Below, one piece after another: positions 1-64,000 of a stretch of 64,000 bases of DNA (position 1 is the stretch's first letter; each line of letters opens with the position of its first letter). Origin of the DNA: a virus. The notes under the pieces are model-generated. The model did no database searches and was not told the origin of the DNA. It saw only the letters and a program-made list of their open reading frames with translations. The stretch covers positions 62,001 through 126,000 of the IMG/VR virus record IMGVR_UViG_3300030339_001052; one strand, written 5' to 3'. The position numbers and the translations under genes are program-made.

Positions 1-126
1 ATTAATGTAAAAATTGATAGAGGTGTAAATTCGACTTTTGAAAAGAATTTAAAATTAGGTGATATTAGGACATTAGATGATTTAACAAAATATGGTAATG
101 GATTTTTTAAAATAAAGGATAATTAA
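1..126 (+). CDS. C-terminal end of an unidentified protein, 5' part outside the window
   Basis: The frame is open from base 1 to a TAA at 124-126 and gives 41 residues ending in KIKDN. The next gene starts 8 bp later on the same strand and belongs to the virion-like cluster, so this is probably another structural protein. No family can be named from so short a piece. Confidence 0.6.
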   Translation: MNVKIDRGVNSTFEKNLKLGDIRTLDDLTKYGNGFFKIKDN

Positions 127-134
127 TATAAATA

Positions 135-1019
135 ATGGCAAGTAGCTACGGAATTAATAGAGCCGCTGATTTTAACCCAGCAACAGATGCTGAGATCTTT
201 TGGTCTTACAGTGAGAATAGAAGTATTGTTAATGATAATTATCAAACAGACAATATAACCAAATTTTTATCAGCGCAATTAGCGCCTGGTTCAACAGTAA
301 ATCCTATTGGTGGAATATATAATTTAAAACTACCTTTAGATATTTTTAATAAAGTAGGTATTTATAATATATATATTAGACCAAAACAAGTAGAAGTTAA
401 CATACAAGATATCGGTATTTTATCTGCATATCCAAATATTAGGGGTATTATTTTAAAATCTTCTGATTTAATTGGTATTTCAGTTGGTAACGATACACTT
501 TCTGGTTATAGAATTGAATATTACGATTCCATTGGTAATAAAGTAAGTAATTTATTTAGGATAATAACATCAAATAATAGATGTGAACCAGTTAATCAAA
601 ATATTATAAGCACTAGTCAAAAATCTGTTAGCTATAGATTTAATGATAGTTCTGATTTATTATTTTTAACTGTAACACCATCATCGGCAACAAATGCGAA
701 TCCAAATTCAATACCATACATAGGGAATAGTGGAACAAAGATTATATTAAGTAATACTTTTTTTAATCCAGTACTATTAGAAATAGAATTAACTAATAAT
801 GATATTGAGTCGTTATATACATCGATAAACGGAAATCAAATAAGAACACTAGACAATGGGTTAATAACCACATATGATAATAGTAATAATATATTTAGTC
901 AAGCAGAACATTATGTAATCAAAGAATCTGCCACTGGAAAACCAGTATTTGAAGTGAAAGAAAACAAAACAAATATTGATTTCACACAAGACCATAACAC
1001 AATAATTGGAAACGCATAA
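135..1019 (+). CDS. Probable virion structural protein, 294 aa
   Basis: I do not recognise the family. The protein is rich in Asn, Ser, Thr and Ile, lacks Cys, has no signal peptide or membrane segment, and reads like a beta-rich tail or baseplate component. It starts 8 bp after the previous gene and stops 4 bp before the next long gene at 1024, in a tight same-strand cluster. The structural role is inferred from composition and from the tail-like neighbour downstream. Confidence 0.6.
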   Translation: MASSYGINRAADFNPATDAEIFWSYSENRSIVNDNYQTDNITKFLSAQLAPGSTVNPIGGIYNLKLPLDIFNKVGIYNIYIRPKQVEVNIQDIGILSAYPNIRGIILKSSDLIGISVGNDTLSGYRIEYYDSIGNKVSNLFRIITSNNRCEPVNQNIISTSQKSVSYRFNDSSDLLFLTVTPSSATNANPNSIPYIGNSGTKIILSNTFFNPVLLEIELTNNDIESLYTSINGNQIRTLDNGLITTYDNSNNIFSQAEHYVIKESATGKPVFEVKENKTNIDFTQDHNTIIGNA

Positions 1020-1023
1020 AAAA

Positions 1024-3690
1024 ATGGCTAAGAAATACACAAAATCATTTTCTAATTATATAAAAAAAAGTAATCCGATAGCTACAAATAGTGGGACCAT
1101 TTTAGAAAATGACCTCCTTACTTATGGTGAACCATATAATTACGTTAATAAAAATTTAACTATTAGAACAGAGGGTGGTTTTACATTTATAACAAATACA
1201 GACACTACCGATAAAAAAGAATATACAAACGGTGAATTTACTGGTAAATACACATTAAATGATTTATTATCTATACCAGATACAGGCAAAACCCCATTAG
1301 ATAAAAATATTTTAAATGTTAAGTTAACACCAGAAAAAACTTATATAAATTTTAAAAAATCATATTTTGATTTATCTAAATTTTGTTATTATGGTTCAAC
1401 AAATGATTTAATTAGATCTTCGGTAGAAGATATTATTAATAGATTTCCAGGTGGGTTATTTATTAGTGATAGTTCAATTATTAGTGGTAACAATACAAAA
1501 ATTATAACAATACCAATATCGAATATATCCAATCCATTTAACTTAAATTTATTAAGTTATGAATATGATAGAAATTTATCATATGATTTAAAAACATTAG
1601 CTACTTCTTATTCAGATTACATTATATTAACTGAAGATAATCAAACGGCATCGATTACTGGGTTTACTAGTTCAGGAAGTAATATTATTATAGATTTAGA
1701 TAAGGTAATATCACTCAGTACTTCATTTCACATTAAACCGTCATTAAAAAAACAAGATGAATTTTTTGATAGTTTAGATGATTTTCAAAGTACGTTATTA
1801 AACAGAAAAACACAACCAAAATATAAATCGACATTTAAAATCCCAGAAGAAACAGAAGACGGTATTTCAAGTAATTATCGTGATTTTATTTGGCGAACAT
1901 ATGATGGGTATAATATAGATATCACATCAGTAGATTACGAATTATTCATACAAGAATTAATAGATAGTTCAATTTTAGTAGATGAAAAATATTCTGATAA
2001 TATATATCGAATGATGACCCACGATTCCATTAAAAACATGGATTCAACATATCAAAAGGTTATAGATAATGAGCTATTAGAAGAATATGTAGCTGGAGGT
2101 ACAAAGATTCAATCACTTTTGAGGATTTACGGACGTTTTTATGATGAAGTTAAAAAATATGCTGAAGGTATAGCTTTTACAAATAATATATCCTATGATA
2201 AAAAGGATAATATTCCAGAAAAATATTTACAGGGAAAGGTAAATTCATTAGGATGGGAAAGTCCATCATTATTAAATATATTCCCAGAAACAGGTGTAAC
2301 ATCCAATAAAATATTTCGTGGTTGTGATGGTAATTTTAATTTATTGGAATGTACTAATGAATTAAATAGACGTATAATTTTATCATCTAAAAGTATTAGT
2401 AGCTCGAAAGGCACGAGAGCATCAATTAGAAAAATATTTGGTATGTTCGGTATCGATGAAAGTATTTACGATGTTCGCGAATACACACAGAAAGTAGATA
2501 ATTATATAACAGGTACAACCCTACAAAATATTATAACTCTAAATGAAAAATTAAGGTTAAACGAGATTGAAAATTTATATGGTTCACAACAAATAATAAG
2601 CGATGATATTTTATTAACAGGTGTGAACGTAGGGACATTTGTAATGTCACCAAAAGGTTCAATGAATTATACTCATACAGGTGATACGGCTACCGATTTA
2701 GATTTCGATGAACATTTTTCCATAATAGAGCATACATATGGATACCCAAAAGCAAGAGTAAATTCAAATGAATTTTATTTTCAACAAATGGGTGGGTGGT
2801 ATAGAGAGACAGGTGGTCAGCACACCGACCTAACAGGTAATACATATGTTACTAATATAACAAGTGGAAATAACCCTCATACTGGTAATGGTAGCTATGA
2901 TTATGGCTTTAATTATATTGATCAATTTACGAATTTATTTAAAACAGATATTGATAAACAAGGTAATTATCCAAGTATTGATTTAACTGAATATACGAAT
3001 AGTATAGGTTTTAATATAAATTCAATAAAAACAGTTGATAATAATAAAATTAAATGGATTGGAGACCAAAATTACATTGGTGGGAAGAATATATTAACAG
3101 ATGATTTTTATCGTAATATATTAACAGACACTGGTGATTTAATATATATTGATAGTAATAATAACATATCAGATAGTAAATTAACTCTAAATTTAAAGAA
3201 CTTTGTTATTGGTATTAACGCTAAAAAAGCTAAAGAATTATTTTATGCTGGTAATATGATAGGAAAAACTGGTATATCAGAAGAAGAAATATTTATTTCA
3301 ATAAAGAACCTTATATTACCATATTTAGAACATGTAATACCTTCATCAGCCATTTTTGATTTTGTGTTAATTAACACAGATACACCTAAATGGGTATTAG
3401 TAGATAAATATTGTGGTAGAACAAATGATATAAATCAAAATTTCAATGGACAAACTATTTTAAGGTATAAAAACATGAACTATTTTGATGAAACATCAAC
3501 TGGATTTACAAGCGACCTAACTAATTTAATAAAAAAAGATTTTGGTGATATGTTCGTTCAAATACCAGCACACCCTAAAGACACTATAGTTGGATTCGAA
3601 CGAGAAATTCTATTTACTGGTGATAATGGTAGTTGTCAAAGAGATGAGTCACCGAAATGGATTGAAAAAACAGATTTATTTAATTTTTAA
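1024..3690 (+). CDS. Large virion structural protein, probably tail or baseplate, 888 aa
   Basis: The protein is long, Asn/Ser/Thr/Tyr-rich and without membrane segments. Around residues 460-480 it has an SSSKGTRASIRKIFGMFGI stretch, similar to the KGT...FG segment seen in phage tail and baseplate proteins related to P2 gpI; this is a resemblance by eye. An ATG at 1006 would overlap the previous gene by 14 bp; ATG 1024 gives a MAKKYTK start just after that gene ends and is preferred. It probably acts in the virion with the flanking genes. The exact position in the particle is not resolved. Confidence 0.65.
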   Translation: MAKKYTKSFSNYIKKSNPIATNSGTILENDLLTYGEPYNYVNKNLTIRTEGGFTFITNTDTTDKKEYTNGEFTGKYTLNDLLSIPDTGKTPLDKNILNVKLTPEKTYINFKKSYFDLSKFCYYGSTNDLIRSSVEDIINRFPGGLFISDSSIISGNNTKIITIPISNISNPFNLNLLSYEYDRNLSYDLKTLATSYSDYIILTEDNQTASITGFTSSGSNIIIDLDKVISLSTSFHIKPSLKKQDEFFDSLDDFQSTLLNRKTQPKYKSTFKIPEETEDGISSNYRDFIWRTYDGYNIDITSVDYELFIQELIDSSILVDEKYSDNIYRMMTHDSIKNMDSTYQKVIDNELLEEYVAGGTKIQSLLRIYGRFYDEVKKYAEGIAFTNNISYDKKDNIPEKYLQGKVNSLGWESPSLLNIFPETGVTSNKIFRGCDGNFNLLECTNELNRRIILSSKSISSSKGTRASIRKIFGMFGIDESIYDVREYTQKVDNYITGTTLQNIITLNEKLRLNEIENLYGSQQIISDDILLTGVNVGTFVMSPKGSMNYTHTGDTATDLDFDEHFSIIEHTYGYPKARVNSNEFYFQQMGGWYRETGGQHTDLTGNTYVTNITSGNNPHTGNGSYDYGFNYIDQFTNLFKTDIDKQGNYPSIDLTEYTNSIGFNINSIKTVDNNKIKWIGDQNYIGGKNILTDDFYRNILTDTGDLIYIDSNNNISDSKLTLNLKNFVIGINAKKAKELFYAGNMIGKTGISEEEIFISIKNLILPYLEHVIPSSAIFDFVLINTDTPKWVLVDKYCGRTNDINQNFNGQTILRYKNMNYFDETSTGFTSDLTNLIKKDFGDMFVQIPAHPKDTIVGFEREILFTGDNGSCQRDESPKWIEKTDLFNF

Positions 3691-3694
3691 CGTT

Positions 3695-4270
3695 ATGATA
3701 AACACAATGATAAAAGATGTAAGTGGTGGGGTATGTTTAATCAAAAAATACATTTATTCAACATATATTCAAGATTTAACTTGTAATTGCGAGGATGTAG
3801 TTACAAGGAATATAATTACATATTTACCTATGGGTGTCTATGTTAAACCATTTTATAATTCAAATATAAATTATTCTATCAACAATAGAGATAACTCAAT
3901 CTATCTACAAGTAAATTCAATTTCAGAATTTGCTGAATCTTATATATCGGATTTAGTTACAACAGGGTATACAAGCACAGATGATAGTGGATTTGAGAAT
4001 AGAGTGATATACGACCAAGAATCTGATAGATATTATTATTTTGAAAATATATTAAATTCACCAAATTGTCAATTAAATGATACTTCTATGTGGGCTATAG
4101 TAGATAATAATGGGTTATTATTTAATGGTGTTGGTGATAATTATTATTATACAGAGTTAAATGAGTGTGGAATTGCTACTGGTAATAAATATATATATCT
4201 TTCCGACATCAACCCAAATTCATTAACATATGGCCAAACCAAAACAATTTTAAAGTGTTATATGGTATAA
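3695..4270 (+). CDS. Hypothetical protein at the end of the structural cluster, 191 aa
   Basis: The frame is open further upstream, to 3590, but that part overlaps the previous gene by 100 bp. The ATG at 3695, 4 bp after the previous stop, is a better start (MINTMIKDV...). The protein has CNC and CLI cysteines, many Tyr and Asn and no clear domain. A promoter follows it, so it closes the structural run. Function unknown; virion-related by context only. Confidence 0.6.
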   Translation: MINTMIKDVSGGVCLIKKYIYSTYIQDLTCNCEDVVTRNIITYLPMGVYVKPFYNSNINYSINNRDNSIYLQVNSISEFAESYISDLVTTGYTSTDDSGFENRVIYDQESDRYYYFENILNSPNCQLNDTSMWAIVDNNGLLFNGVGDNYYYTELNECGIATGNKYIYLSDINPNSLTYGQTKTILKCYMV

Positions 4271-4286
4271 TTATATTAAAAGCAAC

Positions 4287-4317
4287 TTGTTTTTCTTGAT
4301 TCTTTTACGTACATTTG
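4287..4317 (+). promoter_or_regulatory. Bacteroidota-type promoter for the gp46-like ATPase and sigma factor genes
   Basis: TTG at 4287-4289 (within AACTTGTTTTTC) and TACATTTG at 4310-4317 are separated by exactly 20 bp. This fits the Bacteroidota housekeeping promoter (about -33 TTG, -7 TAnnTTTG). It lies 28 bp upstream of ATG 4346. Confidence 0.85.
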
Positions 4318-4345
4318 TAAAAATTAATCAATATAATAAGTTTAT

Positions 4346-6763
4346 ATGTCAGTAAATAATAAATATAGAGTTAAAGTAGGGAAGAAATCAAAAATCAATG
4401 TTGAATGGAACGACAATCCAATTAACTATTCTCATGAATCAAAAAAACATATTATATCGACATTTGCCGATAGATATGGAATACCAAAAGAATCGGTAAA
4501 AGTTTCTTTTAATGCGATCAAATTAAATGAAAAAGGAGAACAAATAGATGTTTCGTCCGAGGTTATAAATAATATTCAAGATCCAAAATTTCAATTAAAA
4601 CTATTTAATGATTACATTATCGATAATAAAATCGAGAATATTGATTTTGAACATATAAAGGTTATTGATTCTGAGATAAATTCCAAAATTGATTACGATG
4701 TTTATGAAAAGTTTAGAAAATCTGAATTGGAATGGATTGAATGGAGCAATTTCCTAAGTTACGGTCCAGATAATAGGTTTGATTATACAGACTTAAAAGG
4801 CTTAATTCTTTTGAATGGTAGTATAGACGGAGTAACTAGTGGAAATCAAAACGGAAAAACTAGTTTCGCTATGGATTTAGTATCATTTTTATACTTCGGA
4901 AAAACTCAAAAGCCATACACGTTATCAGAATGTTTCAATAAATATTTAGATGTTACAACCTTTAATGTATGTGGTGGTATTAAAATAGACGGGTTAACTT
5001 ATGTAATTGAACGAGTAGTTACAAGAGCAAAAAAACGTACTGGTGAATGGGGAGATGCATCACAAAAGGTTAAATATTACCAAATAATAAATGGTGAAAA
5101 GGAAGAATTAACGGATTCTATTTCAAACGAACAGGGTGAGTATTCAGTAAAAACCAATAAAATAATAAAAGAAGCTATCGGTAACGAAAAAGATTTTGGA
5201 ATGATTGTAATGACAACTGCTACTGATCTATTCTCTCTAATTGAAATGGGTAAAACAGAAACAGGTAAATTATTATCTAAATGGGTAGGATTATCACCAC
5301 TGGAGGAAAAAGATAAATTTGCAAAGGATAAATATAAAGAATTTGAAAAAGGTTTAAAATCAAAGTTATATGATAAAATAGAATTAACTTCGGTAATTGA
5401 AAACAATAATATCTCTATCAAAACAAATAATGAAAATATTAATTTATCGAAAACCAGAGTTACTGAGCTAAATAAGTTAACAGAAATCGAACAGCAATCC
5501 AAGGACACATTATTACTTTCAAAAAAACAAATCGATCAAAATATATTAAAATTAGATATTAATACGGTAAACGGTAGAATTGAAAAAATAAAACAAGAAG
5601 GTGCATCTAAACGATTAGAATTAGCTGGATATAAATCAGAGTTTGAACTATTAAAAGATATTACATTCGATGAAATTATTTATAAGGGTAAGATTAATTT
5701 AGATAAAGAAATTTCAATTGAAATAAGTAATATAAAAAATAAAATTACCACATTAAAATTAACAAACGAAAATTTAACTAAAAGCGAGTTTTGCCCAACA
5801 TGTAAAAGGAAATATGATGGTTTGGATAATTCTGGTGCAATATCACAAAACGAATTAAAAATAGAAGAATTAAAAAAATCTGGAATAACATCAGCTAATA
5901 ATTTAAATACAACTAAATCTGAAATTATTGAATTAGAAAATAATAAAAAAACTTTCGATAAAAAAGCAAAATTAATAGGTTTAATTGAAATAATACCAGT
6001 CCAAATTCAAAATTTATTATCTCAATACAAAGAAAATGAACAAAAAATTAAAGATTTTAATGAAAATAAGGGTGCAATTGAAAAGAATAATCAGATAGAT
6101 ATCAGTCTAATAAACATCAATGCAAAAATTAGATCACTTACAATAGAAAGAGATGCCAAATTAAGAGAAATTGAAAATTTCGAAAGGAATATTGTTGAAT
6201 TAGATAAAAAAATTAAAACAAATGAGTTATTAATTAAAGAAATTAATACTGAAGCTATTTTAATCAGAGATTGGAAAGCTTATTTAGAAATGGTTGGTAA
6301 AAATGGTATTTCGAAAATGGTGTTAAAGAAAACACTACCAATTATAAATTCCGAATTAAGTAGACTTTTGGAAGATGTTTGTGATTTTGACATTGAAGTT
6401 GCTTTAACAGATAAAAACGAGGTAGTTTTTAATATAATTAAAGATGATGTGGCATCAAGTTTGGGCGGTGCGTCTGGTTTCGAAAAAACAGCATCGGCGC
6501 TGGCTTTAAGATGTGTTCTTGGGAATATATCAACAATGCCAAGACCAAACTTTTTAATTTTAGATGAAATTCTTGGCGGAGTTGCGAGTGAGAACTATGA
6601 TAACATGAGAGAAATGTATAAGAAAATTGAAAAGGATTATCAATTCATTTTACACGTCACCCATCTGGATTCTATTAAGGATTGGCATAGCACTACCGTC
6701 CGAATCGACAAACAGAAAAATATTTCATCCGCTAAAATAGAAATTAATGGTAATAACCAATAA
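4346..6763 (+). CDS. SbcC/Rad50-like recombination ATPase (T4 gp46-like), 805 aa
   Basis: This is the ATPase subunit of an SbcCD/Mre11-Rad50-type nuclease used in phage recombination and replication. A P-loop GNQNGKTS lies near residue 166, after an unusually long N-terminal extension of about 140 residues. Long Lys/Glu/Ile-rich coiled coils follow, with a zinc-hook FCPTCK near residue 482. The ABC signature SLGGASGFEK is near 704 and the Walker B FLILDE near 735. It starts just after a promoter and its stop is 3 bp before the sigma factor gene, so the two are probably co-transcribed. The nuclease partner (gp47/SbcD) is not adjacent; the metallophosphoesterase at 23294 is a distant and uncertain candidate. 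Confidence 0.85.
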   Translation: MSVNNKYRVKVGKKSKINVEWNDNPINYSHESKKHIISTFADRYGIPKESVKVSFNAIKLNEKGEQIDVSSEVINNIQDPKFQLKLFNDYIIDNKIENIDFEHIKVIDSEINSKIDYDVYEKFRKSELEWIEWSNFLSYGPDNRFDYTDLKGLILLNGSIDGVTSGNQNGKTSFAMDLVSFLYFGKTQKPYTLSECFNKYLDVTTFNVCGGIKIDGLTYVIERVVTRAKKRTGEWGDASQKVKYYQIINGEKEELTDSISNEQGEYSVKTNKIIKEAIGNEKDFGMIVMTTATDLFSLIEMGKTETGKLLSKWVGLSPLEEKDKFAKDKYKEFEKGLKSKLYDKIELTSVIENNNISIKTNNENINLSKTRVTELNKLTEIEQQSKDTLLLSKKQIDQNILKLDINTVNGRIEKIKQEGASKRLELAGYKSEFELLKDITFDEIIYKGKINLDKEISIEISNIKNKITTLKLTNENLTKSEFCPTCKRKYDGLDNSGAISQNELKIEELKKSGITSANNLNTTKSEIIELENNKKTFDKKAKLIGLIEIIPVQIQNLLSQYKENEQKIKDFNENKGAIEKNNQIDISLININAKIRSLTIERDAKLREIENFERNIVELDKKIKTNELLIKEINTEAILIRDWKAYLEMVGKNGISKMVLKKTLPIINSELSRLLEDVCDFDIEVALTDKNEVVFNIIKDDVASSLGGASGFEKTASALALRCVLGNISTMPRPNFLILDEILGGVASENYDNMREMYKKIEKDYQFILHVTHLDSIKDWHSTTVRIDKQKNISSAKIEINGNNQ

Positions 6764-6766
6764 AAA

Positions 6767-7501
6767 ATGAGAGAAGAATTAAAAGAGTATAATGTTCTAA
6801 AGCAATATGGCCTTGAAATGAAAAAATTTTCAAGAATTAATTTAAAAGAGGAAAAACAATTAAGTAAAGCAATTCAAAAAGGAGATCTAAAATCAAGAGA
6901 TAAGCTGGTCACTTCAAATTTAAAATTAGTCCCATATATTGCATCAATGTATAAAGATAGAGGTGTAGAATATAAAGATCTAGTTTGTGAGGGAAATAGA
7001 GGTCTTATACTCGCAGCAAATAAGTTTGACTATAAGATTGGTACTAAATTTTCTACATACGCTTACTGGCAAATTAAAGAGGCAATTACGTCATCCATTA
7101 AAAACGAGGGTAAGTGGTTAGAAATACGAGAGCCAAATTTTAAATTTGATATTATGACTAATGGAGTAGAAGTGCTTAATGAATTAGATAAAGATGTAAA
7201 CGATATTAGTATAGATAAAACAATAAAATCATCTATTCAAAGCTTTTCAGATGATGAAAATGAAAAAGCTGAATTTGAGGCAATTGAAGACATGTTTAAA
7301 AGTGTGTTATTTTATTTAGATGAACTTAGCCCAAGAGAATCTACCATTGTTAAACATTATTTCGGAATTGAAGAACATGATGAATTAAATATTACTGAAT
7401 TATCTAAAATGTATAATATCTCATATATGCGAATTTCTAAAATAATTGATGAGTCGATTCGTAAAATTAGGTGTAAATATTTAGAAAAAACCGTTTTTTG
7501 A
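6767..7501 (+). CDS. Phage-encoded sigma-70 family sigma factor, 244 aa
   Basis: The protein resembles a shortened RpoD. Region 1.2/2.1-like helices (residues 20-60) are followed by region 2 with DLVCEGNRGLILAANKFD and FSTYAYWQIKEAI (about 70-110). A short region 3 and a region 4 helix-turn-helix follow (LSPRESTIVKHYFG to IDESIRKIRCKYLE, about 180-240). It should direct host RNA polymerase to phage promoters. It sits in one unit with the gp46-like gene. The next genes at 7527 and 8066 carry the near-identical motif CTATTTATA(A/T)TAAAAATA, a likely but unproven target. Confidence 0.88.
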   Translation: MREELKEYNVLKQYGLEMKKFSRINLKEEKQLSKAIQKGDLKSRDKLVTSNLKLVPYIASMYKDRGVEYKDLVCEGNRGLILAANKFDYKIGTKFSTYAYWQIKEAITSSIKNEGKWLEIREPNFKFDIMTNGVEVLNELDKDVNDISIDKTIKSSIQSFSDDENEKAEFEAIEDMFKSVLFYLDELSPRESTIVKHYFGIEEHDELNITELSKMYNISYMRISKIIDESIRKIRCKYLEKTVF

Positions 7502-7502
7502 A

Positions 7503-7520
7503 CTATTTATAATAAAAATA
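7503..7520 (+). promoter_or_regulatory. Second-class promoter candidate (CTATTTATAATAAAAATA)
   Basis: The 18-nt block differs at one base from the block at 8034-8051 and lies 6 bp upstream of ATG 7527. The same core recurs in front of genes on both strands. It is unlike the TTG/TAnnTTTG class and may be read with the phage sigma factor encoded just upstream (inference). Confidence 0.5.
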
Positions 7521-7526
7521 AGTAAA

Positions 7527-7976
7527 ATGACTAAAAATAGTAACGTGGTACTTTTAAACGAATCGGATATTACCAGAAAAATGTGTCAAACACTACGTCG
7601 ATTAACAGAAGAGTTTGAAACAGCAGACCCATCCAACAATGATACCTCAAATACAATTGTAATTCCAGAGAGTGATCCATATTTTATGGAATTAAAGGCT
7701 AACTTACAGAAATTTGTTGGGGCAGTTAAAACAGACTCTAATTCATTAATAGTTTATACAGCGGATAGTGATGTTGTGTTTAATGGTGAAATTACGGGAA
7801 TGAACAATTTAAAATTTCAATTCAGATATAATGATCAAAGTGGTGGATTATATATTTGGGGTGATTCTGTTTTACTATCAAAAGACACATCTGATAAACT
7901 TGGTAAACTCGTAGTTTTAAAAGACCAGTGGAAAACATATTGGGATGAAAAATTGGGGGATTATCAAAATAAATAA
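7527..7976 (+). CDS. Hypothetical protein, 149 aa
   Basis: Not recognised. Soluble and mixed alpha/beta, with a Thr/Ser/Asn-rich spacer around residues 35-48 and a C-terminal beta-rich half containing GGLYIWGDSV. It has its own second-class promoter motif upstream and a terminator hairpin downstream, so it may form a single-gene unit, possibly expressed late. Confidence 0.6.
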   Translation: MTKNSNVVLLNESDITRKMCQTLRRLTEEFETADPSNNDTSNTIVIPESDPYFMELKANLQKFVGAVKTDSNSLIVYTADSDVVFNGEITGMNNLKFQFRYNDQSGGLYIWGDSVLLSKDTSDKLGKLVVLKDQWKTYWDEKLGDYQNK

Positions 7977-7997
7977 TTATTTTATTTATATAGTTAA

Positions 7998-8023
7998 AAA
8001 GTTAGAGAAATCTAGCTTTTTTT
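7998..8023 (+). terminator. Rho-independent terminator after the 149-aa gene
   Basis: A 9-bp stem AAAGTTAGA/TCTAGCTTT (one G-T pair) closes a GAAA tetraloop and is followed by a run of T. Confidence 0.8.
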
Positions 8024-8033
8024 ATTTTACATA

Positions 8034-8051
8034 CTATTTATATTAAAAATA
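8034..8051 (+). promoter_or_regulatory. Second-class promoter candidate (CTATTTATATTAAAAATA)
   Basis: Nearly identical to the block at 7503-7520. It lies after a terminator and 14 bp upstream of ATG 8066, which supports a real transcription start here. Confidence 0.5.
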
Positions 8052-8065
8052 TATTAAAATAATAT

Positions 8066-8272
8066 ATGGAACCGAACAGATTAAAACAATTAATTAAAGA
8101 AGAATTTTCAAAGCCTGAAATTATTAGTTTAATTAGAGATGAAAACGCAAAGCAATTAAAATCAAAAGATTTTGAAGCAAGAACAAAGGTAATTTCAGCC
8201 AAAGTAATAGAGGAGTTATATAAACTATTATGGCAACGTAAAAATTTCTGGGCCGATACAATAAATAAATAA
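8066..8272 (+). CDS. Hypothetical small helical protein, 68 aa
   Basis: Predicted all-helical and charged (RLKQLIKEEF...), with a C-terminal LLWQRKNFW. The N-terminal LKQLIKEE pattern is similar to short proteins common in large phages. It follows a second-class promoter motif and is 7 bp from the next gene. Function unknown. Confidence 0.55.
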   Translation: MEPNRLKQLIKEEFSKPEIISLIRDENAKQLKSKDFEARTKVISAKVIEELYKLLWQRKNFWADTINK

Positions 8273-8279
8273 TTAACTA

Positions 8280-8735
8280 ATGAACATACTTATTAATAAA
8301 GATAATTTAATGATATTAAAAGAGTCTATTGAAGCTCAAAAAATATCAAGAGATGAGTTCATTAAAGAAGTAAAATCTTTTTTATATGAAATGCTTTCAA
8401 ATAATCATACAATAAATAAAGGTAATTTCTGGGGTTTAAATGGATTAAGAAATAGCGAAGTATTAAATAAGTTACTGAGATTTGGTCTAGTTGAAAGAAA
8501 GTTAGAATTATCAGAGGATACAGGTTTAACAGAGATTAAATTAATGGTTCCAAAGAAAAATTTCGAACGAAAAGTTGATAGATTATATTATGATATGTTT
8601 CCAGAACAAGAACTTGTAACTGAAGATGGTGAAGGTGGTGGAGATATGGGTGGAGTAAATACGTGTAGTTCAGTTGGTGGTAGCTTTGAAATTCCGTTTA
8701 TGTCACCAATCAATAGAAAAATAGGTGGATTATGA
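8280..8735 (+). CDS. Hypothetical protein, 151 aa
   Basis: The N-terminal two thirds are helical and charged; the last 40 residues are Gly-rich and low in charge (GEGGGDMGG, then SSVGGSFEIPFMSP). The 7-bp gap to the previous gene suggests co-transcription. The tail looks flexible and could be a virion-associated or peptide-like segment, but there is no family match. Confidence 0.55.
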   Translation: MNILINKDNLMILKESIEAQKISRDEFIKEVKSFLYEMLSNNHTINKGNFWGLNGLRNSEVLNKLLRFGLVERKLELSEDTGLTEIKLMVPKKNFERKVDRLYYDMFPEQELVTEDGEGGGDMGGVNTCSSVGGSFEIPFMSPINRKIGGL

Positions 8736-8768
8736 AAATAATTTTCAAAAAAATAGTATAAATAATAA

Positions 8769-8786
8769 TATTTATATACTTATAAT
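8769..8786 (+). promoter_or_regulatory. Weak second-class promoter candidate
   Basis: TATTTATATACTTATAAT keeps the TATTTATA core but diverges after it. It is in the 100-bp gap before ATG 8840, which otherwise holds only AT-rich sequence. Confidence 0.3.
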
Positions 8787-8839
8787 AAAAGTAATTTATT
8801 ACAATAGTTAATTGAAAATAAAACGAAAATAAAAATTAT

Positions 8840-9682
8840 ATGGAAACCATCTTAACTGGAAAACAATTACGTGAAATGATTGGAGAAGGTATCTCTGAAT
8901 TCAAGCCAGTTCTTGGTCCAGGTGTTACTGATAAAAATAAAAAATCCAATATCGAATCCAATAAAAATACATTAGAATACACTGGTGCAACCACTAAAAA
9001 AAATATTGGTGATGAAAGCAATCCAGTTAAATTCAATGATGCTAAAGGTGATATAAATAACAATAAAACAAATTTAGATCTTGAGTTTCCTAGTGATCCT
9101 GGTGACAAATGGAAAGAACGTGTAAAAAAAGGCATCGAAGGTGACCCATCAATGGGTAATAGTGTAGATAAAGAGGATGCAGCTACGAGCGATAAAGGGA
9201 ATAAAGAATATTATAAAGCAGCTGATAAATCAAGCGAAGATAAAACAGATAAAGAGCATATTCTAAAAAGCACAGGTCTGGTTTCGAAATTTATTGATTT
9301 ACCAAAGAAGCCTACCGCATTTGAGAGTGTAGATTTAACTAAAACACTACGTTTGAATTTTAAAAACACTCAATTTTTAGGTGAAAGTCATATGCTTAGT
9401 TTAATCCCAGAAGATTATAAAAAAGATGGGTGTAATTTCATTATGAAAGATAAAAATCAAAATGAATATTTAATAGCCTGGAAAATAAATGGCTTAATAA
9501 ATGAGGCTGTAATTAAGGGGTATGAAAATAAAATTAAATTAGCCGAAGAATTTAATAGAATTAAAAAGTTATATAATTACGATAGTAAAGAACAATTTGG
9601 AACACCAACTAACGAACAAAGGAAACAAGAAGATTCACAAATACAAAAAGGAATAGAAAAGATGCGTAGTTTGTTGGATTAG
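8840..9682 (+). CDS. Hypothetical hydrophilic protein, 280 aa
   Basis: The first 140 residues are low-complexity and very rich in Lys, Asp, Asn, Ser and Gly, probably disordered. The C-terminal half is more ordered, with helices rich in Lys and Glu and an LGESHMLSLIPEDYK segment. No signal peptide or membrane segment. The layout, disordered head and structured tail, fits a virion-internal or scaffold-like protein, but that is a guess. Confidence 0.55.
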   Translation: METILTGKQLREMIGEGISEFKPVLGPGVTDKNKKSNIESNKNTLEYTGATTKKNIGDESNPVKFNDAKGDINNNKTNLDLEFPSDPGDKWKERVKKGIEGDPSMGNSVDKEDAATSDKGNKEYYKAADKSSEDKTDKEHILKSTGLVSKFIDLPKKPTAFESVDLTKTLRLNFKNTQFLGESHMLSLIPEDYKKDGCNFIMKDKNQNEYLIAWKINGLINEAVIKGYENKIKLAEEFNRIKKLYNYDSKEQFGTPTNEQRKQEDSQIQKGIEKMRSLLD

Positions 9683-9732
9683 AATTCCATATTTTCTCAT
9701 CATTAAAATAAAATATAAGCTGAGTTAAAAAA

Positions 9733-10455
9733 ATGAATATAATACCAACAACTAAGATAGATGAGCAAATAAATGACAAGTTAGGGTTGTTGGAAAGAAC
9801 GTTGAGGATGATTGATAAATATGGTTTATTTAGGGTTTTTGGTGGGCTATTTGTATTAATATTATTTGCTTTAACTCTCGCCTTATTTATAAATCAAAAA
9901 GCTATTGTAACAAAAGTAATGCAGGATCAGAAAATTGAAGAGACAAAAAAACATTCAACAACTATGCAATTAAGATTGAATCAAATAAATCCTCAGATAG
10001 ATGCTATATTATTAAAGTTATTAATAGAAACAAGTTCAGATAGAGTATTTGTTATTGAAATGCATAACGGGTCAAATAACCCAACAGGATTACCATTTGT
10101 TTATGGAGAAATAACCTATGAACAAATGATAAATCCAGATATGCCACCAATTGCTGAAGAATATGGTAATATTAATCTTTCCAGATTTAGCTTCGTTGCT
10201 CATGTTTATAAAAATAAAATATTTAAAGGAACTATAGAAGATCTGAAAAAAATAGATGTAAAATTAGCTAATAGAATGTCTCAAAATAATGTAAAATATC
10301 TATATATGGTATCATTAACTGGGAGTAATATGGCTATTGGTTTTTTAGGTATTTCATATATAGAAAAACCAATTAACAAGAACGCCGATGGGAAGATTAT
10401 TGATGCATCACAGAAAATAGCTATACTTTTAGATTTATATCAATCAACAAAATAA
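9733..10455 (+). CDS. Membrane-anchored protein with a GAF-like domain, 240 aa
   Basis: One transmembrane segment (about residues 36-56, FVLILFALTLALFI) follows a short N-terminal stretch. The rest reads like a GAF-type sensory fold, with ILLKLLIETSSDRVFVIEMHNG near residues 94-115 and a closing MAIGFLGISYI strand. Similar one-helix plus GAF-like proteins occur in phages of Bacteroidota. It may bind a small ligand or act at the membrane during lysis or exclusion. The next membrane protein starts 22 bp downstream. Confidence 0.5.
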   Translation: MNIIPTTKIDEQINDKLGLLERTLRMIDKYGLFRVFGGLFVLILFALTLALFINQKAIVTKVMQDQKIEETKKHSTTMQLRLNQINPQIDAILLKLLIETSSDRVFVIEMHNGSNNPTGLPFVYGEITYEQMINPDMPPIAEEYGNINLSRFSFVAHVYKNKIFKGTIEDLKKIDVKLANRMSQNNVKYLYMVSLTGSNMAIGFLGISYIEKPINKNADGKIIDASQKIAILLDLYQSTK

Positions 10456-10477
10456 ACTTTATTTAATACGTTTCACT

Positions 10478-10882
10478 ATGGCAAAAAATAAATTAGTTGC
10501 AGACTTAGTACAGTGGGTTTTAATATTATCTTTATCGGGAATGTGTTTATTACTTTATTTAAATGGACAGTCAATTATCGAGAATGCAAATTTACACAAA
10601 TTAGAAAATAAAATTTTAATTGGTAAAAATGAAAGACTTACCGACTCAATTAATTTTATGCGAATAAATAAACCATTAACAATAGTTAAATATAGACTAA
10701 TACATAATGGTGATACTATTTACATTGATAGGAAATTAGCGCCTTTAGATGATACAATTTATGATTTTACAGAAAAAAAAGGAGCACTGAATTACCAAAT
10801 TAAGATAAAAGCTAAAAATATAAGCTGGTATAAAGTAAATGTTTCAGTAAATGAAGACCTAACATTTTTAGCAAAAAAATAA
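10478..10882 (+). CDS. Small membrane protein with one N-terminal helix, 134 aa
   Basis: A single transmembrane segment (about residues 10-29, WVLILSLSGMCLLLYLNG) is followed by a charged soluble domain ending in KK. Signal-anchor topology is likely. It follows the GAF-like membrane protein closely. A spanin-like role is conceivable but no motif supports it. Confidence 0.55.
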   Translation: MAKNKLVADLVQWVLILSLSGMCLLLYLNGQSIIENANLHKLENKILIGKNERLTDSINFMRINKPLTIVKYRLIHNGDTIYIDRKLAPLDDTIYDFTEKKGALNYQIKIKAKNISWYKVNVSVNEDLTFLAKK

Positions 10883-10901
10883 AACATTTTATAGTTTTAA
10901 C

Positions 10902-10932
10902 TTGTTTTTCTTAATTATTATTCGTACATTTG
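10902..10932 (+). promoter_or_regulatory. Bacteroidota-type promoter
   Basis: TTG 10902-10904 in AACTTGTTTTTC and TACATTTG 10925-10932 with 20 bp between. It drives the small-gene run from 10959. Confidence 0.85.
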
Positions 10933-10958
10933 TTTTGAATTTAAAATAAACAAATGTT

Positions 10959-11150
10959 ATGGTTATGTTTTTAATTATCATTCACTTTTTAAAGATATTT
11001 ATTTTATTTCTTTCAATACAGATAGTAGTGAAAGAAATTTTCCATCTATATAAGTGTATAAAAGCGAAAATTTCGTATGAAATTGTGAGTAAAGATTTAC
11101 TATTTTTCGGATTGAGTGTGAGTTATATACTTACAATAATCTTTTTTTAA
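10959..11150 (+). CDS. Small membrane protein, 63 aa
   Basis: Two hydrophobic segments (residues 1-22 and about 47-63) flank a short Lys/His-rich loop. It is the first gene after the promoter at 10902. ATG 10959 gives the longest frame; ATG 10965 is an alternative. Function unknown. Confidence 0.5.
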   Translation: MVMFLIIIHFLKIFILFLSIQIVVKEIFHLYKCIKAKISYEIVSKDLLFFGLSVSYILTIIFF

Positions 11151-11161
11151 AAATAAATAAA

Positions 11162-11638
11162 ATGTTAGAAGAAAAAATAAACAAATTAGGCGATAGGTAC
11201 ATTATAAATGGTATCTACGAGGGCTTTAAGTATGTCAAAGTGTTTATACCCACAGAATGGGTTCTACAGGAGATGTATGGCGATATAGATGTTCAGAGAG
11301 ATAGTAATAAACCAACGCAAGTAGTTTTTGGTTCTGATATTGTAAGTATAAGTTTTTCTGACATTATAGATGTAATATTAGAGAGTATTAACCCATATCT
11401 AGTAGATTTAGAAAAGGATATTTTATTTAATTCTTACATTGATAAATTAGAATTAATTTTTAAAGAGAATGAATTAGATTATTTAAAAACTCTAAATTTC
11501 ACATTTAGTGGTAAACAAAAACGCCCATATAAAAAATCAAAAGTGGAACCTGAAATAGCATCTGATAAAAGGGAATTACTAACTGAAGATAAAAGTGTTA
11601 TCAAATCAGACATTGAAATATCAAATAAAGCAGAATAA
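11162..11638 (+). CDS. Hypothetical protein, 158 aa
   Basis: Soluble, acidic N-terminal domain rich in Ile and Asp, with a basic KQKRPYKKSK patch near residues 118-127 and a charged C-terminal tail. Its stop overlaps the next ATG by one base (TAATG), suggesting translational coupling. No family recognised. Confidence 0.55.
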   Translation: MLEEKINKLGDRYIINGIYEGFKYVKVFIPTEWVLQEMYGDIDVQRDSNKPTQVVFGSDIVSISFSDIIDVILESINPYLVDLEKDILFNSYIDKLELIFKENELDYLKTLNFTFSGKQKRPYKKSKVEPEIASDKRELLTEDKSVIKSDIEISNKAE

Positions 11639-12015
11639 TGGAACTACTTGTATTACTATCTTTTATTTTTATATCATACGGTCTATCAAACATGATCGTA
11701 TATTCAAATGGTCCTGGTGGTATTTTTACTTGGTGGAGATCGTGTTCCAATAAAATACATCCTAAATTTGGTGAATTATTTGATTGTATGATGTGCCTAC
11801 CTATGTGGGTTGGTATGTTTTTTTCAGTAATTAATTTATTTTTTATTTCCAGTTTTTCATTTACACCAATGAATATGATATTTGGCCGAATTATATATGA
11901 CTATTATGGTATTGATTTCTTGTTTATTACAATATTAATTTTATTGTGTGATGGGGCAATTGCCTCAGGTACGAGCTGGGTAATACATAACATAGAAGAA
12001 CATTTTGAAAAATAA
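11638..12015 (+). CDS. Membrane protein resembling the DUF1360 family, 125 aa
   Basis: Three hydrophobic segments (residues 1-20, 50-70, 90-112) surround a CMMCLPMWVG motif near residue 50. That motif recalls the Cys-x2-Cys-x3-W of small phage and bacterial membrane proteins of the DUF1360 type. Start overlaps the previous stop by one base. Role unknown. Confidence 0.55.
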   Translation: MELLVLLSFIFISYGLSNMIVYSNGPGGIFTWWRSCSNKIHPKFGELFDCMMCLPMWVGMFFSVINLFFISSFSFTPMNMIFGRIIYDYYGIDFLFITILILLCDGAIASGTSWVIHNIEEHFEK

Positions 12016-12199
12016 AAATTATGTTTTTTTAAAACAAGCAATAGAACAAGATTTTATAAATCTTACCAATGATTTAGCATATTATGGGAATCAATATAAA
12101 GATTTAAAACACGAAGGTGATGATAAAATTTGTAAAGGCATATTTAAAGGTAAATCAGAAGTTTATTTATTCGCAAGTAAAAAAATTTTAATATATTAA
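12005..12199 (+). CDS. Hypothetical protein, 64 aa, probable TTG start
   Basis: The frame starts with TTG at 12005, 11 bp inside the previous gene, and no in-frame ATG is available near the start. The residues (NLTNDLAYYGNQYKDL, ending ILIY) look like a real soluble protein. Confidence is limited by the non-ATG start. Confidence 0.45.
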   Translation: MKNKNYVFLKQAIEQDFINLTNDLAYYGNQYKDLKHEGDDKICKGIFKGKSEVYLFASKKILIY

Positions 12200-12214
12200 A
12201 CTGGTATAGGAAAG

Positions 12215-12433
12215 ATGATTAATGAGGAAAAAGAAATAAAAGAGTCTGAATCTGAATATATCATGCTAAATATTAAAAATGATAATTTTAGGGATTCATT
12301 TGCAAACCAATTAATTAATGGGTTAGGTGAAAAAATGATAACTGAGATTAAAAATCCATATAAACCAACAAAATATAATTTATTTAAAATTAAGATAAAT
12401 CGATTTATAAACAGTATATTTGAAGTATTATAA
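12215..12433 (+). CDS. Hypothetical protein, 72 aa
   Basis: Acidic, with an N-terminal EEKEIKESESE stretch, then a helical segment (FRDSFANQLINGLGEKMI). Its stop shares a base with the next ATG (TAATG), as do several genes in this run. Not recognised. Confidence 0.5.
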   Translation: MINEEKEIKESESEYIMLNIKNDNFRDSFANQLINGLGEKMITEIKNPYKPTKYNLFKIKINRFINSIFEVL

Positions 12434-12693
12434 TGGGAAAAATATTTAACATACCTACATATGAACAATTATTAAAAATTGCATCTACATTACACAACGA
12501 GTTAAACGATGTAAGGAAAGATAATATCACAATTGTATTTGAATTAGAGCAAGAGCTTTTAAGACAAATAGATGAGGATTATTTTTTCAAAAATAATAAA
12601 GATGCATTACCAAGCGATTTCAGTCCAGGAGATGAGGTATTAGTTACAATACTTGATTTAAAGTTTAAATTTATTAAAGATGTAAATGAATAA
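12433..12693 (+). CDS. Hypothetical protein, 86 aa
   Basis: Soluble, helical first half, then a beta-like end (GDEVLVTILDLKFKFI). It overlaps the next gene by 8 bp. Not recognised. Confidence 0.5.
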   Translation: MGKIFNIPTYEQLLKIASTLHNELNDVRKDNITIVFELEQELLRQIDEDYFFKNNKDALPSDFSPGDEVLVTILDLKFKFIKDVNE

Positions 12694-13570
12694 TATTTTA
12701 TTAGAAAACGATACAATTGAAAATAAATATACAAAATTAAGAAAAAGGCTTGCGGATGAGGCTTATAGAAAATGTGGAAATCAAAGAAGAAAAGATGCTA
12801 CTTCTCATCGAAAGAAATATAGAAAAGATAAGAAGAAAAAGGATTCTGAAATAAAAGCATTAAAGAAAAAGCAAGAAAGAAAAATAAATCCCTACTGGAG
12901 GATAATAGTTACAAGTCAAAAAAAAGTTTTAGTTGATATTTTATATACACCAAGCAAAGATGATGCAATTCAGAAATTTAATAAGATTCTTATTGAAAAC
13001 AAGAAAGATATAAGAATACCCAAAAAAGTTATAATAAAGGAGCATAATGTTTATGAAGCAAAATACGAATTAGTTTTATTACAGAGAAGAAATGCTGACG
13101 ATCCTAAAGAGACACTACTCAGAAATGAAATTGGCCAATTCGTCCCAAATATAGCGACAAATGAAAAATGGTTAATTTACGAGAAATCAGATTTTTATTT
13201 TGAGGAAACATATTGGGTACACGGCTTCCACCCCAGACACCAAAGAAAAAATTTTTATTATATATTAGAAGATATATTATTAAACGGTGTTAACAAGGTT
13301 AATCACCATCAGAAACGGGTAATGGTTTATAAAAATAAACTAATAATTGAAAATGAAGATTACAGTTTCGAAATGGTTATATGTAAAACCCACGAAGACT
13401 GTATTAGGTTATATAATGAATTAGAAAAGGATGTATTACCATTAAAACTAAAATCAATATATTGGTCAGGATTCGTTAGGGACGCTATTTCAGGTAATTT
13501 AATTGAGAGAATAGCCGAAAAAACAGGATGGGATAATAGAAAAATAATGAGAAGCAGTACGAGACCTTAG
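12686..13570 (+). CDS. Hypothetical basic protein, 294 aa
   Basis: Residues 15-70 are very rich in Lys and Arg (KKYRKDKKKK), probably a helical nucleic-acid-binding segment. A mixed alpha/beta domain follows, with YWRIIVTSQ, an aromatic YWVHGFHPRHQRKNFYY near residue 175, and a helical end (IAEKTGWDNRKI). Proteins of this build are seen in large phages, usually without assigned function. The promoter immediately downstream marks the end of this transcription unit. Confidence 0.55.
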   Translation: MNNILLENDTIENKYTKLRKRLADEAYRKCGNQRRKDATSHRKKYRKDKKKKDSEIKALKKKQERKINPYWRIIVTSQKKVLVDILYTPSKDDAIQKFNKILIENKKDIRIPKKVIIKEHNVYEAKYELVLLQRRNADDPKETLLRNEIGQFVPNIATNEKWLIYEKSDFYFEETYWVHGFHPRHQRKNFYYILEDILLNGVNKVNHHQKRVMVYKNKLIIENEDYSFEMVICKTHEDCIRLYNELEKDVLPLKLKSIYWSGFVRDAISGNLIERIAEKTGWDNRKIMRSSTRP

Positions 13571-13601
13571 AGAAAATAATTAAAACTTTAACAATCAAGA
13601 G

Positions 13602-13632
13602 TTGTTTTTCTCATAAAAAGTTAGTACATTTG
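13602..13632 (+). promoter_or_regulatory. Bacteroidota-type promoter
   Basis: TTG 13602-13604 in GTTGTTTTTC and TACATTTG 13625-13632 with 20 bp between, 44 bp before ATG 13677. Confidence 0.85.
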
Positions 13633-13676
13633 TTGTGAATTTAAAAAGTAATATTAATAATTAAAACTTAGAAAAA

Positions 13677-14123
13677 ATGTTGAATTGGTTTAATGTAAAA
13701 GTAAAGTATGAAAAAACAGCCGAAGAAGGTAAGATTGTAAAAACGTGTGATGAATTTTTATTTGATGCTCTATCTTTTACAGAAGCGGAAGCTAGGGTAA
13801 CAGAAGAATTAAAACCTTTTATTAGTGGTGAATTTCTTACGGCTGCGATTAAAAGGGAAAAAATTAGTGAAATGTTCTTCAATGATAATGGAGACAAATG
13901 GTATCGTTGTAAGGTTGCTTTTATAAGCTTAGATGAAATCAAAGGAGTTGAAAAGAGGACTACCTGTACTATGATGGCTCAAGCAAACGACGTTAAAGAT
14001 GCTTGGGATGTAATTGCAGATGGAATGAAAGGATCAATGGCCGATTATCAAGTTTGTGGTATTGTAGAAACAAATATTTTAGATGTTTATAAATATGAAG
14101 TACCAAAAGAAGAGGAGAAATAA
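13677..14123 (+). CDS. DUF4494-family protein, 148 aa
   Basis: The pattern WFNVKVKYEKT at the start, then DALSFTEAEARVTEEL near residues 34-50 and a WYRCKV...FISLDE strand, matches my memory of the DUF4494 family, small proteins of Bacteroidota and their phages. The family has no known activity. It is first behind a strong promoter, so probably well expressed by host polymerase. Confidence 0.65.
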   Translation: MLNWFNVKVKYEKTAEEGKIVKTCDEFLFDALSFTEAEARVTEELKPFISGEFLTAAIKREKISEMFFNDNGDKWYRCKVAFISLDEIKGVEKRTTCTMMAQANDVKDAWDVIADGMKGSMADYQVCGIVETNILDVYKYEVPKEEEK

Positions 14124-14126
14124 ATT

Positions 14127-14330
14127 ATGTTCGGAAAGAAAAAAGTAGTAGAAAATAGTAGGTTGCTTGAAACGCCTGAACAATTCAATAACAGAATTAA
14201 AAAAGAAAAGGATCAATCATTAAAAATTTCATCTGTTGATTTTGCCTTAAAATTTACAGCTGGGTTTAATATGGATGTAGATCATTTAATCAAATCGTCA
14301 AAGAAGATTTACGAATTTATTAGTAAATAA
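14127..14330 (+). CDS. Hypothetical protein, 67 aa
   Basis: Starts 3 bp after the DUF4494 gene, so co-transcribed. Charged N-terminal helix, then a helical DFALKFTAGFNMDVDHLIK segment. Not recognised. Confidence 0.5.
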   Translation: MFGKKKVVENSRLLETPEQFNNRIKKEKDQSLKISSVDFALKFTAGFNMDVDHLIKSSKKIYEFISK

Positions 14331-14343
14331 TTAAATAAAATCT

Positions 14344-14456
14344 GGTTGGTACTGGGGAAACAATTATCTATAGTGGTGAAGGCTGAAATATGCTACAAGA
14401 AGAATACCTAAATGTCTTAATTTCCTGTTACGTGAAATGGATAGCCAACCTTTTTT
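14344..14456 (+). ncRNA. Putative structured RNA closed by a terminal stem and U tract
   Basis: The 150-bp gap between two genes holds a block visibly richer in G and C than its surroundings. Its ends pair: GGTTGGT (14344-14350) with GCCAACC (14444-14450), followed by six T. Internal pairing is possible between GGAAA (14356-14360) and TTTCC (14421-14425), and between 14373-14377 and 14392-14396. It could be an independent small RNA or a leader/terminator element. It matches no tRNA or riboswitch I know. Confidence 0.45.
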
Positions 14457-14482
14457 ATAAAATAAATTAATTAAAGTAATAT

Positions 14483-15064
14483 ATGTATAAGATTACAGAA
14501 GAAAAAATAAATGTAAATTTCGTTAGGTTTATTAAAATGCTAAAGAAATACGGTATATATACCGAAAAAATGGTATTAGATGATGAGTTCGATAATTTAT
14601 TAAAAATCGCACCATCACATACAAAAGAAGAAAGTGGTGGTGCTTATATCGGAGGTTTAATTGAACATATTTTATTAATCACTGATTACGCAAAAAAAAT
14701 AAATGAAACGCTATTATCAGAGGAAGATAGAATTGAAAATAATTCATTAATGAAAACTTGTTTTTTACATCAAATTGCAAAAACAAAAGAATTTGTAGTA
14801 AACGATGTTGAATGGGAAGTTAAGCGAGGAAATTTTTATAAATTCTCTGATGGATTACCAGCCATAAAAACTGGTGAATATTCTGTTTACCTATGCCAAA
14901 AATACGGTATTGAATTAGAAAAAGCTGAATTTGAAGCTATTTTATCAATTGACAAAGAAGATGATTTACAAACTAAGCTGTTCGGAAATATGTTATCCAG
15001 AATTTTAAGGGTTGCCAACGAATTTGCAAATGTTGAACGCAAGAAGAATTTTATTAAAAAATAA
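14483..15064 (+). CDS. HD-domain-like protein with an altered HD motif, 193 aa
   Basis: Resembles phage HD-superfamily phosphohydrolases: YIGGLIEHILLITDYA (about residues 55-70) matches the usual GG-x-x-EH-helix. The following CFLHQIAKTKEF (about 93-104) sits where LLHDIGK is expected, so the metal-binding Asp is replaced by Gln. Activity may be lost or changed. Its stop overlaps the start of the IMPDH/GMP reductase-family gene by one base, suggesting a link to nucleotide metabolism. Family assignment is by motif only. Confidence 0.6.
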   Translation: MYKITEEKINVNFVRFIKMLKKYGIYTEKMVLDDEFDNLLKIAPSHTKEESGGAYIGGLIEHILLITDYAKKINETLLSEEDRIENNSLMKTCFLHQIAKTKEFVVNDVEWEVKRGNFYKFSDGLPAIKTGEYSVYLCQKYGIELEKAEFEAILSIDKEDDLQTKLFGNMLSRILRVANEFANVERKKNFIKK

Positions 15065-16110
15065 TGTTAAATAAAGAAGTTAAGTACGGGTTGATGGATA
15101 TTGAAATTGTTCAAGGGCAAGTTTCACATATTAATAGTAGGAGTGAATGTAATCCATATATATCGAATGGTATGCTACCTCTTTTTACCGCCCCAATGAG
15201 TAGTGTTGTTGATTTAAATAATTATAAACTTTTCCAAGAAAATAAAATTAATCCAATTATACCAAGACATATTGATTTACAAATTCGCAAGGAGATGTGT
15301 TCTGAAACTTGGTGTGCTTTTTCTTTAAGTGAATTCAATAAAATAGTTGAGTTTGGTGAGATTAATAATAACATAAAACACTTTATATTAATCGACGTTG
15401 CGAATGGTAATATGTTTAAATTACATGAATCAATTCGGAATGGTAAATTAAGTTATGGTGATAATTTAGTTATTATGGTAGGTAATATTGCAAACCCAGA
15501 GGCATATATTATACTTAGCGAAGCTGGGGCGGATTATGTTCGCTGTGGAATTGGCGGCGGCGCTGGTTGTATAACTTCCTCAAACACAGGTATTCACTAT
15601 CCGATGGCGAGTCTAATCTCAGAATGTTTTGATGCATCTTTAAAGCTGAGAAATCCAGCAAGAATTGTTGCAGACGGGGGAATCAAAGGTTATTCGGATA
15701 TAAATAAATGTTTGGCGCTGGGGGCAGATTATGTTATGTGTGGATCTATTTTTAATAAAATGCTTGAAAGTGCTGGGGAAACAATATATACAGATAATAC
15801 CACAAAAGTTGATCAATATTCAAGCACGATTTTAGACGAATTTAAGGAAGGTTATATGTTCGATAAGGTGTTTTATGGTATGAGCACTAAAAAGGCCCAG
15901 AAAGAGCTTGGAAATGCGAAATTAAAGACATCTGAGGGTATAGAGAGAACCTATCGTGTTGAATACACAATGAATCAATGGGTAAATAATTTTACCCACT
16001 ATTTAAAGTCAGCAATGTCCTATACCAATTCAAAAGATTTAGATGATTTTATAGGTGAAGTTGAAACTATAATTATTTCACAAGCGGCTCAAAATGCGAT
16101 AAACAAATAA
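15064..16110 (+). CDS. IMP dehydrogenase / GMP reductase family enzyme, 348 aa
   Basis: A TIM-barrel purine nucleotide oxidoreductase. It has the early FTAPMSSVVD strand (about residue 40), a VGNIANPEAY...GADYVRCGIGGG loop with the likely catalytic Cys in GAGCITSSN (about 176), the phosphate-binding RIVADGGIKGYSDINK, and ALGADYVMCGSIF. The C-terminal EGIERTYRVEY is the usual family flap region. The length is that of GMP reductase, without CBS domains. The loop reads GIGGGAGC rather than the common GIGPGSxC, so substrate choice (IMP or GMP) is open. It would adjust guanine nucleotide pools for phage DNA synthesis. Confidence 0.85.
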   Translation: MLNKEVKYGLMDIEIVQGQVSHINSRSECNPYISNGMLPLFTAPMSSVVDLNNYKLFQENKINPIIPRHIDLQIRKEMCSETWCAFSLSEFNKIVEFGEINNNIKHFILIDVANGNMFKLHESIRNGKLSYGDNLVIMVGNIANPEAYIILSEAGADYVRCGIGGGAGCITSSNTGIHYPMASLISECFDASLKLRNPARIVADGGIKGYSDINKCLALGADYVMCGSIFNKMLESAGETIYTDNTTKVDQYSSTILDEFKEGYMFDKVFYGMSTKKAQKELGNAKLKTSEGIERTYRVEYTMNQWVNNFTHYLKSAMSYTNSKDLDDFIGEVETIIISQAAQNAINK

Positions 16111-16194
16111 TTATTGCTTAACTGGTGGGTTAGATGGTTGAGTAGTTTGTTTTTTGCAACCGCAATCTTCTTTTATTAATAATATAATGTCCAT
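16111..16194 (-). CDS. Possible 27-aa protein on the opposite strand
   Basis: A short ATG frame (DCGCKK near the middle, ending in PPVKQ) runs against the surrounding genes. A copy of the second-class motif GTATTTATATTAAAATA lies just upstream in the right orientation (16216 to 16200), which is the main reason to list it. It is short, so it may not be translated. Confidence 0.35.
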   Translation of the reverse strand: MDIILLIKEDCGCKKQTTQPSNPPVKQ

Positions 16195-16199
16195 AGTTT

Positions 16200-16216
16200 T
16201 ATTTTAATATAAATAC
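16200..16216 (-). promoter_or_regulatory. Second-class promoter candidate on the minus strand
   Basis: Minus-strand GTATTTATATTAAAATA shares its last 16 bases with the copies at 28476-28492 and 44817-44833, and lies 5 bp before the 27-aa frame. It could also give antisense RNA to the gene at 15064. Confidence 0.45.
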
Positions 16217-16257
16217 GACCAACTTTATATTTTTTGAATATTTTTATTTAAAAAAAC

Positions 16258-16288
16258 TTGTTTTTCTCACTTTTTATTAGTACATTTG
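16258..16288 (+). promoter_or_regulatory. Bacteroidota-type promoter
   Basis: TTG 16258-16260 and TACATTTG 16281-16288, 20 bp apart, followed by ATG at 16302 only 13 bp downstream, so the leader is very short. Confidence 0.85.
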
Positions 16289-16301
16289 TTTAAATTGATA
16301 T

Positions 16302-16523
16302 ATGATAGAGTATATTTTTTGTTTAGTTTTTAAAATAATTCGCAATAGGTATTATATAGTTTTTGAAGATGGAACAAGTGAAAGGATATTTTTAACTCAC
16401 TCCCCAAATATTATATACTTTTCAAAGGAGCATTTATATTACTCAGTTCAAAGTGAGACGAGTGAAGTTATAAATAAAACATTAGTATATAATTGGTTAA
16501 AGGTTGAAAAAATAGAAAAATAA
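16302..16523 (+). CDS. Hypothetical protein, 73 aa
   Basis: First gene behind the promoter at 16258, with a hydrophobic start (IEYIFCLVFKII) that may be a weak membrane anchor, then a beta-like soluble part. Not recognised. Confidence 0.5.
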   Translation: MIEYIFCLVFKIIRNRYYIVFEDGTSERIFLTHSPNIIYFSKEHLYYSVQSETSEVINKTLVYNWLKVEKIEK

Positions 16524-16526
16524 AAT

Positions 16527-16673
16527 ATGAAACTATATAAAAAGATTTTAGAAAAATTAAGAATAATAAATAGAAGTGACATTATATTTTATAGTAAACT
16601 AGCACTAATTTTAGGTTTATTTGGGTATACCATATTGAGCGTTATAATGACTTTAATTTATTTCCCAATTTAA
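16527..16673 (+). CDS. Small single-span membrane protein, 48 aa
   Basis: ATG 16527, 3 bp after the previous stop, opens a 48-residue frame: a basic N-terminal helix (MKLYKKILEKLR) and one transmembrane segment (LALILGLFGYTILSVIM, about residues 25-41). Found by reading the gap. Position in a co-directional run supports it. Confidence 0.5.
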   Translation: MKLYKKILEKLRIINRSDIIFYSKLALILGLFGYTILSVIMTLIYFPI

Positions 16674-16690
16674 AAACAAATTAAATAAAT

Positions 16691-16993
16691 ATGAAACCAA
16701 TAGACTTCAAAGACAGTAATGTTACATTTGCAAAAGATCAACCAGAATATATACCACTCCCAGCTTTAAGACTACATTCAAATGGTGGTGAAGTTATCTC
16801 TTGTTGGAAAATGTCTTTTATAGAACGCTTAAAAGTGTTATTTACGGGTAAAGTTTGGTTAAGTTTAATGATGTTCGGACAACCAGTAACTCCAAGTTTT
16901 CTATCTGTATATAGAAAAAAAGTGTATTCACACCCGAACGACATATATTCAATTAAAAATAAATTAATGAAACTTTTCAAATGCAAGAATTAA
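16691..16993 (+). CDS. Conserved hypothetical phage protein, 100 aa
   Basis: The pattern FAKDQPEYIPLPALRL, then CWKMSFIERLKVLFTGKVW (residues 39-57), resembles a small protein I recall from many Bacteroidota and other phages and bacteria, usually of unknown function. An amphipathic LSLMMFGQPVTP stretch could contact a membrane. Overlaps the next gene by 13 bp. Confidence 0.6.
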   Translation: MKPIDFKDSNVTFAKDQPEYIPLPALRLHSNGGEVISCWKMSFIERLKVLFTGKVWLSLMMFGQPVTPSFLSVYRKKVYSHPNDIYSIKNKLMKLFKCKN

Positions 16994-17334
16994 TAAAACA
17001 AATAAAAGAAAAGGGTTTTAAACCTATGAAATTCGCCATATTTAATTATATGGATGATAATGGGTATATAACTGAAATGGAAGGTATATTCAAAAGAAAA
17101 TTTGCAATTTCTGATTTTGAGTATTTATATTTTGATTTAGAAGTGAATGAAAAAAATGGATTAAAATATAGAACCCATAATATATTGCAAAGGTTCTACG
17201 ATTTACAAAATTTAGTTGAAGTTAAAATACAAAGTAATAAAGAACTACCAATGGTAAAATTATTCATATTGAAAGATGAAGGTCAAGTATTTCTTGTGAA
17301 ATTACTGGACTTTAATTTAATAGAATTAATATAA
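16981..17334 (+). CDS. Hypothetical protein, 117 aa
   Basis: Mixed alpha/beta soluble protein, basic N-terminus. It starts inside the last 13 bp of the previous gene, a coupled arrangement. No domain recognised. Confidence 0.5.
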   Translation: MQELIKQIKEKGFKPMKFAIFNYMDDNGYITEMEGIFKRKFAISDFEYLYFDLEVNEKNGLKYRTHNILQRFYDLQNLVEVKIQSNKELPMVKLFILKDEGQVFLVKLLDFNLIELI

Positions 17335-17343
17335 AATAAATAT

Positions 17344-17769
17344 ATGAAAAATTTAATAGAAATAAATATTCCAAATGAATATAAAAAATTAATTAAATAT
17401 AATGATAATAAAATAATTATTGATTTTATCAAAATAGATAAGAATAAAGAAATGGAGGATTTCTTTCGTTGTTTTTTAATCGATTTATCAATTGTTATTA
17501 AACCTGAATATCCTAATTCTGTATTTTATAAAGATAATAAAAATGATGAAGTTATTTTTGAATTATATCAGGATTCAGAAAATAAAGAAAAAAGGTATTT
17601 CTATGTTCATTATGATAAAATTTGGTCAGTTTTTGGAAGTAACTTCGGTCTTAATTATAATGAAACTCAGTCCTTTATAAAAGACAGGGTGGAAGATACT
17701 CTAAAATTAGGATCAGTAACACCTTGGAAGACAGGTCGTCGGAAAACGATTTGGTGGAAGATACTCTAA
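17344..17769 (+). CDS. Hypothetical protein with a duplicated 3' end, 141 aa
   Basis: Lys/Ile/Asn-rich N-terminal part, family unknown. The last residues RVEDTLKLGSVTP then WKTGRRKTIWWKIL are followed, after the stop, by a second copy of the coding repeat in another frame. That copy would encode the alternative ending DVGGNSVRVWWKKL. The gene seems to have exchanged its C-terminus by recombination with a related gene. Confidence 0.55.
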   Translation: MKNLIEINIPNEYKKLIKYNDNKIIIDFIKIDKNKEMEDFFRCFLIDLSIVIKPEYPNSVFYKDNKNDEVIFELYQDSENKEKRYFYVHYDKIWSVFGSNFGLNYNETQSFIKDRVEDTLKLGSVTPWKTGRRKTIWWKIL

Positions 17770-17836
17770 AATTAGGATCAGTAACACCAGATGTGGGAGG
17801 TAATAGTGTGAGAGTATGGTGGAAGAAACTCTAAAA
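17689..17836 (+). repeat. 65-bp period direct repeat, two full copies and one partial
   Basis: A 35-bp block starting GTGGAAGATACTC is present at 17689-17723 and again at 17754-17788, and its first bases recur with one change at 17819-17836. The period is 65 bp, not a multiple of three, so the second copy lies out of frame after the stop at 17769. Confidence 0.85.
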
Positions 17837-17876
17837 TAAATAATAAATATTAATAAATTAAAAAAAAAGTAAAAAA

Positions 17877-18230
17877 ATGGCAAATTTAAGTTTTTCGGGT
17901 AAAATTACAGAAATTGGTGTTACACAATCAGGAACTGGTAAAAATGGGGAATGGTCCAATACAACTATCAGAGTAGAAGAAACAGAGGGTGAACACCCAA
18001 ATTCAATTATTTTTAGTGCATTAAATAAACAAGAAATTGTAGATACTTTATCAGTAGGTGCTATTGTTGAAGTATTATATAACGCAAAAACAAACGACTA
18101 CAATGGTAAGACATATAATAGTTTAAATGTGTGGAAAATTAATAACACAGGAGGATCTCAGGAAATGCCTGATACAACACAAAAGACCACAACACAAGCA
18201 CCATCGGAAGTAGATGATCTCCCATTTTAA
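17877..18230 (+). CDS. Single-stranded DNA-binding-like protein (DUF3127-type OB fold), 117 aa
   Basis: Residues 1-85 look like an OB fold (FSGKITEIGVTQSGTG...WSNTTIRVEE...IVEVLYNAK...NVWKI), close to the DUF3127 proteins of Bacteroidota. A Gln/Thr-rich linker leads to an acidic tip DDLPF, the type of C-terminal tail by which SSB recruits partner proteins. It probably coats single-stranded DNA during phage replication. A terminator follows directly. Confidence 0.75.
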   Translation: MANLSFSGKITEIGVTQSGTGKNGEWSNTTIRVEETEGEHPNSIIFSALNKQEIVDTLSVGAIVEVLYNAKTNDYNGKTYNSLNVWKINNTGGSQEMPDTTQKTTTQAPSEVDDLPF

Positions 18231-18248
18231 AAAATAACTTTAAATGAA

Positions 18249-18290
18249 AATAACCCAAATCTAATTTATATTATGATTTGGGTTATTTTT
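18249..18290 (+). terminator. Rho-independent terminator after the SSB-like gene
   Basis: Perfect arms AATAACCCAAATC (18249-18261) and GATTTGGGTTATT (18275-18287), then a T run. Confidence 0.9.
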
Positions 18291-18302
18291 TTATATAAAA
18301 AC

Positions 18303-18333
18303 TTGTTTTTCTCATATTTTATTGGTACATTTG
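18303..18333 (+). promoter_or_regulatory. Bacteroidota-type promoter
   Basis: TTG 18303-18305 and TACATTTG 18326-18333, 20 bp apart, directly after a terminator. It starts the run of genes from 18349. Confidence 0.88.
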
Positions 18334-18348
18334 TTTAAATTAAATGCA

Positions 18349-18999
18349 ATGTATAAAGTCATTAAATATAAAGACCTTATCGATGATGTTGAATTGTATG
18401 ATGTAATCCTTATAGGAACGAATACCTACTGTACAATGAACAATGGGTTTCAAGGTAAGGTCAGAAAAAAATTTAAATATGTCTACGATCTAAATTTATC
18501 AACAAAATATGGTGATAAAAATAAATTAGGGAAAAGAGTTACAACAAAAAATACCATCCCATTATTTTCATTATGTTTTATTACTTCTGGATATAATTTT
18601 AGACCTGATCTATTACCAGTTTATATAGATTACAATGCATTAGAAAACTGTCTTAAAACAGCCAATAATGAGTTCCAAGGATTAAGAGTTGCAACAACTA
18701 TGATAGGTTGTGAGGAGTTTGATGGAAACGGGGATAGGCGCAAGGTTATTAGAATGATAAAAAAATATTGCGATAAAATAGACCTTTATGTTTATAATTA
18801 CCGACAAATTAAAGGGAAATATGAAAGGGTAGTTGAATTTAAAAAGAATGCCAGTATATGTAAAGGGCATTCGGATGTTTCAAAATCAATCGTAGATAAA
18901 CAAATTTTTGAGAGGTCTAAATTGAATACCTTTGAAGAACCAGTAGGAAAAAAAAAGAGAACAAGGAAAGAAATATTAAATTTATTAAAAAGAGATTAG
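18349..18999 (+). CDS. Macro-domain-like protein, 216 aa
   Basis: The order of motifs, VILIGTNTYCTMNNGFQGKV near the start, then LCFITSGYNFRPD, YIDYNALENCLKTANNEFQG and VATTMIGCEEFDGNG, follows a macro (ADP-ribose-binding) fold. A basic tail (KKKRTRKEI) ends it. A TTG at 18322 would lie inside the promoter, so ATG 18349 is used. It might bind ADP-ribose or a related ligand. A second macro protein is at 50048. Assignment is moderate because the loops are divergent. Confidence 0.5.
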   Translation: MYKVIKYKDLIDDVELYDVILIGTNTYCTMNNGFQGKVRKKFKYVYDLNLSTKYGDKNKLGKRVTTKNTIPLFSLCFITSGYNFRPDLLPVYIDYNALENCLKTANNEFQGLRVATTMIGCEEFDGNGDRRKVIRMIKKYCDKIDLYVYNYRQIKGKYERVVEFKKNASICKGHSDVSKSIVDKQIFERSKLNTFEEPVGKKKRTRKEILNLLKRD

Positions 19000-19006
19000 A
19001 AAAATA

Positions 19007-19456
19007 ATGATAAGATTTTCGAAGGAAATACAAGGAACAAGGAATAGTGATGATTATGCTACACCAATTAAATTTTTAAAAGAATTAAATAAAGAATTTA
19101 GTTTCGATTTTGATCCGTGCCCACTTAAAAGTGAAATTGATGGTCTTACAATTGAATGGAATGGTAATATTTATATCAACCCACCATATAGTAATATTGA
19201 ACCATTTATCATCAAAGGAATTGATGAAATAAAGGCTGGAAGGGCAAACACATGTGTTTATTTAATACCTTGTAGAAGCGATACAAAATATTGGCATAAT
19301 TTAGTTTTAGAATATGCTAGTGAAATTCGTTTCATTAAAGGTAGATTAAACTTTAACGAAAGCAAAAGTCCAGCACCTTTCCCGTGTGTTTTAGTTATAT
19401 TTGATAATTTATTAAATGGGGCTTGTAATTGTATTAGTCATTACCAAAACTTATAA
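19007..19456 (+). CDS. Phage Dam-type DNA N6-adenine methyltransferase, 149 aa
   Basis: Fits the phage DNA N-6-adenine-methyltransferase family: an N-terminal SDDYATPIKFLKEL, DFDPCPL, and the catalytic NPPY at about residues 60-63 within YINPPYSNI. APFPCVLVIFD lies near the end. It would methylate adenine in phage DNA, likely against host restriction. No restriction enzyme gene is nearby. Confidence 0.85.
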   Translation: MIRFSKEIQGTRNSDDYATPIKFLKELNKEFSFDFDPCPLKSEIDGLTIEWNGNIYINPPYSNIEPFIIKGIDEIKAGRANTCVYLIPCRSDTKYWHNLVLEYASEIRFIKGRLNFNESKSPAPFPCVLVIFDNLLNGACNCISHYQNL

Positions 19457-19463
19457 ATATATT

Positions 19464-19649
19464 ATGAAAAGATATCTTATTATTAGCGATGGGTTCGATT
19501 TATTTCAAACTGATTATTTAAAACGCGAAGACTTTATTGAAAATTGGGTTTACTTAGTAGTAGATACTAAAACTGGTAAAGCGATGAGTGGGGATGCTGA
19601 TTTTATTATTAGTGAAAGTTGGTGGAAAATAGAAGACTTTGGGGAATAA
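19464..19649 (+). CDS. Hypothetical protein, 61 aa
   Basis: ATG 19464 (MKRYLIIS) is chosen over an upstream start that would sit inside the methylase gene. Small alpha/beta protein with a C-terminal SWWKIEDFGE. Not recognised. Confidence 0.5.
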   Translation: MKRYLIISDGFDLFQTDYLKREDFIENWVYLVVDTKTGKAMSGDADFIISESWWKIEDFGE

Positions 19650-19662
19650 AATTATAAAAAAT

Positions 19663-20175
19663 ATGGATGTAAAAATTTACAAGGATGGTAAAGGTAATGT
19701 AGTGGTTACTGAAGATTATTTCAGAGACATTATTTATTATTGTAATAATGATGTTATCAGAAATTATGGTAATAGTGTGTTATATCAAAAATATATCGTT
19801 GAAACAAGATCCGATAATTATTTTTTAACAAAAAGGTTCGAACACCAACCAAATACTATATCATGGTATGATGGGGATGCTATTTGTAAAGTAAATGAGT
19901 TATTTAAAGATACAATTCTAAAACGAGAACCGATTGATATATCTAAATTAAACCCAATTACAGATGATTCGATAATAATGAAAGATGGGCCCAAACCAAT
20001 AGGTATAAACGATAGAGGATGGGTGATATGTGAACCAGAAATCGAACCCTGGAAAATAGAAGTTGCTTTTAGGTCAGAAGGTGATTATTTAACAATATCG
20101 GAAGACGGAGTAAACAATAGGCCTTGGACAAATGAAGAAATTGATAAGATTAACAATAAAATAAATAACATTTAA
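19663..20175 (+). CDS. Hypothetical protein, 170 aa
   Basis: ATG 19663 is preferred to a TTG at 19639. Acidic, aromatic-rich protein (WVICEPEIEPWKIEV) with no membrane segment. 4 bp from the next gene. Not recognised. Confidence 0.5.
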   Translation: MDVKIYKDGKGNVVVTEDYFRDIIYYCNNDVIRNYGNSVLYQKYIVETRSDNYFLTKRFEHQPNTISWYDGDAICKVNELFKDTILKREPIDISKLNPITDDSIIMKDGPKPIGINDRGWVICEPEIEPWKIEVAFRSEGDYLTISEDGVNNRPWTNEEIDKINNKINNI

Positions 20176-20179
20176 TAAT

Positions 20180-20857
20180 ATGACAAATACACAACGACAC
20201 GCAAAAACAGAATTGGAACTTTTAAGTAAAATACATTTGGACCCAGATAACCGTCCAATAGTGGAAAATTTTATACCAGAGATATTAGCTTTATGTGAAA
20301 AGTTTGGGAATAGTGGTAAAAGTGGTGCATCGGCACCTTATATAGCTGGAGCAATCGCATCAACCATTAAAAAGCTATTATCATTTAAACCAATTAGCCC
20401 AATCAGTGGACTCGATGAGGAATGGGGAGATGTATCAGATATTGCTGGTGGTTCAGAGGAATTATATCAAAATATGAGATGTGGTGGTATTCTTAAACAT
20501 AGCAAGGACGGTCAGGCATCATATGTTGATGCAATTGTTTGGCGAGGGCAATACCCTGGAGATGAAGAATCGGAAAAATGGGATGATACTTTTACAGGTA
20601 GAGTATGCGGATATCATAGTTCTCAAAATATAAAATCATTTCCATTCACTCCAAAAACATTTTATGTTGATGTCATTCGAGAACAATTACCAGATGATTG
20701 GACAGAAGAGCCTTATATTGAAGGATCAGATTGGTACGATTCAAAAGAATTTGAAGAAACAGGTATTAAAACCTGGCACAAAAATAATTATCGATATTAT
20801 ATTAAGGATCAAAAACAATTAGATGAAGTATTTGAATATTATGATAGGAAAGATTAA
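20180..20857 (+). CDS. Conserved hypothetical phage protein, 225 aa
   Basis: The helical N-terminal half has EKFGNSGKSGASAPYIAGAI (about residues 45-64), then PISPISGLDEEW. This Gly/Ser-rich helix-start pattern is one I recall from short phage proteins of unknown role. The C-terminal half is acidic and aromatic (EGSDWYDSKEFEE). Soluble. Confidence 0.55.
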   Translation: MTNTQRHAKTELELLSKIHLDPDNRPIVENFIPEILALCEKFGNSGKSGASAPYIAGAIASTIKKLLSFKPISPISGLDEEWGDVSDIAGGSEELYQNMRCGGILKHSKDGQASYVDAIVWRGQYPGDEESEKWDDTFTGRVCGYHSSQNIKSFPFTPKTFYVDVIREQLPDDWTEEPYIEGSDWYDSKEFEETGIKTWHKNNYRYYIKDQKQLDEVFEYYDRKD

Positions 20858-20861
20858 ATAT

Positions 20862-21200
20862 ATGAAAAATTTTATAAAAAATATCTTAGGTAAGTGTATT
20901 GGTAAAGTTGAATTCATAGTTACAATTACAAATGTCTCAGGTTGCGTTGAAAAATATACACTTGATTCAATGAAGAATGTCGAAAGCTATGTATGTGGGA
21001 TAAACTCAGAAGCATATTGGATGGTATCTGAAATAGAAAAAATAAGAAGACTTAATTTCAATTTTAATAAAGAAGTAATACACACACCACTACATTTCTC
21101 CTTAGATACTGTCACAGAACGTGATAAATGTAGTGGTTATGAATATAATTTTTTAAAAATAAATGAAAGCCTAAAAAATATTAAACGAAAAGTATGGTAG
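20862..21200 (+). CDS. Hypothetical protein, 112 aa
   Basis: Start taken at ATG 20862 (MKNFIKNILG), 4 bp after the previous stop. Basic, with a central beta-like part. Not recognised. Confidence 0.5.
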   Translation: MKNFIKNILGKCIGKVEFIVTITNVSGCVEKYTLDSMKNVESYVCGINSEAYWMVSEIEKIRRLNFNFNKEVIHTPLHFSLDTVTERDKCSGYEYNFLKINESLKNIKRKVW

Positions 21201-21209
21201 AAAAAATAT

Positions 21210-21434
21210 ATGAAAGAATCAAATGAAATTTCAAACGCATTAAGTGTATTATGTGAAGCACTTCAAAACGACGAAGGCTATAGAATTGGTTGGGTTGTAA
21301 ATATTGCAATGGCATATATTGATAACGAACGTTGGTACAAAGAAAAAACTGATAAAGAAGTGTTAGATGATAAAGATAAATTCATAATAGCAAACAATTC
21401 AGCAGAATATTTTATTAATAAACTTTGTAAATAA
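21210..21434 (+). CDS. Hypothetical protein, 74 aa
   Basis: Helical, with ALSVLCEALQND and YRIGWVVNIAMAYID segments and an acidic second half. Typical of small accessory phage proteins; function unknown. Confidence 0.5.
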   Translation: MKESNEISNALSVLCEALQNDEGYRIGWVVNIAMAYIDNERWYKEKTDKEVLDDKDKFIIANNSAEYFINKLCK

Positions 21435-21442
21435 ATAATAAT

Positions 21443-21760
21443 ATGAAAAAAGTGACATTTGAAGAATATTTATCAGACGATGGTGATATTGAAATAGCAA
21501 AAGAATTAATGGTTTTAATACAATTGGATAATGGTTGTGTTAACAGACAAGAAAAAGAAAGTTATCCAGAAAAATGGGTTAAAAAAATAAGTAAATCAGC
21601 TGGCTACTTTTTTTATTTATATCCTGAATTTTTGGGTGATACAGCAATATCAGAATTAGCGGGTGATATAAATGAAATTGATTTTATTGATAAATACTCA
21701 CTTTTGAGCGGAATAGGTCAATTAATGGGAGATTTAGAAGAATATTTTAATAATTTATAA
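21443..21760 (+). CDS. Hypothetical acidic protein, 105 aa
   Basis: Acidic (pattern DDGDIEIAKELM, DINEIDFID), helical, soluble. 8 bp after the previous gene and 2 bp before the next. Not recognised. Confidence 0.5.
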   Translation: MKKVTFEEYLSDDGDIEIAKELMVLIQLDNGCVNRQEKESYPEKWVKKISKSAGYFFYLYPEFLGDTAISELAGDINEIDFIDKYSLLSGIGQLMGDLEEYFNNL

Positions 21761-21762
21761 AA

Positions 21763-22104
21763 ATGGAAGAAATAAAACCAGGAAAAACAATTATTTTAAA
21801 CACACATTTGAATACAACGTTTATTGCAAGTGGTGGTGATTTAGGTATTTTAGATTATGATAAATATAAAGGTAAATTTGAATGGGCTGGAGAGTTGTCT
21901 ATCAGTATTAATAAAAAAGAAGAGTTATCAGATTTTTTAGATTGGGTACATAACAACTGGTATATTCCGTTTGGAAGTGATGGTCAGTGGAAATTGGATG
22001 TGGATAATGAAGAATATACGTTACCAATCCCTCCCGATGGTTTGAATTGTTTTGATTCTGATTATATTGCTTCAAGATATTTAAATGGGGAGGGTATGTC
22101 GTAA
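21763..22104 (+). CDS. Hypothetical protein, 113 aa
   Basis: Beta-rich N-terminal half (KTIILNTHLNTTFIASGGDL) and a Trp-rich middle (DWVHNNWYIPFGSDGQW). Its stop shares a base with the next ATG (TAATG), so translation is probably coupled. Not recognised. Confidence 0.5.
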   Translation: MEEIKPGKTIILNTHLNTTFIASGGDLGILDYDKYKGKFEWAGELSISINKKEELSDFLDWVHNNWYIPFGSDGQWKLDVDNEEYTLPIPPDGLNCFDSDYIASRYLNGEGMS

Positions 22105-22514
22105 TGAAAGAAATAATAGGTGGAAATTTAGACTTAACATTTAAAATACTGGGAATTGAAGCCAGCAAAACTCACAATGGTGGTTATTACCAAGTATGGG
22201 AATTAGAAGATATCGAATATAATAAGTTAGAAGCGTTAGATGATCAAATCTGGGAAGGCAATTGGGGCTGGTGGAGATATAGCGAAGGGTCAAATATAGG
22301 ATCAGTCAATAAACGATTTTCTATTAATGGGCACTGGATTTATGCTTGGAAAGGAGCTAATATTATTAATAAATATAGTAATTTAATTGAATATATAAAC
22401 ACCGAATTGGACCTATCATCTGAAAGGAATATTTGTGCTCTAACAGTAGACTTAGCCCAACAAAACAGAGTAACTTTAAGTGAATTATTTAATAAATACC
22501 AATCAATAAATTAA
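22104..22514 (+). CDS. Hypothetical protein, 136 aa
   Basis: Trp-rich (QIWEGNWGWWRYSEG), then a helical C-terminal third. Soluble and acidic. Coupled to the gene before it by a one-base overlap. Not recognised. Confidence 0.5.
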   Translation: MKEIIGGNLDLTFKILGIEASKTHNGGYYQVWELEDIEYNKLEALDDQIWEGNWGWWRYSEGSNIGSVNKRFSINGHWIYAWKGANIINKYSNLIEYINTELDLSSERNICALTVDLAQQNRVTLSELFNKYQSIN

Positions 22515-22521
22515 ATAAAAA

Positions 22522-22908
22522 ATGAAAACAATAGAATTAGAGGATGTATCTAAATTATTAGATAAAGAATGGCTATCAGAAAATATAGAATTATTTGCTA
22601 CCAATCGTTCACCAACACATATAAAATTATTAAAAAGTAATAAATGGTACTGTTTTGATGAACAAAAATTTAATATTGAAGAATTAATATTTAATGAGGT
22701 TGAAATATATTCCTATAGAATTTGTGATAATTTAGATTATATATTTTCAAATGACGGAAATGTTATAGATAATGGGTTTCCAGTCTTTGCACCTACGATT
22801 ACAGAATTAAAGACAAAATTATTAATTGATATTAGAAATAGAATTGATGAGATTGATATTGAGAAAAAAGAGTTACTAAACAGAACTGAAGACATTTGCG
22901 AATTATGA
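22522..22908 (+). CDS. Hypothetical protein, 128 aa
   Basis: Acidic, with a C-terminal coiled-coil-like helix (RNRIDEIDIEKKELLNR). Overlaps the next gene by 4 bp (ATGA type). Not recognised. Confidence 0.5.
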   Translation: MKTIELEDVSKLLDKEWLSENIELFATNRSPTHIKLLKSNKWYCFDEQKFNIEELIFNEVEIYSYRICDNLDYIFSNDGNVIDNGFPVFAPTITELKTKLLIDIRNRIDEIDIEKKELLNRTEDICEL

Positions 22909-23270
22909 TCGTATATTTAGATAAAAAAGGGTTATTATCGCTAGTTAAAGGTACTGAACCACATTATGGAGCTTTCGAACACCCATTAATTAAAAAATAT
23001 GGTACTTATGTTGGTGGGATTGGTGATCATTGGGAGTGGTATTTTAGTCAGCTAATTGAAGCAACTGAGGCTGAACTATATGAAATGTATACAATATGTC
23101 AAGCTGGGATGGTTAATATACAACGAGAAATAATAGAAGATGAGTTTCCGATCACAACAGAACAAATGGATAATATGCCAGAATTTAAGTTTATGGAAGA
23201 TAGATTAGGTTGGGAAATGGCTACATCAATTAATAACCATGTAATGGGTAATTTATTAAAACTAAAATAA
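22905..23270 (+). CDS. Hypothetical protein, 121 aa
   Basis: ATG 22905 overlaps the previous stop by 4 bp and is preferred to an upstream TTG. N-terminal MIVYLDKKGLLSLVKG, then a helical acidic part. Not recognised. Confidence 0.5.
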   Translation: MIVYLDKKGLLSLVKGTEPHYGAFEHPLIKKYGTYVGGIGDHWEWYFSQLIEATEAELYEMYTICQAGMVNIQREIIEDEFPITTEQMDNMPEFKFMEDRLGWEMATSINNHVMGNLLKLK

Positions 23271-23293
23271 AGAAGTTAAAAACAAAATTAAGA

Positions 23294-24859
23294 ATGAAAT
23301 TTAAGAAATTAACAGAAGAGGATAAGGAATATATTGCAAGTGTTTATAAGAATAAAGATCTTAGTTGGGACGATAGAATGGTTGATCTTTGTAATAAATT
23401 TTCAATTTCAGAAAGACAATTACGTAGGTGGTGTAGTGAAAAACTTGGTTTGAAAGAAAGAGTGGAAGGAACTGTTTCAACAGAACAATTAGAAGTAGCC
23501 AAAACGAAGGAATTAAATAGCGATAAAAAATTCTTTTTAATTACAGCCGTACAAAATGCCAGTAAGATTAATTTAAGTTTTTGGAATAATTTAAAAACAT
23601 ACGCTGAATATTTAGATGCGCAGATACTTGTAATTCCATACACATATCATAACCCAACAAACCCATTGGTGATTAAAGAAGATGGTGATATGTGGTGGCC
23701 AAAAGAAGTTGAAGACTACTTAACATTAAATAGGCACAATATAAATGAAAATTTCTCAATACTTTCAGATGTTGTTATTTCACCAACAGCAATTATGCCA
23801 TTAACCAATTTGGAAAGTATGACAGGAGAACACTCGTGTTGTGTTGCAAGCCCAAGGATACATATGAAAAGTTTGCCAGTATTTGGTGATAGGCCAAAGT
23901 TAATGTTCACAACAGGTACTTTATCAAAACCTAATTTCACAAAAACAAAAATTGGAAAAATTTCAGAATTCCATTCAACGTATGGTGCATTATTAATTGA
24001 AAAAGATGGTAAAGAATTTTATGCGAGACAAATAACTGGAAAAGATAATGGTTCATTCAATGATTTATGGTATCACGTAGATAATGAAAATATTTCAAGA
24101 AATAAAAGTGTGCCAGCATTAATAAAAGGGGATACGCATTATCCATTTGTAGATAAAAATGTTCACAGAATGGGATTTGAAGATTTAGTACCAAAATTAA
24201 ACCCAAATGAAATATTTTTACATGATTTAATAGATTTTAGATCAATTAACCATCATGAAGCCAATAATTTCGTTAAAGTTTTTAGAAATCAGGAAGATGG
24301 ATTAGGATCAGTCGAAAAAGAAATTGAAGGTGCAATGCAGTTTTTAGAAAAAATCAAACATTTAAATATTCGAATTGTAAACTCAAATCATGATCGTTTT
24401 TTAGAATCATTTATTATTGATAGTGATATTAAAAAAGCTGGTATGAACACACTACAATATTTAGAATATGCAAAAGTCTTATTAGAAGATAAAGCACCAA
24501 AAGGACTGTTAGCTTATATTATCGAAAAAAGATTTCCAGAAATTAAATGTTTTGGTAGAGATGATAGTTATATTGTTAAAGGAGTGGAACTTGCTTGTCA
24601 TGGATCTGATGGGATTGGAGGTTCACGAGGCAACGCCAAACAATTTAAATCGCTAAATATAAAGGTTATTACAGCACATGGACATAATGCACTTAGATAT
24701 GATGGTAGTGCCCAGGTGGGGTGTAATTGTGATAAACGATTAGGATATAACCACTCAGCAAGCGCTTGGGTTCATAGTGATATTATTTTACATAACGATG
24801 GAAAATTTCAACATATTTTTTATTTGGGACCAAATTCTGAATATACAATATTAAAATAA
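23294..24859 (+). CDS. Calcineurin-like metallophosphoesterase with an N-terminal helix-turn-helix, 521 aa
   Basis: Residues 1-55 look like a helix-turn-helix (CNKFSISERQLRRWCSEKLG). From about residue 275 the metallophosphoesterase motifs appear in order: KGDTHYPF, LHDLIDFRSINHHE, NSNHDRFLE and, after a spacer, TAHGHNALRY. These supply the metal-binding Asp, Asn and His. The DNA-binding head plus phosphoesterase suggests a nuclease or phosphatase acting on DNA. It might serve as the SbcD-like partner of the gp46-like ATPase at 4346, but the build is not that of standard SbcD. A terminator follows. Confidence 0.7.
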   Translation: MKFKKLTEEDKEYIASVYKNKDLSWDDRMVDLCNKFSISERQLRRWCSEKLGLKERVEGTVSTEQLEVAKTKELNSDKKFFLITAVQNASKINLSFWNNLKTYAEYLDAQILVIPYTYHNPTNPLVIKEDGDMWWPKEVEDYLTLNRHNINENFSILSDVVISPTAIMPLTNLESMTGEHSCCVASPRIHMKSLPVFGDRPKLMFTTGTLSKPNFTKTKIGKISEFHSTYGALLIEKDGKEFYARQITGKDNGSFNDLWYHVDNENISRNKSVPALIKGDTHYPFVDKNVHRMGFEDLVPKLNPNEIFLHDLIDFRSINHHEANNFVKVFRNQEDGLGSVEKEIEGAMQFLEKIKHLNIRIVNSNHDRFLESFIIDSDIKKAGMNTLQYLEYAKVLLEDKAPKGLLAYIIEKRFPEIKCFGRDDSYIVKGVELACHGSDGIGGSRGNAKQFKSLNIKVITAHGHNALRYDGSAQVGCNCDKRLGYNHSASAWVHSDIILHNDGKFQHIFYLGPNSEYTILK

Positions 24860-24867
24860 TTTAAAAT

Positions 24868-24900
24868 AAAAAAAGGAGAACTAAACACTCTCCTTTTTTA
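24868..24900. terminator. Bidirectional terminator between convergent genes
   Basis: AAAAGGAGA (24871-24879) and TCTCCTTTT (24889-24897) form a stem flanked by A and T runs, so it can work in both directions. It overlaps the end of the minus-strand nuclease gene. Confidence 0.85.
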
Positions 24901-25984
24901 TTATACCAAATTCAAACAACTTTTCTTCTATATTTTCATCAAATTTAATGATAAGTAAAGGTATTTTGTTATCCTTACAGTAATTAATTTTTATTTTATC
25001 TCTTATTTGTTGAGATTCAAATCCTTTACTACCATTAAATATTAATACTGGTATATAATGTTGTTCTCCATTATATTCAATACAAGTATTTAACGATGGT
25101 ATATAAAAATCAAATGGTAACGGATTAATATTTCGACAATCGCTAAATCTATACTCTAAAATATATTCAATATTTTCTTTATCAAGCAAATTTTTAATTT
25201 CTATTGCGTTTCTCGAAAACTTACATTTTGGACACCCCTTACCAGAAAGATGTCCATGTGGTGTTTGCATAAACATACCATGACTTTCATTTGGGCAAAT
25301 AATTGGTATTTTTATCTTTGCATTTGTGTAATTAACTAAGGTGTAATCATATCTATAATTATGTTTCAAATTTGCTTTTTCAATAAACTCTTCAGTTGTA
25401 TAGTTATTAGTTCCAGCACATTCAATACAGCCATATTTTAAATGATTACTTGGAGTCTGACTAAACATACCGTGTTCTGGACAAATAATATTAACTTTTT
25501 CTTTGTTATTCTTATAATTGGTTAAAGAATAATCGTATTTAAAATTATGCTTAATATTTGATTCAAAAATGAATTGTTCTGTCGTTTTTCTAATATTTCC
25601 CCCACAAACTGGACATCCCTTACCAGAAAGATGGTCAAGTGGTCTCTGTGAAAAAATACCATGACTAATTATAGGACAACAAATGTTAAGTTTAGTCTCA
25701 GAATCAATATAAATTGTTGGAGAATAATCATATTTATAATTATGCTTAATATTAGATATTTCTATAAACTCTTCTGTCGTTCTATAATATCCCAAGCATC
25801 TTGGACATCCAGAACCCTTGTTAATATGTAAGTAAGGCTTTTGCTCAAATATTCCATGTTTTGGGCAAATTATTTTTACTGGCGTATCGCAATTTAAATA
25901 TTCAACTAAAGAATAATCATATTTATTTCCGTGTTTAAGTTTTGCTTTTATAATAAAATCACTTATATTTGAAGCTTTTCCCAT
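24881..25984 (-). CDS. Zinc-ribbon repeat protein with a C-terminal PDDEXK-like nuclease domain (cassette 1), 367 aa
   Basis: Four repeats of about 60 residues fill positions 8-265. Each has the order KHGNKYDYS, then IICPKHGIF, a helix, then GCPRC, so each carries a CxxH/CxxC zinc site; they resemble DUF723-type repeats. The C-terminal 100 residues (FDFYIPSLNTCIEYNGEQHY, DKIKINYC, IPLLIIKF) look like a Vsr/PDDEXK endonuclease fold. The repeats probably bind DNA and the tail cuts it, as in a homing-type nuclease. It follows a ribbon-helix-helix gene by 9 bp and runs against the surrounding plus-strand genes, so the pair looks inserted. Confidence 0.75.
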   Translation of the reverse strand: MGKASNISDFIIKAKLKHGNKYDYSLVEYLNCDTPVKIICPKHGIFEQKPYLHINKGSGCPRCLGYYRTTEEFIEISNIKHNYKYDYSPTIYIDSETKLNICCPIISHGIFSQRPLDHLSGKGCPVCGGNIRKTTEQFIFESNIKHNFKYDYSLTNYKNNKEKVNIICPEHGMFSQTPSNHLKYGCIECAGTNNYTTEEFIEKANLKHNYRYDYTLVNYTNAKIKIPIICPNESHGMFMQTPHGHLSGKGCPKCKFSRNAIEIKNLLDKENIEYILEYRFSDCRNINPLPFDFYIPSLNTCIEYNGEQHYIPVLIFNGSKGFESQQIRDKIKINYCKDNKIPLLIIKFDENIEEKLFEFGIIKKESV

Positions 25985-25993
25985 CCTTTAAAC

Positions 25994-26134
25994 CTATTTA
26001 CTTTTTTCTATTTCTTTAACCAAATAATTTCTAATATTTTGGCTTAGATTAACGCCATTTTCCTTACACCATTTACGGATTGAAAGATATAGCTCTTCAT
26101 CAATTCTAACTAAAATTGTTTTTTCTTTATTCAT
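25994..26134 (-). CDS. Small ribbon-helix-helix DNA-binding protein (cassette 1), 46 aa
   Basis: Found by reading the gap. MNKEKTILVRIDEELY has the beta-strand start of an Arc/CopG-type ribbon-helix-helix, followed by two helices with NGVNLSQNIRNYLV as the turn region. It would dimerise and bind DNA. It lies 9 bp before the repeat nuclease gene on the same strand, the same order seen at 44646 and 58704. Confidence 0.65.
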   Translation of the reverse strand: MNKEKTILVRIDEELYLSIRKWCKENGVNLSQNIRNYLVKEIEKSK

Positions 26135-26143
26135 TTGTTTTTA

Positions 26144-26160
26144 TTGTTTATTATAAATAT
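26144..26160 (-). promoter_or_regulatory. Second-class promoter candidate for cassette 1
   Basis: Minus-strand ATATTTATAATAAACAA keeps the TATTTATAATAAA core and lies about 10 bp before the ribbon-helix-helix gene. Confidence 0.4.
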
Positions 26161-26241
26161 ATACAATTTTAGTTTTTGACCAGTTTTTAAAAAATTATTT
26201 TCATTTATTTTTTATTTAATATAATTTAACACAAGTAAAAC

Positions 26242-26272
26242 TTGTTTTTTATAAATATTATTCGTATATTTG
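26242..26272 (+). promoter_or_regulatory. Bacteroidota-type promoter
   Basis: TTG 26242-26244 in AACTTGTTTT and TATATTTG 26265-26272, 20 bp apart, 28 bp before ATG 26301. Confidence 0.85.
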
Positions 26273-26300
26273 TTTTGAAAGATTAAAATTATTTATAACT

Positions 26301-26693
26301 ATGGAAAAATTAGAAGAAGTCATTGGTTTAGAGCAATATAATAGATTGAATAAAGGTATTCAAAATTTATTAAATATTAAAACAGAAAATTATAATTCCG
26401 TCCTATTATCCCTTGATAATAAAGAATCTGATACAGTATATTTTGTTAATCACGATTCATTCCCATCCTTTGAGCTGGACATTGAAACAAAACAAATAAC
26501 AGATGAGACAATTGGTTATTTTCCAACAGGTTTAGGTTATTATAACCCTATCAAAATATTCAGCCCAATAGCTACCAATGAAAATTTTGAAAGATTATTA
26601 ATGGTTTCAAATGAATATATTTTCGAATTAACAGATGTGTTAATTTCAAAAGAAAATAAAAACCTAACATTTTCATCATCAAAAATTTTATAA
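26301..26693 (+). CDS. Hypothetical protein, paralogue of the one at 26996, 130 aa
   Basis: Soluble, acidic. It shares its plan with the protein at 26996: an N-terminal LEEVIGLEQYNRL helix, a DTVYFVNHDSFPSF strand pair, and a closing FELTDV segment after a helix. The two probably arose by duplication. First gene behind a strong promoter; stop overlaps the next ATG by one base. Function unknown. Confidence 0.55.
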   Translation: MEKLEEVIGLEQYNRLNKGIQNLLNIKTENYNSVLLSLDNKESDTVYFVNHDSFPSFELDIETKQITDETIGYFPTGLGYYNPIKIFSPIATNENFERLLMVSNEYIFELTDVLISKENKNLTFSSSKIL

Positions 26694-26962
26694 TGAAAAC
26701 ATTCAATAAAGAGACAGTTATATTAGTCATTTATGTTGATATCAGTATGCTTGATGCTTTTGATATTCCAGAATATATGGGCTCCGTTTTAAAATATACG
26801 AAATTGGGTGGTAATATCATTCAACACATCATACCAATTTATGGTGAATCCCGTATAGAGTGTGTTTATCCTAAATTTATAGTTTCAGAAGATGAATTTA
26901 ATAGAGTAAACGATGAAATCAAATTAATTGAAGAAAATTTATTAAACATAATAAAAAAATAG
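26693..26962 (+). CDS. Hypothetical protein, 89 aa
   Basis: Sits between the two paralogues, coupled to the first by a TAATG overlap. Beta-strand start (VILVIYVDISML), a helical end. Not recognised. Confidence 0.5.
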   Translation: MKTFNKETVILVIYVDISMLDAFDIPEYMGSVLKYTKLGGNIIQHIIPIYGESRIECVYPKFIVSEDEFNRVNDEIKLIEENLLNIIKK

Positions 26963-26995
26963 TTCCGAACAAATAAATAATTAAAAAAATTACAA

Positions 26996-27400
26996 ATGAA
27001 AGATTTAGAAAAGATTTTTGGCTCAGAACGATTTGGGATTATTAAAAATTTAGTTATCAACCCATTGGAGGTTACAATTTTTAATTCGGTTATTTTCAAA
27101 AAAGATGAAAATGATAATAATCCAATTTATATTACACACACGAATTTACCAGCCATCATTGAAGATGAGAGTGAATTAATTTCGCCATTATCGATAGAGG
27201 AAGCTGAAGATAGTTATATTATTGGTGATTACCTCTGGGACCCAATTGACTACAGTAGTATTATCTTTTCAAATTTAATACCAACTGATGTGTTAGGTGA
27301 TATTATTCTTTTAACAAAAAAACAAGTATTCGAATTAACAAATGTGTCGTTGGATGATGATAGGTTATTTTACGATGAAGCTATTGAATTAAACAATTAA
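26996..27400 (+). CDS. Hypothetical protein, paralogue of the one at 26301, 134 aa
   Basis: LEKIFGSERFGIIKN, then PIYITHTNLPAII and a C-terminal FELTNVSL line up with the protein at 26301. The middle is more acidic (DESELISPLSIEEAEDS). Function unknown. Confidence 0.55.
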   Translation: MKDLEKIFGSERFGIIKNLVINPLEVTIFNSVIFKKDENDNNPIYITHTNLPAIIEDESELISPLSIEEAEDSYIIGDYLWDPIDYSSIIFSNLIPTDVLGDIILLTKKQVFELTNVSLDDDRLFYDEAIELNN

Positions 27401-27419
27401 ATAATAAATAAATACAAAT

Positions 27420-27737
27420 ATGGAAAAAGATTTTGATAGACAAAAAGTACGTACAAAAAATGAGCCTAATTTAGAACTTGCGGATAATACCTTATTGGGG
27501 GATTTCATTTGTAAACTATCAACGGCTGTAAATAAAAATTGTAGTCTATCCACAGACATAGAAGGCATTGTCGGCCTAATTGCCCCAATGGATGAGAGTG
27601 AAATAACAATACATGATAAAATTGATGATTATTATGTCATAAATAGATTAAATGATTTATTATTTATTATTGAATCAGCGAATAGAACACTTGATAACAC
27701 ATTAAATACATTACATAAGATAGTACCAAACAAATAA
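27420..27737 (+). CDS. Hypothetical protein, 105 aa
   Basis: Helical protein with two central Cys, ending in a NRTLDNTLNTLHKI helix. Small bacterial and phage proteins of this type occur but none is assigned. Follows the paralogue pair in the same transcription unit. Confidence 0.5.
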   Translation: MEKDFDRQKVRTKNEPNLELADNTLLGDFICKLSTAVNKNCSLSTDIEGIVGLIAPMDESEITIHDKIDDYYVINRLNDLLFIIESANRTLDNTLNTLHKIVPNK

Positions 27738-27749
27738 ATATATAGTAAA

Positions 27750-28043
27750 ATGAGTTTAAACCCAAATTATATTTATACAACCACAAAATCGAAATCCACA
27801 AGTGAATTATTTGAAATTAATGTACCAGAAGGAAAGCAAATTATTAAAACCGAATTGGAAGATGGGTTGTTAATTACATTTGAAGATATTATTAATAAAA
27901 AAGATAGTGAATATATAACTTTTGGAAATGGTAGAATGTATACTAGAGTTTTCTGGAAAAAAGCGCTTGAAGAATATATAATAAAATTAAAAAATAACCC
28001 TAATTATGGGCCAGTGTATCATGTGAGTGGAACATTTCTATAA
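27750..28043 (+). CDS. Hypothetical protein, 97 aa
   Basis: Beta-rich (IIKTELEDGLLITFEDII) then helical, soluble. Last gene before the terminator at 28065. Not recognised. Confidence 0.5.
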   Translation: MSLNPNYIYTTTKSKSTSELFEINVPEGKQIIKTELEDGLLITFEDIINKKDSEYITFGNGRMYTRVFWKKALEEYIIKLKNNPNYGPVYHVSGTFL

Positions 28044-28064
28044 TTAATGATTACTAATAAAACT

Positions 28065-28103
28065 AATAATAGCTCATAAAAATAAATCTTATGAGCTATT
28101 ATT
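28065..28103. terminator. Bidirectional terminator between convergent genes
   Basis: Perfect 15-bp arms AATAATAGCTCATAA (28065-28079) and TTATGAGCTATTATT (28089-28103), with A/T-rich flanks on both sides. Confidence 0.9.
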
Positions 28104-28128
28104 ATTTTAATATTTAATTCCAGGATGG

Positions 28129-28467
28129 TTAAACCCCTAAAACGGCAGCAATTTTATTGATTTCTTCATCAGAGAATTTATAAACGCCTGTACCATCCTG
28201 TGTTTTTTTCTGGTGTAACTGCTTAAATGCGTGAGATCTCTTTGCATCATCATCAGATTTAAATCCAAGAGCGTTAGACATTACTTGCGTCGCGTTGATT
28301 GTATCGTTCTCTAAAGCTTTTTGAATTGATTTATATTTCTTTTCGTAGTCCTTTGAAACTTCAACATTATCGTTACCTCTTTTTTTCTCATCTTCAGTAA
28401 TAGCCTGTTTAACTAATTTAGTAATTTTAGCTTCCAATAATTTAAGTAATTCTGGGTTAGTACTCAT
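28129..28467 (-). CDS. Hypothetical helical protein in a single-gene minus-strand unit, 112 aa
   Basis: Charged, helical and soluble: EAKITKLVKQAITEDEKKRG, then an EEINKIAAVLG end. It stands alone against the surrounding plus genes with a second-class promoter motif upstream and a bidirectional terminator downstream. The N-terminal LLKLLEAKITKLV resembles the starts of the genes at 8066 and 8840, also behind that motif. Confidence 0.55.
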   Translation of the reverse strand: MSTNPELLKLLEAKITKLVKQAITEDEKKRGNDNVEVSKDYEKKYKSIQKALENDTINATQVMSNALGFKSDDDAKRSHAFKQLHQKKTQDGTGVYKFSDEEINKIAAVLGV

Positions 28468-28475
28468 ATGTTTAG

Positions 28476-28492
28476 TATTTTAATATAAATAG
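28476..28492 (-). promoter_or_regulatory. Second-class promoter candidate (CTATTTATATTAAAATA)
   Basis: Minus-strand copy running 28492 to 28476, 8 bp upstream of ATG 28467. The last 16 bases equal the copies at 16200 and 44817. Confidence 0.5.
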
Positions 28493-28581
28493 TTTAATTA
28501 TTAAAAAAAATAAATAATTGTATGAAATATTTTTAGTTCAGCATTCAGGTTAAATAAAATCGTTATTTTTATGTTTAGAAC

Positions 28582-28612
28582 TTGCTTTTCTCACATTTTA
28601 TCGGTACATTTG
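28582..28612 (+). promoter_or_regulatory. Bacteroidota-type promoter
   Basis: TTG 28582-28584 in AACTTGCTTTTC and TACATTTG 28605-28612, 20 bp apart. It serves the 140-aa gene and the Clp-like ATPase. Confidence 0.87.
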
Positions 28613-28635
28613 TTTTGAGACGATTAAAATAAATA

Positions 28636-29058
28636 ATGGAAAAATTTGAAATGGTTCAATTCCCAATAATAAAGAAAATATCAGCAAAATTATTATCAGA
28701 TGAAATCACATCTTTAAAACCAATGTCACTTGAAGAAGCAGCCAAAGGAAGAGAAATTAAACAATATGATAATAGTTATAATAGTATAGACGAAATAAAA
28801 GATTTTATTATCAAAAAAGTTGTTGAATATAAAGGGTTAAATATAGATTGGGTAGACTACAAAACATATCATTCATTACCTTTTAATTTAGATAAGAATA
28901 TTTATTATATTGATAGGATTGGTAGCCTGGGTATTACTTGTTATAAACCAACAGAACACATTTTAGACCACCCCTATGGTATTGAGATTTGTACTTTAGA
29001 CCCAAGAATCTGGAGTGAAGATGATATTAAAAAGGTGATCACAGAATTAAAAAATTAA
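28636..29058 (+). CDS. Hypothetical protein, 140 aa
   Basis: Soluble alpha/beta protein with FEMVQFPIIKKIS at the start, a basic middle and an acidic end. First gene behind the promoter at 28582 and 3 bp before the Clp-like gene, which suggests it could be an adaptor or partner; nothing in its sequence proves that. Confidence 0.5.
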   Translation: MEKFEMVQFPIIKKISAKLLSDEITSLKPMSLEEAAKGREIKQYDNSYNSIDEIKDFIIKKVVEYKGLNIDWVDYKTYHSLPFNLDKNIYYIDRIGSLGITCYKPTEHILDHPYGIEICTLDPRIWSEDDIKKVITELKN

Positions 29059-29061
29059 ATA

Positions 29062-31542
29062 ATGGAAGAAAATAAATATACAACTGAATTAAAAAAAGTA
29101 TTGGCATTAGTAACTAAAGATTTAGTTGAAGACTTTCCTACCAAAAAGATAACCATTGAATATTTTATGCTGGCGATTTTGCAATCAAAACAATCAATAG
29201 CATATAAAATGTTGATAAAATTTTTAGCAAAAGATGATATAAATGATTTGTTAGTTTATTTTTCTGAATTATTAAAAGAATTATCTGCGACCACTTTTAA
29301 GCCGAAAGTATTAAATAATATTGAAAAATCAATAGGATTCGATTTAGTTTTTAGTAATTGTTTAATAGCTGCTAATACAGAAAAAGAAAAATTAAACGAT
29401 ATTAAGATAGGGTCTGAACACGTATTATTATCAATACTTTCAAATGTTAAAGATATATCAAAACTAACTCACGTTGGTCTAAAATATGATAACCTATTCA
29501 ATACCATTAATACTATAAAACAAGGTGAAATAGCCAAATTTGACGAACAAAATGAAAATACAAACCAAAGCTATGTAGAAACAATACAAGGCCAGAAAAA
29601 TAAACCATCTGGTAAAGCAAATATGATTAAATTGTATTGTACTAATTTAAATACATTAGCAAAACAAGGTAAAATAGATCAAATAGTTGGTAGAGAAGTT
29701 GAAATTAATCGTTTAATAAAAATTCTTGGTAGAAGAAATAAAAATAACATAATTTTAGTTGGTGATGGGGGTGTTGGCAAGAGTGCTATAATTTACGGCT
29801 TGGCTAATATGATAGAAGAGGGTAAGGGTATGTTTCTTAATGGGAAAGAAATTTTATCTTTAGACTTATCATCTTTAATAGCTGGTACTTCATTCAGAGG
29901 GATGCTCGAAGAGAGATTGAATGGTGTTATAAATGAAATAAAAGCCAATAAAAATTATATGTTATTTATCGATGATATTCATTCTGTATTATCATCAAAT
30001 TCCAATAATGCGTCTGATATTGGTGGTATATTATCAAAGGCCATGATAGATGGTGATATTCAATTAATAGCAACGACATCCTTTAAAGGATATAAAAATT
30101 CGATAGAGAACGAACCATCTTTAAACAGAAAATTTCAAAAAAGCGTTATTACTTCAACAACAATTGAACAAACAGAGAAGATATTATTTAATTCAAAAAA
30201 ATACTATGAAAAGTATCATAATGTAAGCTATACGGACGAAGCCATTAGAGCTTGTGTAACGCTTGCAAATAAATATATCACAGAAAGGCACCTTCCAGAC
30301 TCAGCAATTGATATAATGGACGAATGCGGCTCAGAAAAAAAGGTTTCTAACCTATACAATGAATCGGAACTTTTTGAATTAAAGAAAGAGCTTGAATTAA
30401 ATAAGTTAAACGTCAAAGAAGCATACTCAGAAAATAATTTTGATATTGGTGATGGTTATAATTTAATATGTATTGAAATAGAAGGTAAGATAGTAGATTT
30501 AGAAAAAAATAAAAAATCACAATCTAAGAATAATATTAAAGAAATTACTGAAATCGATGTGTTTAATATTGTATCTGAAATGACAGGTGTCCCAATTAAT
30601 AGGTTGACTACTTCGGAGAAGGAACGTTATTTAAACATTGAAAACAAATTAGGTGAAAGTATAATCGGCCAATCGGAAGCGATTAAAAAGGTTGCTCAAT
30701 CCATGAAAAGAAGCCGAATGGGACTTGGTAGAAAAAATAAGCCTAATGGAGTTTTTATGTTTGTTGGGGAATCTGGGTGTGGAAAAACTTTTTTAGCTAA
30801 AAAATTAGCTGAAGAAATATTTGGTAGTGAAGATGCTTTAGTTAGATTTGATATGAGCGAATACTCTGACCAAACAGCTGTAAATAAGATGGTTGGAACT
30901 GGAAGTGGATTCGTTGGGTATGATCAAGGTGGTTTATTAACGGAAGCCATTAAAAACAAGCCATATTGTGTATTATTACTGGATGAAATTGAAAAGGCTC
31001 ATAATGATGTTTATAATATATTTTTACAGATTTTTGATGAAAGTTTTGCTACCGATAATACAGGTGTTCGTGTTTCATTTAAAAATGTTATTATTATTAT
31101 GACATCGAACGTTGGCGCAAAAGATGCGGCTTCATTAGGTCGCGGAACTGGTTTTCAAATAAATGTGGAAGATAATAAAAAGAATATAATTGAAAAAGCC
31201 CTCAAAGGTAAGTTTCCGCCAGAATTCATTAGTAGACTTAATGACGTTATTTATTTCAACTCATTAACCGAAGACAACTTAAAATCAATTATCGAGTTAG
31301 AATTGAGTAAATTAAAAAAACGTTTGAATGAGATTAATTTTGATGTTGAATTTGGAGATGATGTTACGGACTATTTATTTAAAACAATCGGTTCAGATAA
31401 AAACAGTGGTGCACGAAAGATCAATAGGGCCATTGAAAATGAAATTGAAAATGTTATTTGTGATATATACTTGGAAAATGAATTAGAAAATGGATATATA
31501 TTTAATGTGAATATAAATAATAATAAAATCGAAATTAAATGA
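29062..31542 (+). CDS. ClpA/ClpB-type AAA+ unfoldase, 826 aa
   Basis: A Clp N-terminal repeat domain (residues 1-150) is followed by two AAA+ modules. D1 has Walker A GDGGVGKSA (about 234) and Walker B MLFIDD (about 300). D2 has Walker A GESGCGKTF (about 568), Walker B LLLDEIEKAH (about 637) and sensor-type TSNVGAKDA. The arrangement with a short linker between modules is closer to ClpA than to ClpB. It would unfold proteins, alone or with host ClpP. Phage copies are uncommon and may act in virion assembly or in removing host proteins. A ClpP-binding IGF/IGL loop is not obvious. Confidence 0.85.
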   Translation: MEENKYTTELKKVLALVTKDLVEDFPTKKITIEYFMLAILQSKQSIAYKMLIKFLAKDDINDLLVYFSELLKELSATTFKPKVLNNIEKSIGFDLVFSNCLIAANTEKEKLNDIKIGSEHVLLSILSNVKDISKLTHVGLKYDNLFNTINTIKQGEIAKFDEQNENTNQSYVETIQGQKNKPSGKANMIKLYCTNLNTLAKQGKIDQIVGREVEINRLIKILGRRNKNNIILVGDGGVGKSAIIYGLANMIEEGKGMFLNGKEILSLDLSSLIAGTSFRGMLEERLNGVINEIKANKNYMLFIDDIHSVLSSNSNNASDIGGILSKAMIDGDIQLIATTSFKGYKNSIENEPSLNRKFQKSVITSTTIEQTEKILFNSKKYYEKYHNVSYTDEAIRACVTLANKYITERHLPDSAIDIMDECGSEKKVSNLYNESELFELKKELELNKLNVKEAYSENNFDIGDGYNLICIEIEGKIVDLEKNKKSQSKNNIKEITEIDVFNIVSEMTGVPINRLTTSEKERYLNIENKLGESIIGQSEAIKKVAQSMKRSRMGLGRKNKPNGVFMFVGESGCGKTFLAKKLAEEIFGSEDALVRFDMSEYSDQTAVNKMVGTGSGFVGYDQGGLLTEAIKNKPYCVLLLDEIEKAHNDVYNIFLQIFDESFATDNTGVRVSFKNVIIIMTSNVGAKDAASLGRGTGFQINVEDNKKNIIEKALKGKFPPEFISRLNDVIYFNSLTEDNLKSIIELELSKLKKRLNEINFDVEFGDDVTDYLFKTIGSDKNSGARKINRAIENEIENVICDIYLENELENGYIFNVNINNNKIEIK

Positions 31543-31727
31543 AAAACGAAAAAATTATTGCTGGAGTTTTGACTTCTGAAGAATATTGTAAATATCTTGA
31601 AGAAAGTAGACATTTAATCCTCGTAGAAATTGATAACCTGTCAGAAAGTGGTGAGATAACATAAGAGTTAAGGCATAAAATATTGAATAAAGCTGGAAAA
31701 TACAAAATAAAAATTTTTGGTGAATAA
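31539..31727 (+). pseudogene. Small gene with an in-frame TAA after codon 41
   Basis: ATG 31539 overlaps the Clp stop by 4 bp and encodes MKNEKIIAGVLTSEEYCKYL... to a TAA at 31662. The same frame continues with ELRHKILNKAGKYKIKIFGE to a second TAA at 31725. The extension reads as natural protein, so one substitution (for example GAA or AAA to TAA) seems to have cut a 62-residue protein. A short functional 41-aa product cannot be excluded. Confidence 0.55.
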
Positions 31728-31792
31728 AATTACGAAAAACGAATATAAATACGAAAGCCCTTTAAATAAAGGATATGTACAATTTAAATTAA

Positions 31793-32989
31793 GTGATCAC
31801 ATATAAATATAAACTATATAATAATGTCAAATGGAATATAAAACTCCATGATCTGTGCAGAAGCTCCGCTTTTGTTTGGAATCATTGTCTTGCTCTTCAA
31901 AAACGATATTATAGTTTATATGGATCTTATATTAACTCATCTAAAATGCAATCCCATTTTGCAAAGAAGATTGTCCCTAAAAACGATTTTCTTAAATTAA
32001 TGGGGTCGCAGACCATACAGGAAATCATACAAAGATTAGATACTTCTTATGTTCGTTTTTTTAAAAAGAAACAGAAAAGACCACCTAAATTTAAATCTGG
32101 TTTCAGTTTCTCTTCCTTTGTTTTTAAACAAGGTGGATACCTGTTGACAGAAAATAAACTTTACATTAATAAACTTAAACATAGTTTTAAGTTCTTTAAA
32201 TCGAGAGATTATGGAACTCCTAAACTAATTAGACTTAAACGTGATAAACTAGGTGACTTTTATTTAACCATCACATCAGAAGAAGATGTTAGAAATAAAA
32301 ATTTTTACTCAAAGACACACGATGGTGCATCAGTAGGAATTGATTTCGGATTAAAAACATATCTAACGATGTCCGATGGAGAAAGTAGTATTTCCCCTTT
32401 ATTCTTTAAAAAGGATATAAAGAAAATTAAAAAACTACATAATAAACTCTCTTCTAAGGGTAGAGTTAAGACTGGAAAGCAGAAATATAGTACTAAGTGG
32501 AAAAAGATGGTCGATATTACCGTTTTATCTTCAAATGGGAATAAGGCAAGGAAAACCCTTGTCAGAGCCTATAAAAAGATAACAAATCGTCGTTCTGATT
32601 ATCAGTATAAGCTTGCTCATGAACTTTGTCGAAAATACGATCTCATTTTTTTAGAAACTCTGAATTTAGATGGAATGAAAAGACTGTGGGGAAGAAAAGT
32701 TAGTGACCTTTGTCACGCTTCATTTATTTATATATTAAAAGAAGTGTCTTTAAAATATAAAAATAATATTTATCAGATAGATCAATGGTACGCTTCTTCA
32801 AAAACTTGTAGTGAATGTGGAAACAAGCATAAAGGACTTAGATTAGAAGATAGAACTTTCATCTGTCCATCCTGCGGAGTGGAGATAGATAGGGATTTAA
32901 ATGCAGCAATAAATATACATCGACAGGGCTTTGTCGAATACCTTAGTAGTTGTAAGACCCCCAGCTTGCTGGTGGCAAACTGCGCCTGA
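31793..32989 (+). CDS. tnpB: TnpB, RNA-guided nuclease of IS200/IS605-family elements, 398 aa
   Basis: The N-terminal part has the OrfB helix-turn-helix-like region (CRSSAFVWNHCLALQ). The RuvC-type triad is intact: Asp184 in VGIDFG, Glu288 in FLETLNLDGM and Asp366/368 in DRDLNAAINIH. The zinc ribbon has Cys339, Cys342, Cys358 and Cys361 (KTCSECG, ICPSCG). It starts with GTG. In this family the protein cuts DNA guided by an RNA from the element's right end. No TnpA partner is present, so it cannot transpose by itself. Confidence 0.92.
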   Translation: MITYKYKLYNNVKWNIKLHDLCRSSAFVWNHCLALQKRYYSLYGSYINSSKMQSHFAKKIVPKNDFLKLMGSQTIQEIIQRLDTSYVRFFKKKQKRPPKFKSGFSFSSFVFKQGGYLLTENKLYINKLKHSFKFFKSRDYGTPKLIRLKRDKLGDFYLTITSEEDVRNKNFYSKTHDGASVGIDFGLKTYLTMSDGESSISPLFFKKDIKKIKKLHNKLSSKGRVKTGKQKYSTKWKKMVDITVLSSNGNKARKTLVRAYKKITNRRSDYQYKLAHELCRKYDLIFLETLNLDGMKRLWGRKVSDLCHASFIYILKEVSLKYKNNIYQIDQWYASSKTCSECGNKHKGLRLEDRTFICPSCGVEIDRDLNAAINIHRQGFVEYLSSCKTPSLLVANCA

Positions 32990-33027
32990 CGGTAGAATTC
33001 CACTGATTTATCTGTGGGAGTAAGTCA
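32900..33027 (+). ncRNA. Probable omega RNA (reRNA) at the 3' end of tnpB
   Basis: In IS200/IS605 elements the guide RNA overlaps the tnpB 3' end and runs to the right end, its last part being flanking sequence. Here this region is GC-richer and has three small hairpins. The guide would be the phage sequence from about 33028 on. This is inferred from the family, not from data. Confidence 0.45.
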
Positions 33028-33131
33028 ATTAGGTTATATCATCAAAAAGATAGGGGTTCATTTATTTCAGATAGTATTAGCTGTAAATCAGAAAAATATA
33101 CTCAAATAATGGAAATAATAACAAAAAATAG

Positions 33132-33257
33132 ATGAATAAAACTAAACAAATAATACCAAATCCTGATATTGAATATATCTTTTATAGAAATGGTGCATCA
33201 AATGATATTGAAATAAAGAAAATTTTAGATAATGAATTTAACCAAATAATAAATTAA
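33132..33257 (+). CDS. Hypothetical small protein, 41 aa
   Basis: ATG 33132 overlaps the stop of the split gene by 2 bases and gives a 41-residue frame (NKTKQIIPNPDIEYIFYRNG...) that ends 5 bp before the exonuclease gene. Short, acidic, not recognised. The coupled position supports it. Confidence 0.45.
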   Translation: MNKTKQIIPNPDIEYIFYRNGASNDIEIKKILDNEFNQIIN

Positions 33258-33262
33258 AAAAC

Positions 33263-34438
33263 ATGGCTCAACCAATCCCAAAGAAAATTTCTGAAACTCA
33301 CGAAATACCAGAAAAAAGCACATACACATTATTTATTGATGGAGATTCGCTTTTACAATTAAGTTGGAATGCCGATACAAAGATAAATACAAAAGGGCAA
33401 CCATATGGCGGGGTATTTCAATTTTTACTTCAATTAAAAATTTTATTATCAAAACGCGATTTTGATTTTGCATATGTTGCTTGGGATGAGGGTGTTAGTG
33501 GTCAATTAAGACATGATATATATCCAGAATACAAAGAAAATAGGCATAAAAATTTTTCAAATGATAATGTTCATTCAGATTATTATGACCAAATGGATGC
33601 ATTCGTGAAAAGAACATTAGAATACAGTAGAAAGAATAAAGAAAAAATTGAATCTAAATTAACAGAGAAAGAAGATTTTCATAGACAGAAAGCAATTTTA
33701 CAAGCCTATTTAGAGGAGCTTTTTGTGAGGCAAGTATCAAGTAATAACATAGAAGGAGATGATCATTTAGCGTTTTACTGTTTAAATAAAAAATCGAATG
33801 ATTTAACTTATCTTGTAAGCGGAGATATGGACGTATCACAATTAATAAATGAACAAATATGTATATATATTCCGCGATTGAAAAAATTTATATCAACCAA
33901 AAATTTCAGTGAAACATTCGGTTACAATTATAAAAATGTAGCTTTACGGAAAATATTGTGCGGAGATACCAGTGATAACATCAAGGGCGTGAAAGGGTTA
34001 TCTGAAGATGGGTTAATGGAAATTATGCCAGAGATAGCCACAAGAGAAGTATATTTATGGGAGGTAATTGCAAGAGCCAAAGAAATCAATCAAAAAAGGG
34101 TATCCGAAAAGAAAAAACCATTTGTAAAATGTTTAAATATTATAAATCAAGAGACAGTTGGAATGCAAGGAAAAAAACTTTTCGAAATCAACGAAAAAAT
34201 TATAAATTTAAAAAAACCATTATTGACACCAGATGCTATTGAACAACTAAACAATTTAATGTATTCACCGATAGACCCCGACGGTAGATCATTATCAAAT
34301 CTATATAAACTTATGTTACGCGATGGAATTGACGAACTACTTAACGAAAATAAGTTTGCTTCGTTTTTTTCTACGTTCAACAACTTAAAGAACAATGAGG
34401 TAAAAATGTACGAAAAGTGGGTTAAAGAAAATAATTAA
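33263..34438 (+). CDS. 5'-3' exonuclease / RNase H-like flap endonuclease, 391 aa
   Basis: PIN-like 5' nuclease fold of the T4 RNase H and PolA 5'-exonuclease type. LFIDGDSLLQ (about residues 22-31) gives the first acidic site. A helical arch region includes YPEYKENRHKNF. EGDDHLAFY (about 165) and VSGDMDVSQL (about 187) give the next acidic clusters, and CGDTSDNIKGVKGLSEDG (about 237) is the helix-hairpin-helix with its Asp pair. It would remove RNA primers and flaps during phage replication. Confidence 0.82.
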   Translation: MAQPIPKKISETHEIPEKSTYTLFIDGDSLLQLSWNADTKINTKGQPYGGVFQFLLQLKILLSKRDFDFAYVAWDEGVSGQLRHDIYPEYKENRHKNFSNDNVHSDYYDQMDAFVKRTLEYSRKNKEKIESKLTEKEDFHRQKAILQAYLEELFVRQVSSNNIEGDDHLAFYCLNKKSNDLTYLVSGDMDVSQLINEQICIYIPRLKKFISTKNFSETFGYNYKNVALRKILCGDTSDNIKGVKGLSEDGLMEIMPEIATREVYLWEVIARAKEINQKRVSEKKKPFVKCLNIINQETVGMQGKKLFEINEKIINLKKPLLTPDAIEQLNNLMYSPIDPDGRSLSNLYKLMLRDGIDELLNENKFASFFSTFNNLKNNEVKMYEKWVKENN

Positions 34439-34449
34439 CTAAATCAGAT

Positions 34450-35232
34450 ATGATAGAAGAAGAAAAAGAATTATTATATTTCAAGGCTTTCATTCGAGTC
34501 GTTAAATCAATTATTTCAAAAGATGAATATTTTAGTAGTGGATTTGATACGGTTGAAGTTATTAGGGAGCCAATTATAATGGCAAAAGATAAAGCAGAGG
34601 TTAAACAAATATTATTAGAAAAATACCCACAATTTTTCCCAACTGGGAAGGTTTACGAAAAAGAAACAAAAGATCAGGCTCAATTCTTTTATGTAATCAT
34701 ATTTCCTCTTTATGAATATGAAAAAAAGTTAATTACTGAGGGTTCTTGGGTATGTAATAGCTGTGGTCAAATTCATGAAAATAAATATGTTTCAAAACCA
34801 AGGATTAGTGAAAGATTATTCGGTTCAGAAATATTGTTTTGTAGGAGTGATGATGATATTTGTTTAAATAATTATAAGAAAGATAAATATAAAAACATTG
34901 AGTTTCCAGACGATGAAAACTACATTAAAACTGATTCACCAAATTACATTTACAAGTGTACCGAAAAATCAACCAATAAATGTTATGTAGGTAAAACACG
35001 AAACGCACCATTTTTTAGGTGGTGGAATCATCTAACGCATTCAAGCAGCCCATTTGGAATATACCTCAGATCAACAAAATTAAGTGATTGGACATTTGAA
35101 GTTTTAGAGGAATTACCATCAAACATAGGTGATAGTGAAATTTTTAAAGTAGAATCAGAATATATACTTAAATATGATAGTATCAGTAATGGTTTTAACT
35201 CTGTAATTAGTAATAAAAAAGTTTTATTATAG
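34450..35232 (+). CDS. Protein with a zinc-binding middle and a C-terminal GIY-YIG nuclease domain, 260 aa
   Basis: Residues 1-95 are helical and charged. WVCNSCGQIHENKY near residue 97 and a second Cys pair near 137-144 look like a degenerate zinc site. From about 163, NYIYKCTEKSTNKCYVGKT, then RWWNHLTH and SEYILKYDSISNGFNS, form a GIY-YIG domain with its Tyr pair, Arg and C-terminal Asn. Such genes in phages are often free-standing homing endonucleases. The exonuclease gene ends 11 bp before and a promoter follows. Confidence 0.72.
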   Translation: MIEEEKELLYFKAFIRVVKSIISKDEYFSSGFDTVEVIREPIIMAKDKAEVKQILLEKYPQFFPTGKVYEKETKDQAQFFYVIIFPLYEYEKKLITEGSWVCNSCGQIHENKYVSKPRISERLFGSEILFCRSDDDICLNNYKKDKYKNIEFPDDENYIKTDSPNYIYKCTEKSTNKCYVGKTRNAPFFRWWNHLTHSSSPFGIYLRSTKLSDWTFEVLEELPSNIGDSEIFKVESEYILKYDSISNGFNSVISNKKVLL

Positions 35233-35248
35233 TTTAAGATAAAAATAC

Positions 35249-35279
35249 TTGTTTTATTAAAATATTATTAGTATATTTG
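35249..35279 (+). promoter_or_regulatory. Bacteroidota-type promoter
   Basis: TTG 35249-35251 and TATATTTG 35272-35279, 20 bp apart, 25 bp before ATG 35305. Confidence 0.82.
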
Positions 35280-35304
35280 TTTAAAATAAATTAGGAAAAT
35301 AAAA

Positions 35305-35493
35305 ATGAAAGACCAAACAATAAAATATTTAACTATAAAAGAAGTTGCCAATTTATATGGTGAAAGGATCAACTATAAGTGGTTATCTCCAGATGGATGC
35401 GACTGGATAGACTCTAAAGGGAAAGTAACTGGAAGTATAATTTGTGAAATTGAAGATGAGACCATTAAAGATTGTTATAAAATAAGCAAATAA
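35305..35493 (+). CDS. Hypothetical protein, 62 aa
   Basis: Small soluble alpha/beta protein (YLTIKEVANLYGER near the start recalls a helix-turn-helix edge). It ends exactly where the next gene begins. Not recognised. Confidence 0.5.
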   Translation: MKDQTIKYLTIKEVANLYGERINYKWLSPDGCDWIDSKGKVTGSIICEIEDETIKDCYKISK

Positions 35494-35871
35494 ATGAAAA
35501 TAATAGAAGGAATATCTTATTACCCTATCACATTACACTATTTAATTGAAATAGATAAAACAATCCCAGTAGATAAATACAAGCCAGCATCGTATGATCA
35601 GTGGATAATGCTTAAAGAATTGGAACCAACTAAATTTGGATATGATTACCAACTTTATATTAATCTTAAAGAAAAAGAATTTAATGAAGAAGTAGAATCA
35701 TTAAAAAACTGTGCCTTTAAATTAGAAACTATCACGATAGCAATAGACATTAGAGTAGTTGAAACAATTGAAAAACTTAAAAATAAAATAAAAGAAATTG
35801 AAACCAACGTTCTTTTTAATAGATGGTTGAATCCAATCGAAGTTAAGGATTTATTAACTCTACAATTATAA
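35494..35871 (+). CDS. Hypothetical protein, 125 aa
   Basis: Soluble, with a Tyr/Pro-rich first third and a C-terminal helical part (ETIEKLKNKIKEIE, coiled-coil-like). 3 bp before the methylase gene. Not recognised. Confidence 0.5.
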   Translation: MKIIEGISYYPITLHYLIEIDKTIPVDKYKPASYDQWIMLKELEPTKFGYDYQLYINLKEKEFNEEVESLKNCAFKLETITIAIDIRVVETIEKLKNKIKEIETNVLFNRWLNPIEVKDLLTLQL

Positions 35872-35874
35872 AAT

Positions 35875-36390
35875 ATGAAATACGACGTAATTTACGCAGA
35901 TCCAGCCTGGCAGTATAGTTTTTCAAAATCAACAAGTAGATCGATTGAGAAAAATTACCCAACAATGACAGTCGATGAAATATGTGCTTTAAATGTGCCT
36001 TCAGCTGATAATTCAGTTCTCTATTTGTGGGCAACAGCTCCAAAATTGCTTGAGGCCTTAAAAGTCATAGAAGCCTGGGGATTTACATACAAAACGCAGG
36101 CCGTTTGGGATAAAGAAATAAAAGGTATGGGCTATTGGTTTCGTGGTCAACATGAGATACTAATTGTTGCCACAAAGGGTCATTTTTCACCCCCTGAACC
36201 AAGTGTCAGAGATAGCAGTGTAATACGCGAGAAACGAACGAAACACAGTAAAAAACCATTAATTGTACGCGAAATGATTGAAAAATGGTTTCCAAACGCT
36301 AATAGATTGGAGATGTTTGCTCGGACCACAGCTGAAAATTGGAGTTCGTGGGGCAATGAAATTGAAGGAGGGGTTGAAATTGGAGATTAA
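35875..36390 (+). CDS. MT-A70 family adenine methyltransferase, 171 aa
   Basis: Fits the short bacterial and phage MT-A70 type: an N-terminal VIYADPAWQYSF, whose DPAW replaces DPPW as the catalytic motif (residues 8-11), then LYLWATAPKL, GFTYKTQAVWDK, GYWFRGQHEILIVATKG and a closing RLEMFARTTAENWSSWGNE with the AdoMet-binding loop. It would make N6-methyladenine in DNA or RNA. It overlaps the next methylase gene by 11 bp. Confidence 0.85.
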   Translation: MKYDVIYADPAWQYSFSKSTSRSIEKNYPTMTVDEICALNVPSADNSVLYLWATAPKLLEALKVIEAWGFTYKTQAVWDKEIKGMGYWFRGQHEILIVATKGHFSPPEPSVRDSSVIREKRTKHSKKPLIVREMIEKWFPNANRLEMFARTTAENWSSWGNEIEGGVEIGD

Positions 36391-37159
36391 CAAAAACTAT
36401 AATGAAGATTGTTTAGAAACAATGTCACACATGTCAAACGAATTTATTGATTTAACAATAACATCGCCACCATATGATAAATTAAGGACATATAATGGAT
36501 ATTGTTTTGATTTTGAAAATGTAGCTAAAGAATTATATAGAGTTACAAAAGTTGGTGGAGTTGTAGTTTGGATAGTTGGTGATGCAACAATTAAAGGTAG
36601 TGAATCTGGAACATCGTTTAAACAGGCATTATACTTTATGCAATGTGGTTTTAATTTGCATGATACAATGATATATGAGAAACCTCCGCGTGGGGCTTGT
36701 GGAAATAACAAATCGTATTGGCAGGCTTTTGAGTATATGTTTGTATTTTCCAAGGGTAAAATCGGAACCATAAATCTACTTCTCGACAGAGAAAACAAAG
36801 AGTCCAGAAATGGAGACAATGGGACTAAGAGATTAATAGATGGAACTCTTAAACAGGTTTCTCGTGGTGGATATGGTGAGTTTGGCAGAAGAACTAATAT
36901 ATGGAAGTATAAAGTGGGAAAAGGTAAAAGCAGCTTAGATGAAGTTGCATTTCAACACCCTGCTATTTTCCCAGAACAATTAGCTAACGATCATATAGTC
37001 AGTTGGTCTAACGAAGGGGATTTAGTCTACGATCCTTTTATGGGAAGTGGAACGACTGCTAAAATGGCAATTAAAAATAATAGAGATTGGATTGGAAGCG
37101 AAATATCAAGCGAATATTGTGATATAATTAATAAACGTATAGAAAAATATGAACAATGA
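36380..37159 (+). CDS. Site-specific DNA methyltransferase (N4/N6, TSPPY type), 259 aa
   Basis: The catalytic motif TSPPYDKLRTYNGY lies about 25 residues from the start and the AdoMet motif DPFMGSGTTAKMAI near residue 222, so the order is catalytic first, the usual beta-class layout. The TTG start 36380 is preferred because AAGGAGGGG (36365-36373) lies 6 bp upstream and EINKNYNEDC is the usual family start; ATG 36356 is an alternative. It is adjacent to the MT-A70 gene and has no restriction partner, so it is probably self-protective. Confidence 0.82.
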   Translation: MEINKNYNEDCLETMSHMSNEFIDLTITSPPYDKLRTYNGYCFDFENVAKELYRVTKVGGVVVWIVGDATIKGSESGTSFKQALYFMQCGFNLHDTMIYEKPPRGACGNNKSYWQAFEYMFVFSKGKIGTINLLLDRENKESRNGDNGTKRLIDGTLKQVSRGGYGEFGRRTNIWKYKVGKGKSSLDEVAFQHPAIFPEQLANDHIVSWSNEGDLVYDPFMGSGTTAKMAIKNNRDWIGSEISSEYCDIINKRIEKYEQ

Positions 37160-37337
37160 AAACTATTTAGGAAGCCAACAGGCTATTGAAGATGAAATAA
37201 ACGAACGTTACGATGAAATGGAAAGTTATTGTAAACAACAGGAAAATGAATACTTCAAAGAATGTTATCTTGATATGCAAAACGAATACTATAAAGAACA
37301 AGAGGAAGAATACTATAAATACTTAAAAAATGTATAA
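37149..37337 (+). CDS. Hypothetical acidic protein, 62 aa
   Basis: Very rich in Glu and Tyr (YYKEQEEEYYKYL), helical throughout. Overlaps the methylase by 11 bp and the next frame by 8 bp. Not recognised. Confidence 0.5.
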   Translation: MNNENYLGSQQAIEDEINERYDEMESYCKQQENEYFKECYLDMQNEYYKEQEEEYYKYLKNV

Positions 37338-37542
37338 CATAGAAGACGAAAATTTATTAGCTTGGTATTATTAAGGGTTTAGAGATAAATCATATGGAAA
37401 AACAACAGTAGAGTCAAATATTGAACTTGAAAATGTAGCTTATAGGTTTGGTGTATCATTATTACTTGGGTCTGAATATATGGGTATTGATGATTTTCCG
37501 AATAGTGATGAAATTTTAAAATTAATAAAAAATGGAAAATAA
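37330..37542 (+). pseudogene. Small gene with an in-frame TAA after codon 14
   Basis: ATG 37330 reads MYNIEDENLLAWYY, then TAA at 37372, then the same frame continues GFRDKSYGKTTVESNIELEN... to TAA 37540. Intact relatives I recall have YY followed by a charged residue and GF, so one GAA/AAA to TAA change is likely. The part after the stop ends in a helical GIDDFPNSDEILKLI. If not a sequencing error it is a recent pseudogene. Confidence 0.6.
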
Positions 37543-37780
37543 AATAATGGAGTCACTTATCGAAAAGCTAGGTAATTCAAAAGTAACATTCGGATTAAGA
37601 GATTCACAAATAACATATATTGAAGATGAGTTAAAACGGTTTGGAAGCCGTGAAATTAATGCTAAATATGTTAAATATATTTGGGAAAAGTTAGGTACTG
37701 AGTTATACTGGGAGCCACTTACACTTGCATTAACATATTTTGAATATTTAGATAAAAAAGAACTTATTAAAAAATTTTAA
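37532..37780 (+). CDS. Hypothetical protein, 82 aa
   Basis: Helical with conserved-looking aromatic patches (YIWEKLGTELYWEPLTLALTY, shortened). Starts inside the end of the previous frame. Not recognised. Confidence 0.5.
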   Translation: MENKIMESLIEKLGNSKVTFGLRDSQITYIEDELKRFGSREINAKYVKYIWEKLGTELYWEPLTLALTYFEYLDKKELIKKF

Positions 37781-37797
37781 TAAATAAAATACTAATT

Positions 37798-38262
37798 ATG
37801 AAACAAGAAATCACATATCAATTTAACGGCATAACAATCAATGACCAACATTTTATAAGCTTAAGTGAAATCATCGAAAAATGTAACTTAGAAAAAATTA
37901 AGTTAGATAATTTACGACTTTTAAAAATGGAGTGGAGAGGTTGGAGAGGTTTTAGTGAGGGTATTATTGAAAGAATAGTTTTACCAGCATCAAACATAGA
38001 GACAATTTTAAAATACATTATAGGGAAAACCATCTATTTTGGTGAAATCGCGGGTAAACATTCGGATGTATATAACACACTTGATGAAAACGATATTGAA
38101 ATAATTGATGATCCAAAAATAATAGTTGATTTTATGAGTAAATATCCAGATGGACACGAATACAACCATTCTTTTCTACATCATTTTAGCGATAAAGCAT
38201 ATGATGAGGTATATGAGGATATGGGTGAAGAACAAATTGTGGAATTTAACAATTGTTATTAA
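37798..38262 (+). CDS. Hypothetical protein, 154 aa
   Basis: Alpha/beta, with an early FNGITINDQHFISLSEI, a MEWRGWRGFSEGIIERI loop near residues 42-58 and an acidic C-terminal half rich in His. Soluble. Not recognised. Confidence 0.5.
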   Translation: MKQEITYQFNGITINDQHFISLSEIIEKCNLEKIKLDNLRLLKMEWRGWRGFSEGIIERIVLPASNIETILKYIIGKTIYFGEIAGKHSDVYNTLDENDIEIIDDPKIIVDFMSKYPDGHEYNHSFLHHFSDKAYDEVYEDMGEEQIVEFNNCY

Positions 38263-38270
38263 TTTAAAAT

Positions 38271-38495
38271 ATGGGAAATAAATATGATTATGATAAAACA
38301 ATTGATTTAGGCTGGGAAACATTTTTGGAAGATATGAAAGTTTTCCCATATTTGGAGGATACGACTGATGAACATAAATTAAACGTTGAGAATCTTGTCA
38401 AATCTTTTGAAGAATTTGATGTGTGGTATAATAAAGTAATAAAATTAAAATTAGAAAGTGGTCATTCGGATACTTCATTAATAGGTTTAAAATAA
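38271..38495 (+). CDS. Hypothetical acidic protein, 74 aa
   Basis: Acidic, helical, one Trp pair (WETFLEDM, DVWYNKVI). Spacing of 8 and 3 bp to its neighbours suggests one transcript. Not recognised. Confidence 0.5.
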   Translation: MGNKYDYDKTIDLGWETFLEDMKVFPYLEDTTDEHKLNVENLVKSFEEFDVWYNKVIKLKLESGHSDTSLIGLK

Positions 38496-38498
38496 ATT

Positions 38499-38879
38499 AT
38501 GAAAACAGTACCATTTACAAAAGAAGAGGAAAAATTAATTAGGAAGTGGAGAAGAAAGATTAATTATGGGTTTAACGGAATACCAATATCAGAAAGTCTA
38601 TTTTTGGCTATCCATTGTGAAAATATGTATAATAAAATTATTGGTGAAAATCGGAATGATTTTAGTTTATTTTACGAAGTAATATTATCTCTTAAGTTAT
38701 TATATATGCATTATTATTCTAAAGAGCCTAATTTAGAAAAATATTTAGAATTTTTTATACCAAGATATGATTTAGTAAAAGATAAAATAGATCGACCACA
38801 TTATATTGATACAGCTGCTTGCCTGGAATGGGGTTCAGCAGAATTATATTATAATACAGTAATTAAAAAAAATAATTAA
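38499..38879 (+). CDS. Hypothetical helical protein, 126 aa
   Basis: Basic N-terminal end (KEEEKLIRKWRRKI), then mostly helical with many Tyr and Leu. Not recognised. Last gene in a tight run. Confidence 0.5.
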   Translation: MKTVPFTKEEEKLIRKWRRKINYGFNGIPISESLFLAIHCENMYNKIIGENRNDFSLFYEVILSLKLLYMHYYSKEPNLEKYLEFFIPRYDLVKDKIDRPHYIDTAACLEWGSAELYYNTVIKKNN

Positions 38880-38944
38880 ATAGTTTAATATAACCACCAG
38901 AACTATATTAATAATATAGTTACAGAAACTAATATAAACTAAAT

Positions 38945-39304
38945 ATGAAAAAATGTAAATTAACAATACCACCAGGACAGGAATGGATAGTACTAATCGA
39001 TGATGAAGAAGCATTAGCTAACCCAGGGGAAATATTTTTAACATTTATTAAACCATGTAATGACAAAACATGTTTTAATGAGATAAGTGGATGGATTAAT
39101 AGTTACTGGCCAGGATATATATTCAGCAAACGAAAGGAAGGAGTTCCATACAAACGAGACGTTGCTAAAAATGTTCAATTAGAAGATTATGAGACTGAAA
39201 ATAAGAATAAAATAGTTTTTAATAATGCATATTTTAATAATGCTCATAAATTTTCTTTAGATAAACCGATGTTAATAGTATATGATTACTATATTTATAT
39301 GTAA
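38945..39304 (+). CDS. Hypothetical protein, 119 aa
   Basis: Beta-rich start (KLTIPPGQEWIVLIDDEE), two Cys in the middle, no membrane segment. A 65-bp non-coding gap before it holds nothing I can name. Not recognised. Confidence 0.5.
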   Translation: MKKCKLTIPPGQEWIVLIDDEEALANPGEIFLTFIKPCNDKTCFNEISGWINSYWPGYIFSKRKEGVPYKRDVAKNVQLEDYETENKNKIVFNNAYFNNAHKFSLDKPMLIVYDYYIYM

Positions 39305-39320
39305 AAAATAAAAATTTTCG

Positions 39321-39337
39321 CTATTTATAATAGAATA
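39321..39337 (+). promoter_or_regulatory. Second-class promoter candidate (CTATTTATAATAGAATA)
   Basis: Same core as at 7503 with one G change. It lies 124 bp before the zinc-ribbon protein gene, so the transcript would carry a long leader that includes the paired element at 39366. Confidence 0.45.
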
Positions 39338-39365
39338 ATAAAATTGAAACCTTGTGATTGAAAAG

Positions 39366-39417
39366 CTAACGTATAAAATATTAATTTTGGTGCGTTAAGT
39401 TGGGGTGATAATCCAAC
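39366..39417 (+). promoter_or_regulatory. Structured leader element, copy A of a two-copy motif
   Basis: A weak stem (TAACG 39367-39371 with CGTTA 39393-39397) and a second hairpin GTTGG/CCAAC (39399-39403, 39413-39417). Its loop AAATATTAATTTTGGTG matches AAATATGATTTTTGGTG of the element at 40430-40484 at 15 of 17 positions. Confidence 0.5.
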
Positions 39418-39461
39418 AATTAGTTTTTCAAATAAAATAATAAATAAAAATAATAAGGAAA

Positions 39462-40334
39462 ATGATTACAAATTCCAAAACAATGGGTAATGCTTGTCCA
39501 GTCGCATATATTGCAGCAAATAAGCAGCGGATTAAACAATATGTTAATAATGTTGTTTACCTGAAGAATAAAAACAATTTCGAAATTGAGTTGTTTAATC
39601 CAACACAATTCAAAGTTCTCGCCACGATTGAACTAAATGGGGTTTCAATAGGCTCTGGAATCATTTTAAGGCCAGCAGAGCGAGTTTTTCTTGAAAGGTA
39701 TATAAATGAACCTAAAAAGTTTTTATTTGAAACCTATGGGGTAGAAGGTGAAAACAACGAAGTTATTAAAGCAATAGAAAAGAATGGATTGGTAAGGGTT
39801 AAATTCTATAAAGAATCTATTTTCGCACCAAATATTTCTTGGGGTTCTTTCGAAATTCCAGAAAGAATAATATATGGTGGTCCGCACATAGAAGATAATA
39901 TTACTTGGCTTGATGGCTCAAAATTGACAAATTTTAATCCTTTATTTGGCAGTGCGATAACAACAAGTGCCAGTTGTTATTATAATTCAACAGGATATAA
40001 TGTGGAAATGGGATGTCAAGAACCTAACGGTACGTTAACCGTATCAGGTAATTTAATTTTTAATTCATCAACGGGTGGCCAATCAACCAATTCATTACAT
40101 TCTAAAAAATCAATTGAAACTGGGAGGGTTGGAGAAGGTTCTGATTCTGACCAGAGATTTAACACTGTCGATACCAAATTTGAGATGTTTCATACTTGGA
40201 GTAGTGAGTGGAAACTATTACCAGAATCAAGGAAATTGGTGGTAGCCGAAGATTTGGTTCTTTTTTGTTCTGGGTGTGGTCGACGCTTTAAAACAAAAGA
40301 ACGCTTTTGTCCATCCTGTGGATCTAAAAAATAA
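39462..40334 (+). CDS. Probable virion-associated protein with a C-terminal zinc ribbon, 290 aa
   Basis: Residues 10-120 are beta-rich (VVYLKNKNNFEIELFNPT, IELNGVSIGSGIILRPAERV) and recall a protein seen in several large phages. The middle is Ser/Thr/Asn/Gly-rich. The last 30 residues are a clear zinc ribbon: FCSGCGRRFKTKERFCPSCG. It stands alone between a long leader and a strong terminator, which fits high, separate expression. The virion role is inferred. Confidence 0.6.
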   Translation: MITNSKTMGNACPVAYIAANKQRIKQYVNNVVYLKNKNNFEIELFNPTQFKVLATIELNGVSIGSGIILRPAERVFLERYINEPKKFLFETYGVEGENNEVIKAIEKNGLVRVKFYKESIFAPNISWGSFEIPERIIYGGPHIEDNITWLDGSKLTNFNPLFGSAITTSASCYYNSTGYNVEMGCQEPNGTLTVSGNLIFNSSTGGQSTNSLHSKKSIETGRVGEGSDSDQRFNTVDTKFEMFHTWSSEWKLLPESRKLVVAEDLVLFCSGCGRRFKTKERFCPSCGSKK

Positions 40335-40376
40335 ATAAAATATATATTATCAATTACAAGGTTTAAATAAATTAAA

Positions 40377-40419
40377 AAATGGCTACTGAAATATAAAATT
40401 TTCGGTAGCCATTTATTTT
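40377..40419 (+). terminator. Strong terminator at the convergent junction
   Basis: 15-bp arms AAATGGCTACTGAAA (40377-40391) and TTTCGGTAGCCATTT (40400-40414), one G-T pair, then a T run. Confidence 0.88.
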
Positions 40420-40429
40420 TTTATTATTG

Positions 40430-40484
40430 TTGGTAAAACCCAACGTTAAATATGATTTTTGGTGTTAATGTTGGGTTAAACCAA
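40430..40484. repeat. 20-bp-stem hairpin, copy B of the two-copy motif
   Basis: Arms at 40430-40449 and 40465-40484 match at 18 of 20 positions (TTGGTAAAACCCAACG side and its complement). The 15-nt loop contains the TTTTTGGTG shared with the leader element at 39366. Confidence 0.75.
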
Positions 40485-40501
40485 TGTTATTATCAACATA
40501 T

Positions 40502-40536
40502 TTGCATTGTTATCATATGCTGTGATAATGGTGCAA
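40502..40536. terminator. Third hairpin of the junction, downstream of the minus-strand cca gene
   Basis: TTGCATTGTTATCA (40502-40515) pairs with TGATAATGGTGCAA (40523-40536), 12 of 14 positions plus G-T pairs. It lies 11 bp after the end of the minus gene. There is no long T run on the minus side, so its termination role is uncertain. Confidence 0.5.
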
Positions 40537-40547
40537 AAACTATGATA

Positions 40548-41972
40548 TTATAGGTATTTATTTATTAATTCCAATGCTTCATCTTTTGTTAAATCTGGAT
40601 TTTCATACCAGGCATCTTGAATAACATCTAATAGTTCACCCATAAAAGGTGATGGCTTAACACCTAATCCAATTAGGTCACTCCCATTAATTGGTAAGTT
40701 TCTATTTGAATTATTTATTTTAGAAGATAAATTATCAATTCTATCTCTAAGAATACCTATTTGATTAGGCATTGATGCTTCAGCTGTATGCGATATATTA
40801 TCGGCGTGAATCAAGTCCAAAACCTGTTCGATATTATCACCAACAGTAGCTTTAAACTTTCGTAATGTTTTATCTAATAATTTATTTCCGTCATCACCGC
40901 CTTGTTTTAAATACATATGATTTTTAACTCCGCAAGCAACTATATCGATTATATCATTAGAATATTTTAAACGACTCATTATAGATCGCACTAATACTTC
41001 ACTTTCTTTCTCATGCCCCAAGAAATGAACTTCACCATTTTCGTCTATCGTTTTAGTAATAACCTTACCAATATCATGAAATAAAGCCATTAACCTTGTT
41101 TCCAAAACAGGAGGAGTATTATCCAGTACAGACATAGTATGTCCGAATACATCATTAATATGATATTTATTTTGTTTCATCCCAATAGTAGGGATTAACT
41201 CTTCAACAATATAAGGTAATAGCCCAGTAACTTTCAATAACCGAATACCTTTAGCTGGATTATCAAATAATAATATTTTATTTAATTCGTCAGAAATACG
41301 TTCATTTGAAATATTATTTAACAAATATGCATTGTTTCTCATTACACGAATAGTATCTAAATCCAACTTGAAATTATATTTAACTGTAAACCGAACTGCG
41401 CGAAGCATTCTTAACCCATCCTGTTTAAATATTTCATCTGCATTTGATGTTGTTCGGATGATACCATTTTTAATATCATCGATACCATAACCAGTTAAAT
41501 CAAGTATTTCATTTGTTGAAACATTTTTTAGTAAAGAGTTGATTGTCAGATCACGACGAGAAACATCCACCTTTAAATCACCACCTACCACATCTGGTTT
41601 TCTTGAGTTAATATTATTATATGCTTCAGCCCTTGGAGCAACAAATTCTAAATCAATATTTGGTAAATTGAATACATTGTTATTTAAAGATAATTTTGAA
41701 GTTCCAAAACGTGGATAAATAACAGGATTTGAGTCCTCTTTATAATTGCCCAACTTGTTAGCAAGCCAAAATGAAAAGTTAATACCAGCATTGATATCTC
41801 CGTTAACTACAAAGTCAAGATCTTTAGCTGCCTTTCCCATCAACTCATCTCTCACTGCCCCGCCCGCCAAATAGATATTATTATCGTATTCGGTTCCAGC
41901 TATAAGATTTTTTAGGAAATCCAAGACTTCTTGTTCAAGTGTTCCTTCGGTTAAAACTTTTTTAATACTCAT
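40548..41972 (-). CDS. cca: CCA tRNA nucleotidyltransferase with an HD domain, 474 aa
   Basis: Polymerase-beta-type head: LAGGAVRDELMG (residues 35-46) with DLD 51-53 as metal-binding residues, then RRDLTINSLLKN, the RNA-binding DGLRMLRAVRF and an HD domain with ALFHDIGKVI and GHEKESEVL. The enzyme adds or repairs the CCA end of tRNAs. In a phage it could restore tRNAs damaged by host defence nucleases. It overlaps the metalloprotease gene by 4 bp. Confidence 0.88.
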   Translation of the reverse strand: MSIKKVLTEGTLEQEVLDFLKNLIAGTEYDNNIYLAGGAVRDELMGKAAKDLDFVVNGDINAGINFSFWLANKLGNYKEDSNPVIYPRFGTSKLSLNNNVFNLPNIDLEFVAPRAEAYNNINSRKPDVVGGDLKVDVSRRDLTINSLLKNVSTNEILDLTGYGIDDIKNGIIRTTSNADEIFKQDGLRMLRAVRFTVKYNFKLDLDTIRVMRNNAYLLNNISNERISDELNKILLFDNPAKGIRLLKVTGLLPYIVEELIPTIGMKQNKYHINDVFGHTMSVLDNTPPVLETRLMALFHDIGKVITKTIDENGEVHFLGHEKESEVLVRSIMSRLKYSNDIIDIVACGVKNHMYLKQGGDDGNKLLDKTLRKFKATVGDNIEQVLDLIHADNISHTAEASMPNQIGILRDRIDNLSSKINNSNRNLPINGSDLIGLGVKPSPFMGELLDVIQDAWYENPDLTKDEALELINKYL

Positions 41973-43066
41973 CTTATTAGTTTATTTTTAAATTGTTTCT
42001 TAATTTCAGTCATTTGGTCATTCGTCCCAAAAATCAATTTATTTAGGACATCTTTGTAATTAGATGAAATCCTATTATCAAGTTCGGAGTATACCATTGG
42101 TAAATATTCCTTCAATATACTTGGGACTGCGAAATAATGCATAAAATTTTCGGCAAACACCTCACTATGTTTACCAATATAATAGGAGCTACTGGCGTAA
42201 GTGATTGTTTTTGCATAACCCTCGTATTCACCTGAGATTCTGTGATCAAAATGGTGGCCAATCTCATGTATTAATGTATCAAGATCGATTATATTAGGTA
42301 CTGTTATAATGCCAGCAACGTAATCAGCAAAATTACCTGGGCCGCCATCATATTCCCTTCTCTCAACTTTAAAATCAAAAATTTTTGATAGGTATTCAAC
42401 ATCCTCAACACTTGCAATTTTACCAGAAAGTTTCATAGCTGGAAATTCTCTTAATTGGAATATTCTATAGGCATATTTAACATAATTATCAAAGCTCATA
42501 AAATCATTCTTCTCTTTAATATTTTCTAAACTTGCATTATCTATAAATGACTGGTCCAAATCAACCGAATCGTAATCTATACCAAATTTATCTTTTAATA
42601 CTTGTTTATATTTTCCATATCTTTCATTATTTGGATCTATTGAAATAATATCAATATACTGTTGTGCTTCCTCGTTATCCGATTCGAACCGAGATTCATT
42701 TATAGTTAACAACCCACTAAATTTATTAAAATTTTCTTTCATTTCAGTTAAACCCTCCGATTTTTCACCATCAAGTTCCTTTTGCGCCCAATTTTTTGGT
42801 TTCGAAGCTGTATAATAATCCAAGTTTTCTATTAAATGTTGTAATGCAATTATTTTCTGGAACTGAGTGTCCTCTAACGTATGCTCACGCTCTATTTGCT
42901 GCCCTATTTTGAGACTTTTTAATACATCCTTATCATCTACGTCATTTAACTCCGCAATGAGCGATATAGCCTTTGAAATCATTTTTTCAATATAGACCTG
43001 GTGAACTCCATTCTTCTTTGAATTAAAAATCGAATATAAGTAGTCAACTATTTCTTCTTTTGTCAT
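41969..43066 (-). CDS. Putative zinc metalloprotease, 365 aa
   Basis: The metal site is HEIGHHFDH near residue 260, preceded by a NIIDLDTL strand. A downstream SEVFAENFMHYFAVP provides a likely third ligand Glu. The N-terminal 200 residues are helical and unassigned. The frame is open to 43168, but that part covers a promoter and a hairpin, so ATG 43066 (MTKEEIVDYL) is chosen. It could process virion proteins or attack a host target. Stop overlaps the cca start by 4 bp. Confidence 0.68.
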   Translation of the reverse strand: MTKEEIVDYLYSIFNSKKNGVHQVYIEKMISKAISLIAELNDVDDKDVLKSLKIGQQIEREHTLEDTQFQKIIALQHLIENLDYYTASKPKNWAQKELDGEKSEGLTEMKENFNKFSGLLTINESRFESDNEEAQQYIDIISIDPNNERYGKYKQVLKDKFGIDYDSVDLDQSFIDNASLENIKEKNDFMSFDNYVKYAYRIFQLREFPAMKLSGKIASVEDVEYLSKIFDFKVERREYDGGPGNFADYVAGIITVPNIIDLDTLIHEIGHHFDHRISGEYEGYAKTITYASSSYYIGKHSEVFAENFMHYFAVPSILKEYLPMVYSELDNRISSNYKDVLNKLIFGTNDQMTEIKKQFKNKLIR

Positions 43067-43080
43067 AATAATGATTGGTA

Positions 43081-43097
43081 TATGTTTATATAAATAG
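43081..43097 (-). promoter_or_regulatory. Second-class promoter candidate
   Basis: Minus-strand CTATTTATATAAACATA, 14 bp upstream of ATG 43066, inside the leader of the class-one promoter at 43138. The gene may therefore have two start sites. Confidence 0.4.
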
Positions 43098-43108
43098 TCA
43101 TGAAATAG

Positions 43109-43136
43109 AAAAAGATACCTTTTTAGGGTATCTTTT
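43109..43136 (-). terminator. Terminator hairpin overlapping a transcription start
   Basis: On the minus strand AAAGATACC and GGTATCTTT (43135-43127 and 43119-43111) form a 9-bp stem followed by T. It can stop read-through from the cassette-2 gene, while transcripts started at the promoter 43138-43168 begin inside the first arm. Confidence 0.6.
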
Positions 43137-43137
43137 G

Positions 43138-43168
43138 CAAATGTAGTGGAAATTTTTAATTTCGACAA
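43138..43168 (-). promoter_or_regulatory. Bacteroidota-type promoter on the minus strand
   Basis: Minus-strand TTG (43168-43166) and TACATTTG (43145-43138), 20 bp apart. It drives the metalloprotease and cca genes. Confidence 0.72.
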
Positions 43169-43183
43169 ATAAATTAACTTATG

Positions 43184-44659
43184 TTATGTTATTATTGATT
43201 CATATGGGTTAATTGGTAATATATCCTTAGAAAATAATTCAGTGCTCCAACGTCTACCCATTCTATATTCAGAATTCTCAACTAATATAAATTGTTCTTT
43301 ATTATAACAATTCAATAACGTATCATTATATACCCAAATAGCTTCAATTTTATTTATTTCCCCATTTGATTTTGATTTTAATGCTCCCATTCTTATATTT
43401 AATTTTCTTGATGTTATTCCAATTTTATAATATTTACCATCATTAATTTTTAAATAATACAATATAGCAGGTTTTTCCCCAATTTTGGGATTTTCAATAA
43501 ATATTGTTGAGTTATAACCCCCAACTAATTTATTATCTTTAATCAATTGTTCAATTCCACATTCAATACACCCTTGTCCCGATAAATGTTTTTGAGCTGA
43601 TTTTGTAAATATCCCGTGCTCAGGACAACATATTTTAATTTTACTTTTTTTATTTTTATAAATTTTTTCGTTTTCTATTGGATATGTATATTTATCCCCA
43701 TGTACGATTTTAATTTGTTCTATAGCATTAGCATAAGATTTTGTTCTATTTTTTGCCGAACTTTCCTTACCGCATTTGGGGCATCCACAGGTATTATTTA
43801 ATAAAATTAAATTTCTGGCAATAGTCTCAAAATTACCATGTTCTGGACAATAAGCCAAAATATTGGTTTTAGTAAGTCCATGCCATTCTCCTATTAACTT
43901 TAATGTTAATCTATCCCCATGTTTATCAAAAACCCTTTTTTTTAAATCATCAAAGCTTACAGGTGGTTTAGGTTTTCTATTTTTGATCGATTTATAAGCT
44001 GAAGATCTATTTTCACTCCAGCATTCCATACAACCATATTTACTATTTAAATGTTTATCTGGTGATTGTGAAAATACTCCGTGTTCTGGGCAAATTATAT
44101 CAACATGTATTTTTGCTGATATATATTCTACTAAAGAATAATCAAATTTATTACCATGTTTTTTAACTGCATTTTCTATAAATTTTTGTTTTTCTGTTTC
44201 ATTTTTATGATCTGTTTCTTTATGAATTTCTTTAAATGAAAAAGCATAACACGATGGACACGGATACTCGGCGTTTAAATGATTTGTTGGTGATTGCTCA
44301 AATACTCCATGTTCTGGACATATAATTTTTACTTTTGTTTTGTAGTGTTGATAGTCAACCAAGGAATAGTCAAACTTATTATTATGTTTTAAATTTGCAT
44401 TATTAATAAAAATATCTTTTTCAATAATTCTTGATTTTTTATTTTTATCATCAATAGCACATTTTGGGCATCCAAAGATATATCTTAAATGATGAGTTGG
44501 CGTTTGGGTAAAAATTCCATGATCTGGACAGATAATATCTACTGGAATTTTAGCTGTTTTAAAATTAACCAAAGAATAGTCAAATTTATTATCATATTTT
44601 AAATTTGCATTCTTAATAAACGTTGCTTTTCTAATTTCTATATTATTACTTCTGGGCAT
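43184..44659 (-). CDS. Zinc-ribbon repeat protein with a C-terminal GIY-YIG-like nuclease domain (cassette 2), 491 aa
   Basis: Five repeats of 55-75 residues cover positions 10-380. Each has KYDNKFDYS or similar, then IICPDHGIF and a CPKC pair; the fourth is the most divergent. The C-terminal 105 residues begin ILYYLKINDGKYYKIGITSR and end with a WSTELFS block, a T5orf172/GIY-YIG arrangement, not the PDDEXK type found in cassettes 1 and 3. The array is thus the constant part and the nuclease is exchanged. It overlaps the ribbon-helix-helix gene by 14 bp. Confidence 0.75.
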   Translation of the reverse strand: MPRSNNIEIRKATFIKNANLKYDNKFDYSLVNFKTAKIPVDIICPDHGIFTQTPTHHLRYIFGCPKCAIDDKNKKSRIIEKDIFINNANLKHNNKFDYSLVDYQHYKTKVKIICPEHGVFEQSPTNHLNAEYPCPSCYAFSFKEIHKETDHKNETEKQKFIENAVKKHGNKFDYSLVEYISAKIHVDIICPEHGVFSQSPDKHLNSKYGCMECWSENRSSAYKSIKNRKPKPPVSFDDLKKRVFDKHGDRLTLKLIGEWHGLTKTNILAYCPEHGNFETIARNLILLNNTCGCPKCGKESSAKNRTKSYANAIEQIKIVHGDKYTYPIENEKIYKNKKSKIKICCPEHGIFTKSAQKHLSGQGCIECGIEQLIKDNKLVGGYNSTIFIENPKIGEKPAILYYLKINDGKYYKIGITSRKLNIRMGALKSKSNGEINKIEAIWVYNDTLLNCYNKEQFILVENSEYRMGRRWSTELFSKDILPINPYESIIT

Positions 44660-44795
44660 TTAAATCGTTTTTCATCAAACTTATTATTCTCTTAGATAAT
44701 GTATACCCATTATCATCACAAAAGTTTTTATACTTCTCTTTAAAGTCAACACTTGTTCTGATCACGAAGTGTGTGTTTTTTAATTGTTTATCCAT
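44646..44795 (-). CDS. Small ribbon-helix-helix DNA-binding protein (cassette 2), 49 aa
   Basis: Found by reading the gap. NTHFVIRTSVDFKEKYKNFC gives the strand and first helix; DDNGYTLSKRIISLM the second turn and helix of an Arc/CopG fold. It overlaps the following nuclease gene by 14 bp, exactly as in cassette 3. A second-class promoter motif lies upstream. Confidence 0.65.
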   Translation of the reverse strand: MDKQLKNTHFVIRTSVDFKEKYKNFCDDNGYTLSKRIISLMKNDLNAQK

Positions 44796-44816
44796 ATTTG
44801 TTTTTGTTGGTACGAT

Positions 44817-44833
44817 TATTTTAATATAAATAC
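44817..44833 (-). promoter_or_regulatory. Second-class promoter candidate for cassette 2
   Basis: Minus-strand GTATTTATATTAAAATA (44833 to 44817), 21 bp before ATG 44795. Confidence 0.48.
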
Positions 44834-44879
44834 ATAAAATATTAATAAAATATCATATTTTCCTGAATTATTTTAATAA

Positions 44880-44910
44880 AAAAAAGAGTTTACCAGTTAA
44901 GATAAACTCT
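44880..44910 (-). terminator. Terminator after the NadV-like gene
   Basis: Arms GAGTTTA (44886-44892) and TAAACTC (44903-44909); on the minus strand the stem is followed by a run of eight T. It ends the NAD operon and separates it from cassette 2. Confidence 0.85.
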
Positions 44911-44930
44911 CCCATTATTTTTATTTATAG

Positions 44931-46598
44931 TTACGCTTTATTTATCTTTTCCCGAATTTCTGTTAAAGTTGTCCTTGAGATAAACTCTCCATTTTCAAAG
45001 ATGAGTTTTAATTCGCCTTGTCCTTCCTCTTCCCACGTACATTCATTTTTCAACTTATATGACCCATCAGAATCTTTATAAACTTGAAGTAAACCTTTAG
45101 CTGACTTTTTTAGCCCACGGTCTGTAACTGGATCTTTAAATATATTAACTCCAATTGTTTCAATCTCATTTGTTAAATCATTTATTTTTTCGATTTCGAT
45201 AAATGTGGATTTTACAGCCCCTCCTTGATTATCGCGTGTACAGTAACCCATTGAAAATGATCCAGTTCCAAGCGTTATATTAGTAGTCGCAAAGCCTTTT
45301 TCTTTTAGTCTCTTACATATTTGTTCTGCCCTGTCCAGTGTAATGGCATCTCCGTAAACGCACCCGATAAATTTTGAAAGAACTTTAAAACCTTGATCAT
45401 TTATATTACCTCCAAATATATCCCAAAGTAATTCAACTAACCCTTTATTCTCAGATATTGGTTCTATTTGGTTCCATGTACAATCAAGATATCCAAATCC
45501 TTTTGGTGTAAGTTCAAAATACACTTTATCAGATGTAACAATAAATTTAGCCCCATCTTTATTCTCATGAATATTCATTAAAGTGTAAACTTCTTTATGT
45601 GCTTCTGAATCAATAACTAAATCAGATGATTTAAAATCTACTTGGTATGCGTTTCCACAGATAATATCCACTGGATTCCCCGAATCAGGGCGGATAATTA
45701 ACTTACCATCACGAGCAAGAATTGATTCTTTTAATTCTGGTAAAAATTTTGTCACAACTTGCCAAAGATCATATTGGTCTGATACTACAGATAATAATCC
45801 AGTTGGGAATATTTTGATAAGCCTTTTAAACCCATCTATCTCATTTTCTTTTCCATAGGATGTCATACAGCTATGTTCAGAGGCTGGTATACTGAATCCA
45901 ATATTCCTATCACCATAATAATAAGCTACCGATTGTAATGCTGGAATAGTATCAGTTCCCCAAAATGAGGTTAAAAATCCCATACTTGAACTAATTGCAG
46001 CTTCAGGATGTTGCATTCCGCGAAAACTGAAATCGTGGGCTTGAAAGTTTACTCCAAATAAATTTTCTTTATCAGTTTCTTCAGCATTTTTTAGTAAAAT
46101 TTGTTTATAAGCATAAGCCATAGATGCAGAGTGTATAGTTTTCCAAATTAAACTAGAAACTAAGGTCTCAAGAAAATTAGTTAGCCAAAAGAAATCAGGG
46201 TGAGTATTACATATTGTTAGCATTGGGATATTTTCTCCAATTATAGTACCTTCTGGTAAAGCTTTAACCCTGATTGGTAAATAGCCTAAATCATATAATT
46301 TTTCAAAATGTGTAACATCAAAATCAGTACTAAGATATTGTGATAAAAATTCTTTAGCCTCACCAATTACTTTTTCTTTTGGTTGTCCAAAAAAATTGTT
46401 GTCATATAAGTCTTTAATATATTGGATCGTATATTGAATACCGAATACAACTATTTTCTTTGCCTGATCTGGCATTCTGGCTACATTTCTGGTAGTATAG
46501 TTAGAATATACTAAACTGGTACCTTCGGTGTACATTTTTACATGAGAAGTCTTGTATCCATCTTCCATTAGAAGAGGATTTTGAATTAATTTTGTCAT
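44931..46598 (-). CDS. NadV/NAMPT-like nicotinamide (phospho)ribosyltransferase, 555 aa
   Basis: Full-length NAMPT family: start NPLLMEDGYKTSHVKMY, FGIQYTIQY, the central FQAHDFSFRGMQHPEAA, the phosphate-binding IRPDSGNPVDI, and LGTGSFSMGYCTRDNQGGA. In classical use it joins nicotinamide and PRPP to NMN. In published phage NARP1 systems a NadV-like protein (Namat) instead joins nicotinamide to ADPR-pyrophosphate, giving NAD+ directly. The upstream Prs-like gene at 47580 fits either route. Last gene of the operon, followed by a terminator. Confidence 0.88.
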   Translation of the reverse strand: MTKLIQNPLLMEDGYKTSHVKMYTEGTSLVYSNYTTRNVARMPDQAKKIVVFGIQYTIQYIKDLYDNNFFGQPKEKVIGEAKEFLSQYLSTDFDVTHFEKLYDLGYLPIRVKALPEGTIIGENIPMLTICNTHPDFFWLTNFLETLVSSLIWKTIHSASMAYAYKQILLKNAEETDKENLFGVNFQAHDFSFRGMQHPEAAISSSMGFLTSFWGTDTIPALQSVAYYYGDRNIGFSIPASEHSCMTSYGKENEIDGFKRLIKIFPTGLLSVVSDQYDLWQVVTKFLPELKESILARDGKLIIRPDSGNPVDIICGNAYQVDFKSSDLVIDSEAHKEVYTLMNIHENKDGAKFIVTSDKVYFELTPKGFGYLDCTWNQIEPISENKGLVELLWDIFGGNINDQGFKVLSKFIGCVYGDAITLDRAEQICKRLKEKGFATTNITLGTGSFSMGYCTRDNQGGAVKSTFIEIEKINDLTNEIETIGVNIFKDPVTDRGLKKSAKGLLQVYKDSDGSYKLKNECTWEEEGQGELKLIFENGEFISRTTLTEIREKINKA

Positions 46599-46626
46599 TT
46601 TATTTTAGTTTTTTTATAATTTTAAT

Positions 46627-47583
46627 TTAATAATTAGATAATAATTTACTTGGGTGAACTGAGTTCACGCCGATTGATTTATATTTTTCAAGCACTTGGT
46701 GGTCATCATCAACAACCATACAATCACATACATTTAACTTAAGTTTTTTAATTAGCTGTTGTAGAAATACGTGTTTGTACTTACGGTTTCCAACAAAGTA
46801 TATGTTTTCCATTTTGATAAAATTTGCATTCCAATAAAGCCATTCCATTTTTTCGTTATTAGCAATACTATTTGGGGAAGCGCTGACAACATAAATTTCT
46901 TTACCGCTATCAGATAGTTTTTTAATTTTTTCAATAACTTCTTTTACTGGTTTCCCTTTCAGGAAAACCGAATATTGAACGAAGTCAATATTACCATATG
47001 TATCAGCTTGTAAATTCTGATATTCAGCAAGGGTTCCGTCCAAATCCACAAATATATGACTGTCAGTGAAGTAGTCAACCTGTTCAAACTCATCCGCTAA
47101 CAGTTTTAATTTCACAACAGATACTTGTAGTTTATATGCCTTATCAATGATAGCATCGGCTTTTACAAAACGTTCACCATATTCATACCTATATTGGTTT
47201 CTTTCAATACATACTTCAACTGGTGTATTGATAAAAACAACCTTGATATGATAATCTAACTTTTTTAATTCAGCAATGATATTAACAGTATAGTTATTAT
47301 TAATACCACCACCATCCATAACCAAATTGAATCCTCTTTCAGCAACTTCAAACACCTTTTCTTTTGCCAATTTCACACATTCTTCATGAATTAACTCTGG
47401 GTGTTCTGGGTCATAGTCTGGATGATTTAATCTAATTTCATCTGCTGAAACCAATACATATTGGTTTTCTTGCAAAATAAAAATTTTACCTAGTGAACAG
47501 CTGTTAACAACTGAAAGTTTGGATTCTATAAGTTTAGTTTTCCCACTTCCTGGCAATCCAAGCATAAATATTGCTTCTTTCAT
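46627..47583 (-). CDS. Polynucleotide kinase/phosphatase-like protein, 318 aa
   Basis: The N-terminal kinase has Walker A GLPGSGKTK (residues 9-17) and VSADEIR, GFNLVMDGGGIN and IERNQYR elements. The C-terminal HAD phosphatase has the FVDLDGTLAEY nucleophile motif (about residue 178), VVSASPNS and a closing VVDDDHQVL. The kinase-then-HAD order equals T4 Pnkp, which heals 5'-OH and 3'-phosphate RNA ends. It lies between the Prs-like and NadV-like genes, which could also mean a nucleotide kinase for that pathway. Confidence 0.75.
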   Translation of the reverse strand: MKEAIFMLGLPGSGKTKLIESKLSVVNSCSLGKIFILQENQYVLVSADEIRLNHPDYDPEHPELIHEECVKLAKEKVFEVAERGFNLVMDGGGINNNYTVNIIAELKKLDYHIKVVFINTPVEVCIERNQYRYEYGERFVKADAIIDKAYKLQVSVVKLKLLADEFEQVDYFTDSHIFVDLDGTLAEYQNLQADTYGNIDFVQYSVFLKGKPVKEVIEKIKKLSDSGKEIYVVSASPNSIANNEKMEWLYWNANFIKMENIYFVGNRKYKHVFLQQLIKKLKLNVCDCMVVDDDHQVLEKYKSIGVNSVHPSKLLSNY

Positions 47584-48407
47584 AGTTTTAAATTAAATAT
47601 TTTTACTCGTTCATTTTCAATATTACATCTGCTGTCAGTTGTAAATATCATTTCAAATTCTTTTAATAAGTCTTCAACTGGATCACTAAAACCACCGTTA
47701 TTTAAAACTCCGTGAGAAATTGCTAGATAACACTTGTTTTTAATCTGTGTTTTTATTTTCAAAAATGTTCGGCCACCCAAAGCAATATCATCTAAAATCA
47801 AAACAGTTTTATTTTCATCAAATACAGGAACTTTTGTTGTAATTTCACCATTATCTCTGGATTTTGAACACGACTCAATTTGTCCTTGAAAATTAATTTT
47901 CTTACATAATTTAAATATTTTTTTGTAAGAACCAGCATCGGTTGCGAGAATGATCATATCTTGTTCAGCAATGTCATTCTTGTTTAAAATATAATCTAAA
48001 ACATTCTCAACGAATTCCGAATTATCAATCACCTCACAATTATTTAATAATGCTGGAGTAACCTCCGAATGAGGATCGAAGACATACACTTTATTTAATT
48101 CCATCGAATTAATTAAGTTACAAACAGTTTTCAGGCTGAAACATTCGCCAACACCAAAATTTCTATCCGCTTGTTGATATGCCATATATGGAATAAACAA
48201 ATTTATTTTAACACGATTATTATCTTTTTTAATTGTATCAACAACCAATAATAGAAACATAATATCATCTGAAGATTTTAAATTCGCTTTTATTGTTATA
48301 TCTTCAATAATTCTAATTTTTAATTGAAAATGAATTTCACCTCCTGGAAATTTCCAAGCCTTATACTGCAAATTCTCGCAGATCCCGTTCGTTAAATCTA
48401 ATACCAT
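47580..48407 (-). CDS. Ribose-phosphate pyrophosphokinase-like protein (Prs or Adps-like), 275 aa
   Basis: Follows the Prs fold: WKFPGGEIHFQLK near the start, LFIPYMAYQQADRNFGVGE (flexible loop region), VYVFDPHSE (metal-binding His/Asp), and the PRPP loop VLILDDIALGGRTF near residue 220. Prs makes PRPP from ribose 5-phosphate. The phage NARP1 enzyme Adps, usually annotated as Prs, instead adds pyrophosphate to ADP-ribose. It overlaps the kinase-phosphatase gene by 4 bp. Confidence 0.82.
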   Translation of the reverse strand: MVLDLTNGICENLQYKAWKFPGGEIHFQLKIRIIEDITIKANLKSSDDIMFLLLVVDTIKKDNNRVKINLFIPYMAYQQADRNFGVGECFSLKTVCNLINSMELNKVYVFDPHSEVTPALLNNCEVIDNSEFVENVLDYILNKNDIAEQDMIILATDAGSYKKIFKLCKKINFQGQIESCSKSRDNGEITTKVPVFDENKTVLILDDIALGGRTFLKIKTQIKNKCYLAISHGVLNNGGFSDPVEDLLKEFEMIFTTDSRCNIENERVKIFNLKL

Positions 48408-48436
48408 TATTTTATTTATTTTAAATTATTATTTTT

Positions 48437-48829
48437 TTAAACTAAACATGGCTTAATCCATGATTTTTCTTCATCATCTTTGATATATATTATTTCAGAT
48501 TTACCTAAATGTGTTACAACCTCATAGTAATCTGTGTTTATATTTGTTATATATTTTTTAGCTTCCAACGTAATAGCAAAAAAACAATCGACTGGAAACC
48601 AATATTCTTTTAAATGTTTTTCATCTTCAATTGAATAAAAACACATCCCACTTCTAATATATGTTATTTTTAATAAACGAACGCATTCAAATTCACAGTC
48701 AAAATAATAAAACTCACCACCAACCTTCAGATATTCTTTTGACATATACTTATGTGGCTTTATTTTAATTTTTTTCTCGTCATTAAAAATAAACATCATT
48801 TTATCAACATCATTTAAATCTATTTCCAT
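48437..48829 (-). CDS. Hypothetical protein, 130 aa
   Basis: ATG 48829 (MEIDLNDVDKMMF) is preferred; an earlier in-frame start at 48883 would overlap the next gene. Beta-rich, soluble, with GGEFYYFDCEFECVRLL in the middle. Not recognised. Confidence 0.5.
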   Translation of the reverse strand: MEIDLNDVDKMMFIFNDEKKIKIKPHKYMSKEYLKVGGEFYYFDCEFECVRLLKITYIRSGMCFYSIEDEKHLKEYWFPVDCFFAITLEAKKYITNINTDYYEVVTHLGKSEIIYIKDDEEKSWIKPCLV

Positions 48830-48842
48830 AACTATTCTGTTT

Positions 48843-49025
48843 TTAAAATGTTTTTTTGAAATTACAAGTAAAGCGAATAACATCTATCCTATCATGATAA
48901 TCATCTGTTTTATAATCGGAGCAGTGTTCACAACCAGCAGTATAACCCGCACTACCAATAAATTTACCATCCACGTTTGGACATATTTCTGGTGTCCCAT
49001 AAGGACTTAATTCATATTTTTTCAT
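48843..49025 (-). CDS. Small Cys-containing protein, 60 aa
   Basis: Four Cys (CPN, GCEHC, TCN) could bind one metal. The GSAGYTAGCEHCSDY pattern recalls a short conserved phage protein of unknown role. It lies 1 bp after the radical SAM gene, so it may act with it. Confidence 0.5.
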   Translation of the reverse strand: MKKYELSPYGTPEICPNVDGKFIGSAGYTAGCEHCSDYKTDDYHDRIDVIRFTCNFKKTF

Positions 49026-49026
49026 C

Positions 49027-50067
49027 TTAAATTATTTCTTTATATTCAGTTTTTGGTAAATTTCCACTTAAAATAGCATTTCCACAGGTGATTAATCCAT
49101 TATCTTCATCATAGCTTGGTACAAATACAATAACATCAAAACCAACACGTTTTAACTCAGTTTCTTTTTGTTTATAGGGTGTAAATGCATCATATCCACC
49201 TGTTGTTTCAATATTGTTTTCAATACAACTGTTTGTTTTATGTAATGGTGTTAGTTTGCATATGAATTTATTAGGATCAAACAATTTAAGTAATACATCA
49301 GCATCCAACGTATATTCATCGGCCAATGCAAAATTCAAAGCATATTTTCTTCCAACTGGTTCTGGTAACATTTTACCTATTTCAGATATTTCTTCTAATG
49401 ACAGACTATTATTAGAGAACATATCATTCCTTTGTTCGTTATCGGTTGAGTTTATTGAAAATTGTAACCCAGCATCCCCATTATATAATTTATTTTTAAT
49501 ATCATTACACCAAATCAATAAAAATTTAATCAAATTTTTATTCGCTTTTGGAAGCATTGTTGATATTACTGGGTGAATTGCACCAGAACCTTCCCAAAAA
49601 TCATAGATATTTCTATGTAAACAAGTTGCAAGATCCAGTACGTTACCATTCCACGTCGGCTCTCCCATACGAGCCAGATGTAAATTTAATCGTTTAGTTG
49701 ATTTAATCTCTGGGTGTAAAGCTAAAGCAGATAATATTTGATCCAGCATATCATGATAGGTAGCATTTAATCCAGGCCCAACCTTTGGAACATCACAAAA
49801 CTTGCAATTCATAGAGCAACCATATTGGGTGCTTATGGTTATAACAAATTTTTCTGTTAACGGCATTATTTCACCATTTGGAACACCATTCAATTCTCTT
49901 GAAATACCAAGAAAATCAGCTTTTATATTAGCGTTTTTACCATAATCACCAACAGTTAAAAACTCTAACAAGCCTTTTTCACCTTGCATAATACAAATGT
50001 TTCCCGTTGGGACTTCAATGTTTCTTAAAACTTTATTAATCATTAATTTATTTTTTATATAAGACAA
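49027..50067 (-). CDS. Radical SAM enzyme, RlmN-like, 346 aa
   Basis: The iron-sulfur site is CSMNCKFC (Cys84, 88, 91) in ISTQYGCSMNCKFCDV. Other family marks are LHLARMGEPTWNGNVLDL, VISTMLP and, near the C-terminus, IVFVPSYDEDNG. The general plan matches RlmN/Cfr methyltransferases, which act on RNA, but substrate prediction is not safe. It overlaps the macro gene by 20 bp and is part of the NAD-linked operon. Confidence 0.78.
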   Translation of the reverse strand: MSYIKNKLMINKVLRNIEVPTGNICIMQGEKGLLEFLTVGDYGKNANIKADFLGISRELNGVPNGEIMPLTEKFVITISTQYGCSMNCKFCDVPKVGPGLNATYHDMLDQILSALALHPEIKSTKRLNLHLARMGEPTWNGNVLDLATCLHRNIYDFWEGSGAIHPVISTMLPKANKNLIKFLLIWCNDIKNKLYNGDAGLQFSINSTDNEQRNDMFSNNSLSLEEISEIGKMLPEPVGRKYALNFALADEYTLDADVLLKLFDPNKFICKLTPLHKTNSCIENNIETTGGYDAFTPYKQKETELKRVGFDVIVFVPSYDEDNGLITCGNAILSGNLPKTEYKEII

Positions 50068-50575
50068 GTGTTACATAACAATCTTTTAATTCTATCTCTA
50101 TAATTTGACGAATGATATTTATATCACCACCAGCAAGGCCACCACAAATTAAAGGCATTACAACTTTCAATCCTTTAAATTTATAATTAATTTTTCTAAG
50201 ACATAAAGTTAATGCTTCATAGTCTGCAGGTCTATCAGTCCAATCTAAATGATTTTTACCATAGTGAAATTGCGAATAGCAATTAACGACATATAAATCA
50301 CGTCCTTTAGTACTATCTGGTAGCCAAGTATTAGGTTCGCCATCAACAATAGTGAATAATTGCCAATCAATTTGACCAAGCTTATTAATATCACCTTTAC
50401 CAGTTAATTCCATTGGAAACGTATCTGTACCAAAATACTTCTTGAATGGTATTACTATTCCAGCCCCCTGGGTACAAAAAGCGTTAACTCCTTGAAGTGT
50501 AACATCATACTGTTCACTAAATATTTCTTTAAATAAATCTCCCTCTATTTCTTTATATTTTTCTTTATTCTCCAT
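50048..50575 (-). CDS. Macro-domain protein (ADP-ribose binding), 175 aa
   Basis: IEGDLFKEI at residues 9-17, VNAFCTQGAGIVIPFKKYFG with the Gly-rich loop, YVVNCYSQFHYG and VMPLICGGLAGGD near 145 follow the macro-domain order. Such domains bind or remove ADP-ribose. Its place near the Prs/NadV-like genes suggests ADP-ribose metabolism or counter-defence. It overlaps the genes on both sides. Confidence 0.75.
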   Translation of the reverse strand: MENKEKYKEIEGDLFKEIFSEQYDVTLQGVNAFCTQGAGIVIPFKKYFGTDTFPMELTGKGDINKLGQIDWQLFTIVDGEPNTWLPDSTKGRDLYVVNCYSQFHYGKNHLDWTDRPADYEALTLCLRKINYKFKGLKVVMPLICGGLAGGDINIIRQIIEIELKDCYVTLVLYKK

Positions 50576-50835
50576 TTCAAAATTTTTATAATTATTTTAT
50601 AGGAATATGATTTATTTACTTTTGGTCTATTTTTAAGTAAATCCATTAATAATTCCAACACTTTATCGGGGTTTTTCACATAAAACGCTTGTGGAATAAA
50701 CAAAATATTCCTAACCCATATTTGGAAATCAGTTGGTATGATATAATTCCAAATAAAATATAAAATACCCAGTAAGAATGGTATGATAACAAACGTCCAA
50801 AAAATCATTCCTGTTATAATTAAAAATTGTTCCAT
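50545..50835 (-). CDS. Small membrane protein, 96 aa
   Basis: One long hydrophobic segment (residues 3-30, ITGMIFWTFVIIPFLLGILY), then a short amphipathic part and a Lys-rich tail (KIIIKILKWRIKKNIKK). It overlaps the macro gene by 31 bp. Function unknown. Confidence 0.5.
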   Translation of the reverse strand: MEQFLIITGMIFWTFVIIPFLLGILYFIWNYIIPTDFQIWVRNILFIPQAFYVKNPDKVLELLMDLLKNRPKVNKSYSYKIIIKILKWRIKKNIKK

Positions 50836-50837
50836 TA

Positions 50838-51113
50838 TTAATCAGGAATGTAATCTTCAATATATGCAGTTGCTTCTATTCCTTGCATAACAGATGCTCT
50901 TGTATTTGATACTATTGCAGCACAATTTGGATTATATTTTTCTGTATTACCTAAATGAAGCATTAAAAATCTTGATGCAAATTCAAAATCTTTCATTTCA
51001 TTATCAAACCATATTTCAAAATCTACTTCAAGTTTTTCCTGTTCACTTGCTTCTAAATTTGAAGCATCTGATTTCGAATTAAAGAAATTATTTAATACAT
51101 TAATTTTTTTCAT
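50838..51113 (-). CDS. Hypothetical acidic protein, 91 aa
   Basis: Acidic, helical, soluble (EQEKLEVDFEIWFDNEM). 2 bp before the membrane protein gene. Not recognised. Confidence 0.5.
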   Translation of the reverse strand: MKKINVLNNFFNSKSDASNLEASEQEKLEVDFEIWFDNEMKDFEFASRFLMLHLGNTEKYNPNCAAIVSNTRASVMQGIEATAYIEDYIPD

Positions 51114-51171
51114 ATTATTTATTTTTTTAGTTTATTTTGTGTAGTTAATCGGTTTATTATCGATTATCGTG

Positions 51172-51723
51172 TTATAATTTACTAACATCAACATTATACT
51201 CTTTAATAATTGTATTTAGTGGTACGTGAATTATTGTTTCACCATCTTTAGAAAAGAATTTGTTTTTAAAGATTATTTTTGCAAACCAATTTATGTGTAC
51301 GGCATTATATTTTGTAAATTCAATGAATGGTTTATTATTAATTTTAATATCTTCTTTAACATATGTGTTACCATCATTTTCAAGTTTAGATATTTTATAA
51401 CCAAATTCTGAATTTGATATATAATAGTAATAATCTTTGTTTTCGATACGCCCAGAGCCTAAAAAGAAATTACCACTAATTGAAGAATTAACTGATAATG
51501 AATTTATATAAGTCACACCAAATTTCGGGCATTTCTCATATTTAATATTGATAGATGAAAAGCAAGAAATAATAAGAAAAATACCAAGTGTAATACCAAA
51601 AGTACCAATAAAAGCTAAAAATCCAGCATCAAAATCCCAATTATCGTCAGTAATTTCTTTATATATTAACATAAAAACACCCAATATGATTGAGATAAAA
51701 ATAATAATTCCAAATATTGTCAT
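51172..51723 (-). CDS. Membrane protein with two N-terminal helices, 183 aa
   Basis: Two transmembrane segments (residues 1-20 and 35-56, LAFIGTFGITLGIFLIISCF) are followed by a beta-rich external or cytosolic domain of about 120 residues. It recalls small DUF3592-like membrane proteins, without certainty. In the operon with NAD genes. Confidence 0.52.
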   Translation of the reverse strand: MTIFGIIIFISIILGVFMLIYKEITDDNWDFDAGFLAFIGTFGITLGIFLIISCFSSINIKYEKCPKFGVTYINSLSVNSSISGNFFLGSGRIENKDYYYYISNSEFGYKISKLENDGNTYVKEDIKINNKPFIEFTKYNAVHINWFAKIIFKNKFFSKDGETIIHVPLNTIIKEYNVDVSKL

Positions 51724-51734
51724 AACTTTAGTTT

Positions 51735-51977
51735 TTAATTTAAAATGTTTAATAGTTCTTTTAATTTATTAATTTCAATTGAAAATAAATCTTCCTTGGT
51801 TGGGTTACAATTTAATATAATTGAGATAATTTTATTTAGTATTTCACAATCACAATCGTAGTTCTCAAATGTGCCACTAATTTCCTGGATCATTGACCCA
51901 ACATCCGATATTTCATATTGGACGACTATATTTTTAAATTCTATATCAATTTCCTGTGTAAGTTTAACTTTTTTCAT
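51735..51977 (-). CDS. Hypothetical protein, 80 aa
   Basis: Acidic, with a beta-like start (KKVKLTQEIDIEF) and a helical end; one CDC Cys pair. Not recognised. Confidence 0.5.
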   Translation of the reverse strand: MKKVKLTQEIDIEFKNIVVQYEISDVGSMIQEISGTFENYDCDCEILNKIISIILNCNPTKEDLFSIEINKLKELLNILN

Positions 51978-51989
51978 AATTTGATTAAT

Positions 51990-52556
51990 TTAAAATGGTA
52001 AATCATTAATTTCGTTTTCAGTTGGTTTTGGAAAATGTTGATTAAAATATTTCAATTCAGCTTCGGTTGTGATTATTTTATTAGCTTCTAAATCAAATTC
52101 GTGTTTTGTATATCCCTTGTATGCATATTCTTTCTTCTTAAACCAAATATCCTCTTCATCTTGTAATTTAAGTGATATTCCATCAATTATAATGGTAGTA
52201 TAATCGACTTTTCCAGTCCAGGTTAATACGTCATATAATTCACCATTTAGGCCCTCAAAACAATATTTTGAATCTCCTTGGTGTGATGTACTAGGACAAT
52301 CATTCAAATCTTCAAAAAATTTAATTATTTTACCATTGTCAAAATCATTAGTTGATATAATTAGATCAACCTCAATAATTGGTCTTCTAATGTCATAACC
52401 ATATAACCTCAAAGCAAGTGATCCACCAATAATGAAACCAGCATTATTTAATTCGGCTAATTTTTGTGGAGTAAAGACTTTGTTTGTGTCTGTATTTTGT
52501 AAACAAAGCGAATCAAGTAATAAACATTGTGAGAGGAGGGAGTCTAAATAATCCAT
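51990..52556 (-). CDS. Nucleotidyltransferase-fold protein, 188 aa
   Basis: FIIGGSLALRLYGYDIRRP then IEVDLIIST (residues 37-67) match the GGS...D-x-D start of polymerase-beta-like nucleotidyltransferases. The second acidic residue is changed (EVDL), so activity is uncertain. The rest has YDVLTWTGKVDYT and an acidic C-terminal helix. It may modify a nucleotide or RNA; the target is unknown. Confidence 0.6.
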   Translation of the reverse strand: MDYLDSLLSQCLLLDSLCLQNTDTNKVFTPQKLAELNNAGFIIGGSLALRLYGYDIRRPIIEVDLIISTNDFDNGKIIKFFEDLNDCPSTSHQGDSKYCFEGLNGELYDVLTWTGKVDYTTIIIDGISLKLQDEEDIWFKKKEYAYKGYTKHEFDLEANKIITTEAELKYFNQHFPKPTENEINDLPF

Positions 52557-52582
52557 ATTTCAATTTTATTTATTTTTTTTAT

Positions 52583-53056
52583 TCAAAATTTAGCACTTAA
52601 ATGTATGATATATGCTGTATAACTTTCACATGAAAATGTAGTTCCATTCCAACTTCTACAAGTTATTTCTACATTTTTAAATCCTTGTGATTCAATTTGC
52701 TTACATAATGTATCAAAATAATCTTTCCCTTTCTTATTCATTATTATATCATATAAGTCTCCCAAGCATACTCCTGTTATATTACGGCAATCTGATGTCA
52801 TATCATAATCTTTTTCTGATACATTTCTACCTCGTTCATCTAATATAACACTAAAATAGGTTTCACCATCCAAGGCTGCTTTATTAGCTTCTTTAAGCCA
52901 ATTACTTTCAAAATGATTGTAAGTTTTTTGGATTATTAAGTTAATTCTATCTTGTTCTAGTTTTTCCTTATCCAAAGCAATTAACTCTCTTTCATTTTTC
53001 AATTCAACTGCTCTATTTAAAGAGGTTTCTTTTAATTCTTCTGCTAATGTTTTCAT
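52583..53056 (-). CDS. Hypothetical protein, first gene of the NAD-linked operon, 157 aa
   Basis: The N-terminal 60 residues form a charged coiled coil (ELKNERELIALDKEKLEQD); the rest is a small alpha/beta domain with several Cys. It is the first gene behind the minus-strand promoter at 53106. Function unknown. Confidence 0.52.
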   Translation of the reverse strand: MKTLAEELKETSLNRAVELKNERELIALDKEKLEQDRINLIIQKTYNHFESNWLKEANKAALDGETYFSVILDERGRNVSEKDYDMTSDCRNITGVCLGDLYDIIMNKKGKDYFDTLCKQIESQGFKNVEITCRSWNGTTFSCESYTAYIIHLSAKF

Positions 53057-53105
53057 ATTATTAATTTTTTATCCCCTCGGATCGGGATTTATTTTAATTT
53101 CACAA

Positions 53106-53136
53106 CAAATGTACTGATAATAATTTAATAAAACAA
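53106..53136 (-). promoter_or_regulatory. Bacteroidota-type promoter for the NAD-linked operon
   Basis: Minus-strand TTG (53136-53134) in AACTTGTTTTA and TACATTTG (53113-53106), 20 bp apart. It probably drives the 8-kb run down to the terminator at 44880. Confidence 0.85.
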
Positions 53137-53192
53137 GTTTTAGGCTAACTTTTTGTTTAAAAAAATTCATTTAAAGCGATAATATTAAGTAT

Positions 53193-53507
53193 ATGGGGTT
53201 CATTTATCTAATAAACGAGGCTGGCACTTCCAATTATAAAATTGGAGTAACAAAAGCCAAAACAGTCAACAAAAGAAAGTTAGAGCTTCAAACTGGGAAT
53301 TCTAATGAACTTATTTTGTGTAGAAAGTTTGAAACAGATTATCCATATAAGTTAGAAAATATGCTACATAATCATTATCATTTAAAACGGTTGATGGGGG
53401 AATGGTTTAATTTAACCGATGCTCAGGCAACAGATTTTATAAACATCTGTGAGTCTAAACATCGGTTAATTAGGTATTTATTGGAGAATAATGAATTTTA
53501 TAACTAA
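53193..53507 (+). CDS. T5orf172/GIY-YIG-like single-domain protein, 104 aa
   Basis: FIYLINEAGTSNYKIGVTKA near the start, NKRKLELQTGN, and GEWFNLTDAQA near residue 76 are the usual marks of the T5orf172 branch of GIY-YIG nucleases. It is the only plus-strand gene in this part and overlaps the 3' end of the next minus gene by 4 bp. It looks like a free-standing homing-type nuclease or its remnant. Confidence 0.72.
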   Translation: MGFIYLINEAGTSNYKIGVTKAKTVNKRKLELQTGNSNELILCRKFETDYPYKLENMLHNHYHLKRLMGEWFNLTDAQATDFINICESKHRLIRYLLENNEFYN

Positions 53508-53752
53508 GTTGTTTTTGGAAATATTTTTTTAGATAGGTTATATATAGCAAATTGATTTTTAACATCGGTAATTGAAGAATCCAAGGTATCATTGTGATTA
53601 CCTTTTTTAGTTATAAATCTTGGAATCCCATTCTCTAATATGATTAATCGAACCTTTAATCTATTTTTAGGACCTATTTCAATTACAATACGTAAATTAG
53701 AACTTTCTTTAATCCAATTTAACCAAATTTGGTTTTCTTCTGAAATATTCAT
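53504..53752 (-). CDS. Hypothetical protein, 82 aa
   Basis: Small beta-rich soluble protein (LRIVIEIGPKNRLKVRLIIL). It converges on the GIY-YIG gene. Not recognised. Confidence 0.5.
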   Translation of the reverse strand: MNISEENQIWLNWIKESSNLRIVIEIGPKNRLKVRLIILENGIPRFITKKGNHNDTLDSSITDVKNQFAIYNLSKKIFPKTT

Positions 53753-53804
53753 TATTTTTAGTTTTTATAATATATCTAATATATAAGCGTGACAAATTAA
53801 TTGT

Positions 53805-54035
53805 TTATTCAAAGCTTTTTATCCAATTTTTAGCTTTTCCAGATATTTTATTTGTAAATATGATAGCAGATCTTTCAGATTTAAACACTTCATATTCTCC
53901 TGTTAATTTTATCATAGCTGACCAATACCCATAATTACGTTCTTCCAATTTATCACCAAATTCGTTGGTTAAAGTATTATAATGGGTAGTTGTTAAATCT
54001 CTTTTTTGGTTAATTAAACGATCTCTATTTTTCAT
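53805..54035 (-). CDS. Hypothetical protein, 76 aa
   Basis: Basic, charged N-terminus (MKNRDRLINQKRDL), then a YWSAMIKLTGEYEVF region. Separate from the next gene by 12 bp. Not recognised. Confidence 0.5.
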   Translation of the reverse strand: MKNRDRLINQKRDLTTTHYNTLTNEFGDKLEERNYGYWSAMIKLTGEYEVFKSERSAIIFTNKISGKAKNWIKSFE

Positions 54036-54047
54036 ATGTCTAATTGA

Positions 54048-54263
54048 TTAAATAATTGTATATTCACATGCTGTTTCATTAATTTCAACAGATTGACCAG
54101 GTTTTAGTTTTGATACTGATAAAACATATTCTTTATATGTTGGTTGTAGACACCCATAATGCGGCTCATTATCCCTATAATCGTATTCTTCCTCTATCTC
54201 TTTTTTTAATTCTTCGTAAGTGTAGGTATTTATGATTTCTTCATAAGATTCATCGTTGTACAT
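54048..54263 (-). CDS. Hypothetical acidic protein, 71 aa
   Basis: Very acidic first half (YEELKKEIEEEYDYRD), then a Cys and Tyr-rich part. Not recognised. Confidence 0.5.
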   Translation of the reverse strand: MYNDESYEEIINTYTYEELKKEIEEEYDYRDNEPHYGCLQPTYKEYVLSVSKLKPGQSVEINETACEYTII

Positions 54264-54280
54264 AATTTAAATTTTTATTA

Positions 54281-55429
54281 TTAATTTTCTTCGTCGTTCA
54301 AAACAACATATATGGACATTCCAAGGTTAAATACGAATATTATTATTAACGTCCACATAAATTGAGTTCCTGTTAATTGAATATCAATATAATTGAAGTC
54401 TTTAAATTCTTTTCTTTTCCAGTATTGTGGTATCGCTGCTTTTGTCCAATTAGCAAATTCTATGAAATCTAACTTTTCCTTACCATTAAAATATGATTTT
54501 AAATTAACCTCATATGTTGGTTTATCGCACCAAGAAAATGCATCAACCCACAAAATTTTTTTACTTGTGGAATCCAAACAAATGCAAGTAACCAACTCGT
54601 TTTTATTTCCACCCTCCCAATAACTCCTTTGATCTTGAACTATCGAAAGTGGTTTATTATAAAATACCAGATTATAGGTTCTAAACTGATTTCTATGACC
54701 ATAATAACCATTAATGAATCCCCATTGGACTAATTCATCCTTTGATGGTTTATACCCCAAAAACGGGCTTTGATTTGAGTCGTTATCGCTATTGAAAAAC
54801 CCACCATTGCTTTGGTTATATAAACTTGGATAATCATATAATCCCAATATTTTCGCTTCATCTGGCGTTATATTTTCAAATCCAAATATAGATTTGGAAC
54901 CTTTTATTTTATTCTCATATTTATGGTCGATTGTTCTAGTTTTTGAGTGACTTATATTACCGTCCCATAATTTTGAATAACAATCACCATCTTGCGAATC
55001 GTAATTTCGATGCATATCAATAAATGAATTTTCAGTATTCCAAAGTGAGAATAAACGATTATATTCCTTATTTGAAATACTATACTCATAACCATTATTC
55101 AATGTTTGCTTCCATTCAGGTCCATGATTTTCAACATAGGAACAATCATAAGACTCAGTTGTTTGGTTCTTACCGCTACCAACTGTTCTTGTACAAGTTC
55201 TATGGATATATTCATCCCAAGGTTCATAATATTTTATTCCAGTCACATAATTACCATAATATTCTGTATCTGAAGTTGTATATGAAATCATCCCGAAATA
55301 TAAACACCCAGCAATAAACATCGATGGAAGTACAATAATAAGATATTCCCACCATACAACCTTCTGTCTAAAAAAGACAAGAAGGAAGATGGCGAAAATA
55401 AGAGGTATAATAAACGCTATGGTTGTCAT
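54281..55429 (-). CDS. Membrane protein with a large extracytoplasmic-like domain, 382 aa
   Basis: Two N-terminal transmembrane segments (residues 3-20 and 28-48), a soluble Tyr/Asn/Trp-rich region of about 300 residues with several Cys (RTCTRTVGSGKNQTTESYDC), and one C-terminal segment (FMWTLIIIFVFNLGMSIYVV). Similar membrane proteins next to LemA genes occur in Bacteroidota phages as I recall. It probably works with the LemA-family protein encoded 12 bp upstream. Confidence 0.6.
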   Translation of the reverse strand: MTTIAFIIPLIFAIFLLVFFRQKVVWWEYLIIVLPSMFIAGCLYFGMISYTTSDTEYYGNYVTGIKYYEPWDEYIHRTCTRTVGSGKNQTTESYDCSYVENHGPEWKQTLNNGYEYSISNKEYNRLFSLWNTENSFIDMHRNYDSQDGDCYSKLWDGNISHSKTRTIDHKYENKIKGSKSIFGFENITPDEAKILGLYDYPSLYNQSNGGFFNSDNDSNQSPFLGYKPSKDELVQWGFINGYYGHRNQFRTYNLVFYNKPLSIVQDQRSYWEGGNKNELVTCICLDSTSKKILWVDAFSWCDKPTYEVNLKSYFNGKEKLDFIEFANWTKAAIPQYWKRKEFKDFNYIDIQLTGTQFMWTLIIIFVFNLGMSIYVVLNDEEN

Positions 55430-55441
55430 AAATTGATGTTA

Positions 55442-55972
55442 TTATAATTCAACGTTATCATCAATACCAGATACCATTACTTCTTTAGTTCTAGTGCTTG
55501 AAATGGTAGTATACTGAATATGTGTCTTATTAGTAATAAAGAATTTACTTGGTATAGTACTTAATAACGTTTCATGCTGACGAATAATATCCAACATACG
55601 CGTCTGCTGTGTCACAAACCCTTGACGTTCGATATTTATGGCATCCATAACGCGAGTATACATTTGAGGTGATAACGTTGGATTTTGCTCAACAACCAAT
55701 TTCATCAAACTACCATCACCTTTAGCATATCGGCCTTCCATAATACCTTTAACGGTTTCTTTAAAATCAGATGAATAACTGTTTTTAACCTCATTCGTCT
55801 GGTGAATAACTTTCCACATATTATCATAAACAATTTCCACTTTTCCACGTTGTGCTTCAGCTTCTTTTCGAATTGATACATCCTGGTTGTTATAATTAAA
55901 ATACATTGCGGTATAAATAACACCACCAAAAATCAAAATACCCAATACAATAGCTGCAATAATTTTTCCCAT
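55442..55972 (-). CDS. LemA family membrane protein, 176 aa
   Basis: One N-terminal transmembrane segment (residues 3-24) is followed by the LemA helical hairpin: NQDVSIRKEAEAQRGKVE, YDNMWKVIHQTNEVKNSY, and VMDAINIERQGF. It presents a coiled domain outside or on the membrane. LemA function is unclear in bacteria; in phages it may remodel the host envelope. Pairs with the membrane protein downstream. Confidence 0.8.
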   Translation of the reverse strand: MGKIIAAIVLGILIFGGVIYTAMYFNYNNQDVSIRKEAEAQRGKVEIVYDNMWKVIHQTNEVKNSYSSDFKETVKGIMEGRYAKGDGSLMKLVVEQNPTLSPQMYTRVMDAINIERQGFVTQQTRMLDIIRQHETLLSTIPSKFFITNKTHIQYTTISSTRTKEVMVSGIDDNVEL

Positions 55973-56024
55973 TCTTTTTCTTTTTTTAATTTATAGTTTA
56001 TATTAATTTTATTTAATTCTGGTA

Positions 56025-56055
56025 CAAAAGTAATGTAATTTACTTATTAATGGAA
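56025..56055 (-). promoter_or_regulatory. Weak promoter candidate for the LemA gene
   Basis: Minus-strand TACTTTTG (56032-56025) fits TAnnTTTG, but at the 20-bp distance the upstream box reads TTC, not TTG. Confidence 0.35.
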
Positions 56056-56056
56056 A

Positions 56057-56305
56057 TCACTTAACAATTTTTTCGATATCTTCTTTATTAAATACGATAT
56101 TCCCTTTATATTCTGAACATGCCCAATATATTTTAGTATAGTCCATTAAACCTTCGTAATGGCAATCATTACAACGAGGATATCCTTGATTTCTATGTAT
56201 ATAATCAGTTATTTTTACAATTACAATACTCGTTTTATCACTTCCGCATTTTGGACATGCGGGGTGGTTTTCTATTGTTAAAGAGGTGAAATCTTTTCTA
56301 CTCAT
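56057..56305 (-). CDS. Small zinc-ribbon protein, 82 aa
   Basis: HPACPKCGSDK (residues 14-24) and YPRCNDCHYEG (about 42-52) give one four-Cys zinc ribbon. The layout resembles Lar-type antirestriction proteins of phages, but length and spacing leave it open. It overlaps the RlaP-like gene by 4 bp. Confidence 0.55.
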   Translation of the reverse strand: MSRKDFTSLTIENHPACPKCGSDKTSIVIVKITDYIHRNQGYPRCNDCHYEGLMDYTKIYWACSEYKGNIVFNKEDIEKIVK

Positions 56306-57438
56306 TGTTTAATTTCTTCATTTAATATTTCATCAATTATTTTATTAGAATCAAATGGAAGGCTTTTGGTTGATATTATATTAATATCATCAATTGGCAT
56401 TTTCCTAATCTTAAGTAATAATTCTTTTACAAATAGTGGATCAACTTTTTCTGGTAAATTTGATTTATCATACAATTCCTGTAAACCAGCGATATCGCGT
56501 TCTGCATCTTCAATTATTTTATCTAAAGGAACTTCACCACGTTTGATTGAAAGTAAATAGTCGGCATTTGGGCGTTTAACGGTAAAAGTGCCTGTAGTGG
56601 CAATCGAAACCCCCACATCGATGAGCCTCCGACAATGCAATAGGTTCTTACCATCTATAAATGAACCACTTAGAGTTTGTCCGTGCTTTTTAACATCAAC
56701 ATATCTTTGGGTGTTCCTATTTTTTAACCATTCATTATACTCCTTCCACTCCTTCATGAACTTTGAATATGCTTCAACATTATAATATATCATCACAAAT
56801 GGCGTTTCTCCTTTTTTAATAGATGACAATCTAACCTCATTACTATTTTCACCAATTATTCCTCTATAACCATCATTATTGTAATCATAATAAACGGCAT
56901 AACAATCTTTCATATGATCCAATCGAACTAAGCCACATTTTTCTTGTAATAGCCCATTGTCGTTCAAATATTCTTTAAAAGAATATGTTTTACCATTATT
57001 ATAAAAATATATAAAATCTAAAGGTGTCTTTAATTTATAATCATTTTCATTGTAATTTAATTTTTTACCCAACGAATTTGCCTTTGAAATCTGACTGTAA
57101 CCATATGAAGTAAAGGCATTTGCGCATTTTTTTGTTACAAACACATCCCTATTTTCACGTATTAGTTCAAATTGAGGTGATGTATGTAAAATATATTCAT
57201 CATCAGAAAATAGCAATTCTAAACAGGTCGGATTTCCGACAGAACATAATTCTAAAAATCGACGAACCTCATAGTACGTTTCATCTTTAGTTACATTAAT
57301 TTGCTCGGTATAGCCAAATGATAATAAATTATCAATAGGGCATAAAAAAATACCCTTTTTATCTAAATCACTGGTTTCAATATTTGTACCATAAGCAACG
57401 CTACCAACAATAGCTTCAAAAATTAAATTTTCAATCAT
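56302..57438 (-). CDS. RlaP/YcgL-like nucleotidyltransferase, 378 aa
   Basis: IVGSVAYGTNIETSDLDKKGIFL (residues 11-33, GS and D-x-D) is the catalytic start of the DNA-polymerase-beta superfamily branch found in phages and in RNA-repair operons (RlaP). The VGNPTCLELLFS and YSQISKANSLGKK helices also fit. It probably adds nucleotides to RNA ends; the substrate is not known. It overlaps the cassette-3 nuclease gene by 8 bp. Confidence 0.75.
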   Translation of the reverse strand: MIENLIFEAIVGSVAYGTNIETSDLDKKGIFLCPIDNLLSFGYTEQINVTKDETYYEVRRFLELCSVGNPTCLELLFSDDEYILHTSPQFELIRENRDVFVTKKCANAFTSYGYSQISKANSLGKKLNYNENDYKLKTPLDFIYFYNNGKTYSFKEYLNDNGLLQEKCGLVRLDHMKDCYAVYYDYNNDGYRGIIGENSNEVRLSSIKKGETPFVMIYYNVEAYSKFMKEWKEYNEWLKNRNTQRYVDVKKHGQTLSGSFIDGKNLLHCRRLIDVGVSIATTGTFTVKRPNADYLLSIKRGEVPLDKIIEDAERDIAGLQELYDKSNLPEKVDPLFVKELLLKIRKMPIDDINIISTKSLPFDSNKIIDEILNEEIKQ

Positions 57439-58717
57439 AAATTTCTTTATTTAATATTTCTTCTATATTATTAAATTCCGTATAAGGAATTCTAATTAAC
57501 TTAATATTATTATCAAGGCAATATTGGGTTTTTATTTTATCATTTCTTTGAATTGATTCAAAACCTTCTATTCCACCAAATCTATCTACTTGTTTATAAT
57601 GTTGTTCCCCATCGTATTCAATACAAGTATTATATTTAGGAATATAAAAATCAAATGGGAGAGAATATTTATATCTACAATCATCAAATTTATGTTCCCG
57701 AATAAATTTAAGTTTAAAATTTGTTAATGTTTGATTTACAATTTTTTCACCTTTACTTTCATTACATTTAGGACATCCCTGACCTTTTAAATGATTATGA
57801 GGTGTTTGCCAAAATTCTCCGTGAATAGGGCATATTATTTTAACCTTTATATTGGTTCCTTTATATTCTACCTTTGAATAATCATATTTATCTCTATGAA
57901 TTAGTTTTGTTTTTTCAATAAAATAATTATAATCCATATAACTACCTGAACACTTAGGGCATCCTTTACCATCTAAATGACTATTTGGTGTTTGCCAAAA
58001 TTCGCCATGAATCGGGCATGTTATATCTACTTTAATTATTGAATTTATGTAATCAACATTTTCATATGTGAATTTATTATTATGTTTTTCTTTAGATTTT
58101 TCAATGAATGTATCTAAATCCATAAAGTTTCCGCCACATTTAGAACATCCATAACCAATCATGTGTGAATTAGCTTTTTGATAAAACTCCCCATGTTCTG
58201 GGCAAACTATACATACGTCACTCTCACTATTTACATAATTAGTCTTGGAATAATCATATTTAAAATTATGTTTTTTATTAGATTTTTTAATAAAGTATTC
58301 AGTATTATTAGTTTTGCTTAAAGATCTATTAACATTTCCACACATAGAACATCCCCTACCTTGTAAATGATCACTTGGTGTTTGCCAAAATTCACCATGT
58401 ATAGGACAAATGATACATACTTTAGTTTGAGCATTTTTATAATCTATCTTAGTATAATTATATTTATCTCCATGTATCACAATTGCTTTAGAGATAAAAA
58501 TATCATTGTTGTGCCTAAGTTTATCACTTTTTAATTTTATTCCACATTTGTTACACCCATTACCCACCAAATGGGAATTTGGTAATTGTAAAAATTCGCC
58601 ATGTTCTGGACAAATTATGATTACTTTGATATTTGATTTTACATATTCAACCAGTGAATAATCATATTTGTCACCATGTTTTGCTTTTGCTTTTTTAATA
58701 AATTCATCTTTCGTCAT
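57431..58717 (-). CDS. Zinc-ribbon repeat protein with a C-terminal PDDEXK-like nuclease domain (cassette 3), 428 aa
   Basis: Five repeats cover residues 5-325. Each has KHGDKYDYSLVEY, then ICPEHGEF, a helix with a conserved xxSHL, and a GCNKCG-type pair. The C-terminal 100 residues (FDFYIPKYNTCIEYDGEQHY, KIKTQYC, IKLIRIPY) are very close in plan to the tail of cassette 1. It overlaps the ribbon-helix-helix gene by 14 bp and the RlaP-like gene by 8 bp, so it is embedded in a transcription unit. Confidence 0.77.
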   Translation of the reverse strand: MTKDEFIKKAKAKHGDKYDYSLVEYVKSNIKVIIICPEHGEFLQLPNSHLVGNGCNKCGIKLKSDKLRHNNDIFISKAIVIHGDKYNYTKIDYKNAQTKVCIICPIHGEFWQTPSDHLQGRGCSMCGNVNRSLSKTNNTEYFIKKSNKKHNFKYDYSKTNYVNSESDVCIVCPEHGEFYQKANSHMIGYGCSKCGGNFMDLDTFIEKSKEKHNNKFTYENVDYINSIIKVDITCPIHGEFWQTPNSHLDGKGCPKCSGSYMDYNYFIEKTKLIHRDKYDYSKVEYKGTNIKVKIICPIHGEFWQTPHNHLKGQGCPKCNESKGEKIVNQTLTNFKLKFIREHKFDDCRYKYSLPFDFYIPKYNTCIEYDGEQHYKQVDRFGGIEGFESIQRNDKIKTQYCLDNNIKLIRIPYTEFNNIEEILNKEIYD

Positions 58718-58883
58718 TCTTTAAATTGTTAATACTCTTATTTTCTTCACACCATTTTCTAATAAAATTAGAAATCATTTTAGATCTATTAAAACCAAAT
58801 TCATCACTAATTTTAATAAAATCATATTTTAGATCTGGATCAATCGTAAAATTAATTGTTGTTTTTTTATTTTTCATATTCAT
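58704..58883 (-). CDS. Small ribbon-helix-helix DNA-binding protein (cassette 3), 59 aa
   Basis: Found by reading the gap. KTTINFTIDPDLKYDFIKIS is the strand and first helix; EFGFNRSKMISNFIRKWCEE the second helix. ATG 58883 gives the longest frame; 58877 is an alternative. It overlaps the nuclease gene by 14 bp, equal to cassette 2. A TATTTATA motif lies just upstream. Confidence 0.65.
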   Translation of the reverse strand: MNMKNKKTTINFTIDPDLKYDFIKISDEFGFNRSKMISNFIRKWCEENKSINNLKNDER

Positions 58884-58967
58884 TTCTATTTATAAATATA
58901 CGGGAATGGAATTTATTCACGTTTTTATTTAAATTAATTTCCAAAAACTTGTTATTTATAAATTATT

Positions 58968-59648
58968 CTAAATAGCCTTAATTAATAGTGGGGTTACTCC
59001 TCCTTGAAAACAGCCACATATGGGCAGTAATCCGTCACCCCTGGCATCACAATTAGGTAATTTAGTTATACCATTATAATAAGTCTTTTTATATTTATCT
59101 TCAATCTTTGATACTTCAATAAGAACGTGAAATCCCCCGTGAGTTTGCACAAAAGTTATTGCACTCTCGTTAATTACTTCAACAATACTTGACTTCATTT
59201 CTTCAATAGTTGTATTATCAAAGTCAAAATCCATAAAAACAGTTCTACTACAAGCTTTTTGGATAGCTGTTAATGCTTCAGCTTGTGGGTTATATCCGCT
59301 ATATTTATCAAAACATAAATCTATTAACTTTTTAGCTAAATTCTTACCAGCTTTCTCGTAACTTCTTGGGTTTGGTGTGATATATAAACACATTGATTCA
59401 ACAGGAATTGGTTCACCTTTGTATTTATATGTGCCAAGTTCACATTCCATTTGTTTAATTTTATCAAATAAAAATTCTTTATTTGATGTTATTCTCTTCA
59501 ATTGAACCTTATCTTTTAATAATTTATCGGTATATTTATTACGACATAATAATGTAACATAGTATCCCTCCCCATCTTCTAACTCTGGCAACCAATCTAT
59601 AAAATTACACAAAGCAACTTCGTCAGTGATTATCTTATAATTTTCCAT
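58968..59648 (-). CDS. Possible archaeo-eukaryotic-type primase-like protein, 226 aa
   Basis: FMDFDFDNTT (about residues 137-146) and, 35 residues on, FVQTHGGFHVLIEV match the DxD and sxH motifs of AEP-superfamily primases. The protein is short and its C-terminal DARGDGLLPICGCFQGG is a second conserved-looking loop. A priming or nucleotide-transfer role is possible. The match rests on two motifs only. It lies 3 bp after the previous gene. Confidence 0.5.
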   Translation of the reverse strand: MENYKIITDEVALCNFIDWLPELEDGEGYYVTLLCRNKYTDKLLKDKVQLKRITSNKEFLFDKIKQMECELGTYKYKGEPIPVESMCLYITPNPRSYEKAGKNLAKKLIDLCFDKYSGYNPQAEALTAIQKACSRTVFMDFDFDNTTIEEMKSSIVEVINESAITFVQTHGGFHVLIEVSKIEDKYKKTYYNGITKLPNCDARGDGLLPICGCFQGGVTPLLIKAI

Positions 59649-59651
59649 ATA

Positions 59652-59891
59652 TTATTTGTATTTTCTAATTAGTTTAAATATTTCATTCAAATCACTAAAT
59701 TTAAAATCCCCATCACGTTTTATTGGATAATAACCAAGTGTAAAACCATGATTTGCTTGGAATTTTTCAACAACTTTTTTATTATTAATTTTATCAATAT
59801 AAATCCACGGAAAATTAGCACATAAATTAAGATTAATACCAATCTTTTTTAAACGATCAACGAATTTAGTTAATTCAATGAAGTTTTCCAT
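59652..59891 (-). CDS. Conserved hypothetical phage protein, 79 aa
   Basis: NLCANFPWIYIDKINNKKV, then FQANHGFTLGYYP and an LNEIFKLIRKY end form a pattern I recall from many phage genomes, always without function. Soluble alpha/beta. Confidence 0.6.
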   Translation of the reverse strand: MENFIELTKFVDRLKKIGINLNLCANFPWIYIDKINNKKVVEKFQANHGFTLGYYPIKRDGDFKFSDLNEIFKLIRKYK

Positions 59892-59894
59892 AGA

Positions 59895-60143
59895 TTATTT
59901 TTGAAGTGAATATAATTTAATTTCATTTAAACAGTTAGGACATTGCACAATACGATAATTAACATCTTCTTTTGTTTCAATTTGTACACCTGTTTCATCA
60001 AAACCAATTGTTTTAACCGAGCATTTATATGTATCTAAATGTTCACCATTTAATGGTATAATAGTTTTACAAATTTTACATTTTTTTTGAGCTGGAACAT
60101 CCAATCCCATAAGAGATCGTAATAAATAAGATAGTGAATTCAT
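59895..60143 (-). CDS. Small zinc-ribbon protein, 82 aa
   Basis: KKCKICKTIIPL (residues 20-31) and VQCPNCLNEI (about 66-75) give a split zinc ribbon around a beta-rich insert. May bind nucleic acid or protein. 3 bp from its neighbour. Confidence 0.55.
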   Translation of the reverse strand: MNSLSYLLRSLMGLDVPAQKKCKICKTIIPLNGEHLDTYKCSVKTIGFDETGVQIETKEDVNYRIVQCPNCLNEIKLYSLQK

Positions 60144-60147
60144 AATT

Positions 60148-60390
60148 TTATTTTAGATTTTTAATTTTAAGTTTTTTATTTATTTCAACTAATCTACTAT
60201 AATTATCTATAGTAGCTGAATAATATGTGGTATCAATTTTAATAATAACTATATAATCGAGTATAGTTCCATAACCATTTTTTGCGACATAAGTTGTATC
60301 AATAACCTCATAGTCATAAACTTTTGATAAATCCTTTGTACACGAGGAAAATAGTAAAATAGCAAAAATAAGTGGTATTAATTTTTTCAT
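60148..60390 (-). CDS. Small lipoprotein, 80 aa
   Basis: MKKLIPLIFAILLFSSC is a signal peptide with a lipobox (LFSSC, Cys17). The mature part is short and beta-like with paired IDTTY segments. Phage lipoproteins often block superinfection or act in lysis; no specific role is shown. It overlaps the gene at 60387 by 4 bp. Confidence 0.65.
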   Translation of the reverse strand: MKKLIPLIFAILLFSSCTKDLSKVYDYEVIDTTYVAKNGYGTILDYIVIIKIDTTYYSATIDNYSRLVEINKKLKIKNLK

Positions 60391-60650
60391 GACATTAATA
60401 GTTTTAAAATTGAATCTTCATCTATAACACGTTCGATATGATAACCACCAGCCCTAACACCATCGTATTCTATTTTTTTATCTATTAATTTAGCATTATT
60501 TATCGCGTCGGATACGCCCTGATTATAAACGTCTTTCATAACATCAATTACCATTTCGGCATATTTTGAATCTACAGGTGCTAAACTCCAATACGACTTT
60601 GTATCGCGATATCTATTTTGGAGCATTTCTTTAAGTTTTTCTTCTGTCAT
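60387..60650 (-). CDS. Hypothetical protein, 87 aa
   Basis: Helical, charged (EEKLKEMLQNRYRD at the start), soluble. Its end overlaps the lipoprotein start by 4 bp. Not recognised. Confidence 0.5.
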   Translation of the reverse strand: MTEEKLKEMLQNRYRDTKSYWSLAPVDSKYAEMVIDVMKDVYNQGVSDAINNAKLIDKKIEYDGVRAGGYHIERVIDEDSILKLLMS

Positions 60651-60668
60651 ATTATATTATATAATCTA

Positions 60669-60941
60669 TTATTTTATTATTAATAAGTTATTTTTATTTT
60701 CAGTACTCAAATGAGTATCTACTTTGGGTTTAAATGTAAAAAATATTAATTCATTTAATTCATATACTGGTCCAGCAACTGATTTTATTTTAATAACTGG
60801 TTTAAACATTTCCCATTTGGAACCTCTACATTCTTGGATTATTATACAATTTTCAACAGTTCCAATCCAGTCACATTCCTTCTTATCACCATATTTGGAG
60901 ATATATTTGAAGTTTTTACCTATTAAATCGTTCAGCTCCAT
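60669..60941 (-). CDS. Hypothetical protein, 90 aa
   Basis: Beta-rich small domain (GKNFKYISKYGDKKECDWIG, one CRG Cys) like a short SH3 or OB-type fold. 6 bp after the frameshifted gene. Not recognised. Confidence 0.5.
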   Translation of the reverse strand: MELNDLIGKNFKYISKYGDKKECDWIGTVENCIIIQECRGSKWEMFKPVIKIKSVAGPVYELNELIFFTFKPKVDTHLSTENKNNLLIIK

Positions 60942-60947
60942 ATATTA

Positions 60948-61138
60948 TTATTTTGGTTTACAATTAATAAATTCTTTAGTATACACTACTTTATCGAATG
61001 AATATTCAGTAATAAATTTACCGTAATTTCTTCGGTTATACCGTCTCCAACATATGGTATTTTTCGCTTTGAAATGTCACATATTAAACAAATATCAGTA
61101 AGTTCATCAAATTTATGATAGTATTTCTCCTGACCCAC
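60948..61138 (-). pseudogene. Frameshifted small gene
   Basis: A GTG at 61138, overlapping the previous stop, opens the frame GQEKYYHKFDELTDIC...VGDGITEEI. Near 61024 it must shift by one base to continue YGKFITEYSFDKVVYTKEF...KPK to TAA 60948. Restoring one base gives EENYGKF and a single protein of about 64 residues. It is a recent single-base deletion or a sequencing error. Confidence 0.6.
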
Positions 61139-61416
61139 TATTCTTCAATTTTTAAAGCATAAACAGACGCATATTCATATAAGAATTTTGTTTTAACCAT
61201 ATCTGGATGCATTTCAGGAAATTTTTCTTCCAAAGTGTTAATACATGAATGAAACCAGTTTTTATATTCATTTTCTGTTAATGTATAATTCTCTTGCCAA
61301 TGAACACCGTTGACGGATGCATTTTTAAACTTTTTAATGTCCTTAACGGTAATACTGTATTTTTCTAATGACTTGTTAATAATCAAATTCCTGATTTCTT
61401 CACATACAAACTCCAT
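61138..61416 (-). CDS. Hypothetical protein, 92 aa
   Basis: Helical, acidic (ENYTLTENEYKNWFHSCINT, shortened), soluble; first gene behind the promoter at 61467. Not recognised. Confidence 0.52.
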   Translation of the reverse strand: MEFVCEEIRNLIINKSLEKYSITVKDIKKFKNASVNGVHWQENYTLTENEYKNWFHSCINTLEEKFPEMHPDMVKTKFLYEYASVYALKIEE

Positions 61417-61466
61417 AATGTTTTAATTTTTTAAATTGTTTTTATCTGTTTAATAATTTTATAATA

Positions 61467-61497
61467 CAAAGATAAGTAAATTAATTGATTTAAGCAA
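61467..61497 (-). promoter_or_regulatory. Bacteroidota-type promoter, TATCTTTG variant
   Basis: Minus-strand TTG (61497-61495) and TATCTTTG (61474-61467), 20 bp apart. Box and spacer are close to those of the promoter at 63601. Confidence 0.8.
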
Positions 61498-61508
61498 AAC
61501 AATTAACC

Positions 61509-61769
61509 CTAAAATTGTTCTAATAATGAAATTATTTTTTTAGGTAGTTTCATATCTTGCATATCTTGTTTTATTATGATATTATCATCTTTTCGAACAA
61601 TCATATATTCTAAACCAGCAGTTGGTAAAACTCTATATGTAACAATATAAAATTCATCCGTTTCATAGTAATGCTCATATAAATATATTTTGGTTAACTT
61701 TATCCACTTACCAATAATTGAGTCAGTTATAACCCTATCAGATTTTATTTTCTTCTTTATTAATTTCAT
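61509..61769 (-). CDS. Hypothetical protein, 86 aa
   Basis: Basic start (MKLIKKKIKSDR), beta-rich centre (YETDEFYIVTYRVLPTAG), helical end. Not recognised. The promoter at 61467 follows it. Confidence 0.5.
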   Translation of the reverse strand: MKLIKKKIKSDRVITDSIIGKWIKLTKIYLYEHYYETDEFYIVTYRVLPTAGLEYMIVRKDDNIIIKQDMQDMKLPKKIISLLEQF

Positions 61770-61778
61770 TAAAATTAT

Positions 61779-61964
61779 TTATTTTTCAAATATTACAATC
61801 ATTTCATATGCATTACTTGTTACATTTTTAAAAGGCTTCAATTGACTTGAAATAACCTTATAACCCATATTTCCCATTTCATTTAATTTATCCTCTAATA
61901 TTTGATTATAACGGGTTGTACCGTAAGGATATTCGAATATATGATATTTAAAATTACTTTCCAT
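61779..61964 (-). CDS. Hypothetical protein, 61 aa
   Basis: Aromatic start (FKYHIFEYPYG), a LNEMGNMGYKVISSQL helix-strand that recalls DUF4177-like small proteins, and a YEMIVIFEK end. 3 bp after the lysin gene. Confidence 0.5.
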   Translation of the reverse strand: MESNFKYHIFEYPYGTTRYNQILEDKLNEMGNMGYKVISSQLKPFKNVTSNAYEMIVIFEK

Positions 61965-61967
61965 ATT

Positions 61968-62597
61968 TTAGTTTTCTAATTTTTTAAAATCTGTTTCTTT
62001 GATCATTTTACTGATTTTATTAGTATATTGTGGATCACTACCATAAACACCTGTTGATAAAAATCTTAGATATTCAGCCTGTGAAAGTGTATTTAAATTA
62101 TTTTCAAACCCATATATAATATAGTCCGTTACCGATTCTTTCCAATTACTATATTTCTGAAATTCACCGCTTTCTGCACCACCAACACAAACTCTTGAAT
62201 TCGATATTTTCATACCAAACAAGTTATTTGCTCTTAAATATAAAGGTGAACTGTAAGAAGATGATTCATGTTTAGCTTGACAAAATATAATTTCAGGGTT
62301 TCCAACCCTTGTTTTAAGAAGATACTGGTATAGTTTAGCATCCGAAATAGTCGAATCTTTTTTTATTGTTGTTAAAAATTCTTTAGGTGCCTTTATGACT
62401 AAATTTAATTTTTCATTCACCTCACTCGCTTTACCTATTAATAAGATAAAATTTGAAAGTAATAATACACCAAGACCAATAAATAACCAATTAGTCAAGG
62501 AAATTTTTTTAACTAAAAAAGTAAAATACCCAAGTATGTATAATACCGAAACTGTTAGTACGCATAGTACCGTGAAAACTATAAATAAATTATTCAT
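61968..62597 (-). CDS. Membrane-anchored glucosaminidase-type lysin, 209 aa
   Basis: Two hydrophobic segments (residues 3-28 and 36-54) precede a glucosaminidase/FlgJ-like domain from about residue 85: IIFCQAKHESSSYSSPLYLRAN, LFGMK, then SVTDYIIYGFE and YGSDPQYTNKI. The Glu in KHESS is the likely catalytic residue. It should cut peptidoglycan from the membrane side, as an anchored endolysin or exclusion factor. Confidence 0.75.
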   Translation of the reverse strand: MNNLFIVFTVLCVLTVSVLYILGYFTFLVKKISLTNWLFIGLGVLLLSNFILLIGKASEVNEKLNLVIKAPKEFLTTIKKDSTISDAKLYQYLLKTRVGNPEIIFCQAKHESSSYSSPLYLRANNLFGMKISNSRVCVGGAESGEFQKYSNWKESVTDYIIYGFENNLNTLSQAEYLRFLSTGVYGSDPQYTNKISKMIKETDFKKLEN

Positions 62598-62639
62598 TCT
62601 ATATTTTTTATTTTTTAAATTAATACTATATCAATATAT

Positions 62640-63053
62640 TTATATTGACTTTTTGATTTCTCTGATTTGTTTTTCTAATTCTATGATTTGTTTTTCTTTC
62701 TCTTTTTCTGATTTTTCATATTTAATATGCATATCTATCTCATCAGGAGTTGATCGTCTAATTTCTAATCCAATAAGCTCACAACACAAATGATCAGAAT
62801 GATATACTATTTGGGCGAAATTACAACCATCTTCTTTAATAGTGGTAAGTATTTTAATCATTTCATCGATATAAACAGGGCAAATATGTTTATATAACCC
62901 ACCGTTAATATCAATTTCAAAAAATGTGGAATCTTCATTCCTAGTATCTAAAGCATTCTCGACAGCTTCAAAATATTCGGTAGTTGCAATCACATCCGTC
63001 AAAGATGTTCTTGTTACAAAATAATCTGTTTTATCTTCATCTATTTTTTCCAT
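62640..63053 (-). CDS. Hypothetical protein, 137 aa
   Basis: Acidic alpha/beta first part, then a C-terminal coiled coil (EKSEKEKEKQIIELEKQIRE). Soluble. Not recognised. Confidence 0.52.
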   Translation of the reverse strand: MEKIDEDKTDYFVTRTSLTDVIATTEYFEAVENALDTRNEDSTFFEIDINGGLYKHICPVYIDEMIKILTTIKEDGCNFAQIVYHSDHLCCELIGLEIRRSTPDEIDMHIKYEKSEKEKEKQIIELEKQIREIKKSI

Positions 63054-63061
63054 AATATAAA

Positions 63062-63310
63062 TTATTTTTTTAATTCACTTTGATATGATTGAAGTAATTC
63101 ATTCTCATATACTAATAGTTCTTTAGCATATTCTGATGCCATATTAGCTGAATGTTTTTGTGAAAGAGTAGGTTTATTTGGCTTAACAGGATATTCACAT
63201 ATTGATCGTTCTACATAAGTTAGTAAACCACTAAAACTATAATGAGAACCTTCGTTCGTGTACCACCAATTCTTTATTTCTTCAACCGTTTTAAATACTT
63301 TTTGTTCCAT
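63062..63310 (-). CDS. Hypothetical protein, 82 aa
   Basis: Helical with a KTVEEIKNWWYTNEG start and a long charged C-terminal helix. 8 bp from its neighbour. Not recognised. Confidence 0.5.
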   Translation of the reverse strand: MEQKVFKTVEEIKNWWYTNEGSHYSFSGLLTYVERSICEYPVKPNKPTLSQKHSANMASEYAKELLVYENELLQSYQSELKK

Positions 63311-63324
63311 AACATTTTTACTTT

Positions 63325-63573
63325 TTATTTGTTTAATTGATATAAATTTTCTAAAGCATCGAAAAATTTACCTTCATCAACTGTAGCTATATTATTATAT
63401 GTGTTAACATAGCTAATAAGTCCACCACCAAAATCTCTTCGTTCATATCTCATATGAACCATTTCACCAACCAATACATTATGAGGTTCATACCATTCAA
63501 TATATGTTCTTGGTCTATTTTCAATAACTATTTTAGCCTCTTCAAATACCCATTTAATTTCTTCTTTTTCCAT
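63325..63573 (-). CDS. Hypothetical protein, 82 aa
   Basis: First gene behind the promoter at 63601, 27 bp from its -7 box. Aromatic and acidic (WVFEEAKIVIENRPRTYIEW). Not recognised. Confidence 0.5.
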   Translation of the reverse strand: MEKEEIKWVFEEAKIVIENRPRTYIEWYEPHNVLVGEMVHMRYERRDFGGGLISYVNTYNNIATVDEGKFFDALENLYQLNK

Positions 63574-63600
63574 AATAAGTTATTATTTAATTTTATAATG

Positions 63601-63631
63601 CAAAGATAATTTAAATAATCGATTTAAGCAA
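63601..63631 (-). promoter_or_regulatory. Bacteroidota-type promoter, TATCTTTG variant
   Basis: Minus-strand TTG (63631-63629) and TATCTTTG (63608-63601), 20 bp apart. It overlaps the last 8 bp of the upstream gene. Confidence 0.8.
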
Positions 63632-63998
63632 TTATTTTAACATTATTTAGAATATCAATTACCTTTTGTGTACATATATCTGTTAAACCGTAACCGTAAT
63701 CTATTTTATCTATGTGATCATGGTTTTCGCTACATTGAACATAGTTATCTTTTTGGTTAAATAAAAAATCTGTGTCGTCGTCAACACAAGCCCACGATTC
63801 AATTTCTCCAAATTTTTCACTTTCGTGATTGAGCCAATATTCTATTTCACACCCTCTTGGTATTGAATATCCACCAATTGATTCTGTTGGGTGCCTTGAT
63901 AATTTATCATTCCAAAATTGAATAGAACCACCTTTTTGTAACCGTAGTGTAGGTGTCACATCAAGTATTTCCCCTGGATAATTTCTAAATCCCCACAT
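63624..63998 (-). CDS. Hypothetical protein at the window edge, 124 aa
   Basis: Starts at ATG 63998, two bases from the window end, so a longer N-terminus outside cannot be excluded. Trp-rich and acidic (EIESWACVDDDTDFLF), soluble. Not recognised. Confidence 0.5.
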   Translation of the reverse strand: MWGFRNYPGEILDVTPTLRLQKGGSIQFWNDKLSRHPTESIGGYSIPRGCEIEYWLNHESEKFGEIESWACVDDDTDFLFNQKDNYVQCSENHDHIDKIDYGYGLTDICTQKVIDILNNVKIIA

Positions 63999-64000
63999 AT

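Follow-up and report, generated by a model that had tools for sequence, protein, structure and literature searches.

Cassette organization

The window, a stretch of 64,000 nucleotides from IMG/VR virus record IMGVR_UViG_3300030339_001052 (positions 62,001 to 126,000), carries three minus-strand cassettes in which a small gene precedes the gene of a large protein with zinc-ribbon repeats (Table 1). All three are real, and the predicted open reading frames (ORFs), coordinates and strand were found to be correct, as was the 14-bp overlap of the two genes in copies 2 and 3; in copy 1, the genes are separated by a 9-bp gap. Upstream of each small gene lies a possible promoter element, the TATTTATA box, which is weak evidence when taken alone, because it is common (45 in the window). 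A reading of the small genes as chance ORFs was ruled out by their recurrence and fold. When the 147-kb record was searched with a profile of the small protein, no further genes of this type were found elsewhere. One comparison locus (L097) represents the window's own virus (100% over 7.1 kb) and was excluded as an independent virus.

Table 1. Features of the three cassettes (positions in the window). RHH, ribbon-helix-helix.
Feature	Position	Strand	Evidence
RHH protein copy 1, 46 aa	25994..26134	-	ORF; PHROG 582 Arc-like E 8e-5
Array homing endonuclease copy 1, 367 aa, 4 repeats	24881..25984	-	DUF723/DUF4379; PHROG 559 E 1.8e-100
EDxHD/Vsr-like end of copy 1 nuclease	about 24884-25222	-	
TATTTATA box, possible promoter element, upstream of RHH copy 1	26152..26159	-	
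RHH protein copy 2, 49 aa	44646..44795	-	ORF; PHROG 582 Arc-like E 0.014; family profile
Array homing endonuclease copy 2, 491 aa, 5 repeats	43184..44659	-	DUF723 E 1.7e-24; PHROG 681 E 5e-71; ICP1 gp174 homology
T5orf172/GIY-YIG-like end of copy 2 nuclease	about 43187-43492	-	T5orf172 19.9 bits
TATTTATA box, possible promoter element, upstream of RHH copy 2	44825..44832	-	
Terminator-like hairpin and T-run between NAMPT and cassette 2	44880..44909	-	GAGTTTA...TAAACTC arms, then T8
RHH protein copy 3, 59 aa	58704..58883	-	ORF; PHROG 582 Arc-like E 1.8e-4; AlphaFold2; Foldseek CopASO/CopG/Arc
Array homing endonuclease copy 3, 428 aa, 5 repeats	57431..58717	-	Pfam; PHROG 559 E 3e-102; AlphaFold2 pLDDT 89.7
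EDxHD/Vsr-like end of copy 3 nuclease	about 57434-57763	-	Foldseek 1vsr; conserved E/D/E/H/D present
TATTTATA box, possible promoter element, upstream of RHH copy 3	58891..58898	-	

The small protein has a ribbon-helix-helix fold

The original prediction took the small partner for an RHH protein, and several lines of evidence confirm it. All three copies match PHROG 582 (Arc-like repressor; E-values in Table 1), and the family profile matches CopG in the PDB (E 3e-4), which is also the best PDB sequence match of the RHH-A family. Structure prediction, performed for copy 3, yielded the same fold: the core of the AlphaFold2 model has a pLDDT of about 95, with the beta strand unpaired in the monomer, and Foldseek placed CopASO, CopG and Arc on top, with a probability of up to 0.99. 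The partners thus show the beta-alpha-alpha fold of about 45-55 aa that is typical of MetJ/Arc/CopG. RHH members from a held-out set of loci match CopG, NikR, ORF56 and 2kel (best E 2.5e-7).

RHH folds are frequent in antitoxins, the Pfam matches among RHH members include RelB, CcdA and CopG_antitoxin (the DUF6290/CopG_antitoxin matches of copy 1 are below the cut-off), and the gene order is antitoxin-first. These features would suit a toxin-antitoxin or immunity pair, in which the RHH protein either counteracts a nuclease that is toxic in its free form or protects the resident DNA from it. We consider such a pair quite improbable. An antitoxin role is weakened because the window proteins (46-59 aa) are hardly more than the RHH core and have no toxin-binding tail in a C-terminal region. 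In addition, nucleases of unrelated folds share one RHH type, and related nucleases occur without an RHH gene.

The large proteins belong to known groups of homing endonucleases

The large proteins are members of two known groups of homing endonucleases, EDxHD/Vsr-like (copies 1 and 3) and probably T5orf172 (copy 2). The predicted repeat counts of 4, 5 and 5 were upheld by motif and alignment, repeat 4 of copy 2 being degenerate. The repeats, of about 60 aa each, match Pfam DUF723 and DUF4379, and the AlphaFold2 model of copy 3 displays a five-fold repeated fold. The ends of copies 1 and 3 had been called PDDEXK-like, which is right in a broad sense: Foldseek led to E. coli Vsr (1vsr) with a probability of 1.00 and a TM-score by target of 0.52, and PHROG 559 and 9084 were also matched. 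Every conserved active-site position is present in copy 3. In copy 1, the first catalytic-type Glu, present in 38 of 40 relatives, is replaced by Ala, and judging from this residue its nuclease may be catalytically impaired. The GIY-YIG-like end proposed for copy 2 agrees with a T5orf172 match of 19.9 bits (cut-off 20.0) and with 31% identity over 88% to ICP1 gp174, a named T5orf172 homing endonuclease. Neither the array nor the nuclease ends brought up anything useful when their sequences were searched against the PDB. A modular array scaffold with swapped nuclease ends is likewise supported, though this architecture has already been published (PMC10448857, PMC12350094), and domain swapping in T5orf172 homing endonucleases is documented (PMC10448857).

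RHH genes in front of nucleases of several families

An RHH ORF is located in front of at least 16 of 225 non-redundant array-nuclease clusters, with its stop -9 to +23 nt from the nuclease start in these 16; two additional RHH-bearing array clusters were recognised by inspection. The two genes therefore form a recurring unit, as had been suggested, but the idea of a constant partner did not hold, since about 7% of the clusters carry one and the RHH sequences are diverse. More than 90% of the sampled array nucleases have no RHH gene, indicating that RHH is dispensable for the nuclease mechanism. On the nuclease tree, the 15 tips with RHH are dispersed and require 12 changes. No fused RHH-array protein was encountered in an unsystematic look.

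The linkage was also seen starting from the small gene. A search with the RHH protein alone brought up the 735-kb phage LR756501.1, which comes from a different collection and has an array nuclease directly behind the RHH gene. Among named phages, tblastn for RHH relatives gave a nuclease behind only in LR756501/LR756503. We then considered 20 held-out RHH loci, from 20 virus records that were chosen independently of those loci; with manual classification and record choice, and an RHH profile seeded from array-linked examples, a homing endonuclease was found directly downstream in 11 of them (binomial P below 1e-9, assuming 3-5% endonuclease genes). The families behind these RHH genes include GIY-YIG/NUMOD3, Endo VII and non-array EDxHD enzymes, so the RHH module is not bound to the zinc array.

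The other 9 of the 20 loci have no recognisable endonuclease directly downstream. This would be expected if the RHH proteins were general phage regulators and the operons of homing endonuclease genes (HEGs) inserted behind them, the linkage reflecting hot spots and no common unit. Free-standing HEGs of T4 often borrow upstream promoters, several being promoter-less cassettes that use those of the host operon (PMC2988022). We nevertheless regard general regulators as very unlikely, given the distribution of RHH genes among occupied and empty loci.

Occupied and empty loci

At the DNA-polymerase locus, neither nuclease nor RHH is present in L371, L109 and L370 have a nuclease and no RHH, and L372-377 and L365 have RHH-B, RHH-A and the array gene. 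L372 was left out as an active allele, because its array gene has lost the nuclease end. RHH genes thus occur at this locus only together with the array gene, and across the NAMPT, polymerase and reference loci (1.6 Mb), RHH matches were confined to HEG cassettes. In L078, a 180-bp target-gene end is present in two 84%-identical copies, and RHH and nuclease are located between them. The RHH gene is therefore inside the inserted segment, and in this one phage the cassette moved as one unit, in keeping with the original prediction. All three observations argue against general regulators.

Empty sites were also sought for the window copies. A scan with the RlaP-like gene neighbouring copy 3 found no relatives, and 80 NAMPT loci yielded for copy 2 one HEG fragment, no conserved downstream gene and no exact junction. 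For the region of copy 1, related phages have an A1 homologue without an adjacent nuclease, but with differing neighbours.

Exchange of the front end between nucleases

Two loci of the same phage (L217 and L485) share an RHH-B/promoter/RHH-A module with 80% nt identity over 449 bp, and the nucleases behind these near-identical modules are unrelated. The motif GACTTT-N1-8-TATTTA(A)TATATA was detected in 10 unique contexts, each of which is at an RHH gene; for the core box alone, the counts were 12 with and 47 without (Fisher P 1e-9). The three window copies have neither a second RHH gene nor the full promoter motif. Within the motif, TTGACT may be no more than a -35 box. A search for operators (palindromes, direct repeats) near the RHH promoters, which are AT-rich, gave results at or near shuffled levels.

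The exchange bears on the possibility that the nuclease uses the RHH protein as a DNA-binding subunit, that is, a specificity or recruitment factor, both proteins acting on the homing site. RHH proteins of the NikA or ArtA type serve relaxases in this way, and members of A2/A4 are weakly similar to NikA-like and ArtA RHH proteins. Moreover, the strict gene order and the overlap suggest matched amounts. We judge this role unlikely. A specificity factor is weakened because near-identical RHH pairs precede, in one phage, nucleases whose DNA-binding and catalytic domains are unrelated; most homologous arrays have no RHH, and the zinc array itself forms a long DNA-binding surface in the AlphaFold2 model. 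Of the roles initially proposed for the small protein, repressor, specificity factor or antitoxin, the first fits best, and the other two are less likely.

A model for the RHH-nuclease operons

Free-standing homing endonucleases rank among the most common selfish genes of phages. We lean towards the view that the loci are mobile operons of homing endonucleases, each headed by the gene of an RHH protein that would autoregulate the operon in the manner of CopG-RepB. The layout, as read from the DNA, agrees with that system: the RHH gene comes first, the enzyme gene is overlapping or adjacent, and promoter-like boxes lie upstream. In such an operon, the zinc-finger array would locate its site in a phage genome without the element, the nuclease would cut, and repair of the break would copy the whole unit (promoter, RHH gene and nuclease gene) into the cut site. 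The RHH protein would be made first from an mRNA common with the nuclease, to which it would be translationally coupled. As a dimer, the RHH protein would bind to an operator at the promoter of the operon, and the resulting repression would hold nuclease expression low and control its timing, in the way that CopG limits RepB. Other phages have a larger form, with a second RHH gene that is divergent and precedes the displaced neighbour gene, so that the front end may set expression both ways. This front end is swappable between unrelated nucleases.

A broader proposal, on which we are evenly divided, is that several unrelated HEG families share an exchangeable front end, composed of one or two RHH genes and a dedicated promoter/operator, which travels with the nuclease and can be swapped. 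In its two-gene form, the front end would also control how the displaced neighbour (e.g., DNA polymerase) is expressed, an effect that would favour persistence of the element. The occurrence of a tiny repressor-like gene before several unrelated nuclease families suggests a shared, swappable control switch. If this is true, a separate repressor-like module, swappable across nuclease families, would be a new control layer and could explain how a harmful cutter is carried in many copies. The RHH gene and the promoter motif would then also tag new homing endonucleases, including those without a known nuclease domain.

Comparison with known systems

The part that appears to be new is the RHH partner, for which we found no description; the zinc repeats and exchangeable ends are already published. 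Copies 1 and 3 resemble the CapR-like/DUF4379/DUF723 homing endonucleases with EDxHD/Vsr-like ends (PMC12350094): they are phage-encoded, their 4 and 5 repeats of about 60 aa are within the range of 3-5 tandem CapR-like zinc-finger domains, and the C-terminal Vsr-like domain has about 100 aa. The published enzymes are located in group II introns, and the accessible part of that report describes no RHH partner, whereas the window copies are free-standing and have one. Copy 2, with its N-terminal repeated CapR/DUF723 fingers (DUF723 E 1.7e-24) and probable T5orf172-type end, is like the T5orf172 homing endonucleases, e.g., ICP1 gp174 (PMC10448857), a report in which the word 'ribbon' is absent. 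Unlike copy 2, ICP1 gp174 has no RHH gene upstream, and neither does its Vibrio 10AMN homologue.

Type II toxin-antitoxin pairs with RHH antitoxins share the arrangement of a small RHH gene first and a larger, overlapping gene second. In the window, however, the RHH protein has no toxin-binding tail, it is optional, and its partner is a homing nuclease. CopG-RepB of pMV158 is alike in that a 45-aa RHH gene comes first and is cotranscribed with the gene of a DNA-cutting enzyme; RepB initiates replication of the plasmid and has no relationship to homing endonucleases (PMC5717011). Autorepression has been shown for CopG-RepB (PMC5717011), whereas for the window operons we infer it. A homing endonuclease repressed at its own promoter is known from phage T4, namely I-TevI, the one documented HEG repressor in a T4 review (PMC2988022). 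I-TevI represses itself through its own DNA-binding domain (PMC2988022), whereas the window operons would use a separate RHH protein.

Three cassettes of known nuclease kinds behind ribbon-helix-helix genes

An ORF check found three two-gene loci at the positions and with the layout of the original prediction (see table). The small genes encode proteins of 46, 49 and 59 aa with a ribbon-helix-helix (RHH) fold, as indicated by matches to the Arc-like PHROG 582, recovery of CopG when the PDB was searched with the RHH family profile, a confident AlphaFold2 model of the copy 3 protein, and Foldseek matches of that model to CopASO, CopG and Arc. As these proteins barely exceed the RHH core, the antitoxin role that had been offered for them is less likely. 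The large ORFs of copies 1, 2 and 3 carry 4, 5 and 5 zinc-finger repeats (DUF723/DUF4379). Their nuclease ends are all of known kinds: PHROG and Foldseek identified a Vsr-like domain in copies 1 and 3 (predicted as PDDEXK-like), and the GIY-YIG-like end of copy 2, for which ICP1 gp174 is a homologue, is probably of T5orf172 type. Since the first conserved Glu is replaced by Ala in copy 1, this nuclease may be impaired.

Each window copy has only the RHH gene directly before the nuclease (RHH-A) and lacks a second one (RHH-B); a profile search of the whole 147-kb virus record found no RHH genes elsewhere. A T5 A1-like gene adjoins copy 1, with closest matches in Maribacter and Flavobacterium phages, which suggests that the source virus is a T5-like phage of Bacteroidota. 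The genes around cassettes 2 and 3 have predicted NAD-rebuilding and RNA-repair functions.

Coordinates of the cassettes and related features (L, individual viral loci)
Location	Feature
Window 24881-26134, minus	Cassette 1
Window 43184-44795, minus	Cassette 2
Window 57431-58883, minus	Cassette 3
Window 44931-48407, 56302-57438	NAMPT, PNKP-like kinase/phosphatase, Prs-like gene, RlaP RNA-repair nucleotidyltransferase
Window 53193-53507	Stand-alone T5orf172/MUG113 protein, 104 aa, without RHH partner
L500:1415-1897 (G000 record 22914-23396)	EDxHD-type ORF, 160 aa, without RHH gene; same virus as window, amid apparent structural genes
L078:1952-4876	One of two helicase-like 3'-end copies fused in frame to endonuclease ORF
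L334:4998-6957	T5orf172-type endonuclease remnant splitting NAMPT
L352:5001-7433	~930-bp insert interrupting NAMPT, possibly an intron or homing endonuclease gene
L481:797-1919, L486:981-2748	Divergent RHH pairs before short W-T-rich repeat proteins (phrog_20046), no recognised nuclease
L497:455-1439	RHH gene and start of SANT-like endonuclease gene, truncated by TnpB-type (IS200/IS605-like) gene
L483:1287-2896 (LR756501.1)	RHH gene immediately 5' of DNA methyltransferase-like gene; EDxHD-type nuclease nearby on opposite strand

Recurrence of the gene pair

Array nucleases were gathered from viral contigs and near-duplicates dropped, giving 225 clusters with readable upstream DNA. In 16 of them (7%, not an unbiased frequency because some queries were RHH-bearing relatives), the end of an RHH ORF lay between -9 and +23 nt relative to the start of the nuclease gene, and two further pairs, L078 and L259, were spotted by eye. 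When the RHH protein alone was used as query against 2.3 Gb of named phages, only the 735-kb LR756501.1 and its duplicate LR756503.1 matched; in LR756501.1 the RHH gene immediately precedes an array nuclease, and a second one lies upstream in divergent orientation. The pair is real, recurs in phage genomes, and is wider than originally described. The nuclease tree, with 15 RHH-bearing tips, requires at least 12 changes of RHH state, against a mean of 14.5 after shuffling, indicating that the partner was repeatedly gained, lost or exchanged.

The array itself is not new. Domain swapping and repeated CapR/DUF723 fingers are documented for T5orf172 endonucleases in PMC10448857, and PMC12350094 describes 3-5 CapR-like domains with an EDxHD/Vsr-like end and relatives in thousands; copy 3 matched 1527 records of the named-phage collection. 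No RHH partner is described in the consulted passages of either paper, and searches of an open-access library for this pairing or for the regulation of these genes turned up no such partner, which does not prove novelty. Of the paired cassette, the array with swapped nuclease ends was already published, while the RHH front end of homing endonucleases appears undescribed.

RHH genes precede several nuclease families

The RHH profile was run over 20 whole virus records, and matches away from the starting cassettes were inspected. A homing endonuclease lay directly downstream at 11 of 20 held-out loci: GIY-YIG/NUMOD3 or GIY-YIG (L480, L482, L485, L491), EDxHD without zinc array (L484) and Endo VII-type (L490, L494), all with Pfam and PHROG support; an HNH-like ORF recognised by eye only (L498); and array nucleases (L499, L501, L502). 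With manual locus classification and an assumed background of 3-5% endonuclease genes, the binomial P is below 1e-9. The held-out proteins independently matched CopG, NikR and ORF56. L125 pairs RHH with a SANT-like/EDxHD enzyme. The remaining nine loci involved larger fusions, a gene for a structural protein, one for a methyltransferase, the end of a contig, and an endonuclease on the wrong side. They also included two RHH pairs ahead of uncharacterised repeat proteins (phrog_20046), which could be homing endonucleases of a new type or derivatives devoid of a nuclease. N-terminal RHH domains occur in larger phage proteins (L493, L488, L495; ~134-420 aa) that do not precede homing endonucleases.

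Many loci contain RHH-B besides RHH-A, either divergent (L013, L060, L106, L107, L121/L122, L213, L217, L365) or in tandem (L055, twice; L214). In the divergent arrangement, RHH-B usually comes first and is followed by the adjacent phage gene; it overlaps or sits close to the DNA polymerase gene in L372 and L365. In 3.7 Mb of DNA, the motif GACTTT-N1-8-TATTTA(A)TATATA occurred in 10 unique contexts, all ten at RHH genes, which are linked to nucleases of several families. Of the occurrences of the TATTTATATATA core by itself, 12 are at RHH genes and 47 are not. GACTTT could represent either an operator or a -35 box. A similar promoter persists in L109, a locus without RHH genes, and the window copies carry just the TATTTATA part, a frequent sequence in this window.

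Exchange and mobility

In phage G015, L217 and L485 share a 449-bp RHH-B/promoter/RHH-A segment (80% nucleotide identity), whereas the nucleases behind it, an EDxHD array and a GIY-YIG/NUMOD3 enzyme, have no detectable similarity. That one RHH module serves unrelated nucleases makes it less likely that the RHH protein is a specificity subunit. The DNA-polymerase locus contains no nuclease (L371), a nuclease alone (L109/L370), or RHH-B, RHH-A and an array gene (L372-377, L365), whose catalytic end is lost in L372; this site may hold genes of more than one lineage. In L078, the 180-bp end of a helicase gene is present twice (84% identity), once on each side of the RHH gene and its nuclease gene. 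This is a clear insertion scar, as expected if both genes were gained in one event. The remnant that splits NAMPT in L334 is related to copy 2, which suggests that NAMPT is a target of that lineage.

Comparison with known systems

Among the roles offered originally (repressor, specificity factor, antitoxin), an autoregulatory repressor fits best. The pair would form an operon in which the RHH protein comes first and the nuclease second, with translational coupling; by analogy, the RHH protein would bind an operator and repress its own transcription. Repression of a homing endonuclease at its own promoter is known for T4 I-TevI (PMC2988022). CopG-RepB of pMV158 has the same operon anatomy and is autorepressed (PMC5717011), as we infer for the cassettes.
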